Shown here: positions 1 to 64,000 of the stretch, piece by piece
Layout: every line of letters starts with the position of its first letter
Numbering within the stretch: position 1 is the first letter of the stretch
Assembly: GCF_025140835.1 (NCBI RefSeq)
Contig: NZ_CP081153.1
Location: 124,001 to 188,000, forward strand
Direction of reading: 5' to 3'
Length of the DNA stretch: 64,000 nt
Origin: Aliiroseovarius sp. M344
GTDB lineage: Bacteria > Pseudomonadota > Alphaproteobacteria > Rhodobacterales > Rhodobacteraceae
Made by a program: the position numbers and the translations under genes
The notes under the pieces: model-generated
Database searches by the model: none
What the model saw: only the letters and a program-made list of their open reading frames with translations
What the model was told of the DNA's origin: nothing

Positions 1-300
1 GTCAGATTTGGTGGCGCGGCGCCGAAACAGGATCCGACTGCTGCGCCGTTGGTGGACGCCGATTTCTCAAACCTTCCTCCAACCGTCATTATTACCGCTG
101 AGTGTGACCCGCTTGCGGATGATGGGCGCGACTATCGCGACGCAATCCAAGCTGCCGGTGGCAAAGCGCATTGGCATAGCGAGCCGGGATTGGTGCACGG
201 ATATTTGCGGGCCCGCCACAGCGTTCAGCGTGCGCGTGACAGTTTTGATCGTATCGTCGCCGCAACAAAGATGCTTGCTGCTGACGAATGGTTCGACTGA
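1..300 (+). CDS. alpha/beta hydrolase (fold-3, HSL-like), C-terminal fragment
   Basis: The reading frame is open from the first base and ends at TGA, so only the last 99 residues are present. They carry the C-terminal hallmarks of the alpha/beta-hydrolase fold-3 (hormone-sensitive-lipase-like) esterases. These are a strand followed by a catalytic-Asp segment (TAECDPLADDG) and, about 30 residues later, a catalytic-His segment (GLVHGYLRAR). The nucleophile elbow and oxyanion HGGG would lie outside the window. The family hydrolyses short-chain esters, and the substrate here cannot be told. The next gene begins 88 bp downstream on the same strand, with no clear terminator between. Confidence 0.8.
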   Translation, partial: VRFGGAAPKQDPTAAPLVDADFSNLPPTVIITAECDPLADDGRDYRDAIQAAGGKAHWHSEPGLVHGYLRARHSVQRARDSFDRIVAATKMLAADEWFD

Positions 301-388
301 CCCTTTCCACAAATCAAAACTTGCCATATTCTGGTTCTATAAAAATGCGAGCGGCCAACGCATCGCGGAATGAGGAAGTGCAGCAACA

Positions 389-1663
389 ATGCCGCCTATC
401 GGAATCTCACTGTTCCGGGGCCTGCAAAACATGCAGGGCGCCGCGGGGCTGGAACGTCGTTTGCGACGCGGCGTCGAGGATGGCACAGAGCACCCAACGC
501 GCGGAAACGAGAGATTGGGGCGGGATCTGGCCCAGCGGCCTGCAGGGCAACTGGTGTGGATACATCTGCAAAGGTTGGATGCGTTAGAGAAGGTTCTGGG
601 CCTTGTTCAATACATTCAGAATGATCATGAAGACTTGAACGTCCTCATATCGACCACCCATTATGACGGTGCACCACCACAAGGCCCCAATTTTATCCAT
701 CAATATTCGCCTTACTCCGCGCCGGCTCCAGTCGCCGCTTTTCTGGAGCATTGGCAGCCCGATGTGCTGCTTTGGATGGATGATAAGCTTGATGTTACCC
801 TTCTGCCTGCAGTGTTTGAGCGGAAAATTCCGGCGCATTGGGTCAATGCTCATGTGCCGAAAGAGGCGCAGAGCCAATGGCGCTGGCTGCCCGGATCGAT
901 CAAATCTATCCTGACAGGATTTGACACTATTCTGGCTGAAAACGATGAAGCTGCACGTGAACTGCGCAAGTTCGGTGCGGCCGCAAGTCAAGTCGTGACC
1001 TCTGGCCCACTTCAAATACAAGTGGTTCCACCAAATTGTAACATGGCTGAACGGGACGCTGTTGCCGCAAAACTGGCTGCGCGACCCGTTTGGCTTGCCT
1101 CAGGTGTTTGTGAGGTCGAGGAACAGGCGCTACTTTCCGCCCATAAGCAATTGGTACGTAGATCGCATCGACTGCTTTTGATCATTGAGCCCCGCGATGT
1201 GAGTCGCGGTGTGGTCCTGGCACAGGAACTGGAAGCAGAAGGTTGGGGGGTCGCCTGTCGGTCACGGGATGAAGACCCCACGCCGGACATTCAGATATTT
1301 ATTGCCGATCAAGAGGGCGAATCTGGTTTGTGGATGCATCTCGCTCCGATCACCTATGCAGGCGGAAGCATGGGAGTCGGAACCGAGCTGAACCCGCTTG
1401 AACCTGCGGCGCTTGGATCGGTCGTGTTGTTCGGGCCAAACGTGAATGGATATTACGAATCCTATCGGAGGCTCGAAGCCTCGGGCGCGGCGACCAAAAT
1501 TAGCGATGAGGCAAGCCTGACCAAAGCGGTTGAGCACCTGTTGTCGCCAGAAGAAGCCGCCAAAATGGCAATGGCAGCTTGGGATGTGACGACCAGCGGT
1601 GCCGAGGTAAGCGATCTGCTGCGTCAGAAATTGACGGAAGCGCTGTCGAAGAGCGCGGAATAG
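389..1663 (+). CDS. 3-deoxy-D-manno-octulosonic acid transferase-like glycosyltransferase (KdtA/WaaA family, divergent)
   Basis: This 424-residue protein sits 8 bp before lpxK, as expected for a Kdo transferase that adds Kdo to lipid IVA at the inner membrane. The C-terminal half has the family signature for CMP-Kdo binding: a YAGGS segment followed by NPLEPAALG and VLFGP. The N-terminal half is unusual. The acceptor-side motif (H-x-x-S-V-G-E in E. coli KdtA, with the catalytic Glu) aligns with [11 protein letters not shown], and the following TTxTxTG motif reads [10 protein letters not shown]. There is also no clear N-terminal membrane helix. The start has a GAGGAAG Shine-Dalgarno about 10 bases upstream. 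It is either a divergent Roseobacter-type WaaA or a related glycosyltransferase with altered catalysis. Confidence 0.75.
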
Positions 1664-1671
1664 GGGGGTCG

Positions 1672-2667
1672 ATGAAAACACCCCAGTTTTGGTTTACCCC
1701 ACCCGCGCATCCCAACTGGCGCGCTCGTGTCTTAGCGCCTTTGGGCTGGGCCTATGGCGCGGCGACGGCAAGGCGCGTTGCCAGGGACCACGCATACCGG
1801 GCAAAAGTACCTGTAATCTGTGTTGGGAATATCAACGCGGGTGGCACGGGCAAGACCCCGACCACGATCGCACTTGCGCAACGCTTGTTAGCGCAGGGCC
1901 ACGACGTGCATATCGTGTCACGCGGGCACAAGGGCGCAATGGACGGGCCAGCACAGGTTAACGAGCGAGCCCACAAAGCGAGCGATGTTGGCGATGAGCC
2001 TTTGTTGATGGCTGCTTTCACCAAGGTTTGGGTCGCACGCGATCGGGCTGAGGGTGTGAAAGCCGCTGAAGCCGCCGGTGCCGACGTAATCTTGATGGAT
2101 GACGGGTTTCAAAATCCGGCAGTTCAGAAAACCTTGTCGATTGTTGTGGTCGATGCGGTCAAAGGGTTTGGCAATGCGCGGTGTATTCCGGCCGGGCCAT
2201 TGCGTGAACCCGTCGCGACGGGGTTAAGACGGGCTGACCTGTTGCTGTCCATCGGACCCGATGCTGCGCAGGCGCGATTTGCCAAGGAGTGGTCAGCAAC
2301 GATTACCGTCCCGCACGCGACCGGTCGTCTTGTGCCGCTTCAGACAGGCATGGATTGGCAGGGTATGAATGTCTTAGCTTTTGCCGGAATCGGCTTGCCC
2401 GAGAAGTTCTTTGCCACGGTAAGAAGTTTGGGAGCCAATGTTCTTCGGGCTGAAGCGTTGGCCGACCACCAACCGCTGACTGACGCACTTATGAAACGGT
2501 TAGAAACGGAAGCAGCAACGTTGAACGCGCAACTTGTTACCACCGAAAAAGACGCAGTCCGGCTGCCCGACGCATTCAAACGGAATGTGCTGGCTGTTCC
2601 AGTTCGGCTAGAGTTGTCGGATTGGTCTCTGTTAGACGCAGAACTGGCGCGGATTGGGCTGGGCTAG
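1672..2667 (+). CDS. lpxK: tetraacyldisaccharide 4'-kinase LpxK
   Basis: LpxK phosphorylates the 4' position of the lipid A disaccharide-1-phosphate to make lipid IVA on the cytoplasmic face of the inner membrane. The 331-residue length is normal. The P-loop [11 protein letters not shown] lies near residue 50 and is preceded by a family-typical N-terminal helix ([14 protein letters not shown]). The conserved DDGFQNPA and PAGPLREP segments follow. I chose the ATG at 1672, preceded by a run of G that serves as a ribosome site. A longer in-frame start at 1579 would run inside the upstream gene. It is probably co-transcribed with the preceding transferase gene. Confidence 0.93.
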
Positions 2668-2693
2668 AGCCTGTCTAACAAGCTCCAGCCCAA
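2654..2693. terminator. stem-loop between convergent lpxK and dsbA-like gene
   Basis: A perfect 9-bp inverted repeat (TTGGGCTGG at 2654 and CCAGCCCAA at 2685) brackets the lpxK stop codon, with a 22-base loop. It lies where two genes converge and could end both transcripts. There is no T-tract on either side, so factor-independent termination is doubtful. Confidence 0.35.
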
Positions 2694-2697
2694 GGTG

Positions 2698-3357
2698 TTA
2701 GCTACCCAGTTTTTCGTCAATCAGCTTAGCAAATTCGTCATATGACATGTTCGAATAAGTCTCGCCATCGATGACAAAGGATGGGGTTGCGTTGATCCCG
2801 TCTTCGGTCGCGTTGTGCTGGTAAGCCGCCACCATGCTTTGGGCCATCCCTTCGTCCTGCAAGCAGGCGTCCATCTGATCATCTGCCATGCCGGCAGTGC
2901 GGCCGATTTTGCGCAAGTTGTCCAGGATGAGCGACGGGTCGCCATCGCCGATCCATTCTTTCTGACCGTCGTAAATCATGCCCGTCAGACCAAAATATCG
3001 CGTGTCGCCACCGCATCGCGCGATCAGCCCGGCCCACAGACCAAAGCGGTCAAAGTAAACTTCGCGATGAACGAACTTCACTTTACCCGTATCGATGTAA
3101 TTCTTTTTCAGGTCTTTAAAGACAGTGCTGTGGAAGTTGGCACAATGCGGACACGTGAACGAGGCATATTCTATAACCGTCAAAGGCGCGTTTTCGTCAC
3201 CTAGAACCATGTCGGGGGCAAACTCAACATCAGCATTGGAGTCTTGTGCCTCTGCGACCGAAATACCGGGCACCGAGCCATTGTTCTGGCTCATGTAATA
3301 GGCGCCGCCGCCGATCAAAAGCACAGCGGCAAGCAGAATGGGAAGGATACGGGTCAT
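2698..3357 (-). CDS. DsbA family thiol:disulfide oxidoreductase, membrane-anchored or exported
   Basis: This 219-residue protein starts with a hydrophobic segment (about residues 3-21) that would act as a signal peptide or anchor, so the rest is periplasmic. A thioredoxin fold follows, with the active site C69-P-H-C72 in the context ASFTCPHCANFH. The alpha-helical insertion and the cis-proline loop (NATPSFVI) are also present. CPHC is the classical DsbA dithiol, consistent with oxidising or shuffling disulfides in exported proteins. It lies 15 bp downstream of the DUF721 gene on the same strand, so the two are probably one transcript. The DsbB partner is not in the window. Confidence 0.85.
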   Translation of the reverse strand: MTRILPILLAAVLLIGGGAYYMSQNNGSVPGISVAEAQDSNADVEFAPDMVLGDENAPLTVIEYASFTCPHCANFHSTVFKDLKKNYIDTGKVKFVHREVYFDRFGLWAGLIARCGGDTRYFGLTGMIYDGQKEWIGDGDPSLILDNLRKIGRTAGMADDQMDACLQDEGMAQSMVAAYQHNATEDGINATPSFVIDGETYSNMSYDEFAKLIDEKLGS

Positions 3358-3372
3358 GATATGTCTCAGCCT

Positions 3373-3912
3373 CTATCGTTTTTGTTTCATCAGCACGTTC
3401 TGCGCCAGTTTCTCAAGTGCGTCGCGCAGGCCTTGGTCGGCAACATCTGCGGTAGCCTCAACCGCGCGCGCGCAGGTTTTCTCGTCTACTACGGGTATGT
3501 GCTTCGGGGCGGGCGTGAACTGTGCCTGCCCTTCGGCAAAGCCTGTTGGCGCGGTTTGGGTGATCTTTACGCGTGCAATCGCGTTATATCCATAGGCGGC
3601 GTTCACCTTTTCGCGCAGCTGATCTTTCTGCATCTCAAGCATTGGGGCCTGTGCGCCTGTGGTCAGCACGGTTAAGGTCGCCCCCATGCCGCCACGGGCA
3701 TAAGAAACCTCGACCGGCTTGGCGATGGCTGCTGTGGCGTCACCCACAATCTCGGCCCAATGGGTCAGCACGCGGGTCACAGCAAATCCACGCGTTTCAC
3801 CCGTCTTGCGGATGCGTGTGGACAGTAGGCTTGATGTCCTCTCAAACCCCTTCCTTCGGCGCTGAACTTTTTTATCTGGCTGACTCACGTCTGGCACATC
3901 CCGAATTTGCAC
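3373..3912 (-). CDS. DUF721 (DciA-like) protein
   Basis: This 179-residue basic protein has the DUF721 core: LTHWAEIVGDATAAIAKPVEV followed by a strand-rich GATLTVLTTGAQAPMLEM and the helix QKDQLREKVNAAYG. The N-terminal 40 residues are rich in Lys and Arg. The DUF721 family includes DciA, which helps load the replicative helicase in bacteria lacking DnaC/DnaI, so a replication role is plausible but not shown here. Its 5' end is divergent from mutY with 57 bp between, and it is followed closely by the dsbA-like gene. The mutY-DUF721-dsbA arrangement recurs in related genomes as far as I recall. Confidence 0.75.
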   Translation of the reverse strand: MQIRDVPDVSQPDKKVQRRRKGFERTSSLLSTRIRKTGETRGFAVTRVLTHWAEIVGDATAAIAKPVEVSYARGGMGATLTVLTTGAQAPMLEMQKDQLREKVNAAYGYNAIARVKITQTAPTGFAEGQAQFTPAPKHIPVVDEKTCARAVEATADVADQGLRDALEKLAQNVLMKQKR

Positions 3913-3969
3913 CTATTCTATGCGGTTGAGAATGCTATGCCAGTGCAAAGCGGTGATAGGAGATAACAC

Positions 3970-5010
3970 TTGTGTGACGCGCCAAAACCCGCCGATCTGT
4001 TGGCTTGGTATGATGCCTACGCCCGTGATCTTCCCTGGCGCACCAGCCCAGCTGATCGTGCGGTTGGCGTGATCCCGGATCCCTATGCCGTCTGGCTGTC
4101 CGAGATCATGCTGCAACAGACCACTGTTGCCGCGGTGAGAGACTATTTCACCAGATTTATGACCCTGTGGCCGAGTGTTGAGGCGTTAGCGGCCGCACCA
4201 GATGATCGTGTCATGGGGGAATGGGCCGGGCTTGGCTATTATGCCCGCGCGCGCAATTTGCTGAAATGCGCTCGCACTGTGGCTGACAGGGGCAGGTTCC
4301 CTGATACCCGCGCCGGGCTTGAAGACCTGCCGGGCATTGGGCCTTACACATCCGCCGCGATCGCTGCGATTGCGTATGATTTGCCCGAAACCGTCGTCGA
4401 CGGAAATGTCGAACGCGTCATGGCACGGGTATTTCAGATCGAAATACCTTTGCCAGATGCCAAGCCCGACCTAAAGCGCGCGGCCGCCACCCTGACGCCG
4501 GATGTACGACCGGGCGATTATGCGCAGGCGGTGATGGATTTGGGGGCGACGATCTGCACGCCAAAATCCCCTAACTGTGGCATCTGCCCTTGGAAGACGA
4601 ACTGTAAGGCACGGAGCGTTGGTGTTCAGGCAACGCTCCCCGTGCGCAAACCGAAGACTGCCAAACCAACGCGTTATGGGATCGCTTATCTGGCGCGCCG
4701 AGAAGACGGATTGTGGCTTGCCGAAAGGCGACCGGACACCGGATTGCTTGGGGGAATGCTGGGATGGCCCGGCGCAGAGTGGGGCGAAGCCGCGACAGAT
4801 GCGCCGCCGATCGCGGCTGACTGGCGTGACCCGGGGGTCGAGGTGCGGCACACGTTTACCCACTTCCACCTGAGGCTTTCCTTGCGTGTCGCGTCAGTGC
4901 CAAAAGGCGCAACGACACCCATTGGGTCTTTTCAGAAAATCCACCGAACAGACCTTCCGACGGTCATGCGCAAGGCATTTGACGCAGCGACAAGCGTCCT
5001 GCCGGATTGA
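3970..5010 (+). CDS. mutY: A/G-specific adenine DNA glycosylase MutY
   Basis: MutY removes adenine mispaired with 8-oxoguanine. This 346-residue protein contains the HhH-GPD fold with the catalytic Glu segment LSEIMLQQTTV near the N-terminus. The helix-hairpin-helix LPGIGPYTSAA and the catalytic Asp segment VVDGNVERV follow. The 4Fe-4S loop has spacing C-x6-C-x2-C-x5-C (CTPKSPNCGICPWKTNC). The C-terminal third is the Nudix-like 8-oxoG-recognition domain (GLLGGMLGWPGAEW). The start is a TTG at 3970, supported by AGGAGA 7 bases upstream. No ATG in frame gives a complete N-terminus. Confidence 0.95.
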   Translation: MCDAPKPADLLAWYDAYARDLPWRTSPADRAVGVIPDPYAVWLSEIMLQQTTVAAVRDYFTRFMTLWPSVEALAAAPDDRVMGEWAGLGYYARARNLLKCARTVADRGRFPDTRAGLEDLPGIGPYTSAAIAAIAYDLPETVVDGNVERVMARVFQIEIPLPDAKPDLKRAAATLTPDVRPGDYAQAVMDLGATICTPKSPNCGICPWKTNCKARSVGVQATLPVRKPKTAKPTRYGIAYLARREDGLWLAERRPDTGLLGGMLGWPGAEWGEAATDAPPIAADWRDPGVEVRHTFTHFHLRLSLRVASVPKGATTPIGSFQKIHRTDLPTVMRKAFDAATSVLPD

Positions 5011-5062
5011 GCCGTTTGGCAGAGCGGGCTATATCTTTGACGGGGACAGAAAGGATACCGTT

Positions 5063-6202
5063 ATGGTTCCAGCATCACAAATCTCGCGCTTCGCAAACGC
5101 TGCTCCATTCGGTGTGTCGATCCTGTTGCCCATCTTGGTCAGCATTGCCGCAATGAATGGCGGTTGGTATGTGCTTCTTCCACCTTTGGGAACGTGGTGG
5201 CTATATGCGTTGCTGGACGCGGCAATCGGGCGATATCCCGAAAATGCAGACCCTAACACACCTGAAAATGACCTGTTCTGGTATCGGCTGATCACGCTGA
5301 TTTGGTTTCCCATTCAGTTTGTGATGATCTTCGGGATGATCTGGTATGTTACTGGCGCTGACCATCTGTCCACGGTCGAGAAGTTTCTGGTGTTCTTCGG
5401 TGTTGGCGTGCTGTCGGGATCAGTCGGTATCGTTTATGCGCATGAGCTGATGCACCAATCCAGCCGTTTGGAGAGGTGGTTGGGTGATCTGCTGCTGGCC
5501 ACGGTCTTGTATAGCCATTTCCGTACTGAACATCTTTTGGTTCACCATCCTTATGTCGGAACAACCCGCGATGCGGTGACGGCGAAATACAACGAGGGGT
5601 TTCACCGGTATTTCTTTCGGGTGCTGCGCGAGTCTCCCGGGTCTGCGTGGAGTGCTGAGAAATCGATGCTGGCGCGCCGCGGTTTGTCTGCGTTCGATGG
5701 ATCTAACCCGTTCTGGCGATATGGCGCCTTGCAGCTTCTTGCGATGATTCTCGCGGTGATAATTGGCGGTTGGTTGGGGCTGGCTTTGTTCCTTTTTCAG
5801 GCGTTTGTCGCAATTTGGCAGTTGGAACTGACCAATTATGTCGAGCATTACGGCCTGACCCGAAAACACCTTGGCGACGGCAAATATGAACGGGTCATGC
5901 CGCATCACAGCTGGAACGCTGATCACAAGGCGTCGAACTGGCTATTGATCAATTTGCAGCGACATTCGGACCACCATTATAAACCCGCGCGACGCTTTCC
6001 TTTGTTGCAGACCTATCCTGACAACGAAGCACCGCAGCTGCCTTTTGGCTATCCCGTGATGACAGTTGCCGCGTTGATCCCCCCTGTATGGCGTCGGGTG
6101 ATGAATCCACGCGTCCGCGCGTGGCGCAAACTGCACTATCCCGAGATCACGGATTGGAGCGCGTATAAGGCCGGATCCCTACCTAAGCCGGGGATGCGTT
6201 AG
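5063..6202 (+). CDS. alkB: AlkB-type alkane 1-monooxygenase / membrane fatty-acid-desaturase-like di-iron oxygenase
   Basis: This 379-residue integral membrane protein has four to six hydrophobic segments and the eight-histidine di-iron boxes of the AlkB family. These are HELMH, HLLVHH, the extra NYVEHYG motif typical of AlkB hydroxylases, and LQRHSDHH near the C-terminus. AlkB enzymes hydroxylate medium-chain n-alkanes at the terminal carbon using rubredoxin-delivered electrons. No rubredoxin or rubredoxin reductase gene is adjacent. The ATG at 5063 (AAGGAT upstream) replaces a longer open frame that starts inside mutY. The 3' end overlaps the convergent GST gene by 20 bp. Confidence 0.85.
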   Translation: MVPASQISRFANAAPFGVSILLPILVSIAAMNGGWYVLLPPLGTWWLYALLDAAIGRYPENADPNTPENDLFWYRLITLIWFPIQFVMIFGMIWYVTGADHLSTVEKFLVFFGVGVLSGSVGIVYAHELMHQSSRLERWLGDLLLATVLYSHFRTEHLLVHHPYVGTTRDAVTAKYNEGFHRYFFRVLRESPGSAWSAEKSMLARRGLSAFDGSNPFWRYGALQLLAMILAVIIGGWLGLALFLFQAFVAIWQLELTNYVEHYGLTRKHLGDGKYERVMPHHSWNADHKASNWLLINLQRHSDHHYKPARRFPLLQTYPDNEAPQLPFGYPVMTVAALIPPVWRRVMNPRVRAWRKLHYPEITDWSAYKAGSLPKPGMR

Positions 6203-6821
6203 GGAAAACCACCGTTGCGTCGCCGTCCCGCCAAGGTGCGTGTTTCTTCATCACGTTTGCCAGCCGCTCACCGGCAAGAAAAGTGTCTAGCCAAGCAGAA
6301 ATACGCGGAGTGGCCTCGGCATCGAACCGCGCCTTGTCGATCATTGCGAACTGCCGAACGAAGGGGAGGGTGGCGAGATCGGCAAGCGATGGGCGGCTGC
6401 CATATAACCACCCATCGCGCAGCTGTTCGTCGAGCCCGGCCAAAATGCGCATTGCGTCTGCGCGTGTCGCCTCGGGGTCGCTGCCTGGGTGGCGCACGGC
6501 GTATTTCGTCAGATCAAGCGCGGTTTTGAAGGGGCCATCAAAAGTCTCTATCAACGCAAAACCGCCCGCTGGCATGTTGCAAAGACCCTCGGGATCTTTC
6601 TGCGCCAATGCCCAGCGCATGATGTCGAGACTTTCATCCAGCACGCCATCCTGCGTCACAAGACAGGGCACGGTTGCGGAAGGCGAGACATCCAGAAACG
6701 CCTGCGGTTTGTCGCGTAAAAGGATTTCGCGCAGTTCGACCTGAACACCGCTGCTGTCCAGAGCAAGGCGGGCACGGATCGCGTATGGGCAGCGTCGGAA
6801 GGAATAGAAGATGGGCAACAT
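6183..6821 (-). CDS. glutathione S-transferase family protein
   Basis: This 212-residue protein opens with a thioredoxin-like GST N-terminal domain (MLPIFYSFRRCPYAIRARLAL). The Cys-Pro is in the position used by Omega/Beta-like GSTs, and ATVPCLV carries the cis-Pro that binds glutathione. It is followed by DESLDIMRW, the Glu-Ser pair contacting the gamma-glutamyl group. The C-terminal half is all-helical. Such cytoplasmic enzymes catalyse glutathione conjugation or deglutathionylation, and the substrate is unknown. It converges on alkB with a 20-bp overlap. Confidence 0.85.
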   Translation of the reverse strand: MLPIFYSFRRCPYAIRARLALDSSGVQVELREILLRDKPQAFLDVSPSATVPCLVTQDGVLDESLDIMRWALAQKDPEGLCNMPAGGFALIETFDGPFKTALDLTKYAVRHPGSDPEATRADAMRILAGLDEQLRDGWLYGSRPSLADLATLPFVRQFAMIDKARFDAEATPRISAWLDTFLAGERLANVMKKHAPWRDGDATVVFPNASPA

Positions 6822-6877
6822 AGTCTACTCCTGCCCGAAACTGTGCTGGTACTGCAAGTGGGGAACCAATTTGATCG

Positions 6878-6905
6878 AAAAAACCCCACCCTTTGCAGGG
6901 TGGGG
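6878..6905 (-). terminator. rho-independent terminator of ccrM
   Basis: On the minus strand an 8-bp perfect stem (CCCCACCC at 6884-6891 paired with GGGTGGGG at 6898-6905, loop of 6) is followed by six T. It lies about 90 bp after the ccrM stop and ahead of the GST promoter region. Confidence 0.9.
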
Positions 6906-6995
6906 CAAGTTGAAAGTGCCATGGAACAGACCACAGGCACCGGCGGTACACCGTATTGCGGGCACTTGTGCGTGCGCCCTGCAAAAACTTGGAAT

Positions 6996-8117
<1,122 letters not shown>

Positions 8118-8171
8118 CTAATTGCGCATATCAGTGGCGCATTGTTGCGCTCGTTTTGATGAGGTCAGCAT

Positions 8172-8210
8172 GAGTCAAAGGCGAATCGCCGTCAAATTCT
8201 TTTTTGAATC
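8172..8210. promoter_or_regulatory. cluster of three GANTC sites upstream of ccrM
   Basis: GAGTC at 8172-8176, GAATC at 8183-8187 and GAATC at 8206-8210 fall within 39 bp, between the rnhB stop and the ccrM start. GANTC is the CcrM target. In Caulobacter the ccrM promoter region carries GANTC sites whose methylation state feeds back on ccrM expression. The cluster suggests the same kind of autoregulation here, though this is an inference. Confidence 0.5.
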
Positions 8211-8847
8211 AGTCACTTACATTTTCTTGTTGATACAAGATATTGTGCACCGGCTTGAACGAACGTCTATGGTGTGGGGTCACACCAAGATTTTGAAGTG
8301 CCAACCTGTGGCTTTTTGACGGGTATCCTGCGTTCGTCTCCCACCCATAGCCGGGAAACTGTTGCGCCAAATCCACCATGATCCGGTCGCGGGTGATTTT
8401 GGCGATAATCGAGGCTGCGGAAATCGACACAGATCGCGCATCGCCTTTGATGATTGTCTCTGACGAACAGGTCAGCCCGCGCGGCGTCATATTGCCGTCG
8501 ATCAGCAGGTGGTCAGGCGGGTTCGTAAGCCCCGCAACCGCACGCTCCATCGCCAGATGGCTTGCCCGTAGGATGTTCAGCTCGTCAATCTCTTCGACGC
8601 TGGCATGGGCGATTGAAATGTCAGCACAATTCAGAATGACCTCATAGAGGGCCTCGCGCTTCCTGGCAGTCAAAGCCTTGGAATCGTTCAGCCCGCTCGG
8701 AATGTTGCCAACAGTCAAAACAACTGCCGCTGCAGTCACTGGCCCCGCGAGGGGCCCGCGCCCGACCTCGTCGACGCCCGCGACACGCAGAAATCCGCGG
8801 TCATGCGCGGAGGCTTCAAAACTAAAATCGGGAACTAGCTTGGTCAT
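8209..8847 (-). CDS. rnhB: ribonuclease HII
   Basis: RNase HII cuts RNA in RNA-DNA hybrids and starts removal of single misincorporated ribonucleotides. The 212-residue protein has the family opening GVDEVGRGPLAGP, whose Asp-Glu are metal ligands. It continues with LLIDGN, the ASIIAKITRDR segment with a further acidic residue, and the C-terminal HRRSF motif. I placed the start at 8847 (ATG with AAGGA upstream) because a longer frame would add 53 residues unlike the family and cross a terminator hairpin. It is upstream of ccrM on the same strand with 112 bp between. Confidence 0.93.
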   Translation of the reverse strand: MTKLVPDFSFEASAHDRGFLRVAGVDEVGRGPLAGPVTAAAVVLTVGNIPSGLNDSKALTARKREALYEVILNCADISIAHASVEEIDELNILRASHLAMERAVAGLTNPPDHLLIDGNMTPRGLTCSSETIIKGDARSVSISAASIIAKITRDRIMVDLAQQFPGYGWETNAGYPSKSHRLALQNLGVTPHHRRSFKPVHNILYQQENVSD

Positions 8848-8883
8848 GTCCTTGCGTCGCCGATCACACGCCCGCCCGCAAGT

Positions 8884-8910
8884 AAAAAAGGCGGGAGCCG
8901 AAGCTCCCGC
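8884..8910 (-). terminator. rho-independent terminator upstream of rnhB
   Basis: An 8-bp perfect stem (GCGGGAGC and GCTCCCGC, tetraloop CGAA in plus-strand reading) is followed on the minus strand by a run of six T. It ends the transcript of the exported basic protein gene at 8964-9449 and insulates rnhB. Confidence 0.9.
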
Positions 8911-8963
8911 AAGTTTAGCGGTGTGAGGGGTTAGGGGACGCCACACCGCTGCTCGATGTTGGG

Positions 8964-9449
8964 TTAATAAAATTTTTGCATGCGATAGCCGCGGTTCGTC
9001 AGGCAATGGGGACGGAAGATTTTGCGCGTGACATAGGTGCCTTGCTTGTTGCGCGCGACCACCTTGGTTTTACAGGCGCGCGGCAGATTGTCGTAATATG
9101 CAAAGTTACGTTTCAAGCAGCGATTGCTGAACAGCGTCCGGTTGCCTTGTTGTGTACGGTAGTTGCGCACGCAGTTTTTCGGCAGGATCAATTGCTTGGG
9201 CACGCGATCCCGATGCACCCGTTTGGGCGGATGTTTCGGCTTCTCTTTGTAAGACTCCCAATCATTCTTGCTGGAAAGAATGGCACCGATGGTAGCCAAT
9301 CCCAGTATTATGCCAATGACCGTGGTGGCATCCTGACTATCAGACCGGGAATTGTTGTTACCCGCCGAAACGGGCGCGACCGACAAGGCCAGCGCCAGCG
9401 TTGCACAAAGTGCGAGTTTGATAGGTGAAGTTGTTGAATGGCGTTTCAT
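8964..9449 (-). CDS. hypothetical exported basic protein
   Basis: I do not recognise this 161-residue protein. It begins with a clear signal peptide (SPIKLALCATLALALSVAPVSA) with an AxA-type cleavage site. A short Asn/Ser-rich stretch and a hydrophobic Gly/Ile-rich segment (TTVIGIILGLATIGAIL) follow, which could be a second membrane helix. The remaining 90 residues are strongly basic, with four Cys that could form disulfides. The start at 9449 is chosen because AAAGGA lies just upstream and the signal peptide begins there. It has its own terminator. It could be an envelope-associated or nucleic-acid-binding structural protein, but nothing proves this. Confidence 0.7.
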   Translation of the reverse strand: MKRHSTTSPIKLALCATLALALSVAPVSAGNNNSRSDSQDATTVIGIILGLATIGAILSSKNDWESYKEKPKHPPKRVHRDRVPKQLILPKNCVRNYRTQQGNRTLFSNRCLKRNFAYYDNLPRACKTKVVARNKQGTYVTRKIFRPHCLTNRGYRMQKFY

Positions 9450-9602
9450 TAGGTGTCCTTTCAGCAATGCATCCCTAAGGACGCGTGGAAGATGCACCAA
9501 ACTTGGGCCAGCGCGTAAAAGTCAGGCAATAACGCCCGGCTGTTATCGTCTAACAACGGCTTTGATATTGAATATCTGGCGAGCGGGCCGCATGGTTTGG
9601 GC

Positions 9603-9890
9603 ATGATGAAACATATTCTCTTTGCCCTCGCGTTCGTCGCATATGCCCTACCTGCTCAGGCGGGTTGCTATGTTGACTACAAAGCCAAACGGGACAACCC
9701 GCTCAAACTGCATTACGGCGTGATGGAGCTGCCGGACGCTGCTTGCAACGACCGTCAGGTTGCGACCCGCCAGGTGCAGCAACGGTTGGAAAACCAGGGG
9801 TGGTTCCTGTTGAAGATTCAGTCCATTTTCGACGATAGAGGTCTTACCGAAAGGAAAGAGAGTGCCGGAGAATTCTTCCTTCGCTTCTGA
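9603..9890 (+). CDS. small conserved exported protein of unknown function
   Basis: This 95-residue protein has a signal peptide (HILFALAFVAYALPAQA) predicted to be cleaved before GCYVDYKAKRDNPL. The mature part has two Cys (in GCYVDY and AACNDR) that could pair, a helix QVATRQVQQRLENQGW and a C-terminal LTERKESAGEFFLRF. The Cys directly after AQAG resembles but does not match a lipobox. Two adjacent ATG codons (9603, 9606) can start it. Its last 29 bases overlap the next gene, so the two are translationally linked. It would be a periplasmic partner of the membrane winged-helix protein that follows. Confidence 0.7.
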   Translation: MMKHILFALAFVAYALPAQAGCYVDYKAKRDNPLKLHYGVMELPDAACNDRQVATRQVQQRLENQGWFLLKIQSIFDDRGLTERKESAGEFFLRF

Positions 9891-10566
9891 CGCGCGTAGA
9901 GTTTCAAACCGGGTGGTCGTCGCAGGCATCGCAACGATCATCGGGATTTTGCTGATCGCTGCCGTTGTTCTGTTTATGACTTTGCCCGACGCAAATGCGT
10001 TCAACGCGCGGGTCGAGCAGATATTTGTCGAGAATGATGGCCTGACCTCTGGCGCCGAAATCAAGTTGCTGGAGATTCTTGCGCAATCTGGAACTGCTTT
10101 TGCTGATACTCTGACCAGCTATCGCATGGTCATCTTTGTGCTTTTGATTTTTGCGACCGCGCTTCTGATCGCTGCCTTGGTGTTCCTGATCACCATCATC
10201 GGCCTGAACCGGCGGATGGGCGAGATCGAGCGCGCAGGCATTCAAGTCAATTCCCTTTTGATCAGCCGGGAAGAGCGTACGGTTTATCTGAACAATATGG
10301 AGTTTTCGCTGACCGAAGCAGCCATCGAAACCTTGTCAGCCCTTGCCGAAGCTCGGATGGATGAAGAGGTCTTGTCGGGGTCCGAGTTGGAGGGGCTGAT
10401 TTCCGGCCGTGATCCATCCGACTGCGATGAAGCGGCCGGCGCCACCCGTATCAAACGGCTGCGCGACGCGCTGGGCAATCAGATGATGAGCGAGCTTTTG
10501 GTCAAAACCATCGCGCGACGTGGCTATATGCTGTCGATCGACAAAGACGTCATTCGCATGATCTAG
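9862..10566 (+). CDS. membrane-anchored protein with C-terminal winged-helix (OmpR-like) DNA-binding domain
   Basis: This 234-residue protein starts at GTG (AAGGAAAGAG upstream). Residues about 18-41 and 88-114 are strong membrane helices, separated by a loop of about 46 residues predicted to be periplasmic. Residues about 131-226 resemble an OmpR/ToxR winged-helix domain. They comprise a strand pair (LLISREERTVYLNNMEFSLT), helices, then ATRIKRLRDALG in the place of the recognition helix and VKTIARRGYMLSI in the place of the wing that in OmpR-family proteins reads TVRGRGYRL. The order (membrane part first, DNA-binding part last) is the reverse of ToxR/CadC. There is no receiver domain. The overlap with a small exported protein recalls ToxR-ToxS pairing. 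Target genes are unknown. Confidence 0.65.
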   Translation: MPENSSFASDARRVSNRVVVAGIATIIGILLIAAVVLFMTLPDANAFNARVEQIFVENDGLTSGAEIKLLEILAQSGTAFADTLTSYRMVIFVLLIFATALLIAALVFLITIIGLNRRMGEIERAGIQVNSLLISREERTVYLNNMEFSLTEAAIETLSALAEARMDEEVLSGSELEGLISGRDPSDCDEAAGATRIKRLRDALGNQMMSELLVKTIARRGYMLSIDKDVIRMI

Positions 10567-10601
10567 GGTCGCATGGTGACAGGCGCCTTGCTTGGTAACT
10601 T

Positions 10602-10616
10602 TCAAAGAAATTTTGA
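10602..10616. promoter_or_regulatory. inverted repeat upstream of allE
   Basis: TCAAA and TTTGA arms with a 5-base spacer lie about 90 bp before the allE start, in AT-rich DNA between the winged-helix gene and allE. The arms resemble the TTCAAAA/TTTTGAA half-sites upstream of bhcA. They are short, so this may be chance. Confidence 0.25.
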
Positions 10617-10708
10617 TGATCCTTCATGGACATTAGGAAAGATTAATCCTCCAAATGGCTTCATCATAGACGACATAAGATACGAAACCCTCGGCAGAAG
10701 GTCCTAGC

Positions 10709-11542
10709 ATGACGAAATCGAGCTATTATGCACCGCACGGAGGGTTGCCCCCTCAGACGCAGCTTCTGACCGATCGGGCAATGTTTACCGAGGCTTATGC
10801 GGTGATCCCGAAAGGGACTTATAGCGATATTGTCACAAGTCTTTTGCCGTTCTGGGAGGATGCGCGCTTCTGGGTATTGTCGCGACCGCTGTCAGGATTT
10901 GCCGAGACTTTCTCGCAATATATTGCCGAGGTGCTGCCGGGCGGCGGCAGCGACCGGCCTGAAACAGAAACCGGCGCCGAAGCCGTGTTGTTTGTCGTTG
11001 AAGGCGGCATGACGCTGACCATTGATGGTAAAGCGCATGAATTGTCGGAAGGCGGGTATGCCTTTCTTCCCCCACATGCCGCGTGGACCCTGCGCAACAA
11101 CGGGTCCGCGCCCGTGCGCTTCCATTGGATCCGAAAACGCTATCAAGCCGTCGAGGGGCTGGACGCACCAGAAGCCTTTGTCACCAGTGATCGCGACGTC
11201 ACGCCGACCCCGATGCCCGACACGGACGGGGCTTGGGCAACCAGCCGTTTTGTTGACCCCACTGATCTGCGCCATGACATGCATGTGACCATTGTCACCT
11301 TCCAGCCGGGCGGCGTCATTCCCTTCGCGGAAACCCATGTAATGGAACATGGGCTTTACGTGCTGGAGGGCAAAGCTGTCTATCGTCTGAACCAAGATTG
11401 GGTCGAGGTCGAGGCCGGTGATTACATGTGGCTGCGCGCCTTCTGCCCGCAGGCATGTTATGCAGGTGGGCCGGGGCCGTTCCGATATCTACTTTATAAA
11501 GACGTCAATCGGCATATGACGCTGGGGTCGGTCGGGGTCTAG
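10709..11542 (+). CDS. allE: (S)-ureidoglycine aminohydrolase
   Basis: This 277-residue bicupin matches ureidoglycine aminohydrolase (AllE/UGHY/YlbA), which releases ammonia from ureidoglycine to give (S)-ureidoglycolate. The N-terminal cupin contains LFVVEGGMTLTIDG. The C-terminal catalytic cupin has HVMEHGLYVLEG, with metal-binding His/Glu, then DWVEVEAGDYMWLRAFCPQACYAGG and YLLYKDVNR, all family hallmarks. Its substrate is made from allantoate, and its product is used by AllA encoded at 21097-21597. Its 3' end overlaps the convergent bhcR stop by 4 bp (CTAG), placing purine catabolism directly beside the glyoxylate-assimilation cluster. Confidence 0.9.
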   Translation: MTKSSYYAPHGGLPPQTQLLTDRAMFTEAYAVIPKGTYSDIVTSLLPFWEDARFWVLSRPLSGFAETFSQYIAEVLPGGGSDRPETETGAEAVLFVVEGGMTLTIDGKAHELSEGGYAFLPPHAAWTLRNNGSAPVRFHWIRKRYQAVEGLDAPEAFVTSDRDVTPTPMPDTDGAWATSRFVDPTDLRHDMHVTIVTFQPGGVIPFAETHVMEHGLYVLEGKAVYRLNQDWVEVEAGDYMWLRAFCPQACYAGGPGPFRYLLYKDVNRHMTLGSVGV

Positions 11543-12348
11543 GGCGAGCCAAGCCCGCGCGATACGCGTGCCGCAGCATCCGCAACCAGCGCGCCGATCT
11601 TTTCAATGGTGCTTTCCGGCATCCGATGTGTCGGGCCAGAGATGGATATGCCGGCGACGGCCTCGCCATAGATGTCACGGATCGGTGCCGCGATACAGCG
11701 CATGCCCTCGGCTTTCTCCTCGTCGTCGAAAGACCAACCTCTGTCCCGAATACCAGCTAGCTCGTCGCGCAGTGCATCGGGTCGGGTGATTGTCTTTTGG
11801 GTAAACCCTGTCAGACGAGCTGTGCGGAAATACTGATCCGCGTGGCGGTCCGAATAACAGCTTAGCAACGCCTTCCCGATCCCGGATGCGTGCATGGGCG
11901 ACAAGGTGCCGGGTGGAAAGAAAGCCCGGATGGATTCGTTGGTTTCGACCTGACTGATGAACATGATCTCGCCATTCCGTTCGATCCCAAGGTTCGAAGT
12001 TTCGCCGGTGGCCTCCATCAGTTCGCGCATGATTGGGCGGCTACGTTCAACAATGCTGCTTCTGCGCAAAAAGGCCGAACCCATGCGAAAAGCAGCTGAG
12101 CCGATGTGCCAGGCCTGAGTTTTCGGGTCCATCTCAACAACGCCTCTGGCATGAAGGGTGGCAAGCACCCGGTGCATGGTGGCCGGTGATTGGTCCAGAT
12201 GCGTCGCAAGCTCGGACAACGTCATCCCATTTGCATGGGACAAGGCGTCCAGAACATCTAGCGCCCGATCCAGTGCCAGAATGGTGGTCGGTTTTTCGTT
12301 TTGCTGGAATTTCTTGGGGCGACCCATTCGCCGTTTCATCGGCTCCAT
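11539..12348 (-). CDS. bhcR: IclR-family regulator of the beta-hydroxyaspartate cycle, BhcR
   Basis: This 269-residue IclR protein has an N-terminal winged helix-turn-helix (LDRALDVLDALSHANGMTLSELATHL...SPATMHRVLATL). The C-terminal effector domain has the IclR motifs MHASGIGKALLS, DDEEKAEGMRCIAAPIRD and VAGISISGP. It is divergent from bhcA with a 200-bp spacer, the layout of bhcR in the described bhc clusters of Paracoccus denitrificans. There BhcR binds the bhcA promoter and responds to glyoxylate. The same function is inferred from position and family. The ATG at 12348 has GGAAAG upstream, and an internal ATG (MKRRMGRP) is possible. Palindromic candidate operators lie in the spacer. Confidence 0.88.
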   Translation of the reverse strand: MEPMKRRMGRPKKFQQNEKPTTILALDRALDVLDALSHANGMTLSELATHLDQSPATMHRVLATLHARGVVEMDPKTQAWHIGSAAFRMGSAFLRRSSIVERSRPIMRELMEATGETSNLGIERNGEIMFISQVETNESIRAFFPPGTLSPMHASGIGKALLSCYSDRHADQYFRTARLTGFTQKTITRPDALRDELAGIRDRGWSFDDEEKAEGMRCIAAPIRDIYGEAVAGISISGPTHRMPESTIEKIGALVADAAARVSRGLGSP

Positions 12349-12450
12349 TTTCTTTCCTTTCGACCGAAAAAGTAAGACTTTAATTACACTGTTGAAAATG
12401 ACTTTGACAGAGTGAAAAAAAGCAAGCCATTGTTAATTATCATTATTACC

Positions 12451-12493
12451 TTCAAAAGCCCATTTTTGAAATACTTTTTCAAAAAAATATACA
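12451..12493 (+). promoter_or_regulatory. bhcA promoter with overlapping palindromes (candidate BhcR operator)
   Basis: Two inverted repeats overlap. TTCAAAA (12451-12457) pairs with TTTTGAA (12464-12470). TTTTTGAAA (12463-12471) pairs with TTTCAAAAA (12477-12485). They cover a plausible sigma-70 promoter for bhcABCD: TTGAAA at 12466-12471, a 16-bp spacer and TATACA at 12488-12493. The bhcA Shine-Dalgarno (AGGAGGG) follows about 40 bp downstream. Overlap of operator and promoter would allow direct repression or activation by BhcR. Binding itself is not shown. Confidence 0.5.
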
Positions 12494-12548
12494 ACCGGTA
12501 TGCCACCCCGCTAATGTGATCCAGAACCGCTAATAGGAGGGTACGCCA

Positions 12549-13718
12549 ATGAGCTTCCAGAACCCTGTATTCATACCAGGACCGACAAACATGCCCGAGC
12601 ATCTGCGCAAGGCTGTGGATATGCCGACGCTGGATCACCGCTCGCCGTTGTTTGGGCAAATTTTGCATCCGGCGCTTGCTGGGGTGAAGAAGATACTGAA
12701 AAGCGAAACAGCGAATGTTTTTATCTTCCCCTCGACCGGAACCGGGGGGTGGGAAACTGCTCTGACCAACACGCTTAGTGCTGGTGACAAGGTTTTGGCA
12801 GCCCGCAACGGCATGTTCAGCCACCGTTGGATCGACATGTGCCAACGTCATGGACTGGACGTTCAGATTGTTGAAACCCGCTGGGGTGCTGGTCTGCCTG
12901 CCGCCAAATACGCCGACATCCTGAAGGCCGACACGGGTCACGAGATCAAGGTGGTTCTGGCCACGCATAACGAAACGGCCACCGGCGTTCGGTCGGACAT
13001 TGCCGCCGTGCGCAAGGCGCTTGATGCGGCCAACCACCCGGCGATGTTGTTCGTGGATGGTGTCAGCTCGATCGCGTCGATGGACTTCCGCATGGACGAA
13101 TGGGGCGTGGATATTGCCGTAACTGGATCACAAAAGGGCTTCATGCTACCCGCTGGTTTGGCAATCGTCGGCTTTTCGCCCAAGGCCATGGCCGCACTGG
13201 AAACCGCGACCCTGCCGCGCACCTTCTTTGACGTGCGGGACATGGGCAACGGCTATGCCAACAATGCCTATCCTTATACACCCGCCGTCGGTCTGTTGAA
13301 CGGGTTGAACGAAGCGTGCAAGATGATCCTTGATGAAGGGCTTGAGAACGTCTTTGTCCGTCACCATCGGATCGCGGAAGGCGTGCGTCAGGCGGTCAAC
13401 GCATGGGGCCTTGAGCTTTGCGCAGTTTCCAAAGACGTGCAATCGGACACGGTCAGCGCGATCAGAACGCCTGAAGGTTTCAACGCAACTGATATCGTCA
13501 CACATGCGGCCAACAGATACGGCGTCGCCTTCGGTGTAGGTCTGGGCGAGGTCGCCGGCAAGGTGTTCCGCATCGGCCACCTAGGCAGCCTGACCGATGT
13601 TATGACCCTGTCGGGTCTGGCAACCGCTGAGATGTGCATGGTCGATCTGGGCCTCGATATCAAACTGGGGTCGGGTGTGGCTGCGGCGCAAGAATACTAT
13701 CGCAACAACGCTGTTTAA
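12549..13718 (+). CDS. bhcA: L-aspartate:glyoxylate aminotransferase BhcA
   Basis: BhcA transfers the amino group of aspartate to glyoxylate, giving glycine and oxaloacetate, the first step of the beta-hydroxyaspartate cycle. This 389-residue protein is a class-V fold-type-I PLP enzyme. It opens with FIPGPTNMPEHL, has a substrate/cofactor loop FPSTGTGGWE and FVDGVSSIASMDF (Asp contacting the PLP ring), and the PLP lysine K196 in TGSQKGFM. By family alone it could be called serine-glyoxylate aminotransferase, and the assignment to BhcA rests on the complete bhcRABCD context. TAGGAGGG lies just before the ATG. It is the first gene of the operon. Confidence 0.92.
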   Translation: MSFQNPVFIPGPTNMPEHLRKAVDMPTLDHRSPLFGQILHPALAGVKKILKSETANVFIFPSTGTGGWETALTNTLSAGDKVLAARNGMFSHRWIDMCQRHGLDVQIVETRWGAGLPAAKYADILKADTGHEIKVVLATHNETATGVRSDIAAVRKALDAANHPAMLFVDGVSSIASMDFRMDEWGVDIAVTGSQKGFMLPAGLAIVGFSPKAMAALETATLPRTFFDVRDMGNGYANNAYPYTPAVGLLNGLNEACKMILDEGLENVFVRHHRIAEGVRQAVNAWGLELCAVSKDVQSDTVSAIRTPEGFNATDIVTHAANRYGVAFGVGLGEVAGKVFRIGHLGSLTDVMTLSGLATAEMCMVDLGLDIKLGSGVAAAQEYYRNNAV

Positions 13719-13738
13719 TCGGAAAGGATACCACGACG

Positions 13739-14692
13739 ATGTATATCCCTACGCTTGCTGACATGCTTGTCGCGCATGAGCGCATCAAGCCGCATATCCA
13801 GCGCACTCCGGTTCGCACGTCGGATTATCTGGACGAACTGACCGGCGCCAAATTGTTCTTCAAATGCGAGAACTTCCAGACGCCGGGCGCGTTCAAAGTG
13901 CGCGGTGCCTCGAACGCGGTGTTCGGGCTGGATGACGAACAGGCTAAGAAGGGTGTAGCAACGCATTCCAGCGGCAACCATGCGTCCTGCCTCAGCTATG
14001 CAGCCATGTTGCGCGGAATCCCGTGCAACGTGGTCATGCCGCACACAGCGCCGCAGGCCAAAAAAGATACCGTGCGCCGGTATGGTGGCAAGATCACTGA
14101 ATGCGAGCCCTCCACCACGTCGCGCGAAGAGACCTTTGCCAAGGTGCAGGCCGAAACCGGTGGTGACTTCGTACATCCCTATAACGATCCGCGCGTGATT
14201 GCGGGGCAGGGGACCTGCGCGAAAGAGATGATTGAGCAAGTGGACGGTCTGGATTTTGTGGCCGCGCCAATCGGCGGCGGTGGCATGATCTCCGGCACCT
14301 GCCTGACCCTGTCAAACCTAGCGCCTGAAACCAAGATCATCGCAGCCGAGCCGGAGCAAGCCGACGATGCCTATCGCAGCTTCAAGGCAGGGCACATCAT
14401 CGCTGATGACGCGCCGAAAACCATCGCTGATGGTTTGCTGGTGCCCTTGAAGGATCTAACATGGCATTTCGTGTCGAACCACGTGTCCGACATCTATACT
14501 GCCTCAGACCCTGAGATCATCGAGGCGATGAAACTTACCTGGAAACACTTGCGGGTGGTGATGGAGCCCTCCTCCGCCGTGCCTCTGGCGACAATCCTGA
14601 AAAACCCCGACACGTTCAAAGGCAAACGTGTTGGCATCATCATCACTGGCGGCAATGTCGATCTGGACAAACTGCCGTGGCTGAAAACCTGA
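13739..14692 (+). CDS. bhcB: beta-hydroxyaspartate dehydratase BhcB
   Basis: BhcB removes water from (2R,3S)-beta-hydroxyaspartate to form iminosuccinate. The 317-residue protein belongs to the threonine dehydratase/serine racemase fold-type-II PLP family. Features are K53 in the PLP motif TPGAFKVRGA, SSGNHA for cofactor binding, the phosphate-binding glycine loop PIGGGGMISG and a C-terminal ITGGNVDL. Outside this cluster it would be annotated as a threonine ammonia-lyase-like enzyme. The start at 13739 has GGAAAGGA upstream, and a longer open frame begins inside bhcA. It is 20 bp after bhcA. Confidence 0.92.
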   Translation: MYIPTLADMLVAHERIKPHIQRTPVRTSDYLDELTGAKLFFKCENFQTPGAFKVRGASNAVFGLDDEQAKKGVATHSSGNHASCLSYAAMLRGIPCNVVMPHTAPQAKKDTVRRYGGKITECEPSTTSREETFAKVQAETGGDFVHPYNDPRVIAGQGTCAKEMIEQVDGLDFVAAPIGGGGMISGTCLTLSNLAPETKIIAAEPEQADDAYRSFKAGHIIADDAPKTIADGLLVPLKDLTWHFVSNHVSDIYTASDPEIIEAMKLTWKHLRVVMEPSSAVPLATILKNPDTFKGKRVGIIITGGNVDLDKLPWLKT

Positions 14693-14707
14693 TTGGGAGA
14701 CTGAAAA

Positions 14708-15871
14708 ATGAATGCACCGACTGATTTTTCGAAGTTCGATGTGGGCTTTGACATACCCGCCAAGCCCGGCATGGACGAAGCCGAAATCCAAACGCCCTGC
14801 CTCGTGTTGGATCTGGGTGCGCTGGAGCGTAACGTCAAGAAAATGGGCGACTATGCGAAGGCGCACGGGATGCGTCACCGCGCCCATGGGAAGATGCACA
14901 AGTCCGTGGATGTTTTGAAGTTGCAGCAAGACCTTGGCGCGGCCTGTGGCGTATGCTGCCAGAAAGTGTCCGAGGCCGAGGTGTTCGCCCGTGGTGGTAT
15001 CAAGGACGTTATGGTGTCGAACCAAGTCACGGAACCGGCCAAGATCAAGCGTTTGGCCGAGATGCCAAAACTGGGTGCACGGGTTCTGGTCTGTGTCGAT
15101 GACCCCGAGAATGTCAAAGCGTTGTCCGATGCTGCCGTTGCGGCGGGAACAGAGCTGGAAGCGCTGGTCGAGATAGACTGCGGCGCTGGGCGTTGCGGCG
15201 TGAGCACAACGCAGGACGTCGTGAACATCGCAAAACTGATCGATGCGGCCCCGAACCTAAAATTTGCCGGCATTCAAGCCTATCAGGGCGCGATGCAGCA
15301 CATGGACCTGTACACCGACCGCAAAGAAAAGCTGGACGCGGCCGTTGCGCAGGTTGCCGACGCTGTACAGGGTTTGAAAAGCAACGGTCTGGAGTGTGAC
15401 ATTGTTGGCGGTGGCGGGACGGGCTCGTATTACTTCGAGAGCGCATCGAACGTGTATAACGAGCTGCAATGCGGATCCTACGCGTTCATGGACGCCGATT
15501 ATGGCCGCATCCTCGACAAAGACGGCAAGCGCATTGATGACGGCGAGTGGGAGAACGCGTTGTTCATCCTGACCACGGTGATGAGCCATTCAAAAGCCGA
15601 CAAAGCCATCGTCGATGCAGGTCTGAAAGCCCAATCCGTCGATAGCGGTTTGCCTTTTGTCTATGGCCGCGACGATGTCGAATACCTGAAATGTTCGGAC
15701 GAACATGGCGTGGTGGCCGATCCGAATGGCGCGCTGAAGGTGAACGACAAGCTGCGCCTTGTGCCGGGTCACTGCGACCCGACCTGTAACGTGCATGATT
15801 GGTATGTGGGCGTGCGGAATGGCAAGGTTGAAACCGTTTGGCCGGTGTCAGCACGCGGCAAAGCCTATTAA
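14708..15871 (+). CDS. bhcC: beta-hydroxyaspartate aldolase BhcC
   Basis: BhcC condenses glycine with glyoxylate to (2R,3S)-beta-hydroxyaspartate, the carbon-carbon bond-forming step of the cycle. The 387-residue protein is a fold-type-III PLP enzyme of the D-threonine-aldolase (DSD1-like) family. It has a probable PLP lysine K62 in RAHGKMHKS, the barrel segments VEIDCGAGRCGV and AYQGAMQH, and the GGGGTGSYY phosphate loop. The C-terminal metal site PGHCDPTCN has His355 and Asp357 as likely ligands. GGGAG lies upstream of the ATG, 15 bp after bhcB. A stem-loop follows before bhcD. Confidence 0.93.
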   Translation: MNAPTDFSKFDVGFDIPAKPGMDEAEIQTPCLVLDLGALERNVKKMGDYAKAHGMRHRAHGKMHKSVDVLKLQQDLGAACGVCCQKVSEAEVFARGGIKDVMVSNQVTEPAKIKRLAEMPKLGARVLVCVDDPENVKALSDAAVAAGTELEALVEIDCGAGRCGVSTTQDVVNIAKLIDAAPNLKFAGIQAYQGAMQHMDLYTDRKEKLDAAVAQVADAVQGLKSNGLECDIVGGGGTGSYYFESASNVYNELQCGSYAFMDADYGRILDKDGKRIDDGEWENALFILTTVMSHSKADKAIVDAGLKAQSVDSGLPFVYGRDDVEYLKCSDEHGVVADPNGALKVNDKLRLVPGHCDPTCNVHDWYVGVRNGKVETVWPVSARGKAY

Positions 15872-15886
15872 TTCTCATCCTGAACT

Positions 15887-15917
15887 GGTGGGGCTGTCAT
15901 ACGGCCCCACCTTTCTT
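15887..15917 (+). terminator. stem-loop with short U-rich tail between bhcC and bhcD
   Basis: GGTGGGGC (15887-15894) and GCCCCACC (15904-15911) form a perfect 8-bp stem with a 9-base loop, followed by TTTCTT. It resembles a leaky terminator or mRNA-stabilising hairpin inside the bhc operon. It could make bhcD less abundant than bhcABC or protect the bhcABC 3' end. Confidence 0.6.
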
Positions 15918-15934
15918 GAATAGGATCTACCAAC

Positions 15935-16900
15935 ATGTTTATCGTCCCCGAAAAAGAAATCGCCGCCCTTGTGACCCGCAAAGATAACTTCGACGCGGTG
16001 GAACAGGTGTTCGCCTCTATGTCAGGCGGGTCAGCCTATAATTTCCCGGTGATCCGCGAGGCGATCGGTCATGCTGATGCGCTTTACGGGTTCAAATCTG
16101 GGTTTGACCGGGCCGCCCTGAACCTTGGCCTGAAATCCGGCGGGTATTGGCCCGGCAATGCTGACAAGGGTCTGACCAATCACCAGTCGACGGTCTTCCT
16201 GTTTGACGCAGACACAGGCAAATGCCGCGCCGTGGTTGGGGGCAATCTTTTGACGGCCTTGCGGACCGCCGCGGCGGCTGCCGTATCTGTCGCGCATTTG
16301 GCGCGCAAGGACAGCAAGGTTTTGGGCATGATCGGGGCAGGGCATCAAGCCACATTCCAACTGCAAGCCGTGGCCGAGCAGCGAAAATTTGAGAAGGTCG
16401 TCGCGTGGAATCGTACGCCGGAAAAACTTGCCTCGCTCGAGAAAGTGGCGGGCGAACTGGGCCTGCCGTTTGAAAGCGTCAGCCTTGATGACCTGGGTGC
16501 GCAGGCGGACGTGATCGTGACGATCGTATCAAGCCAAGCGGCGATCCTGAAGGATGCGCAGGTCAAGCCCGGCACGCACATCGCCTGCATGGGCACTGAC
16601 ACCAAAGGCAAGCAAGAGGTCGAAGCCGCGCTTGTGGCCCGCGCCACCGTGTTCACAGACGAAATCGCCCAGTCGATCAGCATCGGCGAGGCGCAGCACG
16701 CCATTTCTGCCGGGACGTTGAAGCAGGCGGATATCGCAGAAATTGGTGCAGTCATCAATGGCGACCATCCCGGGCGCACGTCCGATGATCAGGTGACGTT
16801 GTTCGATGGCACAGGTGTTGGGCTTCAGGATCTGGCCGTCGCCTCTAAGGTTGTGGATCTTGCTGTCGAAAAGGGCATCGCGATCGAGGTCGACTTCTAA
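15935..16900 (+). CDS. bhcD: iminosuccinate reductase BhcD
   Basis: BhcD reduces iminosuccinate to L-aspartate, regenerating the amino donor of BhcA and closing the cycle. The 321-residue protein is in the ornithine cyclodeaminase/mu-crystallin family. It has an N-terminal dimerisation and substrate part (GGSAYNFPVIREAI, LKSGGYWPGN, TALRTAAAAAVSV) and then the Rossmann NAD-binding motif MIGAGHQATFQLQA. The late segments HIACMGTDTKGKQEVE and DGTGVGLQDLAVA follow. The start has AGGAT upstream. Its C-terminal codons and following bases form an 8-bp inverted repeat (16885-16910) around the stop, without a T-tract. Confidence 0.92.
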   Translation: MFIVPEKEIAALVTRKDNFDAVEQVFASMSGGSAYNFPVIREAIGHADALYGFKSGFDRAALNLGLKSGGYWPGNADKGLTNHQSTVFLFDADTGKCRAVVGGNLLTALRTAAAAAVSVAHLARKDSKVLGMIGAGHQATFQLQAVAEQRKFEKVVAWNRTPEKLASLEKVAGELGLPFESVSLDDLGAQADVIVTIVSSQAAILKDAQVKPGTHIACMGTDTKGKQEVEAALVARATVFTDEIAQSISIGEAQHAISAGTLKQADIAEIGAVINGDHPGRTSDDQVTLFDGTGVGLQDLAVASKVVDLAVEKGIAIEVDF

Positions 16901-16963
16901 AGCGACCTCGGCCCACAAGTCGCAAAGACCCGGTCAGCGTTGCCAGAACAGGCGACTTGGCAA

Positions 16964-16975
16964 TTGTCATGACAA
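16964..16975. promoter_or_regulatory. 12-bp perfect palindrome upstream of maeB
   Basis: TTGTCATGACAA is a perfect palindrome 73 bp before the maeB start, in the 147-bp gap after bhcD. Its size and symmetry suit a dimeric regulator such as a GntR- or MarR-type protein. The cognate regulator is unknown, and no matching -10 box was convincing. Confidence 0.3.
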
Positions 16976-17047
16976 AGCGCGCGAATACGCCCTAGCATGC
17001 AAAGGATAGCGTGCCTGTTGGCGCGTCTCTTGGAGGAGTTACAGAAC

Positions 17048-19324
17048 ATGGCATTGGACAACAAAAGCGCTGATAAACGTCAGGAAGCACTGGATTATCA
17101 CGAGTTTCCGAAACCCGGAAAACTGGAAATCCGCGCCACGAAACCGATGGCCACAGGGCGCGATCTGTCGAATGCCTATAGTCCCGGAGTGGCCGAGGCA
17201 TGCCTTGAGATCGAAAAGAACCCCGGAGATGCCGCACGCTATACGTCGAAGGGCAACCTTGTCGCCGTGATCTCAAACGGCACGGCGGTTCTGGGCTTGG
17301 GCAATATTGGTGCACAAGCCTCAAAACCGGTGATGGAAGGCAAGGCGGTTCTGTTTAAGAAATTCGCGGGCATTGATTGCTTTGACATTGAGGTGAACGA
17401 AACCGATCCCGAAAAACTGGCCGAAATCGTTGCCAAGTTGGAACCCACGTTCGGGGCTGTGAACCTTGAAGATATCAAGGCGCCTGACTGCTTTCTGGTC
17501 GAGGAACTGTGCAAGCAAAAGATGAACATTCCGGTGTTCCACGACGATCAACACGGCACGGCGATTGTTGCCTCGGCGGCCGCGTTTAACGCGCTGATCG
17601 TGGCCGAAAAGAAAGTCGAAGATGTAAAGGTCGTCGCGCTTGGCGCAGGGGCTGCGGGCATTGCGTGTCTGAAAATGCTGATGGTGATGGGTGTTAAGAA
17701 AGAGCACATCACGATGCTGGATAGCAAAGGTGTGGTTCACACACTCCGCAATGATCTGAACCCGCAAAAGCAGGAATTCGCCCGCGACACCGATATGCGC
17801 ACGACCGATGACGCGATGGTTGGGGCGGACCTGTTTCTTGGCGTGTCTGGACCCGGTCTGCTGACCAAAGAAATGGTCGCTAAGATGGCGGATGATCCGA
17901 TCATCTTCGCGCTGGCAAACCCGACGCCGGAAATTATGCCCGAAGACGCGCGCGAGGTTGCTCCTCGGGCGCTGATCGCTACCGGCCGGTCTGATTACCC
18001 CAATCAGGTCAACAACGTGCTGTGTTTCCCGTTCATCTTCCGGGGCGCGCTGGACAGCGGCGCGACCGAGATCAATGACGAGATGAAACTGGCTTGTGTC
18101 GAGGCCATCGCCCGATTGGCACGCGAGACAACCTCGGCCGAAGTGGGTGTCGCCTACCGGGGCGAGCGTCTGACCTTTGGGCCGGACTACCTGATCCCGA
18201 AACCGTTTGATCCGCGTTTGTTGCCGACGATTGCGACAGCGGTGGCGCGGGCGGCCATCGATTCTGGTGTTGCGACGCGTGAACTTGATTTGGACGAGTA
18301 CAAAACCACACTTCAAGGCGAGGTTTTCCGGTCCTATTCGATCATGCGGCGGGTGTTCGATGCCGCCCGTGCAGCCAAACGACGGATCGTCTTTGCCGAA
18401 GGCGAGGATGAACGCATATTGCGCGCGGCTCAGTCCATGGTCGAAGAAGGGGTTGATACCCCGATCCTGATCGGTCGACCCGAAGTGGTTGAGGCACGGC
18501 TTGAACGCGAAGGGCTAAAGATACGTCCGGGGAAGGATTTCGAGCTTGTGAACCCGGAAAACGATCCGCGCTATCGCGACTATTGGGAAACCTATCACAG
18601 CGTCTTGGCGCGCAAAGGCGTCACGCCCGATCTGGCGCGTGCCATCCTGCGTACCAACACCACGGCAATCGCCGGTGTTATGGTGCGGCGTGGTGAAGCT
18701 GACAGCATGATTTGTGGCACATTTGGCGAGTTTCGCTGGCATCTGAACTATGCCACCAGCCTGCTGGCAGAAGGCGAGCTTCACCCGATCGGTGCGCTGT
18801 CTTTGATGATCTTGGATCAGGGGCCGCTGTTCGTAGCGGATACTCATGTGAACATCACGCCAGATGCGCAGCAATTGTCTGAAATCGTCGTTGCGGCTGC
18901 ACGCCATGTGCGCCGCTTCGGGATCGAACCACGCGTCGCGCTGTGTTCGGGATCCCAGTTCGGCAACCTGGACAGCGCCTCGGGCCGGGCCATGCGCGGT
19001 GCGTTGGACATTCTGGATACCCTGCCACTGAATTTCGAGTACGAGGGCGAGATGCACACCGATGCGGCCCTTGATCCCGATCTGCGCGAACGGCTGTTCC
19101 CCGGCGGAAGGTTGACCGGCAAGGCGAATGTGCTGGTCTATGCCAATTCGGATGCGGCCGGTGCCACGCGCAACATCCTGAAATCCGTCGCGGGTGGACT
19201 TGAGGTTGGACCGATACTGATGGGAATGGGCAATCGGGTGCACATCGTTACCCCTTCAATCACCGTGCGCGGATTGCTGAACACCGCGGCATTGGCCGGA
19301 TCGGCGGTGTCCAGCTATGGCTGA
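17048..19324 (+). CDS. maeB: NADP-dependent malic enzyme with C-terminal phosphotransacetylase-like domain (MaeB)
   Basis: MaeB decarboxylates malate to pyruvate with NADP reduction. The 758-residue chimera has the malic-enzyme half (residues about 1-430: DLSNAYSPGVAEACLEI, GLGNIGAQASKPVMEG, FHDDQHGTAI, VALGAGAAGIACL). The PTA-like half follows (about 440-758: RIVFAEGEDERILRAA, VNITPDAQQLSEI, GMGNRVHIV) and in other MaeB proteins serves regulation rather than acetyl transfer. GGAGGAG sits 9 bases before the ATG at 17048. Its position after bhcD suggests that carbon entering as oxaloacetate/malate can be drawn to pyruvate, which is an inference. Confidence 0.93.
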   Translation: MALDNKSADKRQEALDYHEFPKPGKLEIRATKPMATGRDLSNAYSPGVAEACLEIEKNPGDAARYTSKGNLVAVISNGTAVLGLGNIGAQASKPVMEGKAVLFKKFAGIDCFDIEVNETDPEKLAEIVAKLEPTFGAVNLEDIKAPDCFLVEELCKQKMNIPVFHDDQHGTAIVASAAAFNALIVAEKKVEDVKVVALGAGAAGIACLKMLMVMGVKKEHITMLDSKGVVHTLRNDLNPQKQEFARDTDMRTTDDAMVGADLFLGVSGPGLLTKEMVAKMADDPIIFALANPTPEIMPEDAREVAPRALIATGRSDYPNQVNNVLCFPFIFRGALDSGATEINDEMKLACVEAIARLARETTSAEVGVAYRGERLTFGPDYLIPKPFDPRLLPTIATAVARAAIDSGVATRELDLDEYKTTLQGEVFRSYSIMRRVFDAARAAKRRIVFAEGEDERILRAAQSMVEEGVDTPILIGRPEVVEARLEREGLKIRPGKDFELVNPENDPRYRDYWETYHSVLARKGVTPDLARAILRTNTTAIAGVMVRRGEADSMICGTFGEFRWHLNYATSLLAEGELHPIGALSLMILDQGPLFVADTHVNITPDAQQLSEIVVAAARHVRRFGIEPRVALCSGSQFGNLDSASGRAMRGALDILDTLPLNFEYEGEMHTDAALDPDLRERLFPGGRLTGKANVLVYANSDAAGATRNILKSVAGGLEVGPILMGMGNRVHIVTPSITVRGLLNTAALAGSAVSSYG

Positions 19325-19357
19325 TCAGCCGGTTTTCAAGCCGCACTAAAAGAAAAG

Positions 19358-19385
19358 GGCGCGCCGAGATGGGCGCGCCTTTTTT
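19358..19385 (+). terminator. rho-independent terminator of maeB
   Basis: Two GGCGCGCC octamers (19358-19365 and 19372-19379), each self-complementary, form an 8-bp stem with a 6-base loop followed by six T. It lies 34 bp after the maeB stop. The rest of the gap up to 19617 (about 230 bp) shows no credible gene or RNA. It contains only a GC-rich near-palindrome around 19580-19600 beyond the permease stop. Confidence 0.9.
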
Positions 19386-19617
19386 GCTTGCCCCGTCAAG
19401 CGTCGGATCACTTGCGCCGTTTGCGTGGCGGGATCAGGTCGGTGATCGTGCGGCATCTGCCCACATGGTTTGTGTTCAATTCGTGAGAGGAGGGCGAAAC
19501 GGAAGCATACGTCCCCATCAGGGGCAGCAGTTTGCAGCGGTTTCAGTCCGTGATTGCGGTCATCTTTGGTGGCCCGGACGCCCCCCTAAGGGGACGACCG
19601 AAAATCATTTCTTAACC

Positions 19618-21048
19618 CTAGTCGTCGCGTGACAGTGACCCGCGACCATGTCCGGCCATACCGCCCGAGACTTCCTCGGTCGATTCCCCGGCCAGTTCTT
19701 CTGGCAGGATCAAGTTCAAGACGATGGCGATCAACGCGGCAGGCAACAGGCCCGACGTCAGAAGAATGCGCGCGGTGTCGGGCATGTGCTGAAGCGCACC
19801 CGGCTCCAGTTGCAGACCCAGACCGATCGACAGGGCAATCGCGAAGATCACCATGTTGCGACGGTTCCAGTCCACGTCTGACAGCATCGAGATACCGGCG
19901 GCCACAACCATACCGAACATAACGATCACGCCGCCGCCCAGCACCTCGATGGGCACTGTGCGGATGACACCGCCGACTTTCGGGACAAGACCACAAATGA
20001 TCAGGAAGATTGCGCCGCAAGTCACAACGTGGCGGCTCATCACGCCGGTCATGGCGATCAGGCCGACGTTCTGGCTGAACGAGGTGTTCGGGAACGCGCC
20101 AAACATACCAGCAACAGCAGTGCCAATACCATCGGCATAGGTCGCACCCTGAATTTCCTCGTCTGTCGCTTCGCGGCCTGCACCACCTTTGGTGATCCCG
20201 GACACGTCGCCAACAGTCTCAATCGCCGAAATGAATGCCATCAGGCAGAAGCCGATGATGGCCGCTGCCGACAGTTCGAACCCATACTTGAAGGGCATCG
20301 GCAGGGCGAAGGCGCTGGCGCGGCTCCACGAGGTGGCGATGGCCTCAATCGACAACATGCCAACCATGATCGAATAGATGTAACCAACAACCAGACCAAT
20401 CAGCACGGCCGAGATCGACAACATGCCTTTGGTGAAAAATTTCAAACCCAGTGTCACGAAGATCACCACCAGTGCAGCCGACCAGTTCAGTAGCGAGCCA
20501 TATTCAGGGGTGCCAATCGCTGGAACGCCACCGGCAGCGTACTGAATGCCAACCTTCACCAGCGCCAGACCGATCATGGTCACGACCAGCCCGGTCACAA
20601 GCGGCGGCAAGGCGAAGCGTATCTTGCCGATGAATGTGCCAAGGAAGGCGTGGAACAGGCCACCAATGATCACACCGGTAAACAGCGCGGCCAGCGCGTC
20701 AACGCCTTTGCCCGCCACAAGCGGGATCATGATGGGCAGGAACGCGAAGGACGTCCCTTGCACGATAGGCAGTGCCGCGCCAACTGGGCCAAGCGTGATG
20801 GTTTGCAGCAAGGTTGCAACCCCGGCAAACAGCATCGACATCTGGATCAGATACAAGAGCTCAGGAAAGTCCGGGCTGTTCGATCCGAAGCCGAAACCGG
20901 CGGCACCTGCGACGATGATCGCGGGCGTGACGTTCGAGACGAACATCGCCAGGACATGCTGGATACCCAGCGGGATGCCTTTGGCAAGCCCCGGAAAATA
21001 GTTTGGATCCCGCAGTTGTTCTGCGGTTCCTATTGAGTTGTCAGCCAT
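19618..21048 (-). CDS. NCS2-family purine (uric acid/xanthine) permease
   Basis: This 476-residue transporter has about 14 hydrophobic segments and the nucleobase-ascorbate (NCS2) signatures. These are an early QHVLAMFVSNVTPAIIV, an SAIETVGDVSGITKGG segment with the substrate-binding Glu of TM8, and FPNTSFSQNVGLI (the QN-x-G motif of TM10). NTSFSQNVG is the pattern of the xanthine/urate branch rather than the uracil branch. The ATG at 21048 has GGAGG upstream, and an ATG five codons earlier overlaps that ribosome site. It is co-directional with allA and puuE-uraD and 48 bp after allA, so it probably supplies xanthine or urate to the pathway. Confidence 0.88.
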   Translation of the reverse strand: MADNSIGTAEQLRDPNYFPGLAKGIPLGIQHVLAMFVSNVTPAIIVAGAAGFGFGSNSPDFPELLYLIQMSMLFAGVATLLQTITLGPVGAALPIVQGTSFAFLPIMIPLVAGKGVDALAALFTGVIIGGLFHAFLGTFIGKIRFALPPLVTGLVVTMIGLALVKVGIQYAAGGVPAIGTPEYGSLLNWSAALVVIFVTLGLKFFTKGMLSISAVLIGLVVGYIYSIMVGMLSIEAIATSWSRASAFALPMPFKYGFELSAAAIIGFCLMAFISAIETVGDVSGITKGGAGREATDEEIQGATYADGIGTAVAGMFGAFPNTSFSQNVGLIAMTGVMSRHVVTCGAIFLIICGLVPKVGGVIRTVPIEVLGGGVIVMFGMVVAAGISMLSDVDWNRRNMVIFAIALSIGLGLQLEPGALQHMPDTARILLTSGLLPAALIAIVLNLILPEELAGESTEEVSGGMAGHGRGSLSRDD

Positions 21049-21096
21049 GTGGTTTCCTCCCATTTAGACTGTTCGCGCTAGGCCCCTGTTTCTTTG

Positions 21097-21597
21097 TCAG
21101 GGTGCCTTAGTTACTGTTTCGACAACAAAAGGGTCGTCGAACCAATGTTCTTGCAGGTTGGGTCCGTCGCCTATGCGGTCAATGACGATGAACCGTCCTG
21201 GTTTTTCGACGGGGGCGAGCACACCGTGCCAAACGCCCCGTAAAAGATTGACGGATTGGCCGGGCTGCGACACGAAGGCCTTCAGGTTCACCGGCGATCC
21301 ATCCTGATCCTCGGCGACGATAACCAGCATCGGCACGCCGGACACGGGAATGAACGCCTGACTTCCGTCGGGGTGACGTTCGACCATGTCGACCACATGC
21401 GGAAACTGCCGCGCCTTGGCGTCAAACAGACTTATCCCGGCGCGCCCGTCGGTAAAATCTAGACGCGCCAGATCGTGATGACGCCCGCACATGCCTTGAT
21501 TGATCAGCTTGTCCGGCACGCCTGAGACCTCGATCACATCACCGAACGGGGCAAAAGCGGCAGCAGTCAGGGGCTGCGAGGACAACACACGGCTCAT
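21097..21597 (-). CDS. allA: ureidoglycolate lyase
   Basis: AllA splits (S)-ureidoglycolate into glyoxylate and urea, the last step of purine-ring degradation and the point where carbon can enter the bhc pathway. The 166-residue cupin-like protein has family segments AFAPFGDVIEV, FPHVVDMVERHPDGSQAFIPVSG, FVSQPGQSVNLLRGVWHGVLAPVE and FIVIDRIGDGPNLQEHWF. The start overlaps the puuE-uraD stop by 4 bp (ATGA), so translation is coupled. With AllE at 10709 it completes the ureidoglycine-to-glyoxylate segment. Confidence 0.92.
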   Translation of the reverse strand: MSRVLSSQPLTAAAFAPFGDVIEVSGVPDKLINQGMCGRHHDLARLDFTDGRAGISLFDAKARQFPHVVDMVERHPDGSQAFIPVSGVPMLVIVAEDQDGSPVNLKAFVSQPGQSVNLLRGVWHGVLAPVEKPGRFIVIDRIGDGPNLQEHWFDDPFVVETVTKAP

Positions 21598-23009
21598 GGC
21601 AGCAGGTCCTTCAAACGGAACTGGGCGATCCGCTCGACTTGTCGGCAGGCCTCGGCAAATTCGGTGTCGCGGTCATTGTCGATACGCTGTTGGAAATTCG
21701 CAACGATCGAAGCCTTGTCATGATCGCGCACCGCAATGATGAAGGGAAACCCGTGCTTGCCCACATAGGTGGTGTTGAGCTTGGTAAAGGTCTTGCGCTC
21801 TTCATCCGTGAGGTAATCCAACCCGGCACCAGCCTGCTCGGATGTGCTTTCCGCCGTCAGCTCGCCCGCGGCAGCCAGCTTCCCCGCCAGATCGGGGTGC
21901 GCTGTTAGAACACCAAGGCGCTCTTCTTCGGACGCGGTGCGGAAGATACGGGATAGGGCGTTGTGGACGCCCGCCGCACTGTCATGGGCGGGGCCAAGCT
22001 CCAGATCAAAGGCGCGTTCGGCGATCCAGGGGGAATGCTCAAAAATCGAGCCGTAAAGCGACACAAACCGCGCCTTGTCCATCTGGCTCGGGCGCTCGAA
22101 GCGCTTGGGCGGATGGGTTATCGCCCAGTGGTCAGCAATGTCGATCCGGCGTGGACACCAGACGCTGTCATGGGCCTGAATGTGGTCGATAAATCGCTTC
22201 AATCCGGCGATTTTGCCCGGGCGACCCACAAGCCGACAGTGCAGTCCGATGGTCATCATCGCAGGACGTCCGGCTTCACCTTCGGCATAGAGCGTATCGA
22301 ATGCGTCAGTCAGATAGCGGCCAAAATCGTCACCTGTCACCCAACCCGGAGCGGTGGCGAACCGCATGTCGTTGGCTTCCAGCGTATAGGGAATGATCAG
22401 TTGATCACGGTCGCCGACCTTTAGCCAATAGGGCAGGTCATCGTCATAGGTGTCAGACACATAAGCAAAGCCACCTTCTTCGGCAGCCAGTCGCACAGTG
22501 TTTTCCGAACAGCGCCCGGTATACCAGCCGCGCGGACGTTCGCCCACAACCTCGGTGTGCAAACGGACAGCTTCGGCAATGGCGGCACGCTCAGCGTCTT
22601 CGGGCATGTCTTTATGTTCGATCCATTTCAAGCCGTGGCTGGCAATCTCCCAGCCCGCGTCTTTCATGGCCTGTACCTGCTCTGGGCTGCGCGACAGGGC
22701 ACGCGCAACGCCATAAATGGTCAGCGGAATATCCGCGCCTGTGAACAGGCGGTGCAAACGCCAGAAGCCGGCGCGCGCGCCGTATTCATACATGCTTTCC
22801 ATGTTCCAGTGACGTTTGCCGGGCCATGGGGCAGCGCCGGGAATGTCGGACAAAAAAGCCTCGGATGCGTCGTCGCCGTGAAGTACGCAATTCTCTGCGC
22901 CTTCTTCGTAGTTCAGCACAAACTGCACCGCGACTTTGGCATCGCCCGGCCACTGCGGATGGGGCGGGGTTGGGCCGTGGCCGCGCATATCACGAGTGTA
23001 GCGTGTCAA
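21594..23009 (-). CDS. puuE: bifunctional allantoinase (PuuE) / OHCU decarboxylase (UraD) fusion
   Basis: This 471-residue protein joins two enzymes of consecutive purine steps. Residues about 1-300 are a cofactor-independent PuuE allantoinase of the polysaccharide-deacetylase fold (DMRGHGPTPPHPQWPGDAKVAVQFVLNYEEGAE, WEIASHGLKWIEH, GWYTGRCSENT). It opens allantoin to allantoate. Residues about 310-471 are 2-oxo-4-hydroxy-4-carboxy-5-ureidoimidazoline decarboxylase (FVSLYGSIFEHSPWIAERAF, LTAHPDLAGKLA, STSEQAGAGLDYLTDEE, KHGFPFIIAVRDHDK), which makes (S)-allantoin. The fusion would channel allantoin between its own domains. It is the first gene of the puuE-allA-permease transcript and divergent from hiuH. 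Confidence 0.93.
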   Translation of the reverse strand: MTRYTRDMRGHGPTPPHPQWPGDAKVAVQFVLNYEEGAENCVLHGDDASEAFLSDIPGAAPWPGKRHWNMESMYEYGARAGFWRLHRLFTGADIPLTIYGVARALSRSPEQVQAMKDAGWEIASHGLKWIEHKDMPEDAERAAIAEAVRLHTEVVGERPRGWYTGRCSENTVRLAAEEGGFAYVSDTYDDDLPYWLKVGDRDQLIIPYTLEANDMRFATAPGWVTGDDFGRYLTDAFDTLYAEGEAGRPAMMTIGLHCRLVGRPGKIAGLKRFIDHIQAHDSVWCPRRIDIADHWAITHPPKRFERPSQMDKARFVSLYGSIFEHSPWIAERAFDLELGPAHDSAAGVHNALSRIFRTASEEERLGVLTAHPDLAGKLAAAGELTAESTSEQAGAGLDYLTDEERKTFTKLNTTYVGKHGFPFIIAVRDHDKASIVANFQQRIDNDRDTEFAEACRQVERIAQFRLKDLLP

Positions 23010-23064
23010 CTCGGGGTCTCCTCATTTTCTTTCTTATACCTCAGAACAATTCTGGCGACTTTCT

Positions 23065-23100
23065 CATTATTTTTGAAAGAGCTTTTTGTCACTTCTCTAT
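23065..23100 (+). promoter_or_regulatory. putative hiuH promoter in the puuE/hiuH divergent spacer
   Basis: The 145-bp spacer is AT-rich. A TTGAAA hexamer inside ATTTTTGAAA (about 23068-23078) with a TATG-type element 17-18 bp downstream could drive hiuH. The decamer ATTTTTGAAA is identical to one in the bhcA promoter, although such AT-rich words are common. Confidence 0.3.
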
Positions 23101-23154
23101 GTATTGATTACAAAGCGCAGGACATTAATGGGATATCGCACAAGGAGACGCCGC

Positions 23155-23508
23155 ATGACCGGATATTTGACGACACATGTTCTGGACACCGCCCGGGGTT
23201 GCCCGGCGGAAGGGCTTGAGATCGACCTGTATCGCATCGATGGCGACAAGCGCGTTCATTTGCGCAGCCTCAAGACCAATGATGATGGGCGGACCGATGA
23301 GCAAATTCTGCCAGCCAGCGAATTTGCCCTTGGGACGTATGAACTGGTGTTCCATGCGGGCGCGTATCTGGATGCCACCGGAACCGCGCCAGAAGAACCG
23401 CGGTTCCTTGATGTGGTTCCGCTGCGCTTTGGGATGTCGCAAGAGGCGCATTACCACGTGCCGCTTCTGCTGTCGCCCTTTGGCTATTCGACTTATCGCG
23501 GCAGCTAG
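23155..23508 (+). CDS. hiuH: 5-hydroxyisourate hydrolase (transthyretin-like)
   Basis: HIUase hydrolyses 5-hydroxyisourate, the unstable product of urate oxidation, to OHCU. The 117-residue protein shows the transthyretin-related N-terminal motif [19 protein letters not shown], the internal [13 protein letters not shown] with a conserved Arg, [16 protein letters not shown] and the diagnostic C-terminal tetrapeptide YRGS. AAGGAGA precedes the ATG at 23155, and an upstream in-frame extension of 23 residues has no family support. There is no signal peptide, so the protein is cytoplasmic. Confidence 0.95.
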
Positions 23509-23518
23509 GCGGGCGTGA

Positions 23519-24424
23519 CTAGTCGGGCATTGCCGCTTGAATGTGATCTACCATGAAGTCGATGAACAGGCGGGCCTTCGGGTCCTGTCTGCGCCGGTGC
23601 ATATAAAGGCACGCCAACTGAATGGGCAGCGGCGGTTCATCGACCAGCACCGGCACCAGTCGCCCTTTGGCCAGATGATCCGAAATCTCAAACACCGCCT
23701 TCAGCACAATCCCCTGACCATCCAGCGCCCAACGGGTCAGTATCTCACCATGGTCGGATTCGAACGGGCCCGAAACGGTGACGCGCTTGACGCCATCCGG
23801 GGTTTGAAGTGGCCATTGGAACTCGGGCGCGCCCGGATAGCGCAGGTTCAGACAATCATGTTTATCGGTGCGCAACTCGTCGCTGGATGTCGGCATCCCG
23901 TGGGTTTTGATATAGTCCGGCGAGGCACACAACACCCGCGGGCAATCCGTGATTTTGCGAATGCGCAGATTGCTGTCTTCGGGCACACCCAAGAAGAAAG
24001 CGGCATCCAATCCTTCGGCTGCCAGATCAAGCTTTCGGTCAGAAGACCGTAAGCGGATGTTGATAAGTGGATAGGCTTCTTTGAATTTAGGCACGGCAGG
24101 CGCGATGAACCGTTGGGCGATGCCAATAGGTGCCGCCACGTGCAGCGTGCCGCGCGGCGATTGCGTGATATCGCTGATATCAGCCTCGGCCGCCTCGACG
24201 GCCTCAAGAATTTTGCAGGCGCCTTTGTAAAACGTGTTGCCCTGTTCGGTTGGGTTAAGAAGCCGCGTCGTTCGTTGAAACAGCCGTATTCCCAGATGCC
24301 CTTCAAGTTGCGATATGCGCGACGAAGCCACGGCCGCTGAGATGCGTAGATCGCGCGCGGCAGCTGACATGCTGCCCAATTCATAGACCCGCACAAAGGT
24401 TCTGATATTGTCCAGATAGGCCAT
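23519..24424 (-). CDS. LysR-family transcriptional regulator (paralogue 1)
   Basis: This 301-residue protein has the LysR N-terminal helix-turn-helix (IRTFVRVYELGSMSAAARDLRISAAVASSRISQLEGHLGIRLFQRTTR) and a substrate-binding domain starting near residue 90 (GTLHVAAPIGIAQRFIAP). It belongs to the DsdC/CrgA-like branch with C-terminal ACLYMHRRRQDPKARLFIDFM. It is divergent from puuD with a 102-bp spacer, so puuD is its most likely target. A purine intermediate would be a natural effector, but that is inference. It is clearly paralogous to the regulator at 26574-27509. Confidence 0.9.
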   Translation of the reverse strand: MAYLDNIRTFVRVYELGSMSAAARDLRISAAVASSRISQLEGHLGIRLFQRTTRLLNPTEQGNTFYKGACKILEAVEAAEADISDITQSPRGTLHVAAPIGIAQRFIAPAVPKFKEAYPLINIRLRSSDRKLDLAAEGLDAAFFLGVPEDSNLRIRKITDCPRVLCASPDYIKTHGMPTSSDELRTDKHDCLNLRYPGAPEFQWPLQTPDGVKRVTVSGPFESDHGEILTRWALDGQGIVLKAVFEISDHLAKGRLVPVLVDEPPLPIQLACLYMHRRRQDPKARLFIDFMVDHIQAAMPD

Positions 24425-24526
24425 AATTTTATTCTTCGATTTTTTTTGAAGCAGCTAGATACTTTTTCCTAATATACGATAATCAGGCAGTGAGCTACCT
24501 TTTGTAAAAGCTCGGAGGAACACCCT
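24425..24526. promoter_or_regulatory. divergent promoter region, LysR gene / puuD
   Basis: This 102-bp AT-rich spacer holds a CTTC...GAAG inverted repeat around a T-tract (about 24432-24450) and several TTTTTC/TTTTGAA words. Close to the puuD ribosome site, GAGC...TTTT pairs with AAAAGCTC. LysR proteins usually bind such divergent spacers. No unique T-N11-A box can be singled out. Confidence 0.35.
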
Positions 24527-25786
24527 ATGCAAGATCTTGCAATCATGTGGGACTGGCTGGCCTTTGCGGTCCGTTGGTTGCACGTCATCACAGCGATGGC
24601 CTGGATTGGCTCGTCCTTTTACTTTGTCGCGCTTGACCTTGGGTTGCGCAAAGCGCCGGACCTGCCCGTGGGTGCCCACGGCGAAGAATGGCAAGTGCAT
24701 GGGGGCGGGTTTTACCACATCCGCAAGTTTCTTGTGGCCCCGGAAAACATGCCCGAGCATCTGATCTGGTTCAAATGGGAAAGCTATACAACATGGTTGT
24801 CTGGTGCGGCGCTGTTGATGATCGTCTATTGGGTCGGGGGCGAGCTTTACCTGATCGATGCCGCAAAGGCCGATCTGGCGCTGTGGCAAGGGATCGTGAT
24901 CTCGGCAGTCTCGCTGTCGATCGGCTGGCTGGTCTATGACTTCTTGTGCAAATCGCAACTGGCCGAAAATCCGACCGTGCTGATGGTGCTGTTGTTCGTG
25001 CTGCTGGTGGCAATGGGTTATGGCTATAACCAGATCTTCACCGGCCGCGCGACGATGCTTCACCTTGGGGCTTTCACTGCGACGATTATGACCGCGAACG
25101 TGTTCTTCATCATCATGCCCAATCAGCGCATCGTGGTGAAAGATTTGCAGGAAGGCCGCACGCCGGATGCGAAATACGGCAAGATCGCCAAGCTGCGCTC
25201 GACCCATAACAACTATCTGACGTTGCCGGTGATCTTCCTGATGCTGTCCAACCACTATCCGCTGGCATTTGCCTCTGAGTACAACTGGATCATTGCTGCA
25301 TTGGTGTTTCTGATGGGTGTGTCGATCCGCCATTATTTCAACTCGAACCATGCAGGCACAAGCGACCCGAAATGGACATGGCTGGTAACAGCGGTGCTGT
25401 TCATCCTGATCATGTGGCTGTCCACAGCGCCTTTGGAAAATGACACACTGGAAGAGGCCGAAGCCCGTCCGTTGACTGCCACTGAGCAAGTCTTTGCAAA
25501 CGCCGAAGGGTTTGAGGAGGTGCAGGACATCATTCTGGGCCGCTGCTCCATGTGTCATGCGCGCGAGGTGTATTATGACGGCATCCGCCGCGCGCCAAAG
25601 GGCATCCATCTGGAAACCACAGGCGATATTACTCGCGCCGCACGTCAGATTTACATTCAGGCAGGTGTGACGGTTGCAATGCCGCCTGCGAATGTTTCGT
25701 TCATGGAAGACGAAGAGCGTAAGAAGGTTGTCGCGTGGTACCGCAATGCCGCCAAGGATTTGCCGTTCCATATCGCGTCGAACTGA
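24527..25786 (+). CDS. puuD: membrane urate oxidase PuuD with C-terminal cytochrome c domain
   Basis: PuuD is the bacterial integral-membrane urate-oxidising enzyme. It converts urate to 5-hydroxyisourate and passes electrons to its own cytochrome c domain instead of making hydrogen peroxide. The 419-residue protein has about eight membrane helices in residues 10-310 (RWLHVITAMAWIGSSFYF, HGGGFYHIRKFLVAPE, STHNNYLTLPVIFLMLSNHYP). A periplasmic c-type heme domain follows, with C340-SM-C343-H344 and probable axial Met in VAMPPANVSFM. The ATG is preceded by GGAGG. The next gene in the pathway, hiuH, lies just across the LysR gene. Confidence 0.93.
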   Translation: MQDLAIMWDWLAFAVRWLHVITAMAWIGSSFYFVALDLGLRKAPDLPVGAHGEEWQVHGGGFYHIRKFLVAPENMPEHLIWFKWESYTTWLSGAALLMIVYWVGGELYLIDAAKADLALWQGIVISAVSLSIGWLVYDFLCKSQLAENPTVLMVLLFVLLVAMGYGYNQIFTGRATMLHLGAFTATIMTANVFFIIMPNQRIVVKDLQEGRTPDAKYGKIAKLRSTHNNYLTLPVIFLMLSNHYPLAFASEYNWIIAALVFLMGVSIRHYFNSNHAGTSDPKWTWLVTAVLFILIMWLSTAPLENDTLEEAEARPLTATEQVFANAEGFEEVQDIILGRCSMCHAREVYYDGIRRAPKGIHLETTGDITRAARQIYIQAGVTVAMPPANVSFMEDEERKKVVAWYRNAAKDLPFHIASN

Positions 25787-25818
25787 GACCGTTCCGCCCA
25801 AATATCACCTTAGAGCAA

Positions 25819-25843
25819 GCCTCTGCACGGGCAGGGGCCTTTT
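25819..25843 (+). terminator. probable terminator after puuD
   Basis: GCCTCTGC (25819-25826) pairs with GCAGGGGC (25831-25838) with one wobble and a 4-base loop, followed by CTTTT. It lies 32 bp after the puuD stop and before the SDR gene. Confidence 0.6.
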
Positions 25844-25876
25844 GCGTGTCCGGAACCCGGGCCGTATGGTCAGGAT

Positions 25877-26548
25877 ATGAAAGAATCAACGAAACGCGCG
25901 CTTGTCATTGGATCCTCCGGCGGGGTCGGTCAGGCCTTGAACGTCGCCCTGCAGGGGCGGGGCTTTGACGTCATCGGCCTGTCGCGGGCAGGTGATAGAT
26001 TGGATATCACCAACGAGGACAGCGTGTCCGCTGCGCTGGGCCAACTTGACGGTTCCTTTGACTTGATCATCGTTGCCACCGGTATTCTGGCCGCGCAGTC
26101 CGGCCCCGAGAAATCGATAGGCGCCGTAACCGCCGAGGAACTTGCTGCGGTGTTCGCAGTGAACGCCATAGGACCGGCGCTGATCCTGAAACATGCCAAA
26201 CACCTGTTGGCGCGTGACAGGCCTGCGGTGTTCGCCGCCTTGTCTGCCCGCGTCGGCTCTATCGGCGACAATCGATTGGGTGGGTGGTATTCCTATCGGG
26301 CCTCGAAAGCGGCGCTAAACCAGTTGATCAAAACCGCCTCGATCGAGATGCGTCGGACACACAAACATCTGATATGCGTTGCGCTGCACCCGGGCACTGT
26401 GGCTACCCCGTTCACCAAGGACTATCCCCAGCACAAATCGGTGCCACCCGACGCGGCCGCTGAAAACCTGTTGGGCGTCATCGAAAAACTCACCCCGGAA
26501 GACAATGGCCGCTTCTTTGATTGGGCCGGTAAACCTGTGCCGTGGTGA
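25877..26548 (+). CDS. SDR-family oxidoreductase (C-factor/CsgA-like)
   Basis: This 223-residue short-chain dehydrogenase has the nucleotide motif VIGSSGGVG near the N-terminus, the catalytic Ser region ALSARVGSIGD and the YSYRASKAALNQ motif with Tyr and Lys. It ends with the segment LHPGTVATPF and resembles the C-factor-type SDRs often annotated in proteobacteria. It is enclosed by puuD and the second LysR gene, inside the purine island, but no purine step needs such an enzyme. It could act on an aldehyde by-product or be a passenger. The substrate is unknown. Confidence 0.85.
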   Translation: MKESTKRALVIGSSGGVGQALNVALQGRGFDVIGLSRAGDRLDITNEDSVSAALGQLDGSFDLIIVATGILAAQSGPEKSIGAVTAEELAAVFAVNAIGPALILKHAKHLLARDRPAVFAALSARVGSIGDNRLGGWYSYRASKAALNQLIKTASIEMRRTHKHLICVALHPGTVATPFTKDYPQHKSVPPDAAAENLLGVIEKLTPEDNGRFFDWAGKPVPW

Positions 26549-26573
26549 CGGACGCGATAAACGGCGCGAAGGC

Positions 26574-27509
26574 TTAGGATTGGGCCTGTTTTGGGAAAAT
26601 TGGCGCCACGCCCAACAGGGGCTTGCTGTTTTCAATGACGAAATTGACGAACAGGCGGACCTTGGGGTCTTGCAGCTTCTTGTGCGGATAAAGGCAGCCA
26701 AAAATTGTTGGGGCGGGCGGGGTTTCGGGAAGCACCTCGACAAGCGTGCCATCGCGAAGGTGCCCCGCCACTTCAAAACGCGGTTTGTTAACGATGCCGC
26801 GCCCGTCCAACGCCCAAGCCGTCAGGACATCACCGTCATCGGCGTCATATTTGCCAGCGACCTCCAGTTTCCGCGCCCCTTTGGCGGTTTGCAGCACCCA
26901 GAAATATTCGGGCGAGCGCGGATATCTGAGAAGCAGGCAATTCGCGGTGTCTTTCATCAGGTCGTCAGGTGTCTGAGGTGTGCCGTTCTGCGCCAGGTAC
27001 TCGGGCGAGGCGCACAACACCCGCTCGCAGTCACTGATCTTGCGCAGTTTCAGGTTCGAATCGCTGGGTGTTCCGATAAAAAAGGACACGTCTAATCCGT
27101 CGGCCAGAATATCCACTTTGCGGTCAGACAGCCGCATTTGCAGTCGCGTGTCAGGATATTTCTCGACGAACTTTGGCACCAAGGGCGCGATAACTCGGCG
27201 TCCGGCCCCCAGCGGCGCGGTCACGCGGATCGTCCCGCGCGGCGCGTGAGAGAAGTTGGCGACCTTCGACTCCGCGATATCAACCGTCTCAAGCACTGCC
27301 TTCGCCTCGTCATAGAACAGCTTGCCAACTTCGGTTGGTGACAATGAGCGTGTGGTCCGGTTGAACAGGCGCACACCCAGGTGTTTCTCCAGCTCTTTGA
27401 TGCGCTTACTGGCAACCGCCGGGGTCAGGCGCAGGTCGCGACCACCTGATGTGATGCTGCCAAGATCAACCACGCGAACAAATACGCGAAGGCTTTCGAT
27501 ATAGGACAT
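26574..27509 (-). CDS. LysR-family transcriptional regulator (paralogue 2)
   Basis: This 311-residue LysR protein has helix-turn-helix LRVFVRVVDLGSITSGGRDLRLTPAVASKRIKELEKHLGVRLFNRTTR and effector domain GTIRVTAPLGAGRRVIAP. It lines up residue by residue with the regulator at 23519-24424 (shared APxVPKF, SDRKxDxxAxGLD, DSNLxxRKIxDCxRVLCASPxY, DPKxRLFxxF), so the two arose by duplication. The start at 27509 begins at MSYIESLRVF, and a longer frame adds 14 residues without family support. It is divergent from xdhA and probably controls xdhABC. Confidence 0.9.
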   Translation of the reverse strand: MSYIESLRVFVRVVDLGSITSGGRDLRLTPAVASKRIKELEKHLGVRLFNRTTRSLSPTEVGKLFYDEAKAVLETVDIAESKVANFSHAPRGTIRVTAPLGAGRRVIAPLVPKFVEKYPDTRLQMRLSDRKVDILADGLDVSFFIGTPSDSNLKLRKISDCERVLCASPEYLAQNGTPQTPDDLMKDTANCLLLRYPRSPEYFWVLQTAKGARKLEVAGKYDADDGDVLTAWALDGRGIVNKPRFEVAGHLRDGTLVEVLPETPPAPTIFGCLYPHKKLQDPKVRLFVNFVIENSKPLLGVAPIFPKQAQS

Positions 27510-27564
27510 GCGCTTCCCACTTGGCTTTGGCGTTAGGGCAGAGCATGACATGGCACAAGTTAAT

Positions 27565-27583
27565 TTTCAACAATCTGTTGAAA
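27565..27583. promoter_or_regulatory. perfect palindrome in the LysR/xdhA spacer
   Basis: TTTCAACA and TGTTGAAA, separated by ATC, form a perfect 19-bp palindrome. It is about 55 bp upstream of the neighbouring LysR start and 94 bp upstream of xdhA, the usual place for a LysR recognition site (T-N11-A symmetric core). It is the strongest candidate operator for xdhABC. Confidence 0.5.
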
Positions 27584-27676
27584 GTCTTTACCGACTACGC
27601 CTCTATTTGAAAGCAATTGGCCGCTCTATGCTGACTATCGAAAGGTCCCTCTAGACCCAGGTTTTCAGGAGCGCAC

Positions 27677-29140
27677 ATGACATATCGCAACAACATCCAT
27701 TTTCTTCTCAATGGGAAGCCTGTCACCGTTGCGGATGCCGGTGCGGACCAGACGTTGTTGGACTTTCTGCGCCTGACCAAGCGCCTGACAGGCACCAAGG
27801 AAGGGTGCGCCGAAGGGGATTGCGGGGCCTGCACCGTGTTGGTGGGGCGGTTGACCGATACCGGTTTGACCTATGAGCCTGTGAATGCCTGCATCCGCTT
27901 TCTAGTCTCGTTGGACGGCTGTCATGTCGTCACGGTCGAGCATCTATCCGGCCCCGAAGGCCGCCTGCACCCGGTGCAACAGGCCATGGTCGACCACCAC
28001 GGAAGCCAATGCGGTTTCTGCACGCCGGGCTTCGTGATGTCGCTTTACGCGCTGTGGATGGCGACGCCAGAGCCGACCGAGGTGCAGGTCGAAACCGCGC
28101 TGCAAGGCAACCTGTGCCGCTGCACGGGGTATGAGCCGATCATTCGCGCCGCCGTTGCGGTCAGCCGCTATGGCACGCCGACGGCAGACCACCTGAATAC
28201 CGAACGCGATCAGGTGATCAGCCAGCTTCGCGCTCTGCGGGATGGCCAGCGCGTTGTTACCGGACCGGCCGACAACCAAGCCATTCTGCCCGCAGATGTC
28301 GACGATCTGGCCGAGGTTCTGCTGGCCCACCCAAAAGCGACAATCGTCGCAGGGGCGACCGATGTCGGCCTGTGGGTCACGAAGTTTCTGCGCCCGATCA
28401 GCCCTGCCATCTTTATCGGCCATCTGGACGGTTTGAAATCCGTGCGTCAGGACACCGACGGTTTGGTGATCGGCGCCGCCGCCACCTATACCGACTGTCA
28501 GAATGCTATCGCCGAGATATTCCCGCATCTGACCCCCTATTGGGACCGGATCGCCGGTTGGCAGGTGCGCAATATGGGCACGGTCGGCGGCAATATTGCA
28601 AACGGCTCGCCCATTGGCGACACGCCGCCCGTGCTGATTGCGTTGGGGGCCGAAGTCACGCTGCGCCATGGTGCCACGCGTCGCACCATGCCCTTGCAAG
28701 ACTTCTTCATTGATTACGGCAAACAAGACCGTAAGCCCGGCGAGTTTGTCGAAAGCATCCGCGTTCCTCGCCCTGCGCCGGGGCAGCGCGACGCGGCCTA
28801 TAAAATCTCAAAACGCCGCGACGAGGATATTTCCTCAGTTGCCGTTGGGATCAGCGTCACCTTGACCGAGGGTGTGATCAGCAGCTGTTGCATTGCCTTT
28901 GGCGGCATGGCGGCCACCCCCAAGCGCGCCGCCGCTGCCGAGGCCGCGCTGCTGGGTCAAAGCTGGTCCGAGCAGGTTTTTGACAAAGCCGCGCAGGCCC
29001 TGCCGCAAGACTTTGCGCCGCTGTCCGATTGGCGCGCGTCGGCAGATTACCGAATGCTGTCGGCCCAAAACCTCTTGCGCCGGTTTTTTCTGGACGATGA
29101 CGACGCGACCACAACCCCTGTTCGACTGACAACCGCATAA
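27677..29140 (+). CDS. xdhA: xanthine dehydrogenase small subunit XdhA (2Fe-2S and FAD domains)
   Basis: XdhA carries electrons from the molybdenum site of XdhB through two 2Fe-2S clusters to FAD and NAD. In this 487-residue protein the plant-ferredoxin domain has C44, C49, C52 and C72. The helical 2Fe-2S domain has C112-GF-C115 and C147-R-C149. The FAD domain starts near residue 190 (VVAGATDVGLWVTK; NMGTVGGNIANGSPIGD). AGGAGCG precedes the ATG. It is the first gene of xdhABC-permease(-guaD), all closely spaced. Confidence 0.96.
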   Translation: MTYRNNIHFLLNGKPVTVADAGADQTLLDFLRLTKRLTGTKEGCAEGDCGACTVLVGRLTDTGLTYEPVNACIRFLVSLDGCHVVTVEHLSGPEGRLHPVQQAMVDHHGSQCGFCTPGFVMSLYALWMATPEPTEVQVETALQGNLCRCTGYEPIIRAAVAVSRYGTPTADHLNTERDQVISQLRALRDGQRVVTGPADNQAILPADVDDLAEVLLAHPKATIVAGATDVGLWVTKFLRPISPAIFIGHLDGLKSVRQDTDGLVIGAAATYTDCQNAIAEIFPHLTPYWDRIAGWQVRNMGTVGGNIANGSPIGDTPPVLIALGAEVTLRHGATRRTMPLQDFFIDYGKQDRKPGEFVESIRVPRPAPGQRDAAYKISKRRDEDISSVAVGISVTLTEGVISSCCIAFGGMAATPKRAAAAEAALLGQSWSEQVFDKAAQALPQDFAPLSDWRASADYRMLSAQNLLRRFFLDDDDATTTPVRLTTA

Positions 29141-29152
29141 GGAAGCTTTGAT

Positions 29153-31471
29153 ATGAAAGATAGTGCCTCCATTCGCGGCGCGGCCCACACCGACCGCATT
29201 CATGACAGTGCCACCAAACATGTCACCGGGTCAGCGGATTACACCGATGACATCGCCGAGCCCGTGGGGACGCTTCATGCCTATCTGGGCGTGTCGGATG
29301 TGGCCCATGCCAAATTAGGGCGCGTTGATCTGTCCGCTGTTCTGGCTGCCCCCGGTGTGGTCGGTGTGCTGACCGCAGACGATATTCCCGGCCATAACGA
29401 CGTCAGCCCCACTGGCCTGAACGACGAGCCGGTGTTTCCGACCGACACGATCCAGTTTTACGGCCAACCGCTGTTTGCGGTCATTGCCGAAACACGTGAT
29501 GATGCACGCCGTGCCGCCGAGCTTGCGCAGGTCGATTACGAGGTCCTGCCGCACGCGTTAGACCCTATTGCCGCGCAGGAAGCGGGTTATCCACATGTTA
29601 CCGCGCCATTGAAGCTGGAGCGTGGCGAGGTTGACCCAGCCATTGCGACAGCGACCAACCGTATTCAAGCCCGGATGACTGTCGGCGGACAAGATCACAT
29701 GTATCTGGAAGGCCATATTGCCTTTGCCATTCCCGGCGAGGATGATGACGTGATCGTCCACTGTTCCACCCAACATCCAAGTGAGGCGCAGCATATGGTC
29801 GCCCATGTGTTGGGTGTGCCGTCCAATGCGGTCACGGTGAATGTGCGCCGCATGGGGGGTGGGTTTGGTGGCAAAGAAAGCCAGATGAACCTGTTCTGTG
29901 CCGTCGCCGCCATCGCCGCCAAGAAATGGAACCGTGCGGTGAAAATCCGCCCCGACCGCGATCAGGACATGACCGCGACCGGCAAGCGCCATGACTTCGT
30001 GATCGACTATGACGTGGCCTTTGATGATGCAGGCCGGATCGAAGCTGTGGACGGCGTCTTTGCGGCGCGCTGCGGGTTTTCTTCGGACCTGTCTGGGCCT
30101 GTGACGGACCGTGCGCTGTTCCACGCCGACAATGCCTATTTCTATCCGAATGTGCGGCTGGTCAGCCATCCGATGAAGACCAACACAGTCTCGAACACAG
30201 CGTTTCGAGGCTTCGGCGGGCCACAAGGCGTGATCGTGGCCGAACGCATCATGGAAGAGATCGCCTATGCCACCGGCCAAGACCCGCTGGATGTACGCAA
30301 GGCGAATTTCTATGGCGGCGCGGGTCGTGATCTGACGCCCTATCACCAAGAGGTCGAGGACAACATTCTGGATCGGCTGGTGAGCGAGCTAGAGGAAACC
30401 GCAGGCTATCGCGCGCGTCGCAAAGCCATCATCGACTTCAACGCAACCTCGCGCGTTCTGAAAAAGGGCATCGCACTGACGCCGGTCAAGTTCGGCATCT
30501 CGTTCACCGCAACCTGGTACAATCAGGCGGGCGCGCTGGTCCATGTCTATAACGACGGTTCTATCCATCTGAACCATGGCGGCACCGAGATGGGTCAGGG
30601 TCTGAACACCAAAGTGGCGCAAGTCGTCGCCGAGGCGTTTCAGGTGGATTTCGAGCGGATCAAGATCACCAAGACCACGACCGAAAAGGTGCCGAACACG
30701 TCCGCGACTGCCGCGTCCTCAGGCACCGACCTGAATGGTATGGCGGCCCTGAATGCGGTCGAGCAGATTAAGGCGCGGTTGGTCGAATTTGCCGCCGGAA
30801 AGTGGGAGGTGTCACCTGACGCTGTTTCGTTTGAGCCAAATCAGGTGCGTATCGGTGACGTTGTGCTCTCCTTCGACGCTTTCGTTAAAGAAGCCTATAT
30901 GGCGCGGGTGCAACTCTCGGCTGCGGGCTTCTATAAGACGCCGAAAATCCATTGGGATCGCGCCGCCGGAAAGGGTCGCCCATTCTTTTACTATGCCTAT
31001 GGCGCGGCCTGTTCCGAGGTGACGATCGACACATTGACTGGCGAATACCGGGTCGAGCGGACGGATATCCTGCATGATGTGGGCCGCTCGCTGAATCCAG
31101 TTCTGGACAAGGGTCAAGTCGAAGGCGCGTTCATTCAGGGCATGGGCTGGCTGACCACCGAAGAATTGTGGTGGGACGACGCGGGTTGCTTGCGTACCCA
31201 CGCGCCGTCGACTTACAAGATTCCGCTGGCCTCGGACCGCCCGCGTGTGTTCAACGTCAAGCTTGCCGACTGGTCCGAAAACCGCGAGCTGACCATCAAA
31301 CGGTCAAAAGCCGTGGGTGAGCCGCCCTTCATGCTGGGCATCTCGGTGTTCGAAGCGCTGTCGATGGCGGTTGCCTCGGTCGGGGATTATCGCACCTGCC
31401 CGCGTCTTGACGCGCCCGCCACACCCGAGCGCGTTCTCATGGCCGTCGAACACCTGAAAGCGGCTGGTTAA
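29153..31471 (+). CDS. xdhB: xanthine dehydrogenase large (molybdopterin) subunit XdhB
   Basis: XdhB is the molybdenum-cofactor subunit that hydroxylates hypoxanthine and xanthine to urate. The 772-residue length is normal. Recognisable are the N-terminal TGSADYTDDI, GGQDHMYLEGHIAFA, the Moco glycine loop RRMGGGFGGKESQ, TAFRGFGGPQGV, HLNHGGTEMGQGLNTK and the catalytic glutamate E723 in AVGEPPFMLG. The Glu and Arg residues expected for purine rather than aldehyde substrates seem present in the RGFGG and EGH regions, consistent with xanthine. It starts 12 bp after xdhA, with AAGGAAG upstream. Confidence 0.96.
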   Translation: MKDSASIRGAAHTDRIHDSATKHVTGSADYTDDIAEPVGTLHAYLGVSDVAHAKLGRVDLSAVLAAPGVVGVLTADDIPGHNDVSPTGLNDEPVFPTDTIQFYGQPLFAVIAETRDDARRAAELAQVDYEVLPHALDPIAAQEAGYPHVTAPLKLERGEVDPAIATATNRIQARMTVGGQDHMYLEGHIAFAIPGEDDDVIVHCSTQHPSEAQHMVAHVLGVPSNAVTVNVRRMGGGFGGKESQMNLFCAVAAIAAKKWNRAVKIRPDRDQDMTATGKRHDFVIDYDVAFDDAGRIEAVDGVFAARCGFSSDLSGPVTDRALFHADNAYFYPNVRLVSHPMKTNTVSNTAFRGFGGPQGVIVAERIMEEIAYATGQDPLDVRKANFYGGAGRDLTPYHQEVEDNILDRLVSELEETAGYRARRKAIIDFNATSRVLKKGIALTPVKFGISFTATWYNQAGALVHVYNDGSIHLNHGGTEMGQGLNTKVAQVVAEAFQVDFERIKITKTTTEKVPNTSATAASSGTDLNGMAALNAVEQIKARLVEFAAGKWEVSPDAVSFEPNQVRIGDVVLSFDAFVKEAYMARVQLSAAGFYKTPKIHWDRAAGKGRPFFYYAYGAACSEVTIDTLTGEYRVERTDILHDVGRSLNPVLDKGQVEGAFIQGMGWLTTEELWWDDAGCLRTHAPSTYKIPLASDRPRVFNVKLADWSENRELTIKRSKAVGEPPFMLGISVFEALSMAVASVGDYRTCPRLDAPATPERVLMAVEHLKAAG

Positions 31472-31474
31472 GCG

Positions 31475-32371
31475 ATGAGCCTGGCCGCGCATCAATTTGA
31501 CGGTTTCCTGTCTCAGAACAGGCGGGTGATCCGTGTCACCCTGACCCGTGTGCGTGGATCATCACCGCGCAACGAAGGCACCGAAATGTTTGTCACGCGT
31601 GATTGTCTGTGGGGCACCATTGGTGGCGGTCAGCTGGAATACATCGCCATCGACCGCGCGCGTGAAATGCTGCGCGACGGCGTTCTGAACCTTGATCTGG
31701 ACGTGCCCCTTGGACCAGAGATCGGCCAATGCTGCGGCGGTCGGGTCGAGCTGTCATTGGCGCGGATGCGCAGGGCCGACAAGCGCGACGCTGTCGCGCG
31801 GGCGCAGGACCAGGCCGACCAATTGCCCCATATCTATGTCATGGGCGCGGGTCATGTGGGCCGTGCTTTGGCCGATCTGTTCCAGCACATGCCGGTGCGC
31901 TGCATCCTGATCGACACCCGCGAAGACGAGCTGAGCCAATGCCGTGCCGACGTGGAAACGCGGCTGAGCGCGATCCCGGAGGTGGATATCATCAACGCTC
32001 CGGCGGGCAGCGCCTTTGTCGTGCTGACCCATGATCACGCGCTGGATTTCCTGCTGACCCTCGCTGCTCTTGAAAAGGGTGACGCGACATATGTCGGCAT
32101 GATTGGGTCTGCCACCAAGCGGGCCAAATTTCGCAATTGGGTCCGCCTGCATGGCGACGACCACAGCACCGAACAATTGATTTGCCCCATTGGGGCAAGC
32201 GGCAGCCGTGACAAACGGCCCAGCGTCATCGCGGCCTTGGTGGCAGCGGAAGTGATTGCTGATTTGACCTCTGAAACTGCCGCACACACCCAGCAATGGG
32301 ACAAGGGAGCGCCCATCCTGGGCAATCAATCAGACCGAAAGAGCAACCGCGCCAGACTGGCCCGGGACTAA
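31475..32371 (+). CDS. xdhC: xanthine dehydrogenase accessory protein XdhC
   Basis: XdhC binds the molybdenum cofactor, assists its sulfuration and inserts it into XdhB. The 298-residue protein has the XdhC N-terminal motif TRVRGSSPRNEGTEMFV, GTIGGGQLEY and the Cys pair IGQCCGGRVEL that holds the cofactor. The C-terminal Rossmann domain has MGAGHVGRALADL, and the late motif is YVGMIGSATKRAKF. It starts 3 bp after xdhB, indicating coupled translation. Encoding its own chaperone makes the xdh operon self-contained. Confidence 0.95.
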   Translation: MSLAAHQFDGFLSQNRRVIRVTLTRVRGSSPRNEGTEMFVTRDCLWGTIGGGQLEYIAIDRAREMLRDGVLNLDLDVPLGPEIGQCCGGRVELSLARMRRADKRDAVARAQDQADQLPHIYVMGAGHVGRALADLFQHMPVRCILIDTREDELSQCRADVETRLSAIPEVDIINAPAGSAFVVLTHDHALDFLLTLAALEKGDATYVGMIGSATKRAKFRNWVRLHGDDHSTEQLICPIGASGSRDKRPSVIAALVAAEVIADLTSETAAHTQQWDKGAPILGNQSDRKSNRARLARD

Positions 32372-32401
32372 CTTCTGGTCACATTGGAGGAGGAGACCGT
32401 C

Positions 32402-33985
32402 ATGGACGGTGGAACTTACAACTACAAGCTTTTTGCGCGCAGTGACTTCAGCGCGTTCTGGGCACTGTTTACTGATAACCTGATCAATTTGATCGTGCTG
32501 GCAGGTGTCTGTCAGTTCGTCTTCAACATGCCGGCCGCGATTGTCTTTGGTCGCATCCTGCCGGGCGCGGCCGTTGCCATCATGGCCGGTGTTGCCGTCT
32601 ATACATGGCTGGCCAAGCGCGCCGCGCAAAAGCACGGGCGCGACGTGACCGCCCTGCCATACGGCATCTCGACACCCGTGATGTTTGTCTATCTGTTCGG
32701 CGTGATTGGCCCGATTTACTGGTCCACCAATGATGCGATGCTTGCATGGCAAGTGGGTATTGGTGCGGGCTTTATGGGCGGGATCGTTGCGGGCCTTGGG
32801 GCGATCGTCGGCCCGTGGCTGAAACGCGTCACGCCGCGCGCAGGTATGCTGGGCACCCTGTGCGGCATCGCGCTGGTGTTCATCGGCACCGTGCCACTGG
32901 CCACAGTGTTCGAGGACCCGTTCATCGGATTTGCCTCGATGATCATCATCCTGTGGGGTCTGGTCGGACGTTTCCGCCTTCCCTTCAACATTCCTGCCGG
33001 TCTTCTGGCCCTGATCGTCGGCACCGTGGTCGCGCTGGGCATGGGCAAGGCGACGATCAGCTTCGAAGGCGTCGGGTTCTATCCGCCTTTGCCCTATATC
33101 GGAGACCTGATTGCAGGAATTCAACACCTGATCGCCAACCCAGAGCTGTTCCTGGTTTTGGTTCCGGTACAGATCTATAACTTCATCGAAACCATGAACA
33201 ATGTCGAAAGCGCCGAAGCAGCGGGCGACCATTATCCGGTGGCCACCTGTCAGGTGACGGACGGTGTCGGCACGATGATCGGCGCGGTCTTTGGTTCGCC
33301 TTTCCCCACCACCGCCTATATCGGCCATCCGGCATATAAACGAATGGGCGCGCATACTGGTTATATCATTGCCGTTGGGTTGGTTATTCCCTTCGCCGCA
33401 TTCTTCGGATTGCTGGCTTTCCTGAACAACCTGATCCCCGTGGCCGCCGCCGCGCCGGTTCTGGTGTTCGTGGCGCTGAGCCTGATTACCAACACGGCAC
33501 ATTCGGTGAAGACCGAGCATATGGCCGCTGTGACCATCGCGATGATGCCGCATGTGTCATCCTTCCTTGTGACCAAATGGGGTTCGCTGATGGGGGCACT
33601 TGGTGCAACGGGGGTTGAAGGACTTCCGCGACTGGGGGACGAAGCCCTGACCGCTGCGTTGCTGCAACAAGGGGCGCATTTCGAAGGCCACCTTGCGCTT
33701 AGCCAAGGTGCCATCCTGACCGGCCTGATCTGGGGTGCCATTGTGGCCAGCGTGATCGACGGACGGTTCCGCAACGCGGGTGGGTTTGCCCTTGCGGCTT
33801 GTGGCATGTCGTTGGTCGGCATCGTTCATTCGGCCAGCCTGCATTGGCCCAGCCTCAGCGGGGTCAGCATGGGTTATCTAATCGCGGCGGCCTTCCTGTT
33901 CATCTATCCGCACTTCCACAAAGAAGGCGAATTGGTGAACGAGAATCTGCCGACGGAAGAACCACAAATCACACCGGGCGAATAA
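32402..33985 (+). CDS. NCS2/xanthine-uracil-type permease, second purine transporter
   Basis: This 527-residue protein with about 12-14 membrane helices is related to xanthine/uracil permeases but differs clearly from the one at 19618. Characteristic segments are RSDFSAFWALFTDNLINLIVLAG, DVTALPYGISTPVMFVYLFGVIGPIY, YNFIETMNNVESAEAAGD (the Glu-rich substrate region) and GSPFPTTAYIGHPAYKRMGA. It sits between xdhC and guaD in the same orientation, so it most likely imports guanine, hypoxanthine or xanthine. GGAGGAGGAG lies before the ATG at 32402, and an in-frame TTG at 32384 is part of that ribosome-site run. Confidence 0.82.
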   Translation: MDGGTYNYKLFARSDFSAFWALFTDNLINLIVLAGVCQFVFNMPAAIVFGRILPGAAVAIMAGVAVYTWLAKRAAQKHGRDVTALPYGISTPVMFVYLFGVIGPIYWSTNDAMLAWQVGIGAGFMGGIVAGLGAIVGPWLKRVTPRAGMLGTLCGIALVFIGTVPLATVFEDPFIGFASMIIILWGLVGRFRLPFNIPAGLLALIVGTVVALGMGKATISFEGVGFYPPLPYIGDLIAGIQHLIANPELFLVLVPVQIYNFIETMNNVESAEAAGDHYPVATCQVTDGVGTMIGAVFGSPFPTTAYIGHPAYKRMGAHTGYIIAVGLVIPFAAFFGLLAFLNNLIPVAAAAPVLVFVALSLITNTAHSVKTEHMAAVTIAMMPHVSSFLVTKWGSLMGALGATGVEGLPRLGDEALTAALLQQGAHFEGHLALSQGAILTGLIWGAIVASVIDGRFRNAGGFALAACGMSLVGIVHSASLHWPSLSGVSMGYLIAAAFLFIYPHFHKEGELVNENLPTEEPQITPGE

Positions 33986-34007
33986 TTCCTCCCTTTGCCC
34001 GAACTCA

Positions 34008-34042
34008 GCACAGGGCGCGCCCGCCGCGTCCTGTGCCTTTTC
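34008..34042 (+). terminator. strong stem-loop between the purine permease and guaD
   Basis: A 12-bp stem (34008-34019 with 34025-34036, one G-T wobble, 5-base loop) is followed by CTTTTC. It may terminate or attenuate the xdhABC-permease message before guaD, which starts 17 bp further on, or act as a processing site. Confidence 0.6.
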
Positions 34043-34058
34043 TTGAACGGAATATGCA

Positions 34059-35360
34059 ATGACATCGCCGCAAACCCTTCTGCGTGGCCGCACGCTCAAC
34101 TTCACCGCCGAACCGAACGGCCCTGACGACACCCAGGCCTATGAGTATTGCGAGGATGGCGCGATCCTGATTCAGGACGGGTTGATTGTCGCTTCGGGCG
34201 ACTATGTCTCGGTCAGCGCGCAGGCGACCGATGCTGTGGTCATCGACCACCGTCCCCATCTGTTGATGGCCGGTTTCATCGACACGCATATCCATTTTCC
34301 GCAGGTGCAGGTCATCGCGTCCTGGGGCGCTCAGCTGCTGGACTGGCTGAACACCTATACTTTCCCCGCCGAGACCCAATATGCCGACCCGGCGCACAGC
34401 GCCACGATGGCAGGTAAGTTTTTTGACCAGATCACGGCGCATGGCACCACAACGGCGGTCGCATATTGCTCCGTTCACAAAACCTCGGCCGATGCATTTT
34501 TTACCGAGGCCGCGCGTCGCAACATGCGGATGATCGGTGGCAAGGTAATGATGGACCGCAACGCCCCCGACGGTCTGCGCGACACGCCGCAATCCAGCTA
34601 TGACGATACCAAGGCCTTAATAGAGACTTGGCACGGCAAGGGTCGCGCTACTTACGCGATCACACCACGCTTCGCGATCACGTCAACACCCGCGCAAATG
34701 GAGATGGCTCAAGCCTTGGTGCAACAGCATTCCGATTGCTATGTGCAAACGCATCTGTCTGAAAATCACGACGAGATCGCCTATACCGCCGAGCTCTACC
34801 CCAATGCCCGCGACTATTTGGATGTCTATCAATCCTACGGTCTGCTTGGCCCGAAGATGCTGCTGGGTCATTCCATCCACCTGAAACCCCGCGAAATCGA
34901 CGCGCTGGTCGAGACCGGGGCGCATCCCGTTTTTTGCCCAACCTCAAACCTGTTTCTGGGTAGCGGACTGTTTGATGATGCGGGTCTTCGCGGGCGTGGT
35001 GTCACCAACGCAATCGCGACCGATGTTGGGGCGGGCACCAGCTATTCGATGCTGCAAACGCTGAACGAAGGTTACAAGGTGCTGCAATTGCAGGGCCAAT
35101 CCTTACACCCGCTGCGTGCCTTCCACTGGATCACGCGGGGCAATGCGCTGGCGCTTGGATTAGAGAACAAAATCGGCACGCTAGCCCCCGGAAGCGAAGC
35201 CGACATCGTGGTCCTGAACGCTGCCGCCACCCACGCTATGGCCCTGCGCTTGGAGCGCGCCACAACTCTGTCAGAAGAACTTTTTATTCTGATGATGATG
35301 GGCGACGACCGGGCAGTAGATTGTGTCTATTTAGGCGGAAAAGCGTCCGAAAATACGTAA
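34059..35360 (+). CDS. guaD: guanine deaminase
   Basis: Guanine deaminase converts guanine to xanthine, feeding XdhABC. The 433-residue amidohydrolase has the metal-binding HxH in MAGFIDTHIHFPQ, a third His/Glu pair in VQTHLSENHDE, the fourth His in MLLGHSIHL and the catalytic Asp in IATDVGAGTSYSML. SWGAQLLDWLNTYTFPAE is typical of the guanine-specific branch. A modest GGAA ribosome site precedes the ATG. It is the last gene of the purine block, downstream of a hairpin. About 100 bp after it lie without a gene before the tRNA. Confidence 0.95.
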   Translation: MTSPQTLLRGRTLNFTAEPNGPDDTQAYEYCEDGAILIQDGLIVASGDYVSVSAQATDAVVIDHRPHLLMAGFIDTHIHFPQVQVIASWGAQLLDWLNTYTFPAETQYADPAHSATMAGKFFDQITAHGTTTAVAYCSVHKTSADAFFTEAARRNMRMIGGKVMMDRNAPDGLRDTPQSSYDDTKALIETWHGKGRATYAITPRFAITSTPAQMEMAQALVQQHSDCYVQTHLSENHDEIAYTAELYPNARDYLDVYQSYGLLGPKMLLGHSIHLKPREIDALVETGAHPVFCPTSNLFLGSGLFDDAGLRGRGVTNAIATDVGAGTSYSMLQTLNEGYKVLQLQGQSLHPLRAFHWITRGNALALGLENKIGTLAPGSEADIVVLNAAATHAMALRLERATTLSEELFILMMMGDDRAVDCVYLGGKASENT

Positions 35361-35467
35361 GCTCAGTAACGCAGATGTCCGAGCTTAGCGCATCCCGTTT
35401 TGGCTTTGCCCCTTGGCTACAATAAGTTGTTGAAATCACGATTGGCACAAAACGAAAGCAAATCGAA

Positions 35468-35544
35468 TGGTGACCCCGGCAGGATTCGAACCTGCAACCT
35501 GCCCCTTAGGAGGGGGCTGCTCTATCCAGTTGAGCCACGAGGTC
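35468..35544 (-). tRNA. tRNA-Arg (anticodon CCT)
   Basis: This 77-base tRNA folds as a normal cloverleaf on the minus strand. The acceptor stem pairs GACCTCG with CGGGGTC (one wobble), the D-arm contains GGCTCAACTGGATAGAGC, and the anticodon loop is CTCCTAA with CCT at 34-36. The T-arm contains GGTTCGAATCC. The discriminator is A, and the CCA end is encoded. It reads AGG arginine codons. Confidence 0.96.
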
Positions 35545-35588
35545 GCCTGGTTGGAATAAAGTCAGTGAATTGGCTTGTCCAGCAGGCT

Positions 35589-36629
35589 TTAGCGCCGTCT
35601 TAAGGTGTCGCCGGGTTGGATTTTGGGGGTCAGTTCGATGCGCTCGCCACCGCCGGTGTCACCAGCTTCTGTGCTGCGATCAGCGACGATGCGCGCGGCC
35701 GCACGGCCGATTTCCAAACGGCAGGCATCCATCGTGGCAAGTTGTCGGGGCAATCCGTCCAGAAGCTCGACACCATTAAAACCTGCCAATCCGACCTGTC
35801 CGGGCACGCTGATCCCTTGATCAAGGCAATAAAGAAGGCCACCAGCTCCGATCATGTCGTTGGAATAATACAGAAAATCGATCTCGGGCGTGCGTTTCAG
35901 CATGGCTTCGGTCATCTCGCGCCCTTTTGCCAGCGCTGATCCGCCTTCGTAAAACTCGCGATCTGCGATTTCGATCCCTTCTTTCGCCAAAGCTTCTGTA
36001 AAGCCTTCAAAGCGTTTGCGGGCACGATGATCCAGCGGCATTTTGGTGCCGAGGAAACCGATATTCTTATAGCCCGCTTTCATGATCGCTTGGGCCATTT
36101 TTCGGCCCGCGCGCCGGTGCGAGATACCTACGCAAGCGTCGATGGCCTGGCCGTCTGTATCCATAATCTCGACCACTGGAATTCCCGCGGCCTTGAGCAT
36201 CGCTTTTGCGGCGTCCGAATGCTCTAACCCGGCAATAATCACACCGGAGGGACGCCACGACAGCATCTCATAGAGCACTTTCTGTTCGCGTTCGGGATTG
36301 TAATTGGTCACGCCCACAACCGGCTGCAAGGGCGTTTCGTCTAGCACCTCGTTGATTCCGGTCAACACCTCTGGAAACACCATGTTGCTGAGCGATGGAA
36401 TAATGACCGCCACAAGATTTACGCGTTGCGACGCCAGCGCACCGGCGATCTTGTTGGGCACATAGCCAAGTTCCTTTGCGGCCTCCAAGACCCGTTCACG
36501 GGTGGCCTGGCTTACATCACCCCTGTTTCGCAACACGCGGCTGACCGTCATTTCACTGACGCCAGATGCTTCTGAGACGTCTCGGAGGGTGAGGGGGCGG
36601 CGATTTCGGGCAGGGGGTGTTTCGGTCAC
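35589..36629 (-). CDS. LacI-family transcriptional regulator (GntR-like)
   Basis: This 346-residue protein has a LacI helix-turn-helix and hinge (LTLRDVSEASGVSEMTVSRVLRNRGDVSQATRERVLEAAKELGYVPNKIAGALAS). The periplasmic-binding-protein-like sugar domain follows (LVAVIIPSLSNMVFPEVL, GFLGTKMPLDHRARKRFEGF, DFLYYSNDMIGAGGLLYC, LAGFNGVELLDGLPRQLATM), close to gluconate-type GntR repressors. I chose the GTG at 36629 because AAGGA lies 7 bases upstream. A TTG six codons earlier is the alternative. No sugar genes are adjacent, so its regulon lies elsewhere. A perfect palindrome in its promoter suggests autoregulation. Confidence 0.88.
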   Translation of the reverse strand: MTETPPARNRRPLTLRDVSEASGVSEMTVSRVLRNRGDVSQATRERVLEAAKELGYVPNKIAGALASQRVNLVAVIIPSLSNMVFPEVLTGINEVLDETPLQPVVGVTNYNPEREQKVLYEMLSWRPSGVIIAGLEHSDAAKAMLKAAGIPVVEIMDTDGQAIDACVGISHRRAGRKMAQAIMKAGYKNIGFLGTKMPLDHRARKRFEGFTEALAKEGIEIADREFYEGGSALAKGREMTEAMLKRTPEIDFLYYSNDMIGAGGLLYCLDQGISVPGQVGLAGFNGVELLDGLPRQLATMDACRLEIGRAAARIVADRSTEAGDTGGGERIELTPKIQPGDTLRRR

Positions 36630-36706
36630 GAATGAATCCTTGAACAAAAATTTCTGCCCTCATGTTAGCGATAAAGCCAATCTTGGCAATGACCTCTTTT
36701 CGCTAA

Positions 36707-36723
36707 GTTGTTAGGCTAACAAC
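36707..36723. promoter_or_regulatory. palindromic candidate LacI-type operator
   Basis: GTTGTTAG and CTAACAAC flank a central G, giving a perfect 17-bp palindrome just upstream of the LacI gene (and just after the phosphatase stop). A second imperfect relative, TGTTAGCGATAAAG, lies at about 36663. LacI-family operators often have the form TGTTAGCGCTAACA, so both may be autoregulatory sites. Confidence 0.5.
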
Positions 36724-36724
36724 G

Positions 36725-37504
36725 TCATGCCAGCCGGGCAATCAAGGCGCTGTGAATAAAGCCGCCCCCCGCTATCATCCCTGAAAGTTTGGGCACGGGA
36801 TTGTTGAAAAGGGCGGGCTTGTTGGTCCGATCGCTCACGGCCCCGCCTGCTTCTTCAACGATCAGGCTGCCAGCTGCGACGTCCCATTCCCATGTTGGGT
36901 GCAATGTCATCATCGCGTCAAACCTTCCTTCACCCACAAGCGACATCCGATAGGCAAGCGACGATCGGAATTTCCGGGTGATCGGCGGCACGTCTGCGTT
37001 GATCCAACGCGACGGATCAAAATTGGGTTTTGCTGCCAACACGGTTGCGCCGACCATTTCCTGTTGCTCGCTGACGCTGAGGGGGACATCATTCAAGCTT
37101 GCCCCTTTGCCAAGTGAGGCGGCATAGAGCTTGTTGCGCATCGGCAAATAGACCACCGCGGCTTCAACCCGCCCATCTCGTGCGATCGCAAGCGAATGAG
37201 CCCAAGTTGTCGAGCCTTCGATAAACGACCGCGTTCCGTCAATCGGATCGACGATGAATACCTGTTCGGCGTGCAGACGATCCGGACCGTCTTCTGTTTC
37301 TTCTGACAGCCAGCCATAGTCTGCCCGCGCGGCAGTCAGTTCTTCGCGCAGCATCTTATCCACGGCCAAATCTGCTTCGGTCACAGGACCTTGGCCGCCG
37401 GGTTTGTCCCACCGGTTTGCCGAGCCGTGGAAATAGCGCGCGGCGATCTTCCCGGCTTCTAGGGCCGCGTCTTTCAACAGGGCAAGGTCATCAGTCGCCG
37501 GCAA
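36725..37504 (-). CDS. inositol monophosphatase-family phosphatase (CysQ/IMPase/HisN-like)
   Basis: This 259-residue metal-dependent phosphatase has the family sites WLSEETED (Glu69), VDPIDGTRSFIEG (Asp86, Asp89) and the C-terminal WEWDVAAGSLIVEEAGG. The family includes 3'(2'),5'-bisphosphate nucleotidase CysQ, inositol-1-phosphatase and histidinol-phosphate phosphatase, and sequence alone does not separate these here. Its start overlaps the 3' end of the pmbA/tldE gene by 14 bp, so the two are translationally linked. Confidence 0.88.
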   Translation of the reverse strand: MPATDDLALLKDAALEAGKIAARYFHGSANRWDKPGGQGPVTEADLAVDKMLREELTAARADYGWLSEETEDGPDRLHAEQVFIVDPIDGTRSFIEGSTTWAHSLAIARDGRVEAAVVYLPMRNKLYAASLGKGASLNDVPLSVSEQQEMVGATVLAAKPNFDPSRWINADVPPITRKFRSSLAYRMSLVGEGRFDAMMTLHPTWEWDVAAGSLIVEEAGGAVSDRTNKPALFNNPVPKLSGMIAGGGFIHSALIARLA

Positions 37505-38837
37505 TGGTCATACCCTCAATCAGCAAGCTGGGAACCATCCGGCTTAGGTGCGGTTCAGCGTCATTGGCTGGGATGATCCGACCCAGCATGTCGCGTAAGT
37601 TGCCCGCAATGGTGCATTCGTTGACGGGATAGGCAATCTGCCCGTTCTCGACCCAAAACCCCGACGCGCCGCGTGAATAATCCCCGGTCGTAGGATTGAT
37701 GGTCGAGCCGATCATCGAGGTGACGATCAACCCTGTCCCCAACTGCGCAATCAAATCGTCACGGGTCGAACTGCCTTGAGTTAGTGTCACATTTGAGATC
37801 GAGGGCGACGGTGGCGACGACGTGCCGCGAGACGCGCTGGCGGTGCTGGTCATACCCAGCTTGTTGGCGGTCGCGATGTCCAGCGTCCAACCTGTCAGCA
37901 TGCCGTTGTCGATGATCTTTCGAGGCAGAGTGGCCAACCCTTCACCGTCAAATGGGCGTGAGCCGGAAATGCGCGGCCGATGTGGGTCCTCGATCAAATC
38001 GATGCCGTTGGGTAGAACCTGCTCTCCCAACGCGTCGCGCAACCATGATGAACCGCGGGCAATCGCGGCGCCATTGACAGCGGACAGCAAGTGACCAATC
38101 AGCGATGAAGAAATGCGTTCGTCATACAGCACAGGAAAAGCGCCGGTCGGCGGTTTGCGCGCCCCAGCACGTTCGACCGTGCGCTGGCCTGCTTTCGTGC
38201 CAATCTCGGCGGCGGACGGTAGGTCAGCCTGAAAGCTGCGCATCTCGCCGGCATAGTCACGCTCCATCGTGGCCCCTGCGCCGGTGATCGCGACGACCGA
38301 CGTGGCGTGGTGCGTGCGCCCATACCCGCCGGAAAACCCATTGCTGGTGGCGAGGTGGAACTGGTGCCGTCCATAGCCTGCCGAACTGCTTGAGACTTGC
38401 GTTACGCCGGAGACGGCCAGCGCGGCAGCTTCGGCCTCTGCGGCATCGCGTTCCAGATCAGCAGGGTTGGGTTCGGCCGAAGGATCCTGAAGCTCTAGTT
38501 CGGACAAATCCCATTCGCGGGCAAATGCATCGGCTGTCGCTTGGGCGATATTAGGGTCTTCGGGGGCTTCTTTCGCCATGGCGACGGCGCGTTCTGCCAT
38601 CGTTTGGATGGTGTGTGCGGATGTATCTGACGCAGAAACGCAGGCCTGCCGATGTCCAATCAACACGCGCAAGCCGATATCGACGCCTTCTGATCGTTCA
38701 GCATGCTCAAGCCTACCGCCAAGTACGTCGATCGAAATCGATGTGCCATCTATGGCCAAGGCGTCTGCCCCATCAGCGCCGGCCTTCCGGGCAGCCTCGA
38801 GCAATTGCTGTGTCAGACTGTCTAGCGCATTTGTCAT
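37491..38837 (-). CDS. pmbA: TldD/PmbA family protein (PmbA/TldE)
   Basis: PmbA/TldE pairs with TldD to form a heterodimeric metalloprotease that processes modified peptides and degrades CcdA-like antitoxins. TldE is the partner lacking the zinc motif. The 448-residue protein shows the family path VLGGRLEHAERSEGVDIGLRVLIGHRQACVSASD, the central QVSSSSAGYGRHQFHLATSNGFSGGY and the C-terminal GSTINPTTGDYSRGASGFWVENGQIAYPVNECTIAGNLRDML. I see no HExxxH. The ATG at 38837 has AAAGGGA upstream, and the longer frame to 38954 adds unrelated residues. TldD is not in the window. Confidence 0.9.
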   Translation of the reverse strand: MTNALDSLTQQLLEAARKAGADGADALAIDGTSISIDVLGGRLEHAERSEGVDIGLRVLIGHRQACVSASDTSAHTIQTMAERAVAMAKEAPEDPNIAQATADAFAREWDLSELELQDPSAEPNPADLERDAAEAEAAALAVSGVTQVSSSSAGYGRHQFHLATSNGFSGGYGRTHHATSVVAITGAGATMERDYAGEMRSFQADLPSAAEIGTKAGQRTVERAGARKPPTGAFPVLYDERISSSLIGHLLSAVNGAAIARGSSWLRDALGEQVLPNGIDLIEDPHRPRISGSRPFDGEGLATLPRKIIDNGMLTGWTLDIATANKLGMTSTASASRGTSSPPSPSISNVTLTQGSSTRDDLIAQLGTGLIVTSMIGSTINPTTGDYSRGASGFWVENGQIAYPVNECTIAGNLRDMLGRIIPANDAEPHLSRMVPSLLIEGMTIAGD

Positions 38838-38953
38838 ATTGGTCCCTTTCGCGGTGGTGCCATTGAGGTAACGCTCAGGACGCGCGGTCGCAAGATGTGA
38901 CTCTGGTCTAAGAGCTCTCGCTGGGCTAGCAATTAAGCAATGGAGGATCGACA

Positions 38954-39709
38954 ATGACAGACATGACTGGAAAAACCGTGCTGATCACCGGTGCAAGCCG
39001 CGGGATAGGCGAGGCTGCCGCGCATATTTTTGCCCAAGCGGGCGCCAATGTTGTGCTGACGGCGCGCGGAAGATCGCAGATCGACGCGATCGCCGCATCC
39101 ATAGGCGCGCGCGCGCTGGCGGTGCCGGGTGATGTGTCGAAATGGACCGACGTGAAAGTGGTCGTTGATGCGGCCGTTAAGAAATTCGGTACTGTCGATG
39201 TTCTGATCAACAACGCGGGTGTGATTGAGCCAATTGGGCCATTAATTGACTCTAATCCAGACGAATGGGGTCATGTAATAGATGTAAATCTGAAGGGCGT
39301 GTATTACGGCATGCGGGCCGTCATGCCGATTATGGCCGCGCAAGGTGGTGGGACAGTTCTGACGATCAGTTCAGGCGCGGCGCATAACGCTTTGGAAGGC
39401 TGGGCCCATTACTGCGCATCTAAGGCCGGCGTTCACATGATGACCAAGGCGCTTCACAAAGAAGGTGCTGGCCGCGGTATCCGCGCAATAGGGCTTTCAC
39501 CCGGCACTGTTGCCACCCAGATGCAACGTGAGATCAAGACCTCGGGCATCAACGCCGTGGCACAGCTGGCATGGCGAGATCATGTCCCACCGGAATGGCC
39601 CGCCCGCGCGCTTCTTTGGATGTGCAGCGATGACGCAAACGAATTTCTGGGGGAAGAGATATCGCTTAGGGACGAAGCCATTCGTGATCGCGCGAAGGTG
39701 CGCGGATGA
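38954..39709 (+). CDS. SDR-family oxidoreductase
   Basis: This 251-residue classical short-chain dehydrogenase has TGASRGIG for the cofactor, NNAGVIEPIGP, the Ser in TISSGAAHNAL and the YCASKAG catalytic Tyr-Lys pair. SPGTVATQMQ follows. The Arg after the first Gly motif suggests NADP preference. The ATG at 38954 is preceded by GGAGGA. It overlaps the next gene (enoyl-CoA hydratase-like) by 4 bp (ATGA), so the two may handle the same acyl-type substrate. Which one is unknown. Confidence 0.9.
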   Translation: MTDMTGKTVLITGASRGIGEAAAHIFAQAGANVVLTARGRSQIDAIAASIGARALAVPGDVSKWTDVKVVVDAAVKKFGTVDVLINNAGVIEPIGPLIDSNPDEWGHVIDVNLKGVYYGMRAVMPIMAAQGGGTVLTISSGAAHNALEGWAHYCASKAGVHMMTKALHKEGAGRGIRAIGLSPGTVATQMQREIKTSGINAVAQLAWRDHVPPEWPARALLWMCSDDANEFLGEEISLRDEAIRDRAKVRG

Positions 39710-40338
39710 TTGATCTGCAAAAGGACAATGGGGTCTGGATTGTGACCCTAAATAGGCCCGAGAAGGCTAATTCCTTAACCAAGGCGATGTTGGAGGACCT
39801 GGCGCAGATCGCCATGAGCGCAGCAGGCGATGCACGTGTGCTTATTTTCACCGGCAAAGGCAATGTGTTTTCTGCAGGGGCCGATTTGGACGAAGCGCGC
39901 GCTGGACTTGCCGTCGACGATGTATGGGAACGCTTGTCAAACGCAGTTTCCGCCGCGCCGTGTCTGACGATTGCAGCATTGAACGGCACGTTGGCAGGTG
40001 GCGCTTTTGGCATGGCCTTGGCCTGCGACATTCGCATTGCTGTACCCGAGGCGAAATTTTTCTATCCCGTGATGAAGCTGGGGTTCCTGCCACAGCCATC
40101 TGATCCGCGCCGAATGGCGGGTCTGATCGGACCAGCGCGCACCAAGATGATTTTGATGTCCGGACAGAGAATATTGTCGGACGAAGCCCTTCGGTGGGGC
40201 CTTGTCGACCGGTTGGTAGCTCGGGACGCCTTAGTTGAAACGGCGTTGGAGCTTGCCGATGATGCCAGATCACAAAGCGCCGAACATGTCGCCGAAATGA
40301 AGCAGATGATCTCAGAAACACGCTCTATTTCTGCCTGA
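39706..40338 (+). CDS. enoyl-CoA hydratase/isomerase family protein (short)
   Basis: This 210-residue crotonase-fold protein has the first oxyanion-hole segment GNVFSAGADLDEAR and the second LNGTLAGGAFGMALACDIRIA. A C-terminal helix (SGQRILSDEALRWGLVDRLV) follows. It is about 45 residues shorter than typical enoyl-CoA hydratases and lacks the catalytic Glu pair pattern of mitochondrial-type hydratases, so hydratase activity is uncertain. Isomerase or thioesterase-like activity is possible. Its start overlaps the SDR stop. The following 208 bp before the channel gene show no gene, RNA or clear terminator. Confidence 0.85.
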   Translation: MIDLQKDNGVWIVTLNRPEKANSLTKAMLEDLAQIAMSAAGDARVLIFTGKGNVFSAGADLDEARAGLAVDDVWERLSNAVSAAPCLTIAALNGTLAGGAFGMALACDIRIAVPEAKFFYPVMKLGFLPQPSDPRRMAGLIGPARTKMILMSGQRILSDEALRWGLVDRLVARDALVETALELADDARSQSAEHVAEMKQMISETRSISA

Positions 40339-40546
40339 TTGGCGTCGCAGCGGCGCTATCGATTACCAAACTGCAGCCTCATCAACGGTTTGACTTTGCG
40401 CCGCGCAAGATCGGCGCAATCGGGTTCTGGTCTCACGGACTCTGTCCACCACGCCGGGCGAAACGGGGCACAGAATGCTTGCCCTTTGGGGCCAAACCGC
40501 TATCCATGCAGCATAGTTTTGCATCCATTCATGTTTGGATAAGGGG

Positions 40547-41878
40547 ATGAACGTGGAGACCCGACCGGAAATTCTGGATCAAGCGATCGAGTATTTTAAT
40601 CAAGCAAGAGAGATCGCTGAAGGTTGGCTTCTTTCGCCTGCCGCGTGGTCGCAGCTTGGTCTATTGGTCGCAGCTTACCTTTTGGCGCGGCTAGCAGATC
40701 GAAAGCTGAAACCGTTTTTTGAGCGCCTGTTGACGCCTGCTGGCAAAAAGAAATCGCTCTTATCGAAACTGCGCCTGTTCGTGCTGATGTTCCTACCGCT
40801 GATCCTGCCACTATTGGCGTGGGCATTCACAGGTATAGGCGAACAGGTCACCCGATCCCTCTTCGGTTCCGGCGCAGTCATCGCATTCGGCAAACGGATT
40901 TTCCTATTTCTGGCCGTTCGTGCCTTTGCACGCAAAATTCTGAAGGATCCTTTCCTGAAACTGTTGGGCAGATATGTCCTGATTCCCATTGCTGCCCTTT
41001 ACACAATAGGGTTGCTGGATGCGGTCATCACCAAGCTTGACGAAACTATCGTGCCGCTTGGAAACATGAGCTTTTCGATCCTGTTTGCGATCAAGTTTGC
41101 GGTGTTGGGAGGAGTTATCTTCTGGCTGGGTCGTTGGTCACACGAACAGACAACGCAAGTGATTAAGCAGCAGAAGGAAATGCCACCGGCGACTCGCGAG
41201 CTTGCGGCCAAGGCGGCCGAGATCGGGATTTTCGGTGTCGCGTTCCTTGTGCTGATGAACATTATGGGCATCAATCTGACTTCGCTTGCGGTTCTCGGCG
41301 GCGCGATTGGTGTGGGTCTTGGGTTCGGCTTGCAGCAGATCGCCGCGAACTTCATATCGGGTGTGATCCTTCTTCTTGAAGGGCAAGCGACGGTTGGCGA
41401 CTACGTTGAACTGGATGGGGGCGAAGCAGGGACAATTGTCAGAATGACTGCCCGCGCCGCCATATTAGAGACTTATGACGGTCGCTGGATCGTCGTTCCG
41501 AATGAGCATTTTATTACGACACGCGTGATCAATTACTCGGACGCGGGCAGTGCTAAACGGTATGAAGCGCCGTTTTCCGTAAGCTACAACTCTGACATTG
41601 AAGCTATCCCGGCGATTATCGAAGACGCGGTGGCAGAACTGGATTTCATCCTGACCGATACAGAAGAGCACAAACCAGATTGCGAGTTGCGTGCTTTTGG
41701 CGATAGCGGTGTCGATTTCGCCGTGGAGTTTTGGGTGAATGGCATCGATGACGGGCGCAACAAGTTCACGCCTCGCGTGATGATGCAGGTCTGGAAAACG
41801 CTCAAGGCTAACAATATCGAAATTCCATATCCGCATCGTGTGGTCGAGATGAAGACCGCCGATCAGGAAGCCGTGTGA
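40547..41878 (+). CDS. MscS-family mechanosensitive ion channel
   Basis: This 443-residue membrane protein has several N-terminal helices (LGLLVAAYLLARLAD, LFVLMFLPLILPLLAWAF, FLFLAVRAFARK, ILFAIKFAVLGGVIFWLG). The conserved MscS pore helix LAVLGGAIGVGLGFGLQQIAANFISGVILLLEG follows, then the beta domain DYVELDGGEAGTIVRM and the cytoplasmic vestibule (YDGRWIVVPNEHFITTRVINYS). Such channels release solutes under osmotic downshock. The exact start is unclear: AAGGGG lies directly before the ATG at 40547 and 6 bases before a GTG at 40553. A TTG at 40535 is also open. It overlaps the next gene by 4 bp. Confidence 0.9.
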   Translation: MNVETRPEILDQAIEYFNQAREIAEGWLLSPAAWSQLGLLVAAYLLARLADRKLKPFFERLLTPAGKKKSLLSKLRLFVLMFLPLILPLLAWAFTGIGEQVTRSLFGSGAVIAFGKRIFLFLAVRAFARKILKDPFLKLLGRYVLIPIAALYTIGLLDAVITKLDETIVPLGNMSFSILFAIKFAVLGGVIFWLGRWSHEQTTQVIKQQKEMPPATRELAAKAAEIGIFGVAFLVLMNIMGINLTSLAVLGGAIGVGLGFGLQQIAANFISGVILLLEGQATVGDYVELDGGEAGTIVRMTARAAILETYDGRWIVVPNEHFITTRVINYSDAGSAKRYEAPFSVSYNSDIEAIPAIIEDAVAELDFILTDTEEHKPDCELRAFGDSGVDFAVEFWVNGIDDGRNKFTPRVMMQVWKTLKANNIEIPYPHRVVEMKTADQEAV

Positions 41879-43071
41879 AACAGGCATTGGTAATCGGGGC
41901 TGGTCCGGCCGGGCTTATGGCGGCGGGCGAGTTGGCAAAGGCTGGTCTATCTGTGACCATTGCCGAAGCGAAACCATCACCTGCGCGCAAGTTTTTGATG
42001 GCGGGCAAGTCCGGGCTGAACCTTACGAAGGCTGAACCGCTTGATACATTTCTTGCAGCGATTGATGGCCCGGATGTGTTGCGTGATATTGTTGCCAACT
42101 TCGGACCCACGAATGTACAGGCCTGGGCCAGTGACCTCGGGCAAGCGGTGTTTACCGGCTCATCTGGCCGGGTATTCCCCAAAGCCATGAAAGCATCACC
42201 TTTGCTTCGCGCGATGCTGGCTGAACTGGCGACCTTGGGCGTTGTCCTGAAGCGAAACTGGTATTGGACCGGGATGAGCGGTCGCGACATGAGGTTTCAG
42301 ACCCCTGACGGCGAACAAATGATCACCCCCGATGTGGCCGTATTGGCGCTGGGAGGTGCCAGTTGGTCGCGATTGGGTTCGGACGGTAAATGGGTGTCTA
42401 TTCTTGCCGAAAACGGTGTTGAGTGTCAGCCATTCAAACCCAGCAATATGGGCTTCACCGTGAATTGGAGCGAGCACATGCGCCGCCATTTCGGAGCGCC
42501 GATAAAGGCTGTGCGTTTGTATGCTGGTGATGCTTCGGTGTTGGGCGAATTTGTGATTTCGTTACAGGGCGTCGAAGGGTCCGCGATCTATGCCGTTAGT
42601 CGGCAGATGCGCGAGGGTGCTGAACTGCGTCTTGATCTGACCCCAAACCGCAGCGAAAGCGATGTGGCGGATCGATTAAGCCAAGGGCGCGGAAAGTCCA
42701 GCCTGACCAACCATCTGCGCAAGGCCCTGAAGCTCGACGCGGCGAAAATCGCCTTGCTGCAAGAATTTGGACGCCCGCTGCCGGCAGATCCAGCAGCGCT
42801 TGCGAAGGTTATCAAGTCGCTGCCTCTCCAGCATGACGGACCAAGGCCGATGGATCAGGCGATCTCGACCGCAGGCGGGTTGCCATTTGAGGCCCTCGAC
42901 GAAGGCTTGATGATCAAAAAATTGCCGGGCCTGTTTGCCTGTGGCGAAATGCTGGATTGGGACGCGCCGACCGGTGGCTATCTCTTGACAACCTGTTTGG
43001 CGACAGGGCGGCACGCGGGCCAAGCCGCGGCTAGGTGGGCGCTGGATCAGGCCGCCGATGCTCGCACATAG
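41875..43071 (+). CDS. NAD(P)/FAD-dependent oxidoreductase (HI0933/BaiN-like, TIGR03862 type)
   Basis: This 398-residue flavoprotein opens with the Rossmann dinucleotide motif VIGAGPAGLMAAGELAKAG. It continues with FLMAGKSGLNLTKAEP, VLALGGASWSRLGSDG, NMGFTVNW and the C-terminal GGLPFEALDEGLMIKKLPGLFACGEMLDWDAPTGGYLL, the HI0933-like family layout. The biochemical role of this branch is not established to my knowledge. The start is GTG, in a GTGA overlap with the MscS stop. Its 3' end overlaps the convergent GST by 25 bp. Confidence 0.88.
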   Translation: MKQALVIGAGPAGLMAAGELAKAGLSVTIAEAKPSPARKFLMAGKSGLNLTKAEPLDTFLAAIDGPDVLRDIVANFGPTNVQAWASDLGQAVFTGSSGRVFPKAMKASPLLRAMLAELATLGVVLKRNWYWTGMSGRDMRFQTPDGEQMITPDVAVLALGGASWSRLGSDGKWVSILAENGVECQPFKPSNMGFTVNWSEHMRRHFGAPIKAVRLYAGDASVLGEFVISLQGVEGSAIYAVSRQMREGAELRLDLTPNRSESDVADRLSQGRGKSSLTNHLRKALKLDAAKIALLQEFGRPLPADPAALAKVIKSLPLQHDGPRPMDQAISTAGGLPFEALDEGLMIKKLPGLFACGEMLDWDAPTGGYLLTTCLATGRHAGQAAARWALDQAADART

Positions 43072-43637
43072 GCGGGGCGATTGCGCAGAGACTTGGCGTA
43101 TGCACGGAAGGCCGAGTTTTCCATTGGAAAGCCTGCAGCGACCGCCCAACTTCCACAATGGATGGCCAAAATATCTGGAACAGTCATGCGGTCGCCCGTC
43201 AGAAAGGGGGCGTCGCCTTTGCGGCGCATCAGCTCAGTGACGGACTGTTCAAATTCCCATTTTAGGCTCTGTTTCACCTCAGGAATGCGTTTTTCTTTGG
43301 GTAGCACAAAAGTGTGGCGTGCAGCGGTCCACAGCGTTGCATCCAATTCGTCCAGAATGAAATGGGTAAATCCATCCTGACGGGCACGGTCAATTGTACC
43401 TGCGGGATAGGTCAACGCGCCATGCTTGTCAGCGAGGTACTGTATGATCGCGGTGCTATCTGTCAGGGCGGCGTCGTCTTCCAGCAGAACCGGGACTTTG
43501 CCCGCCGGATTGAACTTTCGCAATTCTTCGGTCTGCGGGGCGTGTGTGAAGCGGTCATAGCTCTGACCCAACTCCTCCAGCATCCACAGAACACGGAATG
43601 TACGGGTCGTGGTTGGGCCGATCACAGTGTATGTCAT
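43047..43637 (-). CDS. glutathione S-transferase
   Basis: This 196-residue GST begins with TYTVIGPTTTRTFRVLWMLEELG. A Thr/Ser lies near the N-terminus and RVLWMLEELG is a common Theta/Nu-like start. NPAGKVPVLLEDD (cis-Pro) and LTDSTAIIQYLADKH (Ser contacting glutathione) follow, then a helical C-domain with GDRMTVPDI. It is the last gene of leuS-lptE-holA-gst, overlapping holA by 4 bp. The substrate is unknown. Confidence 0.88.
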   Translation of the reverse strand: MTYTVIGPTTTRTFRVLWMLEELGQSYDRFTHAPQTEELRKFNPAGKVPVLLEDDAALTDSTAIIQYLADKHGALTYPAGTIDRARQDGFTHFILDELDATLWTAARHTFVLPKEKRIPEVKQSLKWEFEQSVTELMRRKGDAPFLTGDRMTVPDILAIHCGSWAVAAGFPMENSAFRAYAKSLRNRPAYVRASAA

Positions 43638-44659
43638 CTTTTACCTCCCAGCATGGCCAATCGGATCAATGTGCGCTCCATCAGCGCCATGACAGGTGCC
43701 TTTTGTGCGGATCGGAGCGTCAGGTCTGTTTCGACCAACACCTCTAAGGCTTGCTCCAACCGTCGCAGCCCCCATTGCTGGGCCTGCCGCACCATCCGGT
43801 CGCGGCTTTTGAAATGTACCGGTGGGCGCAGGCGATTGATCCCTTGGGAGGGTCCGCCCGGATCCGAACTGGCCGCATGCAGCGCGCGGAAATGACGGGT
43901 CGCACCGATACAAAGGCCAACAGCCTGAACGCCTTGAGCTTGAAGACGCGCCAAAACAGGCCCTATTTCACCAGAGCGGCCCTCTGCGACTGCGTGCAGA
44001 AGCTCGTCCAATTCAGCCTCTGTCGAGGCGGGCGCAACGGCCAGAACGTCATCTGGCGTTACTGGGGTACTGTCGCCAAGCTTGTAAAGCCCAAGCTTTT
44101 CGATGGTCTGCCGAAAGTCGCCGGGATCAAGAACACGCGACAATCCGGTCAGATCGTTCATCGCTTCGGGTTGCACATCCGCGACGCCAGCGCGCTTCAG
44201 ATCGGCTTCGATCTCGTCCCGGGAGGGTGGATCGTCATAGATACCAACGGCAAAGGCATTCGGGTGCGTTTCAAAAAGTTTGCGCAAAGCGCCGCGTGCC
44301 TTCAGGTTTCCAGCCGTCACGATGACCTGCGCGTCGCCGTCCTGCCAGTCGTCCAGTGCGATGGTAATAACCTTTACGGCCGTTTCGGTCGCATCTTCGA
44401 CAAACGCCACACGAGCGCCGGGGAAGAATCCTTGCGACTTTATGGCATCGGAGAGCAAAGCAGGGTCTTTGCGTAGATCACCTGCTGGAATGCGGGTCAG
44501 GCGCATTTCTTCTTCGCCTTGCGGGCCAATCAGGTTTGCAATCAGCTCCTGCCGTTTCAGGGCGACGCGCATGGCGTCCGGCCCATAAATCAGAACGCCG
44601 GTGCGGCTGGGGTCAGGCTTGGCGAAATATTTTACGGCGTCGCGGGTTGCGAGCTTCAT
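43634..44659 (-). CDS. holA: DNA polymerase III subunit delta
   Basis: HolA opens the beta sliding clamp in the clamp-loader complex. The 341-residue protein has the N-terminal GVLIYGPDAMRVALKRQELI in the place of the P-loop (non-functional in delta). The alpha-proteobacterial HolA pattern FFPGARVAFVEDATE, QVIVTAGNLKARGALRKLFE and a C-terminal all-helical collar domain (RMVRQAQQWGLRRLEQALEVLVETDL) also appear. The ATG at 44659 overlaps the lptE stop (ATGA). A TTG three codons earlier is possible but less likely. leuS-lptE-holA is a common conserved order. Confidence 0.93.
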   Translation of the reverse strand: MKLATRDAVKYFAKPDPSRTGVLIYGPDAMRVALKRQELIANLIGPQGEEEMRLTRIPAGDLRKDPALLSDAIKSQGFFPGARVAFVEDATETAVKVITIALDDWQDGDAQVIVTAGNLKARGALRKLFETHPNAFAVGIYDDPPSRDEIEADLKRAGVADVQPEAMNDLTGLSRVLDPGDFRQTIEKLGLYKLGDSTPVTPDDVLAVAPASTEAELDELLHAVAEGRSGEIGPVLARLQAQGVQAVGLCIGATRHFRALHAASSDPGGPSQGINRLRPPVHFKSRDRMVRQAQQWGLRRLEQALEVLVETDLTLRSAQKAPVMALMERTLIRLAMLGGKR

Positions 44660-45153
44660 TTGCCCCAACCTGCAAACGTAGCGGTGAATCGCGTGACCAT
44701 CATATCGGCCAGCGACACCATCAAACGCCGCTTTGCGTCCCGTTCGACCGAGGCAGTCGATACGGTGGACCCCTCCGTCGAATAGGATGTGAAATTCGAC
44801 AGGCTGCCGCTTTCGACCACGTCGCCCGATGCGACCGACGTCACGGAAAACTCTACGGCACCAAGGATTTGCGTGCGGGTAATCTCTTGCCGCGGGGTGA
44901 CGCCTACATCGACCGAACGGGTGGTGATGGTATAGTTCAACTCATATGGGGCCGACAGGTTTCGGCCCAACCGTTCTTCCAACCGTTTCACAAGCTCATA
45001 GCTGTTGGCGTCGTTTGGGGCCGCAGCGGTCACACCGCCACGCAGACCATCTGCCGATCCGCCAGGGGCATAAACCGGGGTGAACCCACAGGCCCCAAGC
45101 GCCGCCATGGCGACCAGTGAGGTCAGGAAAACTCGGCGATCAGACCACGACAT
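44656..45153 (-). CDS. lptE: LPS-assembly lipoprotein LptE
   Basis: LptE plugs the outer-membrane LptD barrel that inserts LPS. The 165-residue protein has a Tat/Sec-type signal and lipobox ending at Cys22 ([15 protein letters not shown]). The GFTPVY sequence after the Cys is typical of alphaproteobacterial LptE. Further segments are the [12 protein letters not shown] helix, [11 protein letters not shown] strands and [20 protein letters not shown]. It overlaps leuS by 14 bp upstream and holA by 4 bp downstream. Confidence 0.9.
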
Positions 45154-47683
45154 TCACAATGCGCCCCGGGACAACGATAACTTTTTTGGGCGTCGATCCA
45201 TCCAGCGCCCTGATGACAGCATCCTCGGCCAGCGCCAGTTTTTCAACCTCCGCTTTATCCATGTCTTTCGGCACGCTGATTTCCGCACGGCGTTTGCCAT
45301 TGATCTGGATGGGCAGGGTTACCGTATCCTCGACCAGCATGGCTTCATCTGCCTGCGGCCAAGGGGCCTGTGCAATCAAGCCCTTGCCGCCCAGCATCGA
45401 CCAAATCTCTTCGGATAGGTGCGGAGTCATGGGCGACATCAACTGTGCGAGCGTACGCATCGCCAGTTTTTGCGCCCTGCCACCCGCTTTCGATTTCGAA
45501 ATGGTGTTCTGGAAGGCATAGAGCTTGGCGATGGCGGCGTTGAAGCCGAAGCTTTCAATCCCCATGGTCACATCATGTATGGCCTTGTGCATCGCGCGCA
45601 ACAGGTCTTGGTCGTCCCCGTCCGCCCCCTCCAATTCGCTGATTTTCAAGGCAGTCGCGTGAACGCGTGCCAGGTGCTTGGCAGCGGCTTCTGCGCCCGA
45701 GGCCGTCCATTCGACATCGCGCTCGGGGGGCGAATCGCTGAGCACGAACCAACGAGCGGTGTCAGCACCGAAAGCCGAGATGATGTTCGCCGGGTCGACC
45801 ACGTTCTTCTTGGACTTTGACATCTTGGCCGAGGGGATGACTTCCACCTCGGATCCGCAAGCCCCAAGCCGTGCTCCGGTTTCGGTCCACTCGATGTCTT
45901 CCGGCAAGTGGTACACGGGCCGGTCATTTTCATCACGGGTGACATAGATTTCATGCGTCACCATACCTTGAGTGAACAATGCGTCGAACGGCTCGATCGC
46001 TTTGTCAGGCAGGTGGCCGCAGATATTCATCGCGCGGGCAAAGAAGCGCGAATACAGCAGGTGCAGGATCGCGTGCTCGATGCCGCCAATATATTGGTCG
46101 ACATTCATCCAATAAGCGGCGTCTTCCGCATCCGTGGGTGTTGTCGCATTCGGAGACGTGAAGCGTGCGTAATACCAGGACGAATCAACAAACGTGTCCA
46201 TCGTGTCGGTTTCGCGCTTGGCAGGCTTGCCGCAGGAAGGGCAGGCGCAGTCGCGCCATGTCGGGTGACGGTCCAGCGGGTTGCCGGGCACGTCGAATGT
46301 GACGTCCTCGGGCAGTTGGACCGGCAAGTTCTCTTTTTTCTCGGGCACCACGCCGCAATCCGGGCAGTGCACGACAGGAATCGGGCAACCCCAATAGCGT
46401 TGGCGGCTCAGGCCCCAATCGCGCAGGCGGTAATTGGTGACGCCGGTGCCCCAACCCGCTTTTTCGGCGAAATTGATGGTTGCGGCGATCGCTTCGTCAC
46501 CCGTTGCCTCGTCCAGTTCGGCGAAATGATTGATCCACTTAACTTTTTCGGCCTTTGGCGGAACGAAGGCCTCGTCTGTAACGGGGGTCGGTTCATCAAT
46601 AGATAAGAAGGTATCGATCACCGGCAAATCGTATTTGCGGCAGAAATCAAGGTCCCGCTGGTCATGCGCCGGGCAGGCGAAGATCGCACCGGTGCCGTAA
46701 TCCATCAGGATAAAGTTGGCGATCCAGACCGGCAGCTCCCAATTCGGGTCCAGCGGATGCTTAACGCGAATGCCAGTGTCGTAACCCAGCTTTTCAGCCG
46801 TCTCGATTGCTTCTTCGGTCGTCCCACCCTTGCGCATCTCGGCGATTTTGGCGGCGATCTCGGGGTTTTCAGCCTCAAGCGTCTTGGAAATCGGATGATC
46901 GGGCGAAATACCAACGAAGGATGCGCCCATCAGAGTGTCAGGACGTGTGGTGTAAACTTCGATCTCGCCGCCATCAGTGCGTTCAAAGCTGAATTGCAGA
47001 CCTTGCGATTTGCCAATCCAGTTGGCTTGCATGGTGCGCACTTTCTCTGGCCAGTTGTCTAACCCGTCCAGCGCGTCCAGCAATTCGCCGGAATAATCCG
47101 AGATCTTGAAGAACCATTGCGTCAGCTCGCGCCGTTCCACCGGTGCACCCGAACGCCAACCGCAGCCGTCAATCACCTGTTCATTGGCCAAAACGGTCAT
47201 ATCGACCGGGTCCCAGTTCACGGTCGCGTTCTTACGGTACACCAGACCCTTCTGCATGAAGTCGATGAACATGGACTGCTGTTGACCATAGTATTCAGGA
47301 TCGCAAGTGGCGAATTCGCGGCTCCAGTCAATCGACAGGCCCAGTGGCCGCATCTGACCTTTCATGGTCGCGATATTGCCGTAGGTATAATCTTTCGGGT
47401 GGCCACCTGTTGCCATTGCTGCGTTTTCGGCGGGCATACCGAACGCATCCCAGCCCATCGGGTGCAACACACTGAAACCACAGGATGATTTGTAGCGCGA
47501 GATCACATCACCCATCGTGTAGTTGCGCACGTGCCCCATATGGATACGGCCTGACGGGTACGGAAACATCTCAAGCACATAATACTTAGGACGGCTTTCA
47601 TCGCGCTTTGCGGTGAAAATTCCGGCCTTATCCCAGGCTTCTTGCCATTTTGGCTCGATATCGGCGGCGGTGTATCGCGACAT
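45140..47683 (-). CDS. leuS: leucyl-tRNA synthetase
   Basis: LeuRS attaches leucine to its tRNAs. The 847-residue class-I synthetase has the HIGH-type motif [12 protein letters not shown] near the N-terminus. The CP1 editing domain ([31 protein letters not shown] with the conserved Asp), a zinc-like Cys cluster ([14 protein letters not shown]), KMSKS in [13 protein letters not shown] and the C-terminal anticodon and tail domains follow. It is the first gene of leuS-lptE-holA-gst and lies just after a terminator for the upstream lipoprotein gene. Confidence 0.97.
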
Positions 47684-47703
47684 GTGGTCGTGGTCCTTGA
47701 TGT

Positions 47704-47730
47704 AAAAACGCCGGGCAGTTGGCCCGGCGT
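47704..47730 (-). terminator. rho-independent terminator of the DUF3576 lipoprotein gene
   Basis: ACGCCGGGC and GCCCGGCGT (47708-47716 and 47722-47730) form a perfect 9-bp stem with a 5-base loop, followed on the minus strand by five T. It separates this gene from leuS. Confidence 0.92.
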
Positions 47731-47758
47731 ATGTCTTAATCTTGTGGTCGGTCCGGGT

Positions 47759-48253
47759 CTAGAGCTTGCCGTCACGAATACGTAGCTGACGCGCGCGGGT
47801 CAGAATCGCATCTTCGACCTTGCGCACCGCTTCGGCGCTGGCTGGGCCGGACCGAGTATAGAGTGCAACCGACAGCGAACGCGCGTCCAATGCGGGGTCG
47901 CGCACGTATACGGTGGCTTTATACGCTGTTCCGCCACCGGGTGGGCGCCCGAAGCCAAAGACAATTATCCCCGAGAATGGATCAGCTGCCTGAACCGGCA
48001 TGAAGCTCAGTACATCCAGCGAGGCGTTCCAAAGATAGCGGTTAACTTCAACGGTGGTGTTGGGGTCATCCACATTCGTGAACAGATCCCAAATGGTCTC
48101 GCGTGGCTCTTCTGCTTTTGGCGAATGCTGAATTGTCTGGCTTTGGTTCTGACTCCCGCCGAACCCAGCAGAGCCGCTGCCGCCACCGCAGGCAGACAGC
48201 CCAAGCATGCCAATCAATGAAATCCCAAATGCGGCAGACTTAAAGATGCGCAT
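47759..48253 (-). CDS. DUF3576 lipoprotein
   Basis: This 164-residue exported protein has signal peptide and lipobox IGMLGLSACGGG with Cys22. A glycine/serine/glutamine-rich linker follows, then a compact domain (ETIWDLFTNVDDPNTTVEVNRYLWNASLDVLSFMPVQAADPFSG) and the strand-rich KATVYVRDPALDARSLSVALYTRSG. This is the alphaproteobacterial DUF3576 family. Its function is not known to me, but its conservation and lipoprotein nature suggest an envelope role. The ATG at 48253 is chosen because the signal peptide begins there. Upstream to the porin is a 295-bp spacer. Confidence 0.85.
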   Translation of the reverse strand: MRIFKSAAFGISLIGMLGLSACGGGSGSAGFGGSQNQSQTIQHSPKAEEPRETIWDLFTNVDDPNTTVEVNRYLWNASLDVLSFMPVQAADPFSGIIVFGFGRPPGGGTAYKATVYVRDPALDARSLSVALYTRSGPASAEAVRKVEDAILTRARQLRIRDGKL

Positions 48254-48490
48254 AAAAAAGCCCCGTTTCCTCAATTTCCTCTTGTTAGTATATAAGCGCC
48301 AAGAGGCGGGCAAGCGTTTTCCCAAATGCCGCCTATGCATGCCAAAACGCTGGAAAAGCCTGTCAATAAAGGGATCGGCGAAAAGCGCCCCGCGAAACTG
48401 TGGCATAGAAGCACCAATTCCGGCCACAATCTGGTTTCCGGTTTCGCATTTCTTGCAAACGCCAGCGGAAAGGTAGATTGAACCAACATA

Positions 48491-48516
48491 CTCAATTCGG
48501 ATTTCCCTGAATTGAG
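48491..48516 (+). promoter_or_regulatory. inverted repeat in the porin leader
   Basis: CTCAATTC and GAATTGAG, 10 bases apart, form a perfect 8-bp inverted repeat ending 32 bp before the porin ATG. It could be an operator or a 5' stem-loop that stabilises the abundant porin mRNA. The remaining 48254-48490 contains no gene; two divergent promoters must lie there, but I cannot place their boxes with confidence. Confidence 0.45.
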
Positions 48517-48548
48517 GTGAACTTTTGAAACACATGAGGGAAAACGAA

Positions 48549-49385
48549 ATGAAAAAGATTCTCTTCGCTTCGACCGCGCTGATCGCTTCGGCTGGCTTCG
48601 CTGCCGCTGAAATCAGCTTCTCCGGTGAAGCTGGTGCTGGTTTTGTCTATAACGACGCAACTAGCGACTGGACACTGGACCACTACGTAACACTGTCGGT
48701 TGCCATGACTGGTGAAACCGATGGCGGCCTGGGCTTCGGCGCAAACTTCGACATCACCACCGGCACAACCGGCGGCGCAGTTGACGGTTCGTCAGCTTAC
48801 ATCGAAGGCGGCTTCGGCAAGTTCTCGGTTGGTAACGTTGGTTCGGCTGTTGACGAAACTCTGGGCCTGTCAGACATCGGTTACTCGGGTCTGGGCACCG
48901 ACAACGTTGCAGAAGCTCTGGTTGACGCAGCTGACTCGGGCAACCTGATGTACCAAGGTACATTTGGCGACTTCGGCGTTGCGATTTCGCACGACCTGGA
49001 CGGCACCGAGATCACTTCGGTTGCAGCCACCTACTCGATGGGTGACTTCAGCGTTGGTCTGGGTTACGACGACTGGGGCCTGATCGACACGTCGAGCACC
49101 ATTCACGTGAAAGCTGGCGCAAACGTTGCTGACTTCTCGCTGAACGCTCTGTACTCGCGTAACGACGACAACGACATCACCGCATACGGCATCACCGCTG
49201 GCTACACCATGGGTGCAGTTGCTGTGACCGCTGCTTACTCGGAAGTTGACGTCATGGGCGTTTCGGCTGACGCATACGGTCTGGGCGTTGCATACGACCT
49301 GGGCGGTGGCGCATCGTTCAACGCTGGTGTTGGCGAAGTTGGCGGCGTGACCGTTGCTGACCTCGGTATCATCATGCTGTTCTAA
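48549..49385 (+). CDS. outer-membrane porin (Rhodobacter-type general porin)
   Basis: This 278-residue protein has a clean signal peptide (KKILFASTALIASAGFAAA, cleaved before EISFSGEAG). Alternating amphipathic strands follow (VTLSVAMTGETDGGLGFGANFDITTG, SSAYIEGGFGKFSVGN), and the C-terminal aromatic residue (IIMLF) is required for barrel insertion. It resembles the 16-strand gram-negative porins of Rhodobacter and would let small solutes across the outer membrane. The gene uses a narrow codon set (GTT, GCT/GCA, CTG, TCG, GGC) unlike its neighbours, typical of very high expression. GAGGGAAAA precedes the ATG, and a strong terminator follows. Confidence 0.9.
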   Translation: MKKILFASTALIASAGFAAAEISFSGEAGAGFVYNDATSDWTLDHYVTLSVAMTGETDGGLGFGANFDITTGTTGGAVDGSSAYIEGGFGKFSVGNVGSAVDETLGLSDIGYSGLGTDNVAEALVDAADSGNLMYQGTFGDFGVAISHDLDGTEITSVAATYSMGDFSVGLGYDDWGLIDTSSTIHVKAGANVADFSLNALYSRNDDNDITAYGITAGYTMGAVAVTAAYSEVDVMGVSADAYGLGVAYDLGGGASFNAGVGEVGGVTVADLGIIMLF

Positions 49386-49410
49386 TCCTAACGGATTATT
49401 ACTTAGGGAA

Positions 49411-49440
49411 GAGCGGGCCTTGTGCCCGCTCTTTTCTTTT
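49411..49440 (+). terminator. rho-independent terminator of the porin gene
   Basis: AGAGCGGGC and GCCCGCTCT (49411-49419, 49425-49433) form a perfect 9-bp stem with a 5-base loop and a T-rich tail (TTTCTTT). Confidence 0.95.
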
Positions 49441-49479
49441 GGGACACCTGTTTTTGAGACTTTAGATTCTGGGGGTTCC

Positions 49480-50133
49480 ATGCCACTTTCCGACATCATC
49501 GACCGTATCGCCAAGGAAGAAGCGCGCGTGGGCCGCGCACCCGGATCGACTCAGTTGATCGCAGTGTCCAAAGTGCAGCCGCTGGAGCGGGTTGTTGCCG
49601 TTTTGGAAGAGGGCCACCGTGTCTTTGGCGAAAACAAGGTTCAAGAGGCCGCAAGCAAGTGGCCAGATTTGAAGGAACGGTTCGATGGTGTCGAACTGCA
49701 CCTGATTGGTCCGCTGCAATCCAACAAAACCCGCCAGGCCATGGGTCTGTTCGATGTGATCCATTCGGTCGACAGACCAAAGCTTGCCAGTGCGATTGCC
49801 CGTATTGCCGTTGAAGAGGGCCAATGTCCGAAGCTCTTTATTCAGGTGAATACAGGCGAAGAACCGCAAAAGGCTGGGATCATGCCAGCGGATCTAGACG
49901 AGTTTGTTGAGGAGTGCCGCGCGCTGGGCCTGCCAGTTGTCGGTCTGATGTGTATCCCGCCCGTTGAGGAAGAACCGAGCCTGCATTTTGCGTTGCTGGC
50001 AAAGATGGCGAAGCGCAATGGGTTGGACCAGTTGTCGATGGGAATGAGCAGCGATTTTGAGAGTGCGATTGCCCAAGGGGCGACCCATGTTCGTGTGGGC
50101 TCTGCGATCTTTGGAGAGCGCGAGTACGGGTAA
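49480..50133 (+). CDS. yggS: YggS-family pyridoxal-5'-phosphate homeostasis protein
   Basis: This 217-residue single-domain alanine-racemase-like barrel binds PLP without known catalytic turnover and helps control free PLP. Seen are the PLP lysine in LIAVSKVQPLE, the FGENKVQEA motif, HLIGPLQSNKTRQAM, FIQVNTGEEPQKAGI, GLMCIPP and the phosphate-binding SMGMSSDFESAIAQGATHVRVGSAIFGER. The ATG at 49480 follows a G-run. An earlier in-frame start would extend into the porin. A G-rich hairpin and a conserved intergenic word follow. Confidence 0.94.
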   Translation: MPLSDIIDRIAKEEARVGRAPGSTQLIAVSKVQPLERVVAVLEEGHRVFGENKVQEAASKWPDLKERFDGVELHLIGPLQSNKTRQAMGLFDVIHSVDRPKLASAIARIAVEEGQCPKLFIQVNTGEEPQKAGIMPADLDEFVEECRALGLPVVGLMCIPPVEEEPSLHFALLAKMAKRNGLDQLSMGMSSDFESAIAQGATHVRVGSAIFGEREYG

Positions 50134-50190
50134 GGGGCTTTGCCCCTCAGCCTGCGGCCTTCACCCCAGGATATTTATAGCCAGAAGAAA
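50134..50190 (+). repeat. hairpin plus conserved intergenic word after yggS
   Basis: Directly after the yggS stop, GGGGC-TTT-GCCCC forms a small hairpin (50134-50146), followed by CACCCCAGGATATTTATAGC and then CAGAAGAAA. I recall near-identical hairpin-plus-GGATATTTxTxGCCAGAxGAA words scattered between genes in many Rhodobacteraceae genomes. Only one copy is visible in this window, so the repeat status rests on memory. Confidence 0.4.
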
Positions 50191-50193
50191 CAT

Positions 50194-50712
50194 TTAGCGG
50201 ACAATGATGCGGCTTTGCAGTGTCCAGCGCTTAAGGATCCAGCGCAGATCTTCTGGGGCGAAGGCTAGGCATCCGGCGGTGGGGTGGCGCGGTTTGCGCC
50301 ATTGATGGATGAAGATGGCCGAGCCCTTGCCAGGTTGGGCGTCGGGCCAGTTCCAATCGCTGATCAGAAAGACATCGTACAGCCGGGGCGCCATGCGCAG
50401 TCTTTCATGCCTGAATGGATGGTTGGGGGTGCTGAGGGCGTGATTATAAGCAGGATCTTCGGGGTCATCTGACCAGATGTCTTGCGGGCCAATCGGTTGG
50501 AGCGCAATGCCGCTGTTGTTCAATTGCGGTATTACGGTTCGGTCGGCGCGGTAGCCGCCGCCCATGATCCGCCAGATCCCTCGCGGGGTGGCCAGGTCGC
50601 CTTCGCGCTTGTTGCCCGTCATGCCGCCGCGCCCGATTGAAACGCGAAACCGCCGCCCCAAGAAGCGCGCATTCCAGCGAGTCACCACCATGTCCGTCCG
50701 CTGCGCGATCAC
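50194..50712 (-). CDS. L,D-transpeptidase (YkuD-like) family protein
   Basis: This 172-residue protein ends with the YkuD catalytic pattern: an Asp/Lys-rich stretch then FIHQWRKPRHPTAGCLAFAPEDL, with His and the nucleophilic Cys in H-x-TAGC. Earlier KREGDLATPRGIWRI matches the conserved GDGKTPxGxF segment. Such enzymes cross-link peptidoglycan or attach lipoproteins. No signal peptide is visible, so it may be of the short DUF/ErfK-like branch whose location is uncertain. Its start overlaps the ribA stop by 4 bp. Confidence 0.85.
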   Translation of the reverse strand: MIAQRTDMVVTRWNARFLGRRFRVSIGRGGMTGNKREGDLATPRGIWRIMGGGYRADRTVIPQLNNSGIALQPIGPQDIWSDDPEDPAYNHALSTPNHPFRHERLRMAPRLYDVFLISDWNWPDAQPGKGSAIFIHQWRKPRHPTAGCLAFAPEDLRWILKRWTLQSRIIVR

Positions 50713-51788
50713 AGCAGATGACCGGACTTGGCAGCTTTGGTCGCCAGATACTCTGCATTATGAGCGCTTTTGCCTGCTTTCAGTGGCACGCGTTCCACGA
50801 CAGAGATGCCGGCTTCTTCCATCATGGCGACTTTTCGCGGGTTGTTGGTCATCAACCTTACGGAGGAAAACCCCAACGACTTGAGAATTTTTGACCCGAT
50901 GCGGAAGTCACGCTCGTCGTCTTCAAATCCGAGGCGATGGTTTGCTTCGACTGTGTCAAAGCCTTGATCCTGAAGCGAATAAGCGCGCATCTTGTTGGCT
51001 AGTCCGATACCGCGACCTTCTTGATTCAGATAGAGCAGCACGCCATGCCCTTCGTCGCCCATCCGCTCCAAAGCGGTGTGCAATTGCGGACCGCAGTCGC
51101 ATTTTAGGCTGCCAAGCACATCACCGGTGAAGCAGGCCGAATGCAGGCGGGTCAAAACCGGTTTGTCGCGAGGCGGGCGCCCGATCTCGACGGCATAGTG
51201 CTCTTCGCTGCCGTCGTCCGGGCGAAAGATATGCAACCGCCCGGCGTCGCTGACCGAGAGAGGCAGCCGGGCATGGATCACGGGCGCAAGGGACAAGCTA
51301 TCGATCAGTTCGTCATCAATCGACAGGGCGGTAAGGTTGTTTCCGGCGATGAGGTCAGATGCGTTGGGCAGATCGACCACCAAAGCCGCGGGTAACAGCC
51401 GTGCGGATTTACACAATGCGATAGACTGTGCCTCTAGTTTGTCATCACCGTCACGCAGTGTACGAAACGGTCCTTTCATCGGGTGCGTCAGATCGTCGGC
51501 GGGGTCAGCGGCCGACGCGATCCAGTCGGTTCCGGCATCGCGGGGAAGCTCGATCCGGGCTGCGTGGTCGGAGTAGGCGCGTGCCTTCAATGTGTTCGCT
51601 CGTCGTGGTGAAATCGCAAGTATCGGTGCGCCAAGGCTCCTCATCTCTGCCAATCGGCCAGACGACAGCGTCTCGGCCGCAGCGATCAGAACTGCGCGCG
51701 TGTCATGCATCAGCACAACCGGCACCCCCATGCGCAGATCGGCGCGGGCGCGGGCCAGAAGCTCGGTCTGATTGGGGGCAAGTGTCAT
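50709..51788 (-). CDS. ribA: GTP cyclohydrolase II with N-terminal RibB-like extension
   Basis: GTP cyclohydrolase II opens GTP for riboflavin synthesis. The 359-residue protein has an N-terminal region of about 150 residues resembling a degenerate DHBP-synthase fold. The GCH-II domain follows, with the zinc motif HSACFTGDVLGSLKCDCG (three Cys), GHGVLLYLNQEGRGIGL (catalytic Glu/Arg) and VRLMTNNPRKV. The ATG at 51788 has AAAGG upstream, and a far longer frame to 52121 would add residues unlike the family. It overlaps the L,D-transpeptidase gene and is divergent from cenR. Confidence 0.93.
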   Translation of the reverse strand: MTLAPNQTELLARARADLRMGVPVVLMHDTRAVLIAAAETLSSGRLAEMRSLGAPILAISPRRANTLKARAYSDHAARIELPRDAGTDWIASAADPADDLTHPMKGPFRTLRDGDDKLEAQSIALCKSARLLPAALVVDLPNASDLIAGNNLTALSIDDELIDSLSLAPVIHARLPLSVSDAGRLHIFRPDDGSEEHYAVEIGRPPRDKPVLTRLHSACFTGDVLGSLKCDCGPQLHTALERMGDEGHGVLLYLNQEGRGIGLANKMRAYSLQDQGFDTVEANHRLGFEDDERDFRIGSKILKSLGFSSVRLMTNNPRKVAMMEEAGISVVERVPLKAGKSAHNAEYLATKAAKSGHLL

Positions 51789-51820
51789 CGGCATCCTTTC
51801 ACGCCCCATAGTTAAAGTGT

Positions 51821-51854
51821 TTCGCGAAGAACTTGAATCACCGATTTTCGCGAA
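51821..51854. promoter_or_regulatory. paired TTTCGCGAAG repeats in the ribA/cenR spacer
   Basis: The decamer TTTCGCGAAG (containing the self-complementary TTCGCGAA) occurs at about 51820-51829 and 51846-51855, 26 bp apart, in the 202-bp divergent spacer. Direct copies at a near 2.5-turn distance suit binding of a dimeric regulator, possibly controlling ribA and/or cenR. No other copy was noticed in the window. Confidence 0.4.
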
Positions 51855-51990
51855 GTGCGTCAGGACGAACTGACACGATATGAAACATTTACCGGGCAAT
51901 TGACACGAGGGCGTGAACCCATTGTTGCAAATCTTGCCAATCACGTGAGCTGGTAACAACTGTTTAGACAACACGACAGAGGAGGGCGAA

Positions 51991-52677
51991 ATGTCCACGC
52001 TGAAAAAGATATTGCTGGTTGATGATGACGAAGACCTGCGCGACGCGCTGGCTGAGCAGCTCTTGATGACCGAGGATTTCGATGTTTTCGAAGCCGGGAA
52101 CGGGTCCGAAGCGCTGACCAAGTCGAAAGAGGCGATCTATGACCTTGTGATCCTTGATGTGGGTCTGCCGGACACCGATGGCCGCGAGCTGTGCCGCGTC
52201 ATGCGCAAGCAGGGCGTAAAGTGTCCTATTGTGATGCTGACGGGCCATGACACCGATTCCGACACCATTTTGGGTCTGGACGCTGGCGCGAATGATTATG
52301 TTTCCAAGCCCTTCAAATTCCCGGTTCTTTTGGCCCGCATCCGTGCCCAGTTGCGCCAGCATGAACAAAGCGAAGACGCGGTGTTCCAGCTTGGACCGTA
52401 CACGTTCAAGCCCTCGATGAAGATGCTGATCACCGAAGAAGACCGTAAAGTCCGCCTGACCGAGAAAGAGACAAACATCCTGAAGTTCCTCTATCGCTCA
52501 AACGACGGCGTGGTGGCGCGTGATGTGCTGCTGCATGAGGTCTGGGGCTATAACGCGGGTGTAACGACTCATACGTTAGAGACCCACATCTATCGCCTGC
52601 GCCAGAAGATCGAGCCTGATCCGTCGAATGCGCGATTGTTGGTGACCGAAAGCGGCGGGTATCGCCTGAACGCTTAA
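51991..52677 (+). CDS. cenR: OmpR-family response regulator, CenR-like
   Basis: This 228-residue regulator has a receiver domain with acidic pocket VDDDED, phospho-acceptor Asp56 (VILDVGLPDTDG), the Thr in MLTGHDTDSD and Lys in YVSKPFKF. An OmpR winged helix follows (VRLTEKETNILKFLYRSNDGVVARDVLLHEVWGYNAGVTTHTLETHIYRLRQKIE). The run RAQLRQHEQSEDAVFQLGPYTF and the C-terminal domain closely match Caulobacter CenR, essential for envelope integrity and cell division, partnered by CenK. No histidine kinase is adjacent, as expected if the pair is split. GGAGGG lies before the ATG. Confidence 0.88.
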   Translation: MSTLKKILLVDDDEDLRDALAEQLLMTEDFDVFEAGNGSEALTKSKEAIYDLVILDVGLPDTDGRELCRVMRKQGVKCPIVMLTGHDTDSDTILGLDAGANDYVSKPFKFPVLLARIRAQLRQHEQSEDAVFQLGPYTFKPSMKMLITEEDRKVRLTEKETNILKFLYRSNDGVVARDVLLHEVWGYNAGVTTHTLETHIYRLRQKIEPDPSNARLLVTESGGYRLNA

Positions 52678-52724
52678 TATATCCCTTGTGTCCAGGGTTA
52701 TGGGCACATCCTCCCTGATGGACT

Positions 52725-52752
52725 GGCCGGGCTTTGCGCCCGGTCTTTTTTT
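52725..52752 (+). terminator. rho-independent terminator of cenR
   Basis: GGCCGGGC-type stem (52725-52732 with 52738-52745, one wobble, 5-base loop) is followed by seven T. Confidence 0.92.
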
Positions 52753-52798
52753 GCCAACTGGCGAGGTTTGCGAGTACACTTCTGTCGGGGGATAGAAC

Positions 52799-53305
52799 AT
52801 GTCAGCAAATATCATTTCAGTTCGCAGCGCGGAAGAGATCGACCATGTAAGGACATTGGTCTGGGAGTTTTTCGATTTTCTGCGCGTCAGATACCCGGAG
52901 ATGCTTGCCACGATTGATGAGTATCTTGAGGAGCAGAACGTCAAAGGCGAGCTTGAGAACTTCGAAGACTATTTCCTGCCACCGCACGGCGATAGTTTCC
53001 TTGCCCTTCTGGATGACGCTCCGGTCGGGATCGTAATGATGAAACCGAAGGGCGACAATGACGCCGAGATGAACCGGATGTATGTGCGCGATACAGCACG
53101 CGGCAAAGGGATTGGCCGATTGCTGGGCGAGGCGTTGCTGTCAGAGGCGCGGGCGCAAGGCGTCGGCACGGTCTGGCTTGATGCGCTTTATCGCCACGCC
53201 GAGGCGCTGCCGCTTTATGAGAGCTTGGGGTTCGTCAAGTTTACGGATCCAGAGGCGTTTGGTGGGGATGACGAGCGGGTGATTCATATGAAGCTGAAGC
53301 TTTGA
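52799..53305 (+). CDS. GNAT-family N-acetyltransferase
   Basis: This 168-residue protein has the GNAT core: a strand pair DSFLALLDDAPVGIVMMKP, then MNRMYVRDTARGKGIGRLLGEALLSEA with the acetyl-CoA-binding R-x-x-G-x-G/A loop, and the C-terminal VWLDALYRHAEALPLYESLGFVKF. The acceptor substrate cannot be inferred. A stem-loop lies 12 bp after the stop. Confidence 0.88.
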   Translation: MSANIISVRSAEEIDHVRTLVWEFFDFLRVRYPEMLATIDEYLEEQNVKGELENFEDYFLPPHGDSFLALLDDAPVGIVMMKPKGDNDAEMNRMYVRDTARGKGIGRLLGEALLSEARAQGVGTVWLDALYRHAEALPLYESLGFVKFTDPEAFGGDDERVIHMKLKL

Positions 53306-53316
53306 GGTGGAGAGGG

Positions 53317-53335
53317 AGCTTTGCGGGACAAAGCT
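53317..53335. terminator. stem-loop between GNAT and DUF4188 genes
   Basis: AGCTTTG and CAAAGCT (53317-53323, 53329-53335) form a perfect 7-bp stem with a CGGGA loop between convergent genes. It lacks a T-tract and may be a weak bidirectional terminator. Confidence 0.4.
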
Positions 53336-53358
53336 ACAACTGCTGCTTTGAGGTCAAA

Positions 53359-53832
53359 TCACGTTTCCAACCTTGTGCGTGCCTCACTCCGGTTTCCCGT
53401 TGCCGGCAACAACTCAGAAGCTTTGCCCAAGCCAAAAGGCGGCATCGCTGAGTAAACAGTCTCGTATTGCCCAGCTTTCACCAGATAAGTTTCGTGCCAA
53501 ATTCCAACGTCTGCTCGGTTGGTTTTCATGCGCTTATTGAATGCCACCCATGCCGGAAAATGCGCATGATCCTTTGAGCGGGCATAACGCTCAAGATGTT
53601 CGAAACTCCTCCAATACTGGAGGGTTACACCAAGGCCGGCACTGGTTGCGCCCAGAAACCCGGTCTCTTCCGAGGGCAATGCGTTCAGCTCCTTCAACAT
53701 CCTTGGCATCGCCATAACAGCCGGAAGCCACTTGTGAGGCTTCAGAAGCTTGTTAATTCTCATGCCAATCAGAAAGACAACGAAGTCCCCCTCTATGTGG
53801 GCGGTCATTCTTTTGTCGTTCACTTCGGACAT
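53359..53832 (-). CDS. DUF4188 (ABM-like, putative monooxygenase) protein
   Basis: This 157-residue protein matches the DUF4188 pattern: [67 protein letters not shown] and [23 protein letters not shown]. The fold is a dimeric ferredoxin-like (ABM) domain related to heme-binding aldoxime-dehydratase/monooxygenase-like proteins. A catalytic role is unproven. About 140 bp without a gene separate it from soxR. Confidence 0.8.
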
Positions 53833-53968
53833 TTCTGGGCTCCAGCTGTTTTGCTACAAGTCAACACACTACGCTTATGCGGTCTTGGTCGGCAAATAAA
53901 TCTATCAGTCAATTTTTACTGGTCTGTTTGGGCTGAAAGCTGTCAATGCCAGAGAACTGTGAACTCAT

Positions 53969-54433
53969 TCACCCCTCCGGCCGTACCGTCTCATCCCCCA
54001 GCAAATACCGCGGTCCGGCGCCATTCTCGGCCGCCACATCCTCCGGGTTGTAGAGCGCGCATCGGTCCAGCGACAGGCAGCCACACCCGATACAGCCGTC
54101 CAGCTTGTCGCGCAGGCGGGTGAGCGCTGCGATTTGTTCATCCAGCTCCGCGCGAAAGTCTTGCGAGATCGCGGTCCAATCTCTCGCGGTGGGGGTTCGG
54201 TTTTCGGGCAAGCGGCCCAACACCTCGCGGATACGATCCAGTGTGAAGCCAAACTTCTGTGCGATCATGACGAAGCTCAGGCGGCGAATATCCGACCGCA
54301 AGAACCGGCGTTGCCCGCCCGCGTTGCGTTCAGGTGCGACCAGACCTTGGGTCTCGTAATACCGGATGGCGGATACGGCCAGCCCGGTGCGGGATGCCAG
54401 TGTGCCGATGGAAATCTCGTTTCTGCGCTCCAT
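53969..54433 (-). CDS. soxR: redox-sensitive MerR-family activator SoxR
   Basis: SoxR senses redox-cycling compounds through a 2Fe-2S cluster and activates promoters with overlong spacers. The 154-residue protein has the MerR helix-turn-helix (ISIGTLASRTGLAVSAIRYYETQGLVAPERN), a dimerisation helix, and the cluster ligands Cys114, Cys117, Cys119 and Cys125 in CIGCGCLSLDRC, the exact SoxR pattern. The ATG at 54433 has AGAGG upstream. It is divergent from a small VOC-family gene, whose promoter carries a matching operator. That gene is the probable direct target. Confidence 0.95.
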   Translation of the reverse strand: MERRNEISIGTLASRTGLAVSAIRYYETQGLVAPERNAGGQRRFLRSDIRRLSFVMIAQKFGFTLDRIREVLGRLPENRTPTARDWTAISQDFRAELDEQIAALTRLRDKLDGCIGCGCLSLDRCALYNPEDVAAENGAGPRYLLGDETVRPEG

Positions 54434-54452
54434 TGGACCTCTCAAAAAAAGC

Positions 54453-54483
54453 TTGAGCTAAAGTTAGCTTTAGGAATTATCAA
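54453..54483 (+). promoter_or_regulatory. SoxR-type promoter with 19-bp spacer
   Basis: TTGAGC (54453-54458) and TATCAA (54478-54483) are 19 bp apart, the overlong spacing that MerR/SoxR activators correct by twisting DNA. The spacer starts with a perfect inverted repeat, CTAAAG-TTAG-CTTTAG (54458-54473), in the correct place for a SoxR dimer. It drives the VOC-family gene. Confidence 0.75.
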
Positions 54484-54514
54484 CCGAGTCGCAACGAAGA
54501 TCAAGGAGGCCAAA

Positions 54515-54892
54515 ATGGCAAATCTAGAGCATGTGAATGTGACTGTAAGCGACCCCAAGGCGACAGCTGCTTGGTTGGGGGCGGTGTTTGATTGGAAAGT
54601 CCGTTGGGAAGGCGATGCGATCTCGGGTGGGCACACCGCCCATGTCGGGGATGAGCGCAGCTATGTGGCTCTGTACACGCCCAACCGGCGTATTGACGAC
54701 CCCCAGCATTCCTATACCACCCGGGCCGGTTTGAACCATGTGGGGGTGACTGTTGATGATATCGACGCGGTTGAAACGCGTGTGAAAGCTGCCGGATTTA
54801 CCCCGCATAATCATGGGGATTATGAACCGGGGCGGCGCTTCTATTTTGACGACCATGATGGCGTCGAATGGGAAGTGGTATCTTACGCTTGA
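54515..54892 (+). CDS. VOC-superfamily (glyoxalase/bleomycin-resistance-like) protein
   Basis: This 125-residue protein has two beta-alpha-beta-beta-beta repeats of the VOC fold: LEHVNVTVSDPKATAAWLGAVFDWKVRW and GLNHVGVTVDDIDAVETRVKAAGF. It ends with FYFDDHDGVEWEVVSY, whose Glu/His could bind metal. AAGGAGG precedes the ATG. It sits across a SoxR-type promoter from soxR, so it is likely induced by redox-cycling drugs and may bind, modify or detoxify such a compound. The substrate is unknown. Confidence 0.85.
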   Translation: MANLEHVNVTVSDPKATAAWLGAVFDWKVRWEGDAISGGHTAHVGDERSYVALYTPNRRIDDPQHSYTTRAGLNHVGVTVDDIDAVETRVKAAGFTPHNHGDYEPGRRFYFDDHDGVEWEVVSYA

Positions 54893-54980
54893 GGGCATGG
54901 GGCGGGGTCAAACTCGCCCCTGTTCACTTTTTGATCCGTCCTCTATGGTCGCCTCAAATGCGCGACAATCGGAGGATAAC

Positions 54981-55769
54981 ATGAGCTTCACCCTGGCCAC
55001 CTGGAACATCAACTCGGTCCGTCTGCGCGAACCGATTGTGCAGAAGCTTTTGGCCGAAGAAGGTCCCGATGTGCTGTGCCTTCAGGAATGCAAAAGCCCG
55101 GTTGACAAGATCCCAACAGAAGGCTTTGCGGCACTTGGCTACACCCACATGGTGGCGCGCGGGCAGAAGGGATACAACGGCGTCGCGATCCTGTCGCGCC
55201 TGCCGATGAAAGAGGTGGTGAGCTTCGATTTCGCAGGCCTAGATCATGCCCGCCATATCGCGGGGCAGTTAGAGAACGGCGTTACGATCCACAACTTCTA
55301 TGTGCCCGCAGGTGGCGATGTGGCTGACCGTGTGGTGAACGAGAAGTTCGGCCAGAAACTCGATTACCTGACCGACATGCGTGACCAATTCTTCGCCGAG
55401 AAACCCGGCAAATCGATCCTTGTGGGGGATTTGAACATCGCCCCGCGCGAGGATGATGTCTGGTCTCACAAGCAACTTCTGAAAGTGGTCAGCCACACCC
55501 CGGTCGAGGTTGAAGCGCTGGCGGAGGTTCAGGATGCCGCGGGTTGGGTTGACGTGACCCGGCAGGACATCCCCGAAGGGCTGCTTTACACTTGGTGGAG
55601 CTATCGTGCGAAGGACTGGGATGCAGCCGACAAAGGGCGCCGTCTGGATCATGTTTGGGCCACGCCGGATATTTCGAATGCCGCTCATGGCTCGCGCGTG
55701 CTGCGCGATGCGCGCGGTTGGGAAAAACCATCGGATCACGCGCCAGTCTTTGCCACTTTCGACCTTTAA
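54981..55769 (+). CDS. xthA: exodeoxyribonuclease III (AP endonuclease)
   Basis: ExoIII cleaves DNA at abasic sites and trims damaged 3' ends. The 262-residue protein has the EEP-fold motifs LATWNINSVR (Asn), LCLQECK (metal Glu), YNGVAILSR, VGDLNIAPREDDVW (Asp/Asn), RRLDHVWAT and the catalytic His in SDHAPVFATF. GGAGGA precedes the ATG, and a longer upstream frame overlaps the VOC gene and is not family-like. It follows the soxR/VOC pair and may share an oxidative-stress context. Confidence 0.95.
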   Translation: MSFTLATWNINSVRLREPIVQKLLAEEGPDVLCLQECKSPVDKIPTEGFAALGYTHMVARGQKGYNGVAILSRLPMKEVVSFDFAGLDHARHIAGQLENGVTIHNFYVPAGGDVADRVVNEKFGQKLDYLTDMRDQFFAEKPGKSILVGDLNIAPREDDVWSHKQLLKVVSHTPVEVEALAEVQDAAGWVDVTRQDIPEGLLYTWWSYRAKDWDAADKGRRLDHVWATPDISNAAHGSRVLRDARGWEKPSDHAPVFATFDL

Positions 55770-55824
55770 AAAAGGCGGGACAGGGGTCATATAGGCCCTA
55801 GAGAATTTGCAGGAGCTAATGACA

Positions 55825-56733
55825 ATGGAACTCGAACTCGGTGGCGCGCCAGCCGCAACTGACCTGATCAAAGATGTGGGCGAAGCAACCTTCATGCAGG
55901 ATGTGGTTGAGGCGTCTCAGGAAGTTCCGATCATTGTTGATTTCTGGGCGCCGTGGTGTGGCCCGTGCAAAACGCTTGGTCCCGCGCTGGAAGCGGCCGT
56001 CACCGAGGCCGGCGGCAAAGTGCGCATGGTGAAGGTCAATGTGGACGAGAACCAGGGGATTGCGGGGCAATTGCGCGTGCAGTCGATCCCGACCGTCTAT
56101 GCTTTCTGGCAGGGCCAGCCTGCTGATGGGTTTCAGGGGGCAGTTCCGGCTTCTGAAGTGAAAGAGTTCGTCAATCGCGTGGCAGCCTTGGGAGGCGATG
56201 CGGATAACGGTCTGGCCGATGCCATTGCCGCCGCCGAAGAAATGTTGGAAGCCGGCGAAATAGATGATGCAGCGCAAACCTTCGTTGCCGTGCTTGAGGA
56301 AGACCCCAAGAATGCGGCGGCGTTCGGCGGTTTGGCGCGAGCACATGTCGCTGCCGGAAAACCGGACGAGGCAGAAGCCGTTCTGAACGGCGCGCCTGCC
56401 GAGATCTCGGACGCACCAGAATTAGAAGTTGCCCGAGCGAAGATCGAACTGGCGCGTCAGGCGGAAAGCGCAGGGCCGGTGGCCGAGCTGCGTGCTGCCG
56501 TGGATGCCAACCCAGAAGATCATCAAGCACGGTTCGATCTGGCTGTGGCCCTGAACGCATCAGGCGATGTGCAGGCGTCGGTGGATGAGTTGTTAGAACT
56601 GTTCCGCCGGGATCGGGACTGGAACGACGGGGCCGCGAAGGTGCAATTGTTCACTATTTTTGATGCGTTGGACGCGAAAGACCCGGTTGCCTTGACCGGT
56701 CGGCGCAAGTTGTCATCAATGATCTTTGTGTGA
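55825..56733 (+). CDS. thioredoxin-domain protein with C-terminal TPR region (CnoX/YbbN-like)
   Basis: This 302-residue protein has an N-terminal thioredoxin domain with W-C45-GP-C48 (DFWAPWCGPCKTLGP) and cis-Pro QSIPTVYAF. Helical repeats from about residue 130 follow (EEMLEAGEIDDAAQTFVAVLEEDPKNAAAFGGLARAHVAAGKPDEAEAVL). This is the CnoX/YbbN layout, a chaperone-like redox protein working with GroEL and DnaK. Unlike E. coli CnoX (SxxC), it keeps both catalytic Cys and may be an active thioredoxin. Of the clustered starts I prefer ATG 55825, nine bases after AGGAG. Confidence 0.9.
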   Translation: MELELGGAPAATDLIKDVGEATFMQDVVEASQEVPIIVDFWAPWCGPCKTLGPALEAAVTEAGGKVRMVKVNVDENQGIAGQLRVQSIPTVYAFWQGQPADGFQGAVPASEVKEFVNRVAALGGDADNGLADAIAAAEEMLEAGEIDDAAQTFVAVLEEDPKNAAAFGGLARAHVAAGKPDEAEAVLNGAPAEISDAPELEVARAKIELARQAESAGPVAELRAAVDANPEDHQARFDLAVALNASGDVQASVDELLELFRRDRDWNDGAAKVQLFTIFDALDAKDPVALTGRRKLSSMIFV

Positions 56734-56760
56734 TCGCGTCAGCCGCGCTACAGTGTGGGT

Positions 56761-57405
56761 ATGATCTCAGCCGCTGACCTGCCAGATTTCTTGCCATTGT
56801 TCCCATTGCCTGGGGCATTGCTGTTGCCACGCGGGCGTTTACCATTGCACGTGTTCGAACCGCGTTACCTTGCGATGTTTGACGATGCCCTGAAAACGCC
56901 CGAGCGACTGATTGGAATGATACAGCCGATGGGCGACGACGAAGGCGAAAATGCCCGCTTGCACGCCATCGGAAGCGCGGGGCGGATCACCTCGTTCACC
57001 GAAACCGAAGATGGCCGCTATATGATTACGCTGACAGGTGTGTCGCGCTTTCGGTTGGGCGCGGTACAGCAGGGGTTCACGCCCTACCTGCGCGCTGAAG
57101 TGGATTGGCGCAGTTTTGACCGCGACCTTGGCAAGCCAGAACATGACCAGGGGCTGGATCGCGATGCGTTCTTCAAGCTGCTTGAGCGTTATTTTGAATT
57201 GGAAGAGTTGCAGACCGATTGGGACAACCTGCAAACCGCAGAAGATGAGTTGATGATCAACGCCCTGTCTATGTTGTGCCCCTTTGATCCCGAAGACAAA
57301 CAAGCGCTGCTGGAAGCGCCATCGCTGACCACGCGGCGTGAGACTCTGGTGACGTTGATGGAATTTACCCTGCGCAAAGGCGTGGGTGAGGAGAAGGTAC
57401 AATGA
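56761..57405 (+). CDS. LON substrate-binding-domain protein
   Basis: This 214-residue protein consists only of the Lon N-terminal (LAN) domain: [64 protein letters not shown] and a helical C-terminal part. There is no ATPase or protease domain, so it is a stand-alone adaptor-like protein of unknown partner. A GTG two codons earlier (56755) is an alternative start. It overlaps the Trm112-like gene by 4 bp. Confidence 0.9.
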
Positions 57406-57593
57406 GCGAAGCCAAGACCACCGAGTTTGACCGCCACATGATCGAGGCACTTGTCTGCCCGGTAACCCAATCAGTTTTGAGCTATGACGCGGACAAGCAA
57501 GAGCTTGTGTCAAAGGCGGCGCGGCTGGCCTTTCCAATCCGGGGCGGTATCCCCGTGATGCTGGTCGATGAAGCGCGGAAGATCGAAGACTGA
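57402..57593 (+). CDS. Trm112-like (UPF0434/YcaR) protein
   Basis: This 63-residue protein matches the Trm112/YcaR family: [44 protein letters not shown]. It retains one of the usual zinc Cys, so it probably does not bind zinc. Trm112 proteins stabilise methyltransferases, but the bacterial partner is unclear. The start overlaps the LON-domain gene stop (ATGA). It converges on ubiH with 4 bp between. Confidence 0.9.
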
Positions 57594-57597
57594 CGCG

Positions 57598-58824
57598 TTA
57601 AATCTGGCGGCCCTGCAACAACCGAGGCAAGTCGCCGGTCAATCCGGCCGCTTCCCGGATAAAGCCACGGCGCAGGCTCGGCATCGCATTCACCACCCCC
57701 AATCCAAGATCACGTGCGGCACGCAAAATCGGGTTGTCGTTTGAAAACAGCCGGTTGGTGGCCTCAGTCGCGGCAACCATCTGTGCTACGTCAAATCGGC
57801 GCCATTGTTGATACCGTTCCAGCACATCCCGCCGCCCGATGTCTTCACCGCGACGGCGGGCATGTGTCAAAACTTCGGCCAGTGCAGCGACGTCTTTCAA
57901 CCCGGCATTCAAGCCTTGGCCCGCAATCGGGTGCAGCCCATGGGCTGCGTCACCAACCAAGGCCAGCCGATCTGCGAAAAAAGCGTTCGCGACGGTCAGG
58001 TTCAGCGGATAGGTAAAGCGCTTGCCAGCAAGGCTGATGTCACCAAGAAAAGACCCGAAACGTGGGCGCAATTCTTCAAGATAACCCTCATCATCCAATG
58101 CATGGATGCGAGCCGCTTCGGCGCGGGTTTCGGTCCAGACGATCGAGCATTGATTGCCCGGCAGCGGCAGGATCGCAAGCGGACCCGATGGCATGAAGAA
58201 CTGGTGCGCCGCTCCGTTATGGGGCAGCTCGTGATCAATGGCGCAAACCAGCGAGGTTTGCCCATAATCATGACCGTGCCGACCGATACCAGCGCGTTCA
58301 GCCGTGCCCGACCGTCGCCCGTCGCAGCCCACAACCATTCGACCCGTCAGTTGCTTTCCCGATTCAAGTTCAAGAGTGACCGAGGCGGGGTCAACACGCT
58401 GAGCAACCACGGTTTCCTGATCAATCAGCGTAACATTTGGATGCGCCTCAACCGCGTCCAGAAAGGCGCGCGACAAGAAGCGATCTTCGACCATATAGCC
58501 CATCGGCCCTTCGTCGATTTCAGCGTGGTCGAATTCCAGCACAAAGGGGCTGGGCCCTTCGCCGGGACGACCGTCCGAGATGCGGATATCCAGAAGCGGC
58601 TGGGCGTTTGGGGCCACCGCTGGCCAAACGCCAATGGCTGCCAGCAACCGCTGTGAGGCGAGGGCCAGCGCATAACCGCGCCCGTCGAAATCATCCCCGC
58701 CGCGCGCGGCCTTGGGCAGCGCATCGACCATTGTGATGGTGAAGCCGGTATCGGCCAGTGCCAAGGCAAGCGCAGGGCCGTTCAACCCGCCGCCAACGAT
58801 CAGAATATCGGCATCAAGTTTCAT
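57598..58824 (-). CDS. ubiH: ubiquinone biosynthesis flavin hydroxylase (UbiH/UbiF/COQ6 family)
   Basis: This 408-residue FAD monooxygenase has the dinucleotide motif DILIVGGGLNGPALALALADTGF. It continues with the RGYALALASQRLLAAIGVW segment and the family signature LVGDAAHGLHPIAGQGLNAGLKDVAALAEVL (FAD/substrate motif). It hydroxylates a polyprenyl-phenol ring position in ubiquinone synthesis. Which position (C1, C5 or C6) cannot be told. The ATG at 58824 is chosen over a longer frame because of AAAGGGCGG and the Rossmann start. It is divergent from the amidase gene. Confidence 0.9.
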   Translation of the reverse strand: MKLDADILIVGGGLNGPALALALADTGFTITMVDALPKAARGGDDFDGRGYALALASQRLLAAIGVWPAVAPNAQPLLDIRISDGRPGEGPSPFVLEFDHAEIDEGPMGYMVEDRFLSRAFLDAVEAHPNVTLIDQETVVAQRVDPASVTLELESGKQLTGRMVVGCDGRRSGTAERAGIGRHGHDYGQTSLVCAIDHELPHNGAAHQFFMPSGPLAILPLPGNQCSIVWTETRAEAARIHALDDEGYLEELRPRFGSFLGDISLAGKRFTYPLNLTVANAFFADRLALVGDAAHGLHPIAGQGLNAGLKDVAALAEVLTHARRRGEDIGRRDVLERYQQWRRFDVAQMVAATEATNRLFSNDNPILRAARDLGLGVVNAMPSLRRGFIREAAGLTGDLPRLLQGRQI

Positions 58825-58908
58825 CCGCCCTTTGTGAACCCGTTGCGGGGGATTGTCCATGCGCTGATGCGCCGCTACCGTCATCCAAACAAAGGACAGG
58901 AGGGGCGG

Positions 58909-60237
58909 ATGAGGAACCAGTGGCTGACCATGAGCATGGGCGACTTGGGTCGTGGGATCGGGACCGGCGAGATTGACCCGCTGGACCTGACCGAAACCTA
59001 TCTGGCGGCGATCAAAGCGCATGAGTTCGCGGGCCGCATCTATGCCCGCCTGACCGAAACCCGCGCCCTGTCCGAAGCGGCGGCGGCGTCAAAGCGCGCG
59101 GCAGCTGGCCATCGCTTGGGTCTGCTGGATGGCGTTCCGATCAGCTGGAAGGACCTGTTTGATACGGCAGATATCGCGACCGAAGCGGGTTCTGCGCTTT
59201 TGAAGGGTCGGGTACCTACCCGCGACGCAGCCGTATTGCGCAACGCAACGGCGCAGGGTCTGGTCTGCCTTGGCAAAACCCACATGAGCGAGCTGGCTTT
59301 TTCAGGTCTCGGCCTAAACCCCGTAACTGCAACCAGCCCCTGTGTGAACGACCATGATGCTGTGTCTGGTGGTTCAAGCTCGGGGGCAGCGACATCTGTG
59401 GCCTTTGGCTTGGCGGCCTGCGGTATCGGCTCGGATACTGGTGGATCTGTGCGCATTCCGTCGGCTTGGAATGATCTGGTTGGCCTGAAAACAACGTCGA
59501 AACGCTTATCATTAAAGGGCGTCGTGCCGCTGGCGGCACGTTTCGATACCGTCGGACCATTGTGCCGGACGGTTGAGGACGCAGCGCTTATGCTGGCCGC
59601 GCTGGAAGGCGGCACAGCGGCCGATTTGCGCGGAGCAAGCCTGAAAGGTGCGCGCTTATTGGTTCTTGAGAACGGGCTGGAAGGTGCACGGGACGCACCA
59701 ATTTCCGGTTTCGACAGTGCCATCGGCCGTTTGATGGATGGCGGCGCTGTGATCCAGCGCGCCCATCTGCCTATTGTTGATGAAGCCTTGGCGATGTCCG
59801 GTGTTCTGTTCACCACTGAAGCCTATGCGACCTGGCAGGACGAGATCGAGGCACAACCCGACTTGATGTTTGCCGAAGTTCTGGAGCGTTTCCGCGCAGG
59901 CAGTCAATTCTCGGGCGTCGATTTTGTGCGCGCGTGGCAACGGCTTGACGGTATCCGGAAAGAATACCACGCGGCCGTGGCCGGGTATGACGCAGTCGTA
60001 CTCCCCACCTCACCTATCATGCCGCCCAACGCGGCGCGGCTGCTGGCCGATCACGACTACTATGTTGAGGAAAACCTTTGGGCGTTGCGAAATACGCGAA
60101 TTGGAAACCTGATGGGATCGTGTGGGCTGAGCTTGCCAACCGGGTTGCCGTCCACGGGGATCATGCTGCTGGGCGCGCCTATGGCCGAAGAACGGCTGTT
60201 GCGTCTTGGTGCCGCGGCCGAGGCGGTGTTGGCCTAA
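58909..60237 (+). CDS. amidase (amidase-signature family)
   Basis: This 442-residue protein has the amidase-signature catalytic triad: Lys in GVPISWKDLFDTAD, cis-Ser in SGGSSSGAATSVAFG and nucleophile Ser in GIGSDTGGSVRIPSAW. The C-terminal half is family-like (YDAVVLPTSPIMPPNAARL). It is not the glutamyl-tRNA amidotransferase GatA, because no gatB/gatC genes are present and it is shorter. It hydrolyses an unknown amide. AGGAGGGG precedes the ATG. It is divergent from ubiH and followed by the aminotransferase gene. Confidence 0.9.
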   Translation: MRNQWLTMSMGDLGRGIGTGEIDPLDLTETYLAAIKAHEFAGRIYARLTETRALSEAAAASKRAAAGHRLGLLDGVPISWKDLFDTADIATEAGSALLKGRVPTRDAAVLRNATAQGLVCLGKTHMSELAFSGLGLNPVTATSPCVNDHDAVSGGSSSGAATSVAFGLAACGIGSDTGGSVRIPSAWNDLVGLKTTSKRLSLKGVVPLAARFDTVGPLCRTVEDAALMLAALEGGTAADLRGASLKGARLLVLENGLEGARDAPISGFDSAIGRLMDGGAVIQRAHLPIVDEALAMSGVLFTTEAYATWQDEIEAQPDLMFAEVLERFRAGSQFSGVDFVRAWQRLDGIRKEYHAAVAGYDAVVLPTSPIMPPNAARLLADHDYYVEENLWALRNTRIGNLMGSCGLSLPTGLPSTGIMLLGAPMAEERLLRLGAAAEAVLA

Positions 60238-60367
60238 AAGCCACAGCAAATTCCTACAAGCATCTAAAAAACCGGCGTTTTTCTGGACCTGCCAGAATTT
60301 GCGGGCTATCTTCGGTTCAAACGGGGCGAAATGATCCCGAGATTTGAGGCAGTATAGTGACGTTCCA

Positions 60368-61552
60368 ATGACGTTTCCCGAGCGGTATTCCAGCTTGCCC
60401 GAGTATGCATTTCCGCGCCTGCGGAGCCTTCTTGACGCCCATAAACCCGGCGGCGAAGTGATGCATATGACCATTGGCGAGCCAAAACACCCATTTCCTG
60501 AATGGGTGCCGCAGATTATTGCCCAACACTCTGAAGAATTTGGGAAATATCCACCGAATGAAGGATCGCCAGAGCTTCTGACGGCGATTGCAGATTGGCT
60601 GAAGCGGCGTTATGACGTCCGGCTGGACCCGGAAAAACAGATCATGGCGCTGAATGGGACACGCGAGGGTTTGTTCAACACGCTCATCGCGCTGTGCCCT
60701 GAACAAACTGCGCGGGGCGACAAGCCCGTCGTACTGATCCCGAACCCGTTTTACCAGGTCTATGCGGTGGCCGCCGCGACGGTTGGGGCAGAGCCGATTT
60801 TTCTGCCAGCAACCGCCGAGACAGGCTTTTTGCCTGATTATTCTCAGTTGTCGCCAGATATTCTGAACCGGACCGAGGTTGCCTATATCTGTTCGCCCAC
60901 CAACCCGCAGGGGGCTGTAGCTGATCGCGATTACTGGGCCAACCTGATCGCGCTGGCCGAGAAATACGATTTCCAGATATTCGCAGATGAATGTTATTCC
61001 GAGATTTATCGCGACAGACCGCCAATTGGCGCGCTTGAGATCGCCAACGAAGGTGGCGCGGATCCCGAGCGTGTTGTGACATTCCATTCGTTGTCGAAGC
61101 GGTCGAACCTGCCAGGCCTACGGTCGGGATTTGTCGCGGGTGGACCAGAAAGCATTCAACGGGTTCGGCAGTTGCGTGCCTATGCAGGCGCACCTTTGCC
61201 GCTGCCCCTGCAACGCGTTGCTGAAAAGGCCTGGGCGGACGAGGCTCATGTCGCCGAGAACCGCGCGCTGTATCAGGAAAAATACGCAGTTGCGGATCAG
61301 ATTTTCGCCGGAATTGGTGGCTACAAAGGCCCCGATGCCGGGTTTTTTCTTTGGCTGCCGGTTGAAGACGGCGAACAGGCCGCAATGAAGCTTTGGACCG
61401 AGACGGGGGTGCGGGTATTGCCCGGTGCTTATCTGTCGCGGGATGTAAATAATCAAAACCCCGGCAAGGGGTATGTCAGGGTCGCAATGGTGGCCCCAAA
61501 ACAAGAAATGCAGCGCGGGTTGGTTCAGATCCGCGACTGTCTCTTTACGTAA
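60368..61552 (+). CDS. class I/II aminotransferase (DapC-like)
   Basis: This 394-residue fold-type-I PLP enzyme has the N-terminal MTIGEPKHPFP, PGxxPFYQVY-type segment (VVLIPNPFYQVYAVAA), CSPTNPQG, the ring-contacting FADECYSEIY and the PLP Lys in FHSLSKRSNLPGLRSGFVAG. The C-terminal RVLPGAYL follows. The SKRSNLPGLR motif and overall pattern match succinyldiaminopimelate aminotransferases (DapC) of proteobacteria, so lysine/peptidoglycan synthesis is the best guess. It precedes ftsK by 12 bp. The 130-bp gap before it holds no gene. Confidence 0.88.
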   Translation: MTFPERYSSLPEYAFPRLRSLLDAHKPGGEVMHMTIGEPKHPFPEWVPQIIAQHSEEFGKYPPNEGSPELLTAIADWLKRRYDVRLDPEKQIMALNGTREGLFNTLIALCPEQTARGDKPVVLIPNPFYQVYAVAAATVGAEPIFLPATAETGFLPDYSQLSPDILNRTEVAYICSPTNPQGAVADRDYWANLIALAEKYDFQIFADECYSEIYRDRPPIGALEIANEGGADPERVVTFHSLSKRSNLPGLRSGFVAGGPESIQRVRQLRAYAGAPLPLPLQRVAEKAWADEAHVAENRALYQEKYAVADQIFAGIGGYKGPDAGFFLWLPVEDGEQAAMKLWTETGVRVLPGAYLSRDVNNQNPGKGYVRVAMVAPKQEMQRGLVQIRDCLFT

Positions 61553-61564
61553 GGACGTGGTGGT

Positions 61565-64000
61565 ATGGCGTATCAGGCGAAACAACGGGATCCGATCTTT
61601 GACAGCAATACGCAGGCTGTGATTGAGCGACGGGGGAAAGAGCTTCTGGGGCTAGGGCTGATCGCCCTTGGCGTCATCGTGGCCCTGATCCTTGGCAGCT
61701 ATACGCCGGAAGATCCCGGTTGGATGTCCGCCACAGACGCGCCTGCGCAGAACGCTTTAGGACGGATTGGTGCCTTCATCGCGTCACCACTGGCGGTTAT
61801 TGCCGGGTTGGGAGCGTGGTCCTTGTCTTTGATCCTTGCCGTTTGGGGCCTGCGCCTGACCTTCCACATTGGCCAAGACCGCGTTATGGGCCGCCTGATT
61901 TTTGCGCCGATCGCTGTGGCGCTGTGTTCGATCTATGCCTCGACACTGGTTCCGGGTGCGGGCTGGACCCATTCTTTTGGGCTGGGCGGCTTGTTCGGAG
62001 ACACTGTGCTGGGCGCATTGCTCGCAGGGCTGCCGGTCGGCGCTGGGCTCGGTTTGAAAATTATGTCGGTTGTGTCGGCTATCGCAGCCCTTGGCGCAGT
62101 ATTGTTCGTAGTCGGGATTGACCGGTTCGAAATTCAACGCTTTGGTCATTTCTTGGTCGTCGGGTTGGTGATGAGCTATGCGGGCGTTGTTTCGCTGCTG
62201 GGTAAGGGCGCAAAAGGGGCGGCAAGCGGTGCCGCGATGACGGCCCGTCAAATGCAGGCCCGTCAGGCTGCCCGAAAACAGGAGCGCTTGGCACAAGCCG
62301 ATGCCGACGGTGACTATGCTGACGGTGATGATGAAGAGTTTACCGCGCCGCCGCCACTTCGTGCCGCGCGGGTCATGCGTCCAGAACCACCGTTGAAAGG
62401 GGCCACCGCGCCCAATGACGACGTGATCGAACAGCCGGCCCCTGCACCGTCCAAACCTGGTTTGCTGGAGTCGCTGTTTCGCCGCACGCCCGATCCAGAA
62501 CCCGAGTTGGTCGAACTGCCCACCTTTGACGGCGATATTCCCGAAGGGTTGGGCGGTGAAGACCGCATTCGCGCCAAGATCGCATCCGCCCTGAAAAACC
62601 GCGCGCATCAACCGTCGCTGGGCGATCCGACACGCGCCGAGCCGCCGCTGGCACGTGCTGTCGCGCGCCATCGGCGCAGCCCTGATCCTATGATCCTGAA
62701 CACCGCCCCGCAGCGGGACGAGGCAGACAGCCAATATCTGGATGAAGCCGCGATGATGGCCCCACATGACGATGTTGTGGATGACGATCTGATCGTTGAG
62801 GACCTGATGGACCCGGATACAGCCCCGGCAGAACCGCGCGTTTACACGCCACCTCATGCCGGGCTGTCGCAGCCTGCCAAGAAAGTTGTGCAGCATACCG
62901 CGCGCAAAGCCACGCCGACCTCCGCCCGCGCCAAGGCTGAAGCCCAGCCGTCATTGAAGTTCGAAGAAAGCCACCCGGATTATGAATTGCCGCCGCTGAG
63001 CCTGTTGGCGAACCCGGTGACCATCGAACGCCACCACCTGTCTGACGAAGCGCTGGAAGAAAACGCGCGGATGTTGGAAACCGTGCTGGACGACTATGGC
63101 GTCAAAGGCGAAATCGTTTCGGTTCGTCCCGGCCCTGTTGTCACCATGTATGAACTTGAGCCCGCCCCCGGCTTGAAGGCCAGCCGCGTGATTGGTCTGG
63201 CAGATGATATAGCACGTTCGATGGCGGCACTGTCCGCGCGTGTTTCGACCGTGCCGGGCCGGTCGGTCATCGGCATAGAACTTCCCAATGAAAAGCGCGA
63301 GATGGTATCGTTCCGTGAAATTCTGTCCACCCGTGATTTTGGAGATGGCAACCACGGTCTTCCGCTGGCGCTGGGCAAAGATATCGGCGGTGATCCGATT
63401 GTCGCGAACCTTGCCAAGATGCCGCACCTGCTGATCGCCGGGACCACTGGTTCTGGTAAATCCGTGGCCATCAATACGATGATCATGTCGCTTCTGTATC
63501 GACTGACACCGGAAGAATGCCGGATGATCATGATCGACCCGAAGATGCTGGAACTGAGCGTCTATGATGGCATCCCGCACCTGCTGTCACCCGTTGTGAC
63601 TGATCCGAAAAAGGCGGTTGTGGCCTTGAAATGGGTCGTCGGCGAAATGGAAGACCGCTATCGCAAGATGTCCAAAATGGGTGTGCGCAATATTGAAGGC
63701 TATAACGGTCGCGTCGCAGATACTCTGGCAAAAGGCGAGATGTTCGAACGCACGGTCCAGACTGGTTTTGATGACGACACCGGCGAGCCGATCTTTGAGA
63801 CCGACGAGTTTGAACCGCAAAAACTGCCTTACATCGTGGTGGTCGTCGACGAGATGGCCGACCTGATGATGGTTGCCGGTAAGGAAATCGAGGCCTGCAT
63901 CCAGCGTCTGGCGCAGATGGCGCGGGCCTCGGGCATTCACCTGATTATGGCCACGCAACGTCCATCCGTTGATGTAATCACCGGCACGATCAAGGCGAAC
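61565..64000 (+). CDS. ftsK: DNA translocase FtsK (5' part, runs off the window)
   Basis: This frame has no stop before the window end, giving 812 residues. FtsK anchors at the division septum and pumps DNA to help separate chromosome termini. Visible are four membrane helices within about residues 25-195, an acidic/Pro-Ala linker (about 230-470), a beta-rich alpha domain ([22 protein letters not shown]) and the Walker A GTTGSGKS at residues 626-633. [12 protein letters not shown] (Walker B, D762-E763) and the start of the next RecA-like motif [18 protein letters not shown] follow. The gamma domain lies beyond the window. Confidence 0.95.

Follow-up and report, generated by a model that had tools for sequence, protein, structure and literature searches.

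In Aliiroseovarius sp. M344, genes for purine degradation and for the beta-hydroxyaspartate cycle lie together in an island of 24.7 kb, at 10709-35360 of the window (the whole 64-kb stretch of DNA analyzed). The island comprises allE, bhcR-bhcABCD-maeB, two nucleobase permease genes, allA, puuE-uraD, hiuH, puuD, xdhABC, and guaD, with two LysR genes and one SDR gene interspersed among its runs (Table 1). NCBIfam and Pfam profile matches bear out the sequence-only reading, which had named these purine and bhc genes as one island. It is probable (roughly 70%) that the cycle acts as the glyoxylate-assimilating final stage of purine catabolism and that the island encodes a purine-to-oxaloacetate route. 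This is supported by linkage of the two gene sets across genera, varied junctions between them, co-directional gene strings, the lack of glyoxylate carboligase matches, and a parallel in Pseudomonas aeruginosa; counting against it are genera in which the sets are unlinked, the frequency of PuuE where BhcC is missing, bhc loci that stand apart from purine genes, and the absence of candidate BhcR boxes at nearly all purine promoters.

Table 1. Features of the purine and bhc island, with positions in the window.
Feature	Position	Strand	Basis
allE, (S)-ureidoglycine aminohydrolase, also passes UGLYAH2 model	10709..11542	+	NF008376 537 bits; NF040771 510 bits, cut-off 350
bhcR, IclR-type regulator	11539..12348	-	NF045644 409 bits, cut-off 350
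candidate BhcR box, TGAAA-N5-TTTCA with one mismatch	12393..12407	.	conservation
candidate BhcR box, exact palindrome TGAAATACTTTTTCA	12467..12481	.	pattern match, conservation
bhcA, aspartate-glyoxylate aminotransferase	12549..13718	+	NF045640 754 bits, cut-off 650
bhcB, beta-hydroxyaspartate dehydratase	13739..14692	+	NF045641 581 bits, cut-off 550; start taken from sequence
bhcC, 3-hydroxy-D-aspartate aldolase	14708..15871	+	NF045642 747 bits, cut-off 690
bhcC-bhcD intergenic hairpin with a short T-rich tail	15887..15911	+	terminator scan, overall at background
bhcD, iminosuccinate reductase	15935..16900	+	NF045643 581 bits, cut-off 500
maeB, malic enzyme with PTA-like C-terminal domain	17048..19324	+	Pfam malic and PTA_PTB; start uncertain, ORF opens 16997
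NCS2 nucleobase permease (xanthine/urate type)	19618..21063	-	TIGR03173 412 bits (cut-off 414); TIGR00801 over cut-off; PF00860
allA, ureidoglycolate lyase	21097..21597	-	NF002952 271 bits, cut-off 260
puuE-uraD fusion, allantoinase and OHCU decarboxylase	21594..23009	-	TIGR03212 517 bits, TIGR03164 217 bits, both over cut-off
hiuH, hydroxyisourate hydrolase	23155..23508	+	PF00576 (Transthyretin) 123 bits; start taken from sequence
LysR-type regulator, position kept in many relatives	23519..24424	-	profile matches
puuD, membrane urate oxidase (Urate_ox_N domain)	24527..25786	+	PF06181 442 bits
SDR oxidoreductase	25877..26548	+	profile matches
second LysR-type regulator, divergent from xdhA	26574..27551	-	profile match
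xdhA, xanthine dehydrogenase small subunit	27677..29140	+	TIGR02963 664 bits, cut-off 467
xdhB, xanthine dehydrogenase molybdopterin subunit	29153..31471	+	TIGR02965 1322 bits, cut-off 850
xdhC, xanthine dehydrogenase accessory protein	31475..32371	+	TIGR02964 283 bits, cut-off 162
second purine permease, AGZA-like by homologue names only	32402..33985	+	names of close homologues
guaD, guanine deaminase	34059..35360	+	TIGR02967 550 bits, cut-off 375

Genes were called with NCBIfam profiles and their curated cut-offs, plus Pfam. BhcA, BhcB, BhcC, and BhcD each exceed the curated cut-off, identifying a beta-hydroxyaspartate cycle cluster, and the divergent bhcR, its product also over cut-off, is accompanied by operator-like candidate boxes 5' of bhcA (at 12393 and 12467). 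MaeB scores 965 bits with the NCBIfam subfamily model NF009501, under its cut-off of 1178. The product of 32402-33985 matched no NCBIfam model, and relaxing the Pfam search to E 10 brought up nothing credible (only a holin model, E 0.18); among the matches listed, its named homologues are mostly xanthine/uracil/vitamin C or AGZA-family permeases. GuaD, XdhABC, PuuD, HIUase, UraD, PuuE, AllE, and AllA would together convert guanine or xanthine to glyoxylate, urea, and ammonia. BhcA would form glycine, BhcC would condense it with glyoxylate, and dehydration by BhcB to iminosuccinate and reduction by BhcD would give aspartate, the cycle thereby turning two glyoxylates into one oxaloacetate, which MaeB could draw onward to pyruvate. 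We infer flux along this route, its induction and a benefit to the host from gene content and neighborhoods.

Each step from guanine to glyoxylate has a dedicated gene except allantoate hydrolysis. A hydantoinase/carbamoylase-family search of the genome found no dedicated allantoate amidohydrolase, the sole family match lying within what by eye appears to be a pyrimidine-degradation cluster. Allantoicase (PF03561) gave no match in the genome, which shows little, as control genomes gave none either. Judging from profile scores, AllE probably fills the gap at allantoate: it passes NF040771, 'bifunctional allantoicase/(S)-ureidoglycine aminohydrolase' at 510 bits, although its score against the ordinary AllE model is higher (537 bits).

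The physical union extends well beyond this strain. In a survey of one genome per genus across 149 genera of Rhodobacteraceae, BhcC and PuuE were both present in 57 genera and lay within 25 kb of each other in 25 of these, against 0.75 expected by chance. Glycolate oxidase is the textbook partner of the beta-hydroxyaspartate cycle. GlcF of this enzyme, found in 137 of the 149 genera, lay within 25 kb of BhcC in one of the 57, and among the 55 genera with BhcC, PuuE, and GlcF, BhcC was near PuuE in 25 and near GlcF in one. Judged by gene neighborhoods across these 149 genera, the case for purines is stronger than that for glycolate. The GlcD model TIGR00387 at E<=1e-150 matched in 0/149, a threshold too strict for Rhodobacteraceae; this count is therefore uninformative and GlcF was used instead. 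BhcC and PuuE were unlinked in 32/57 genera, being on the same contig but far apart in 6 and on different contigs in 26; some of the latter splits may be assembly breaks. Of the 72 genera in which BhcC had no match, 66 nevertheless had PuuE, indicating that the cycle is not required for possessing the purine pathway. A class-wide survey found BhcC over cut-off in 8/289 genomes, five of them outside Rhodobacteraceae; the 8-9 kb flanks of these five loci held no ureide gene at the set identity limits, and one has a 45% NCS2 match. No purine genes were found in 10-12 kb flanks of bhc in R. pomeroyi DSS-3, Aminobacter aminovorans, or Parasedimentitalea marina. Among the best 80 of 592 loci by BhcC similarity, many of them interrupted by contig ends, allE occurred in 35, allA in 31, and puuE-uraD in 29; since at least two genomes are common to this set and the genus survey, the samples were not summed as independent.

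One purine yields one glyoxylate plus urea or ammonia for four nitrogens, that is, four nitrogens per two usable carbons. This stoichiometry favors an alternative, which we regard as unlikely, in which purines are mainly a nitrogen source and the cycle clears reactive glyoxylate rather than feeding growth. Glyoxylate carboligase is the purine-linked glyoxylate sink of E. coli and Pseudomonas. Its model (TIGR01504, E<=1e-200, up to eight candidates scored per genome) gave 0/149 genera, the window's genome included, with the E. coli control positive and the threshold leaving room for more distant carboligases; hence a sink is wanted, and a lone bhcC adjoining allE without bhcA, B, or D, seen at four loci, would fit one. 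However, maeB 3' of bhcD in the window suggests that oxaloacetate is used. In P. aeruginosa, moreover, the gcl cluster (PA1498-PA1502) lies near purine genes (PA1513-PA1518), is allantoin-induced and is required when allantoin is the only carbon source for growth, and the equivalent mutants grow with glucose plus allantoin, favoring carbon lack over toxicity (PMC12694930).

Gene order also bears on the purine-catabolism reading. The arrangement allE><bhcR-bhcABCD><NCS2 is the most frequent (12 of 62 survey places), and the junctions vary, with allE, guaD, or hiuH upstream and NCS2, allA, guaD, hiuH, or puuD downstream. In 36 loci, counting that of the window, bhcABCD occupies the slot between allE and NCS2/allA; of the 17 loci that have this slot but no bhc in it, 10 have it empty (23-256 bp). 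GAPDH-like genes occupy it in 17 loci (one scanned by profile) and, by eye, so do TauE-like genes, UreI/AmiS-like genes, and second permeases; no NCBIfam model matched the UreI-like gene. As the slot accepts such unrelated genes, insertion alone is no proof of function, and bhc might have landed at a tolerant junction with the cycle serving glycolate only. Pairwise distances lend this some weight, those of bhcC correlating poorly with those of flanking purine genes (0.19-0.27, against 0.55-0.62 among the purine genes; 33 of the 36 slot loci entered, 29 with all seven genes), but bhcA-allE (0.47) and bhcD-puuE (0.49) correlate better. Linkage occurs, too, at other junctions (after hiuH; before guaD, puuD, or hiuH; after guaD) and as co-directional strings, whereas the widespread glycolate oxidase has no such linkage, making a functionless hotspot improbable. 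A single old union inherited by a clade, with the 25 genera representing one event, is very unlikely: the commonest order and slight clustering of the linkage label on a quick BhcC tree (12/500 shuffles equally low) agree with it, but linkage is scattered over that tree with at least 19 changes of state (31/76 inner branches weak; starred branches alone require 8, contig-end-cut rows scored as not linked), the junctions are several, and the slot is empty in relatives. Within Rhodobacteraceae, the bhc genes behave like a cassette that has repeatedly ended up next to purine genes, among them, or 5' of them.

Ureide genes, an IclR-family regulator, and a glyoxylate-assimilating pathway also share a locus in the Escherichia coli allantoin/glyoxylate regulon (allA-allR-gcl-hyi-glxR-allW-allB-ybbY-glxK-allE-allC-allD). 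The glycerate pathway there (Gcl, GlxR, GlxK), with its glyoxylate carboligase, loses CO2, whereas the Aliiroseovarius island has the beta-hydroxyaspartate cycle; and one regulator there serves ureide and glyoxylate genes, whereas here candidate BhcR boxes stand at bhcA and hardly at allE, puuE, hiuH, or puuD. AllR of E. coli is a glyoxylate-responsive IclR-family regulator (PMC11323563). As in P. aeruginosa, a glyoxylate-using cluster lies near purine genes; unlike here, the cluster there encodes the glycerate pathway and UgmR binds upstream of both clusters (PMC12694930). The P. denitrificans bhcR-bhcABCD locus shares all four enzymes, BhcR, and a divergent bhcR/bhcA promoter with a potential palindrome 5' of bhcA; the cycle is described there for glycolate (PMC11323563).

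Searches of open-licence PMC papers turned up no account of bhc lying next to purine genes. The 2019 Nature paper reportedly presented the cycle as a route of glycolate assimilation by marine bacteria. Purines are common dissolved nitrogen compounds, and carbon-conserving use of purine glyoxylate, if true, would alter both the view of the cycle and the choice of substrates tested. Our results suggest that a glycolate cycle may also harvest purine carbon, in Aliiroseovarius and in many Rhodobacteraceae genera. The available portion of PMC11323563 names purines and allantoin as further glyoxylate sources and makes no mention of purine genes beside bhc.

How the two halves might be coupled is a separate matter. 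The sequence-only reading had proposed one programme, citing the 4-bp overlap of allE and bhcR. The overlap is tail to tail, the genes being convergent, and gives no sign of joint transcription; an operon reading of it was rejected, and the island, alternating in strand over nine directional runs, is no single operon. A BhcR-type box (up to one mismatch) stands 5' of bhcA in 95/124 loci and rarely 5' of purine genes (allE 1/107, puuE 3/114, hardly any at hiuH or puuD promoters). Within the window, likely boxes occur only between bhcR and bhcA, the pattern over the whole 64 kb giving 4 matches against 2.05 expected, not above chance. A shared BhcR regulon in the window is thus not supported by box distribution, box absence being weak evidence. 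Part of the proposal is supported: the union is real and not confined to this strain, and purine genes that extend bhcABCD co-directionally, both in a single Paracoccus lineage and at five more loci where bhcD leads into NCS2, guaD, or hiuH, make functional coupling likely. BhcR of P. denitrificans responds to glyoxylate, and glyoxylate-dependent growth and induction, as well as bhcABCD and bhcR deletion strains and glyoxylate proteome data, have been reported (PMC11323563). Glyoxylate sensing by BhcR at the bhcA promoter would be the most likely coupling in the window, as opposed to a shared operator, and would be enough without one.

In P. denitrificans and close relatives (5/8 Paracoccus records), bhcABCD runs co-directionally into an NCS2 permease, 8-oxoguanine deaminase, and uraH (hydroxyisourate hydrolase) genes, with a bhcD-permease gap of 36-44 bp in which a T-run hairpin is absent by eye, consistent with one operon. 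These five records are closely related and may represent one event; the sample was 8 of 12 matching records, the first four all with the string and one of the next four. In P. marcusii CP157, Paracoccus sp. Arc7-R13, and P. pantotrophus ACCC10489 (small plasmid), bhc lies away from purine genes in 10-12 kb flanks. We tentatively suggest, with some doubt, that the Rhodobacteraceae cycle was favored by selection chiefly for recovering carbon at the end of purine catabolism, glycolate use being a secondary role; that apparent cotranscription of these purine genes with bhcABCD in the P. denitrificans lineage creates a BhcR-glyoxylate feed-forward loop; and that allE with a lone BhcC-type aldolase forms a minimal purine-linked glyoxylate sink. 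In such a loop, glyoxylate from purines or glycolate would induce its own assimilation together with further purine import and breakdown. Sigma-70 promoter and terminator scans were both at background level. The gap between bhcC and bhcD is also structured in many relatives.

The co-location of the beta-hydroxyaspartate cycle genes (bhcABCD, regulator bhcR) with purine genes, first noticed in this one strain, recurs across the family. When one genome was searched per genus in 149 genera of Rhodobacteraceae, BhcC exceeded its cut-off in 60 genera, PuuE was found in 139 and both occurred in 57, of which 25 carried them within 25 kb, all at distances of 3.2-14.8 kb; chance would give 0.75 genera, taking near as 50 kb out of a 3.8-Mb genome. 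The binomial probability of 6e-32 overstates the certainty because the genera share kinship. Among the 32 unlinked genera, the two genes were distant on the same contig in 6 and on separate contigs in 26. The observation of the sequence-only reading is borne out, and confinement to a single strain is not what is seen. GlcF, the glycolate oxidase subunit used as a control in the same genomes, was present in 137 genera, and it lay within 25 kb of BhcC in only 1 of the 57. In the 55 genera with all three proteins, 25 linked bhc to puuE, one linked bhc to glcF and one linked glcF to puuE; bhcC and glcF are 2.28 Mb apart in the window genome. A BhcC-like protein below the cut-off was found in 17 further genera, 16 of which had PuuE, within 25 kb in four. 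The strongest new facts are this contrast between purine and glycolate oxidase linkage, 25 to 1, and a gene string of the Paracoccus denitrificans lineage.

That string comprises bhcR and bhcABCD followed on the same strand by genes for an NCS2 permease, 8-oxoguanine deaminase, uraH and puuD. It was present in five of the eight Paracoccus records read, out of 12 that matched the bhc stretch: P. pantotrophus DSM 11072, P. ferrooxidans (where puuD is annotated as a cysteine desulfurase), P. denitrificans HAMBI_2443, P. versutus DSM 17099 and Paracoccus sp. SMMA_5_TC. The P. denitrificans deaminase scored 698 bits against a cut-off of 532, and its uraH and permease passed their own models. The string was absent from P. 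marcusii CP157 and Paracoccus sp. Arc7-R13, in which an opposite-strand gene comes next after bhcD, and from P. pantotrophus ACCC10489, in which bhcBCD lie on a small plasmid adjoining aldehyde and alcohol dehydrogenase genes, resembling Aminobacter aminovorans. In the five string records the bhcD-permease gap is 36-44 bp, contains a ribosome-binding sequence and has no T-run hairpin visible by eye. A terminator-like hairpin was found in the roughly 200 bp that separate uraH from puuD (two records). Genes bhcABCD, permease, deaminase and uraH are therefore predicted to form one transcript in this lineage. Next come xdhABC and guaD in three of the records, those of P. ferrooxidans, P. versutus and P. 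pantotrophus DSM 11072 (guaD cut). For P. denitrificans and SMMA_5_TC neither turned up in the sequence read, and no Paracoccus stretch read contained allE, allA or puuE. The ACCC10489 plasmid and A. aminovorans pAA03 (L247, L222), plasmids of two orders, have the same bhc neighbours, namely genes for N-formylglutamate amidohydrolase, a glutamine synthetase-like protein, aldehyde dehydrogenase and iron alcohol dehydrogenase. The shared set would be a sign of transfer, and possibly couples another glyoxylate-yielding pathway to the cycle.

The gene map first read from the window was confirmed by ORF lists and family scans. The genome is 3.39 Mb in two contigs, the window occupying 124001-188000 of the 3.21-Mb contig, and the closest named matches listed came from Aliiroseovarius (BhcC 97%, second permease 96%; own-genome records possibly excluded). 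The island consists of nine directional runs and is not a single operon. The 4-bp allE/bhcR overlap, earlier cited in favor of one programme, joins 3' ends on opposite strands and is thus not indicative of joint transcription. The second permease, inside the xdhABC-guaD run, matched no Pfam family credibly, even with the threshold relaxed to E 10, and sequence comparison gave it no relative of solved structure; 2428 of 8000 scored sequences were homologues at E<=1e-20, many named ones labeled xanthine/uracil/vitamin C permease. Outside the island, a SorX small RNA lies at 52680-52751 (Rfam RF02784, 70 bits).

Genes of the purine and beta-hydroxyaspartate cycle island (window positions)
Feature	Position	Strand	Basis or remark
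allE	10709-11542	+	ORF list, family scan
bhcR	11539-12348	-	ORF list, family scan
bhcA	12549-13718	+	ORF list, family scan
bhcB	13739-14692	+	ORF list, family scan
bhcC	14708-15871	+	ORF list, family scan
bhcD	15935-16900	+	ORF list, family scan
maeB	about 17048-19324	+	ORF list, family scan
NCS2 permease	19618-21063	-	ORF list, family scan
allA	21097-21597	-	ORF list, family scan
puuE-uraD	21594-23009	-	ORF list, family scan
hiuH	23155-23508	+	ORF list, family scan
lysR (first)	23519-24424	-	ORF list, family scan
puuD	24527-25786	+	ORF list, family scan
SDR	25877-26548	+	ORF list, family scan
lysR (second)	26574-27551	-	ORF list, family scan
xdhABC	27677-32371	+	ORF list, family scan
second permease	32402-33985	+	ORF list
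guaD	34059-35360	+	ORF list, family scan
tRNA-Arg	35468-35544		next after guaD

The survey held 62 places with BhcC over the cut-off (two genomes had two each). A purine gene was somewhere in the fetched stretch at 30, including one (L106) by a weak xdhA match only, and no more than 4 kb from the bhc block at 29. The junctions were allE upstream with a convergent NCS2 gene downstream (12), a convergent allA (1), a co-directional NCS2 gene (2) or nothing further (3); no purine gene upstream with allA (5) or NCS2 (4) downstream; guaD upstream (1); and a lone BhcC between allE and NCS2 (1). The named sample was made up of the best 80 of 592 loci and four Paracoccus records; of these 84, 37 lacked a purine gene inside 4 kb. 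Additional junctions among the others were hiuH upstream (2) and, downstream on the same strand, guaD (2), hiuH (1) and puuD (3). Outside Paracoccus, a co-directional purine gene followed bhcD at five loci: hiuH at L007, guaD at L057 and L070, and NCS2 at L098 and L113. A quick maximum-likelihood tree of BhcC (79 rows) requires the linked state to change at least 19 times, a rough count because 31 of 76 inner branches are weak; the starred branches alone force eight changes, with rows cut by a contig end scored as not linked.

The layout seen most often has the bhc cassette in a slot between allE and NCS2 or allA. Convergence of allE with a downstream NCS2, allA or puuE gene was seen at 56 of 220 loci; the slot held bhcABCD at 36 (the window among them, and some genomes counted in both samples), a lone bhcC-like gene at 3 and no bhc gene at 17, of which 10 were empty, with 23-256 bp between match ends. 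Across 29 slot loci, distance correlations of bhcC and bhcB with the surrounding purine genes were 0.19-0.32, those of bhcA-allE and bhcD-puuE 0.47 and 0.49, and those of purine genes among themselves highest (0.55-0.62), which fits, though not strongly, a bhc module with a partly separate history. A GAPDH-like gene occurs in the slot at 17 loci, with bhc present or absent (L161, L174, L184, L191, L194 and others); the one scanned scored 338 bits on TIGR01534 (cut-off 367). One genome, G055, has two bhc loci each adjoining an allE, one (of L129 and L138) in a full purine island and the other with allE and maeB only.

Four survey genera have a BhcC-type gene immediately after allE and lack bhcA, bhcB, bhcD and bhcR there. 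The L143 protein scored 707 bits, over the BhcC cut-off, and those of L149, L154 and L160 fell below it. At L154 the co-directional allE and bhcC-type ORFs overlap by 4 bp. The lone proteins of L154 and L160 have the solved D-3-hydroxyaspartate aldolase 6qkb as their best match and retain the HGKMHKS and GHCDPT stretches. Lone genes lay distant from purine genes at 9 of the 17 sub-cut-off places and at L134.

ORF lists and family scans revealed no dedicated allantoate-hydrolysis gene in the island. The single hydantoinase/carbamoylase match in the genome exceeded the cut-off of a broad 'allantoate amidohydrolase' subfamily model (684 against 452 bits), fell below that of AllC proper (208 against 598 bits) and has neighbors of pyrimidine reduction and hydrolysis type, judged by eye. 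The window AllE passed NF040771, the model of a form said to take allantoate too, and AllE probably fills this gap.

A single neighborhood leading from purines through glyoxylate to central metabolism is of a known kind, since in E. coli ureide genes share one locus with those of the glycerate pathway, and P. aeruginosa has a gcl cluster near purine genes, its mutants being unable to use allantoin as their only source of carbon (PMC12694930). The Rhodobacteraceae island differs in its glyoxylate-assimilating pathway; glyoxylate carboligase was found in none of the 149 genera (one genome each). Among the open-licence papers searched, no account of bhc adjoining purine genes was found. Carbon assimilation and glyoxylate disposal are indistinguishable from sequence.

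Alignment of 117 bhcR-bhcA gaps revealed a conserved palindrome, TGAAA-N5-TTTCA, exact or near in 65. For BhcR, a palindrome ahead of bhcA is reported as a potential binding site and glyoxylate as the effector (PMC11323563). Allowing one mismatch within 250 bp upstream, this candidate box occurred at bhcA in 95 of 124 loci (shuffles 0.8), an enrichment by construction because the pattern came from bhcA promoters themselves. The informative part is its scarcity elsewhere: allE 1/107, puuE 3/114, hiuH 3/105, puuD 3/80, NCS2 permease 0/62 and lysR 0/60, with xdhA (0/6), guaD (0/9) and the second permease (0/6) too few to judge. The island has candidate boxes at 12393 and 12467 only, and the window two more outside it, at 3096 and 4136. 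Paracoccus has a similar palindrome whose spacer is shorter; it was spotted by eye, and the pattern misses it. Within the bhc block, the bhcC-bhcD gap contains a strong hairpin with a T-rich tail (15887-15911). By mononucleotide shuffles, 67 of 118 such gaps of at least 30 bp folded at z < -2 and 30 had a T run after the stem, compared with 4 and 3 among 110 gaps between bhcA and bhcB, and 8 and 0 among 30 between bhcB and bhcC. The gap sequences diverge widely among relatives, and the hairpin may act as a partial terminator, reducing bhcD output.
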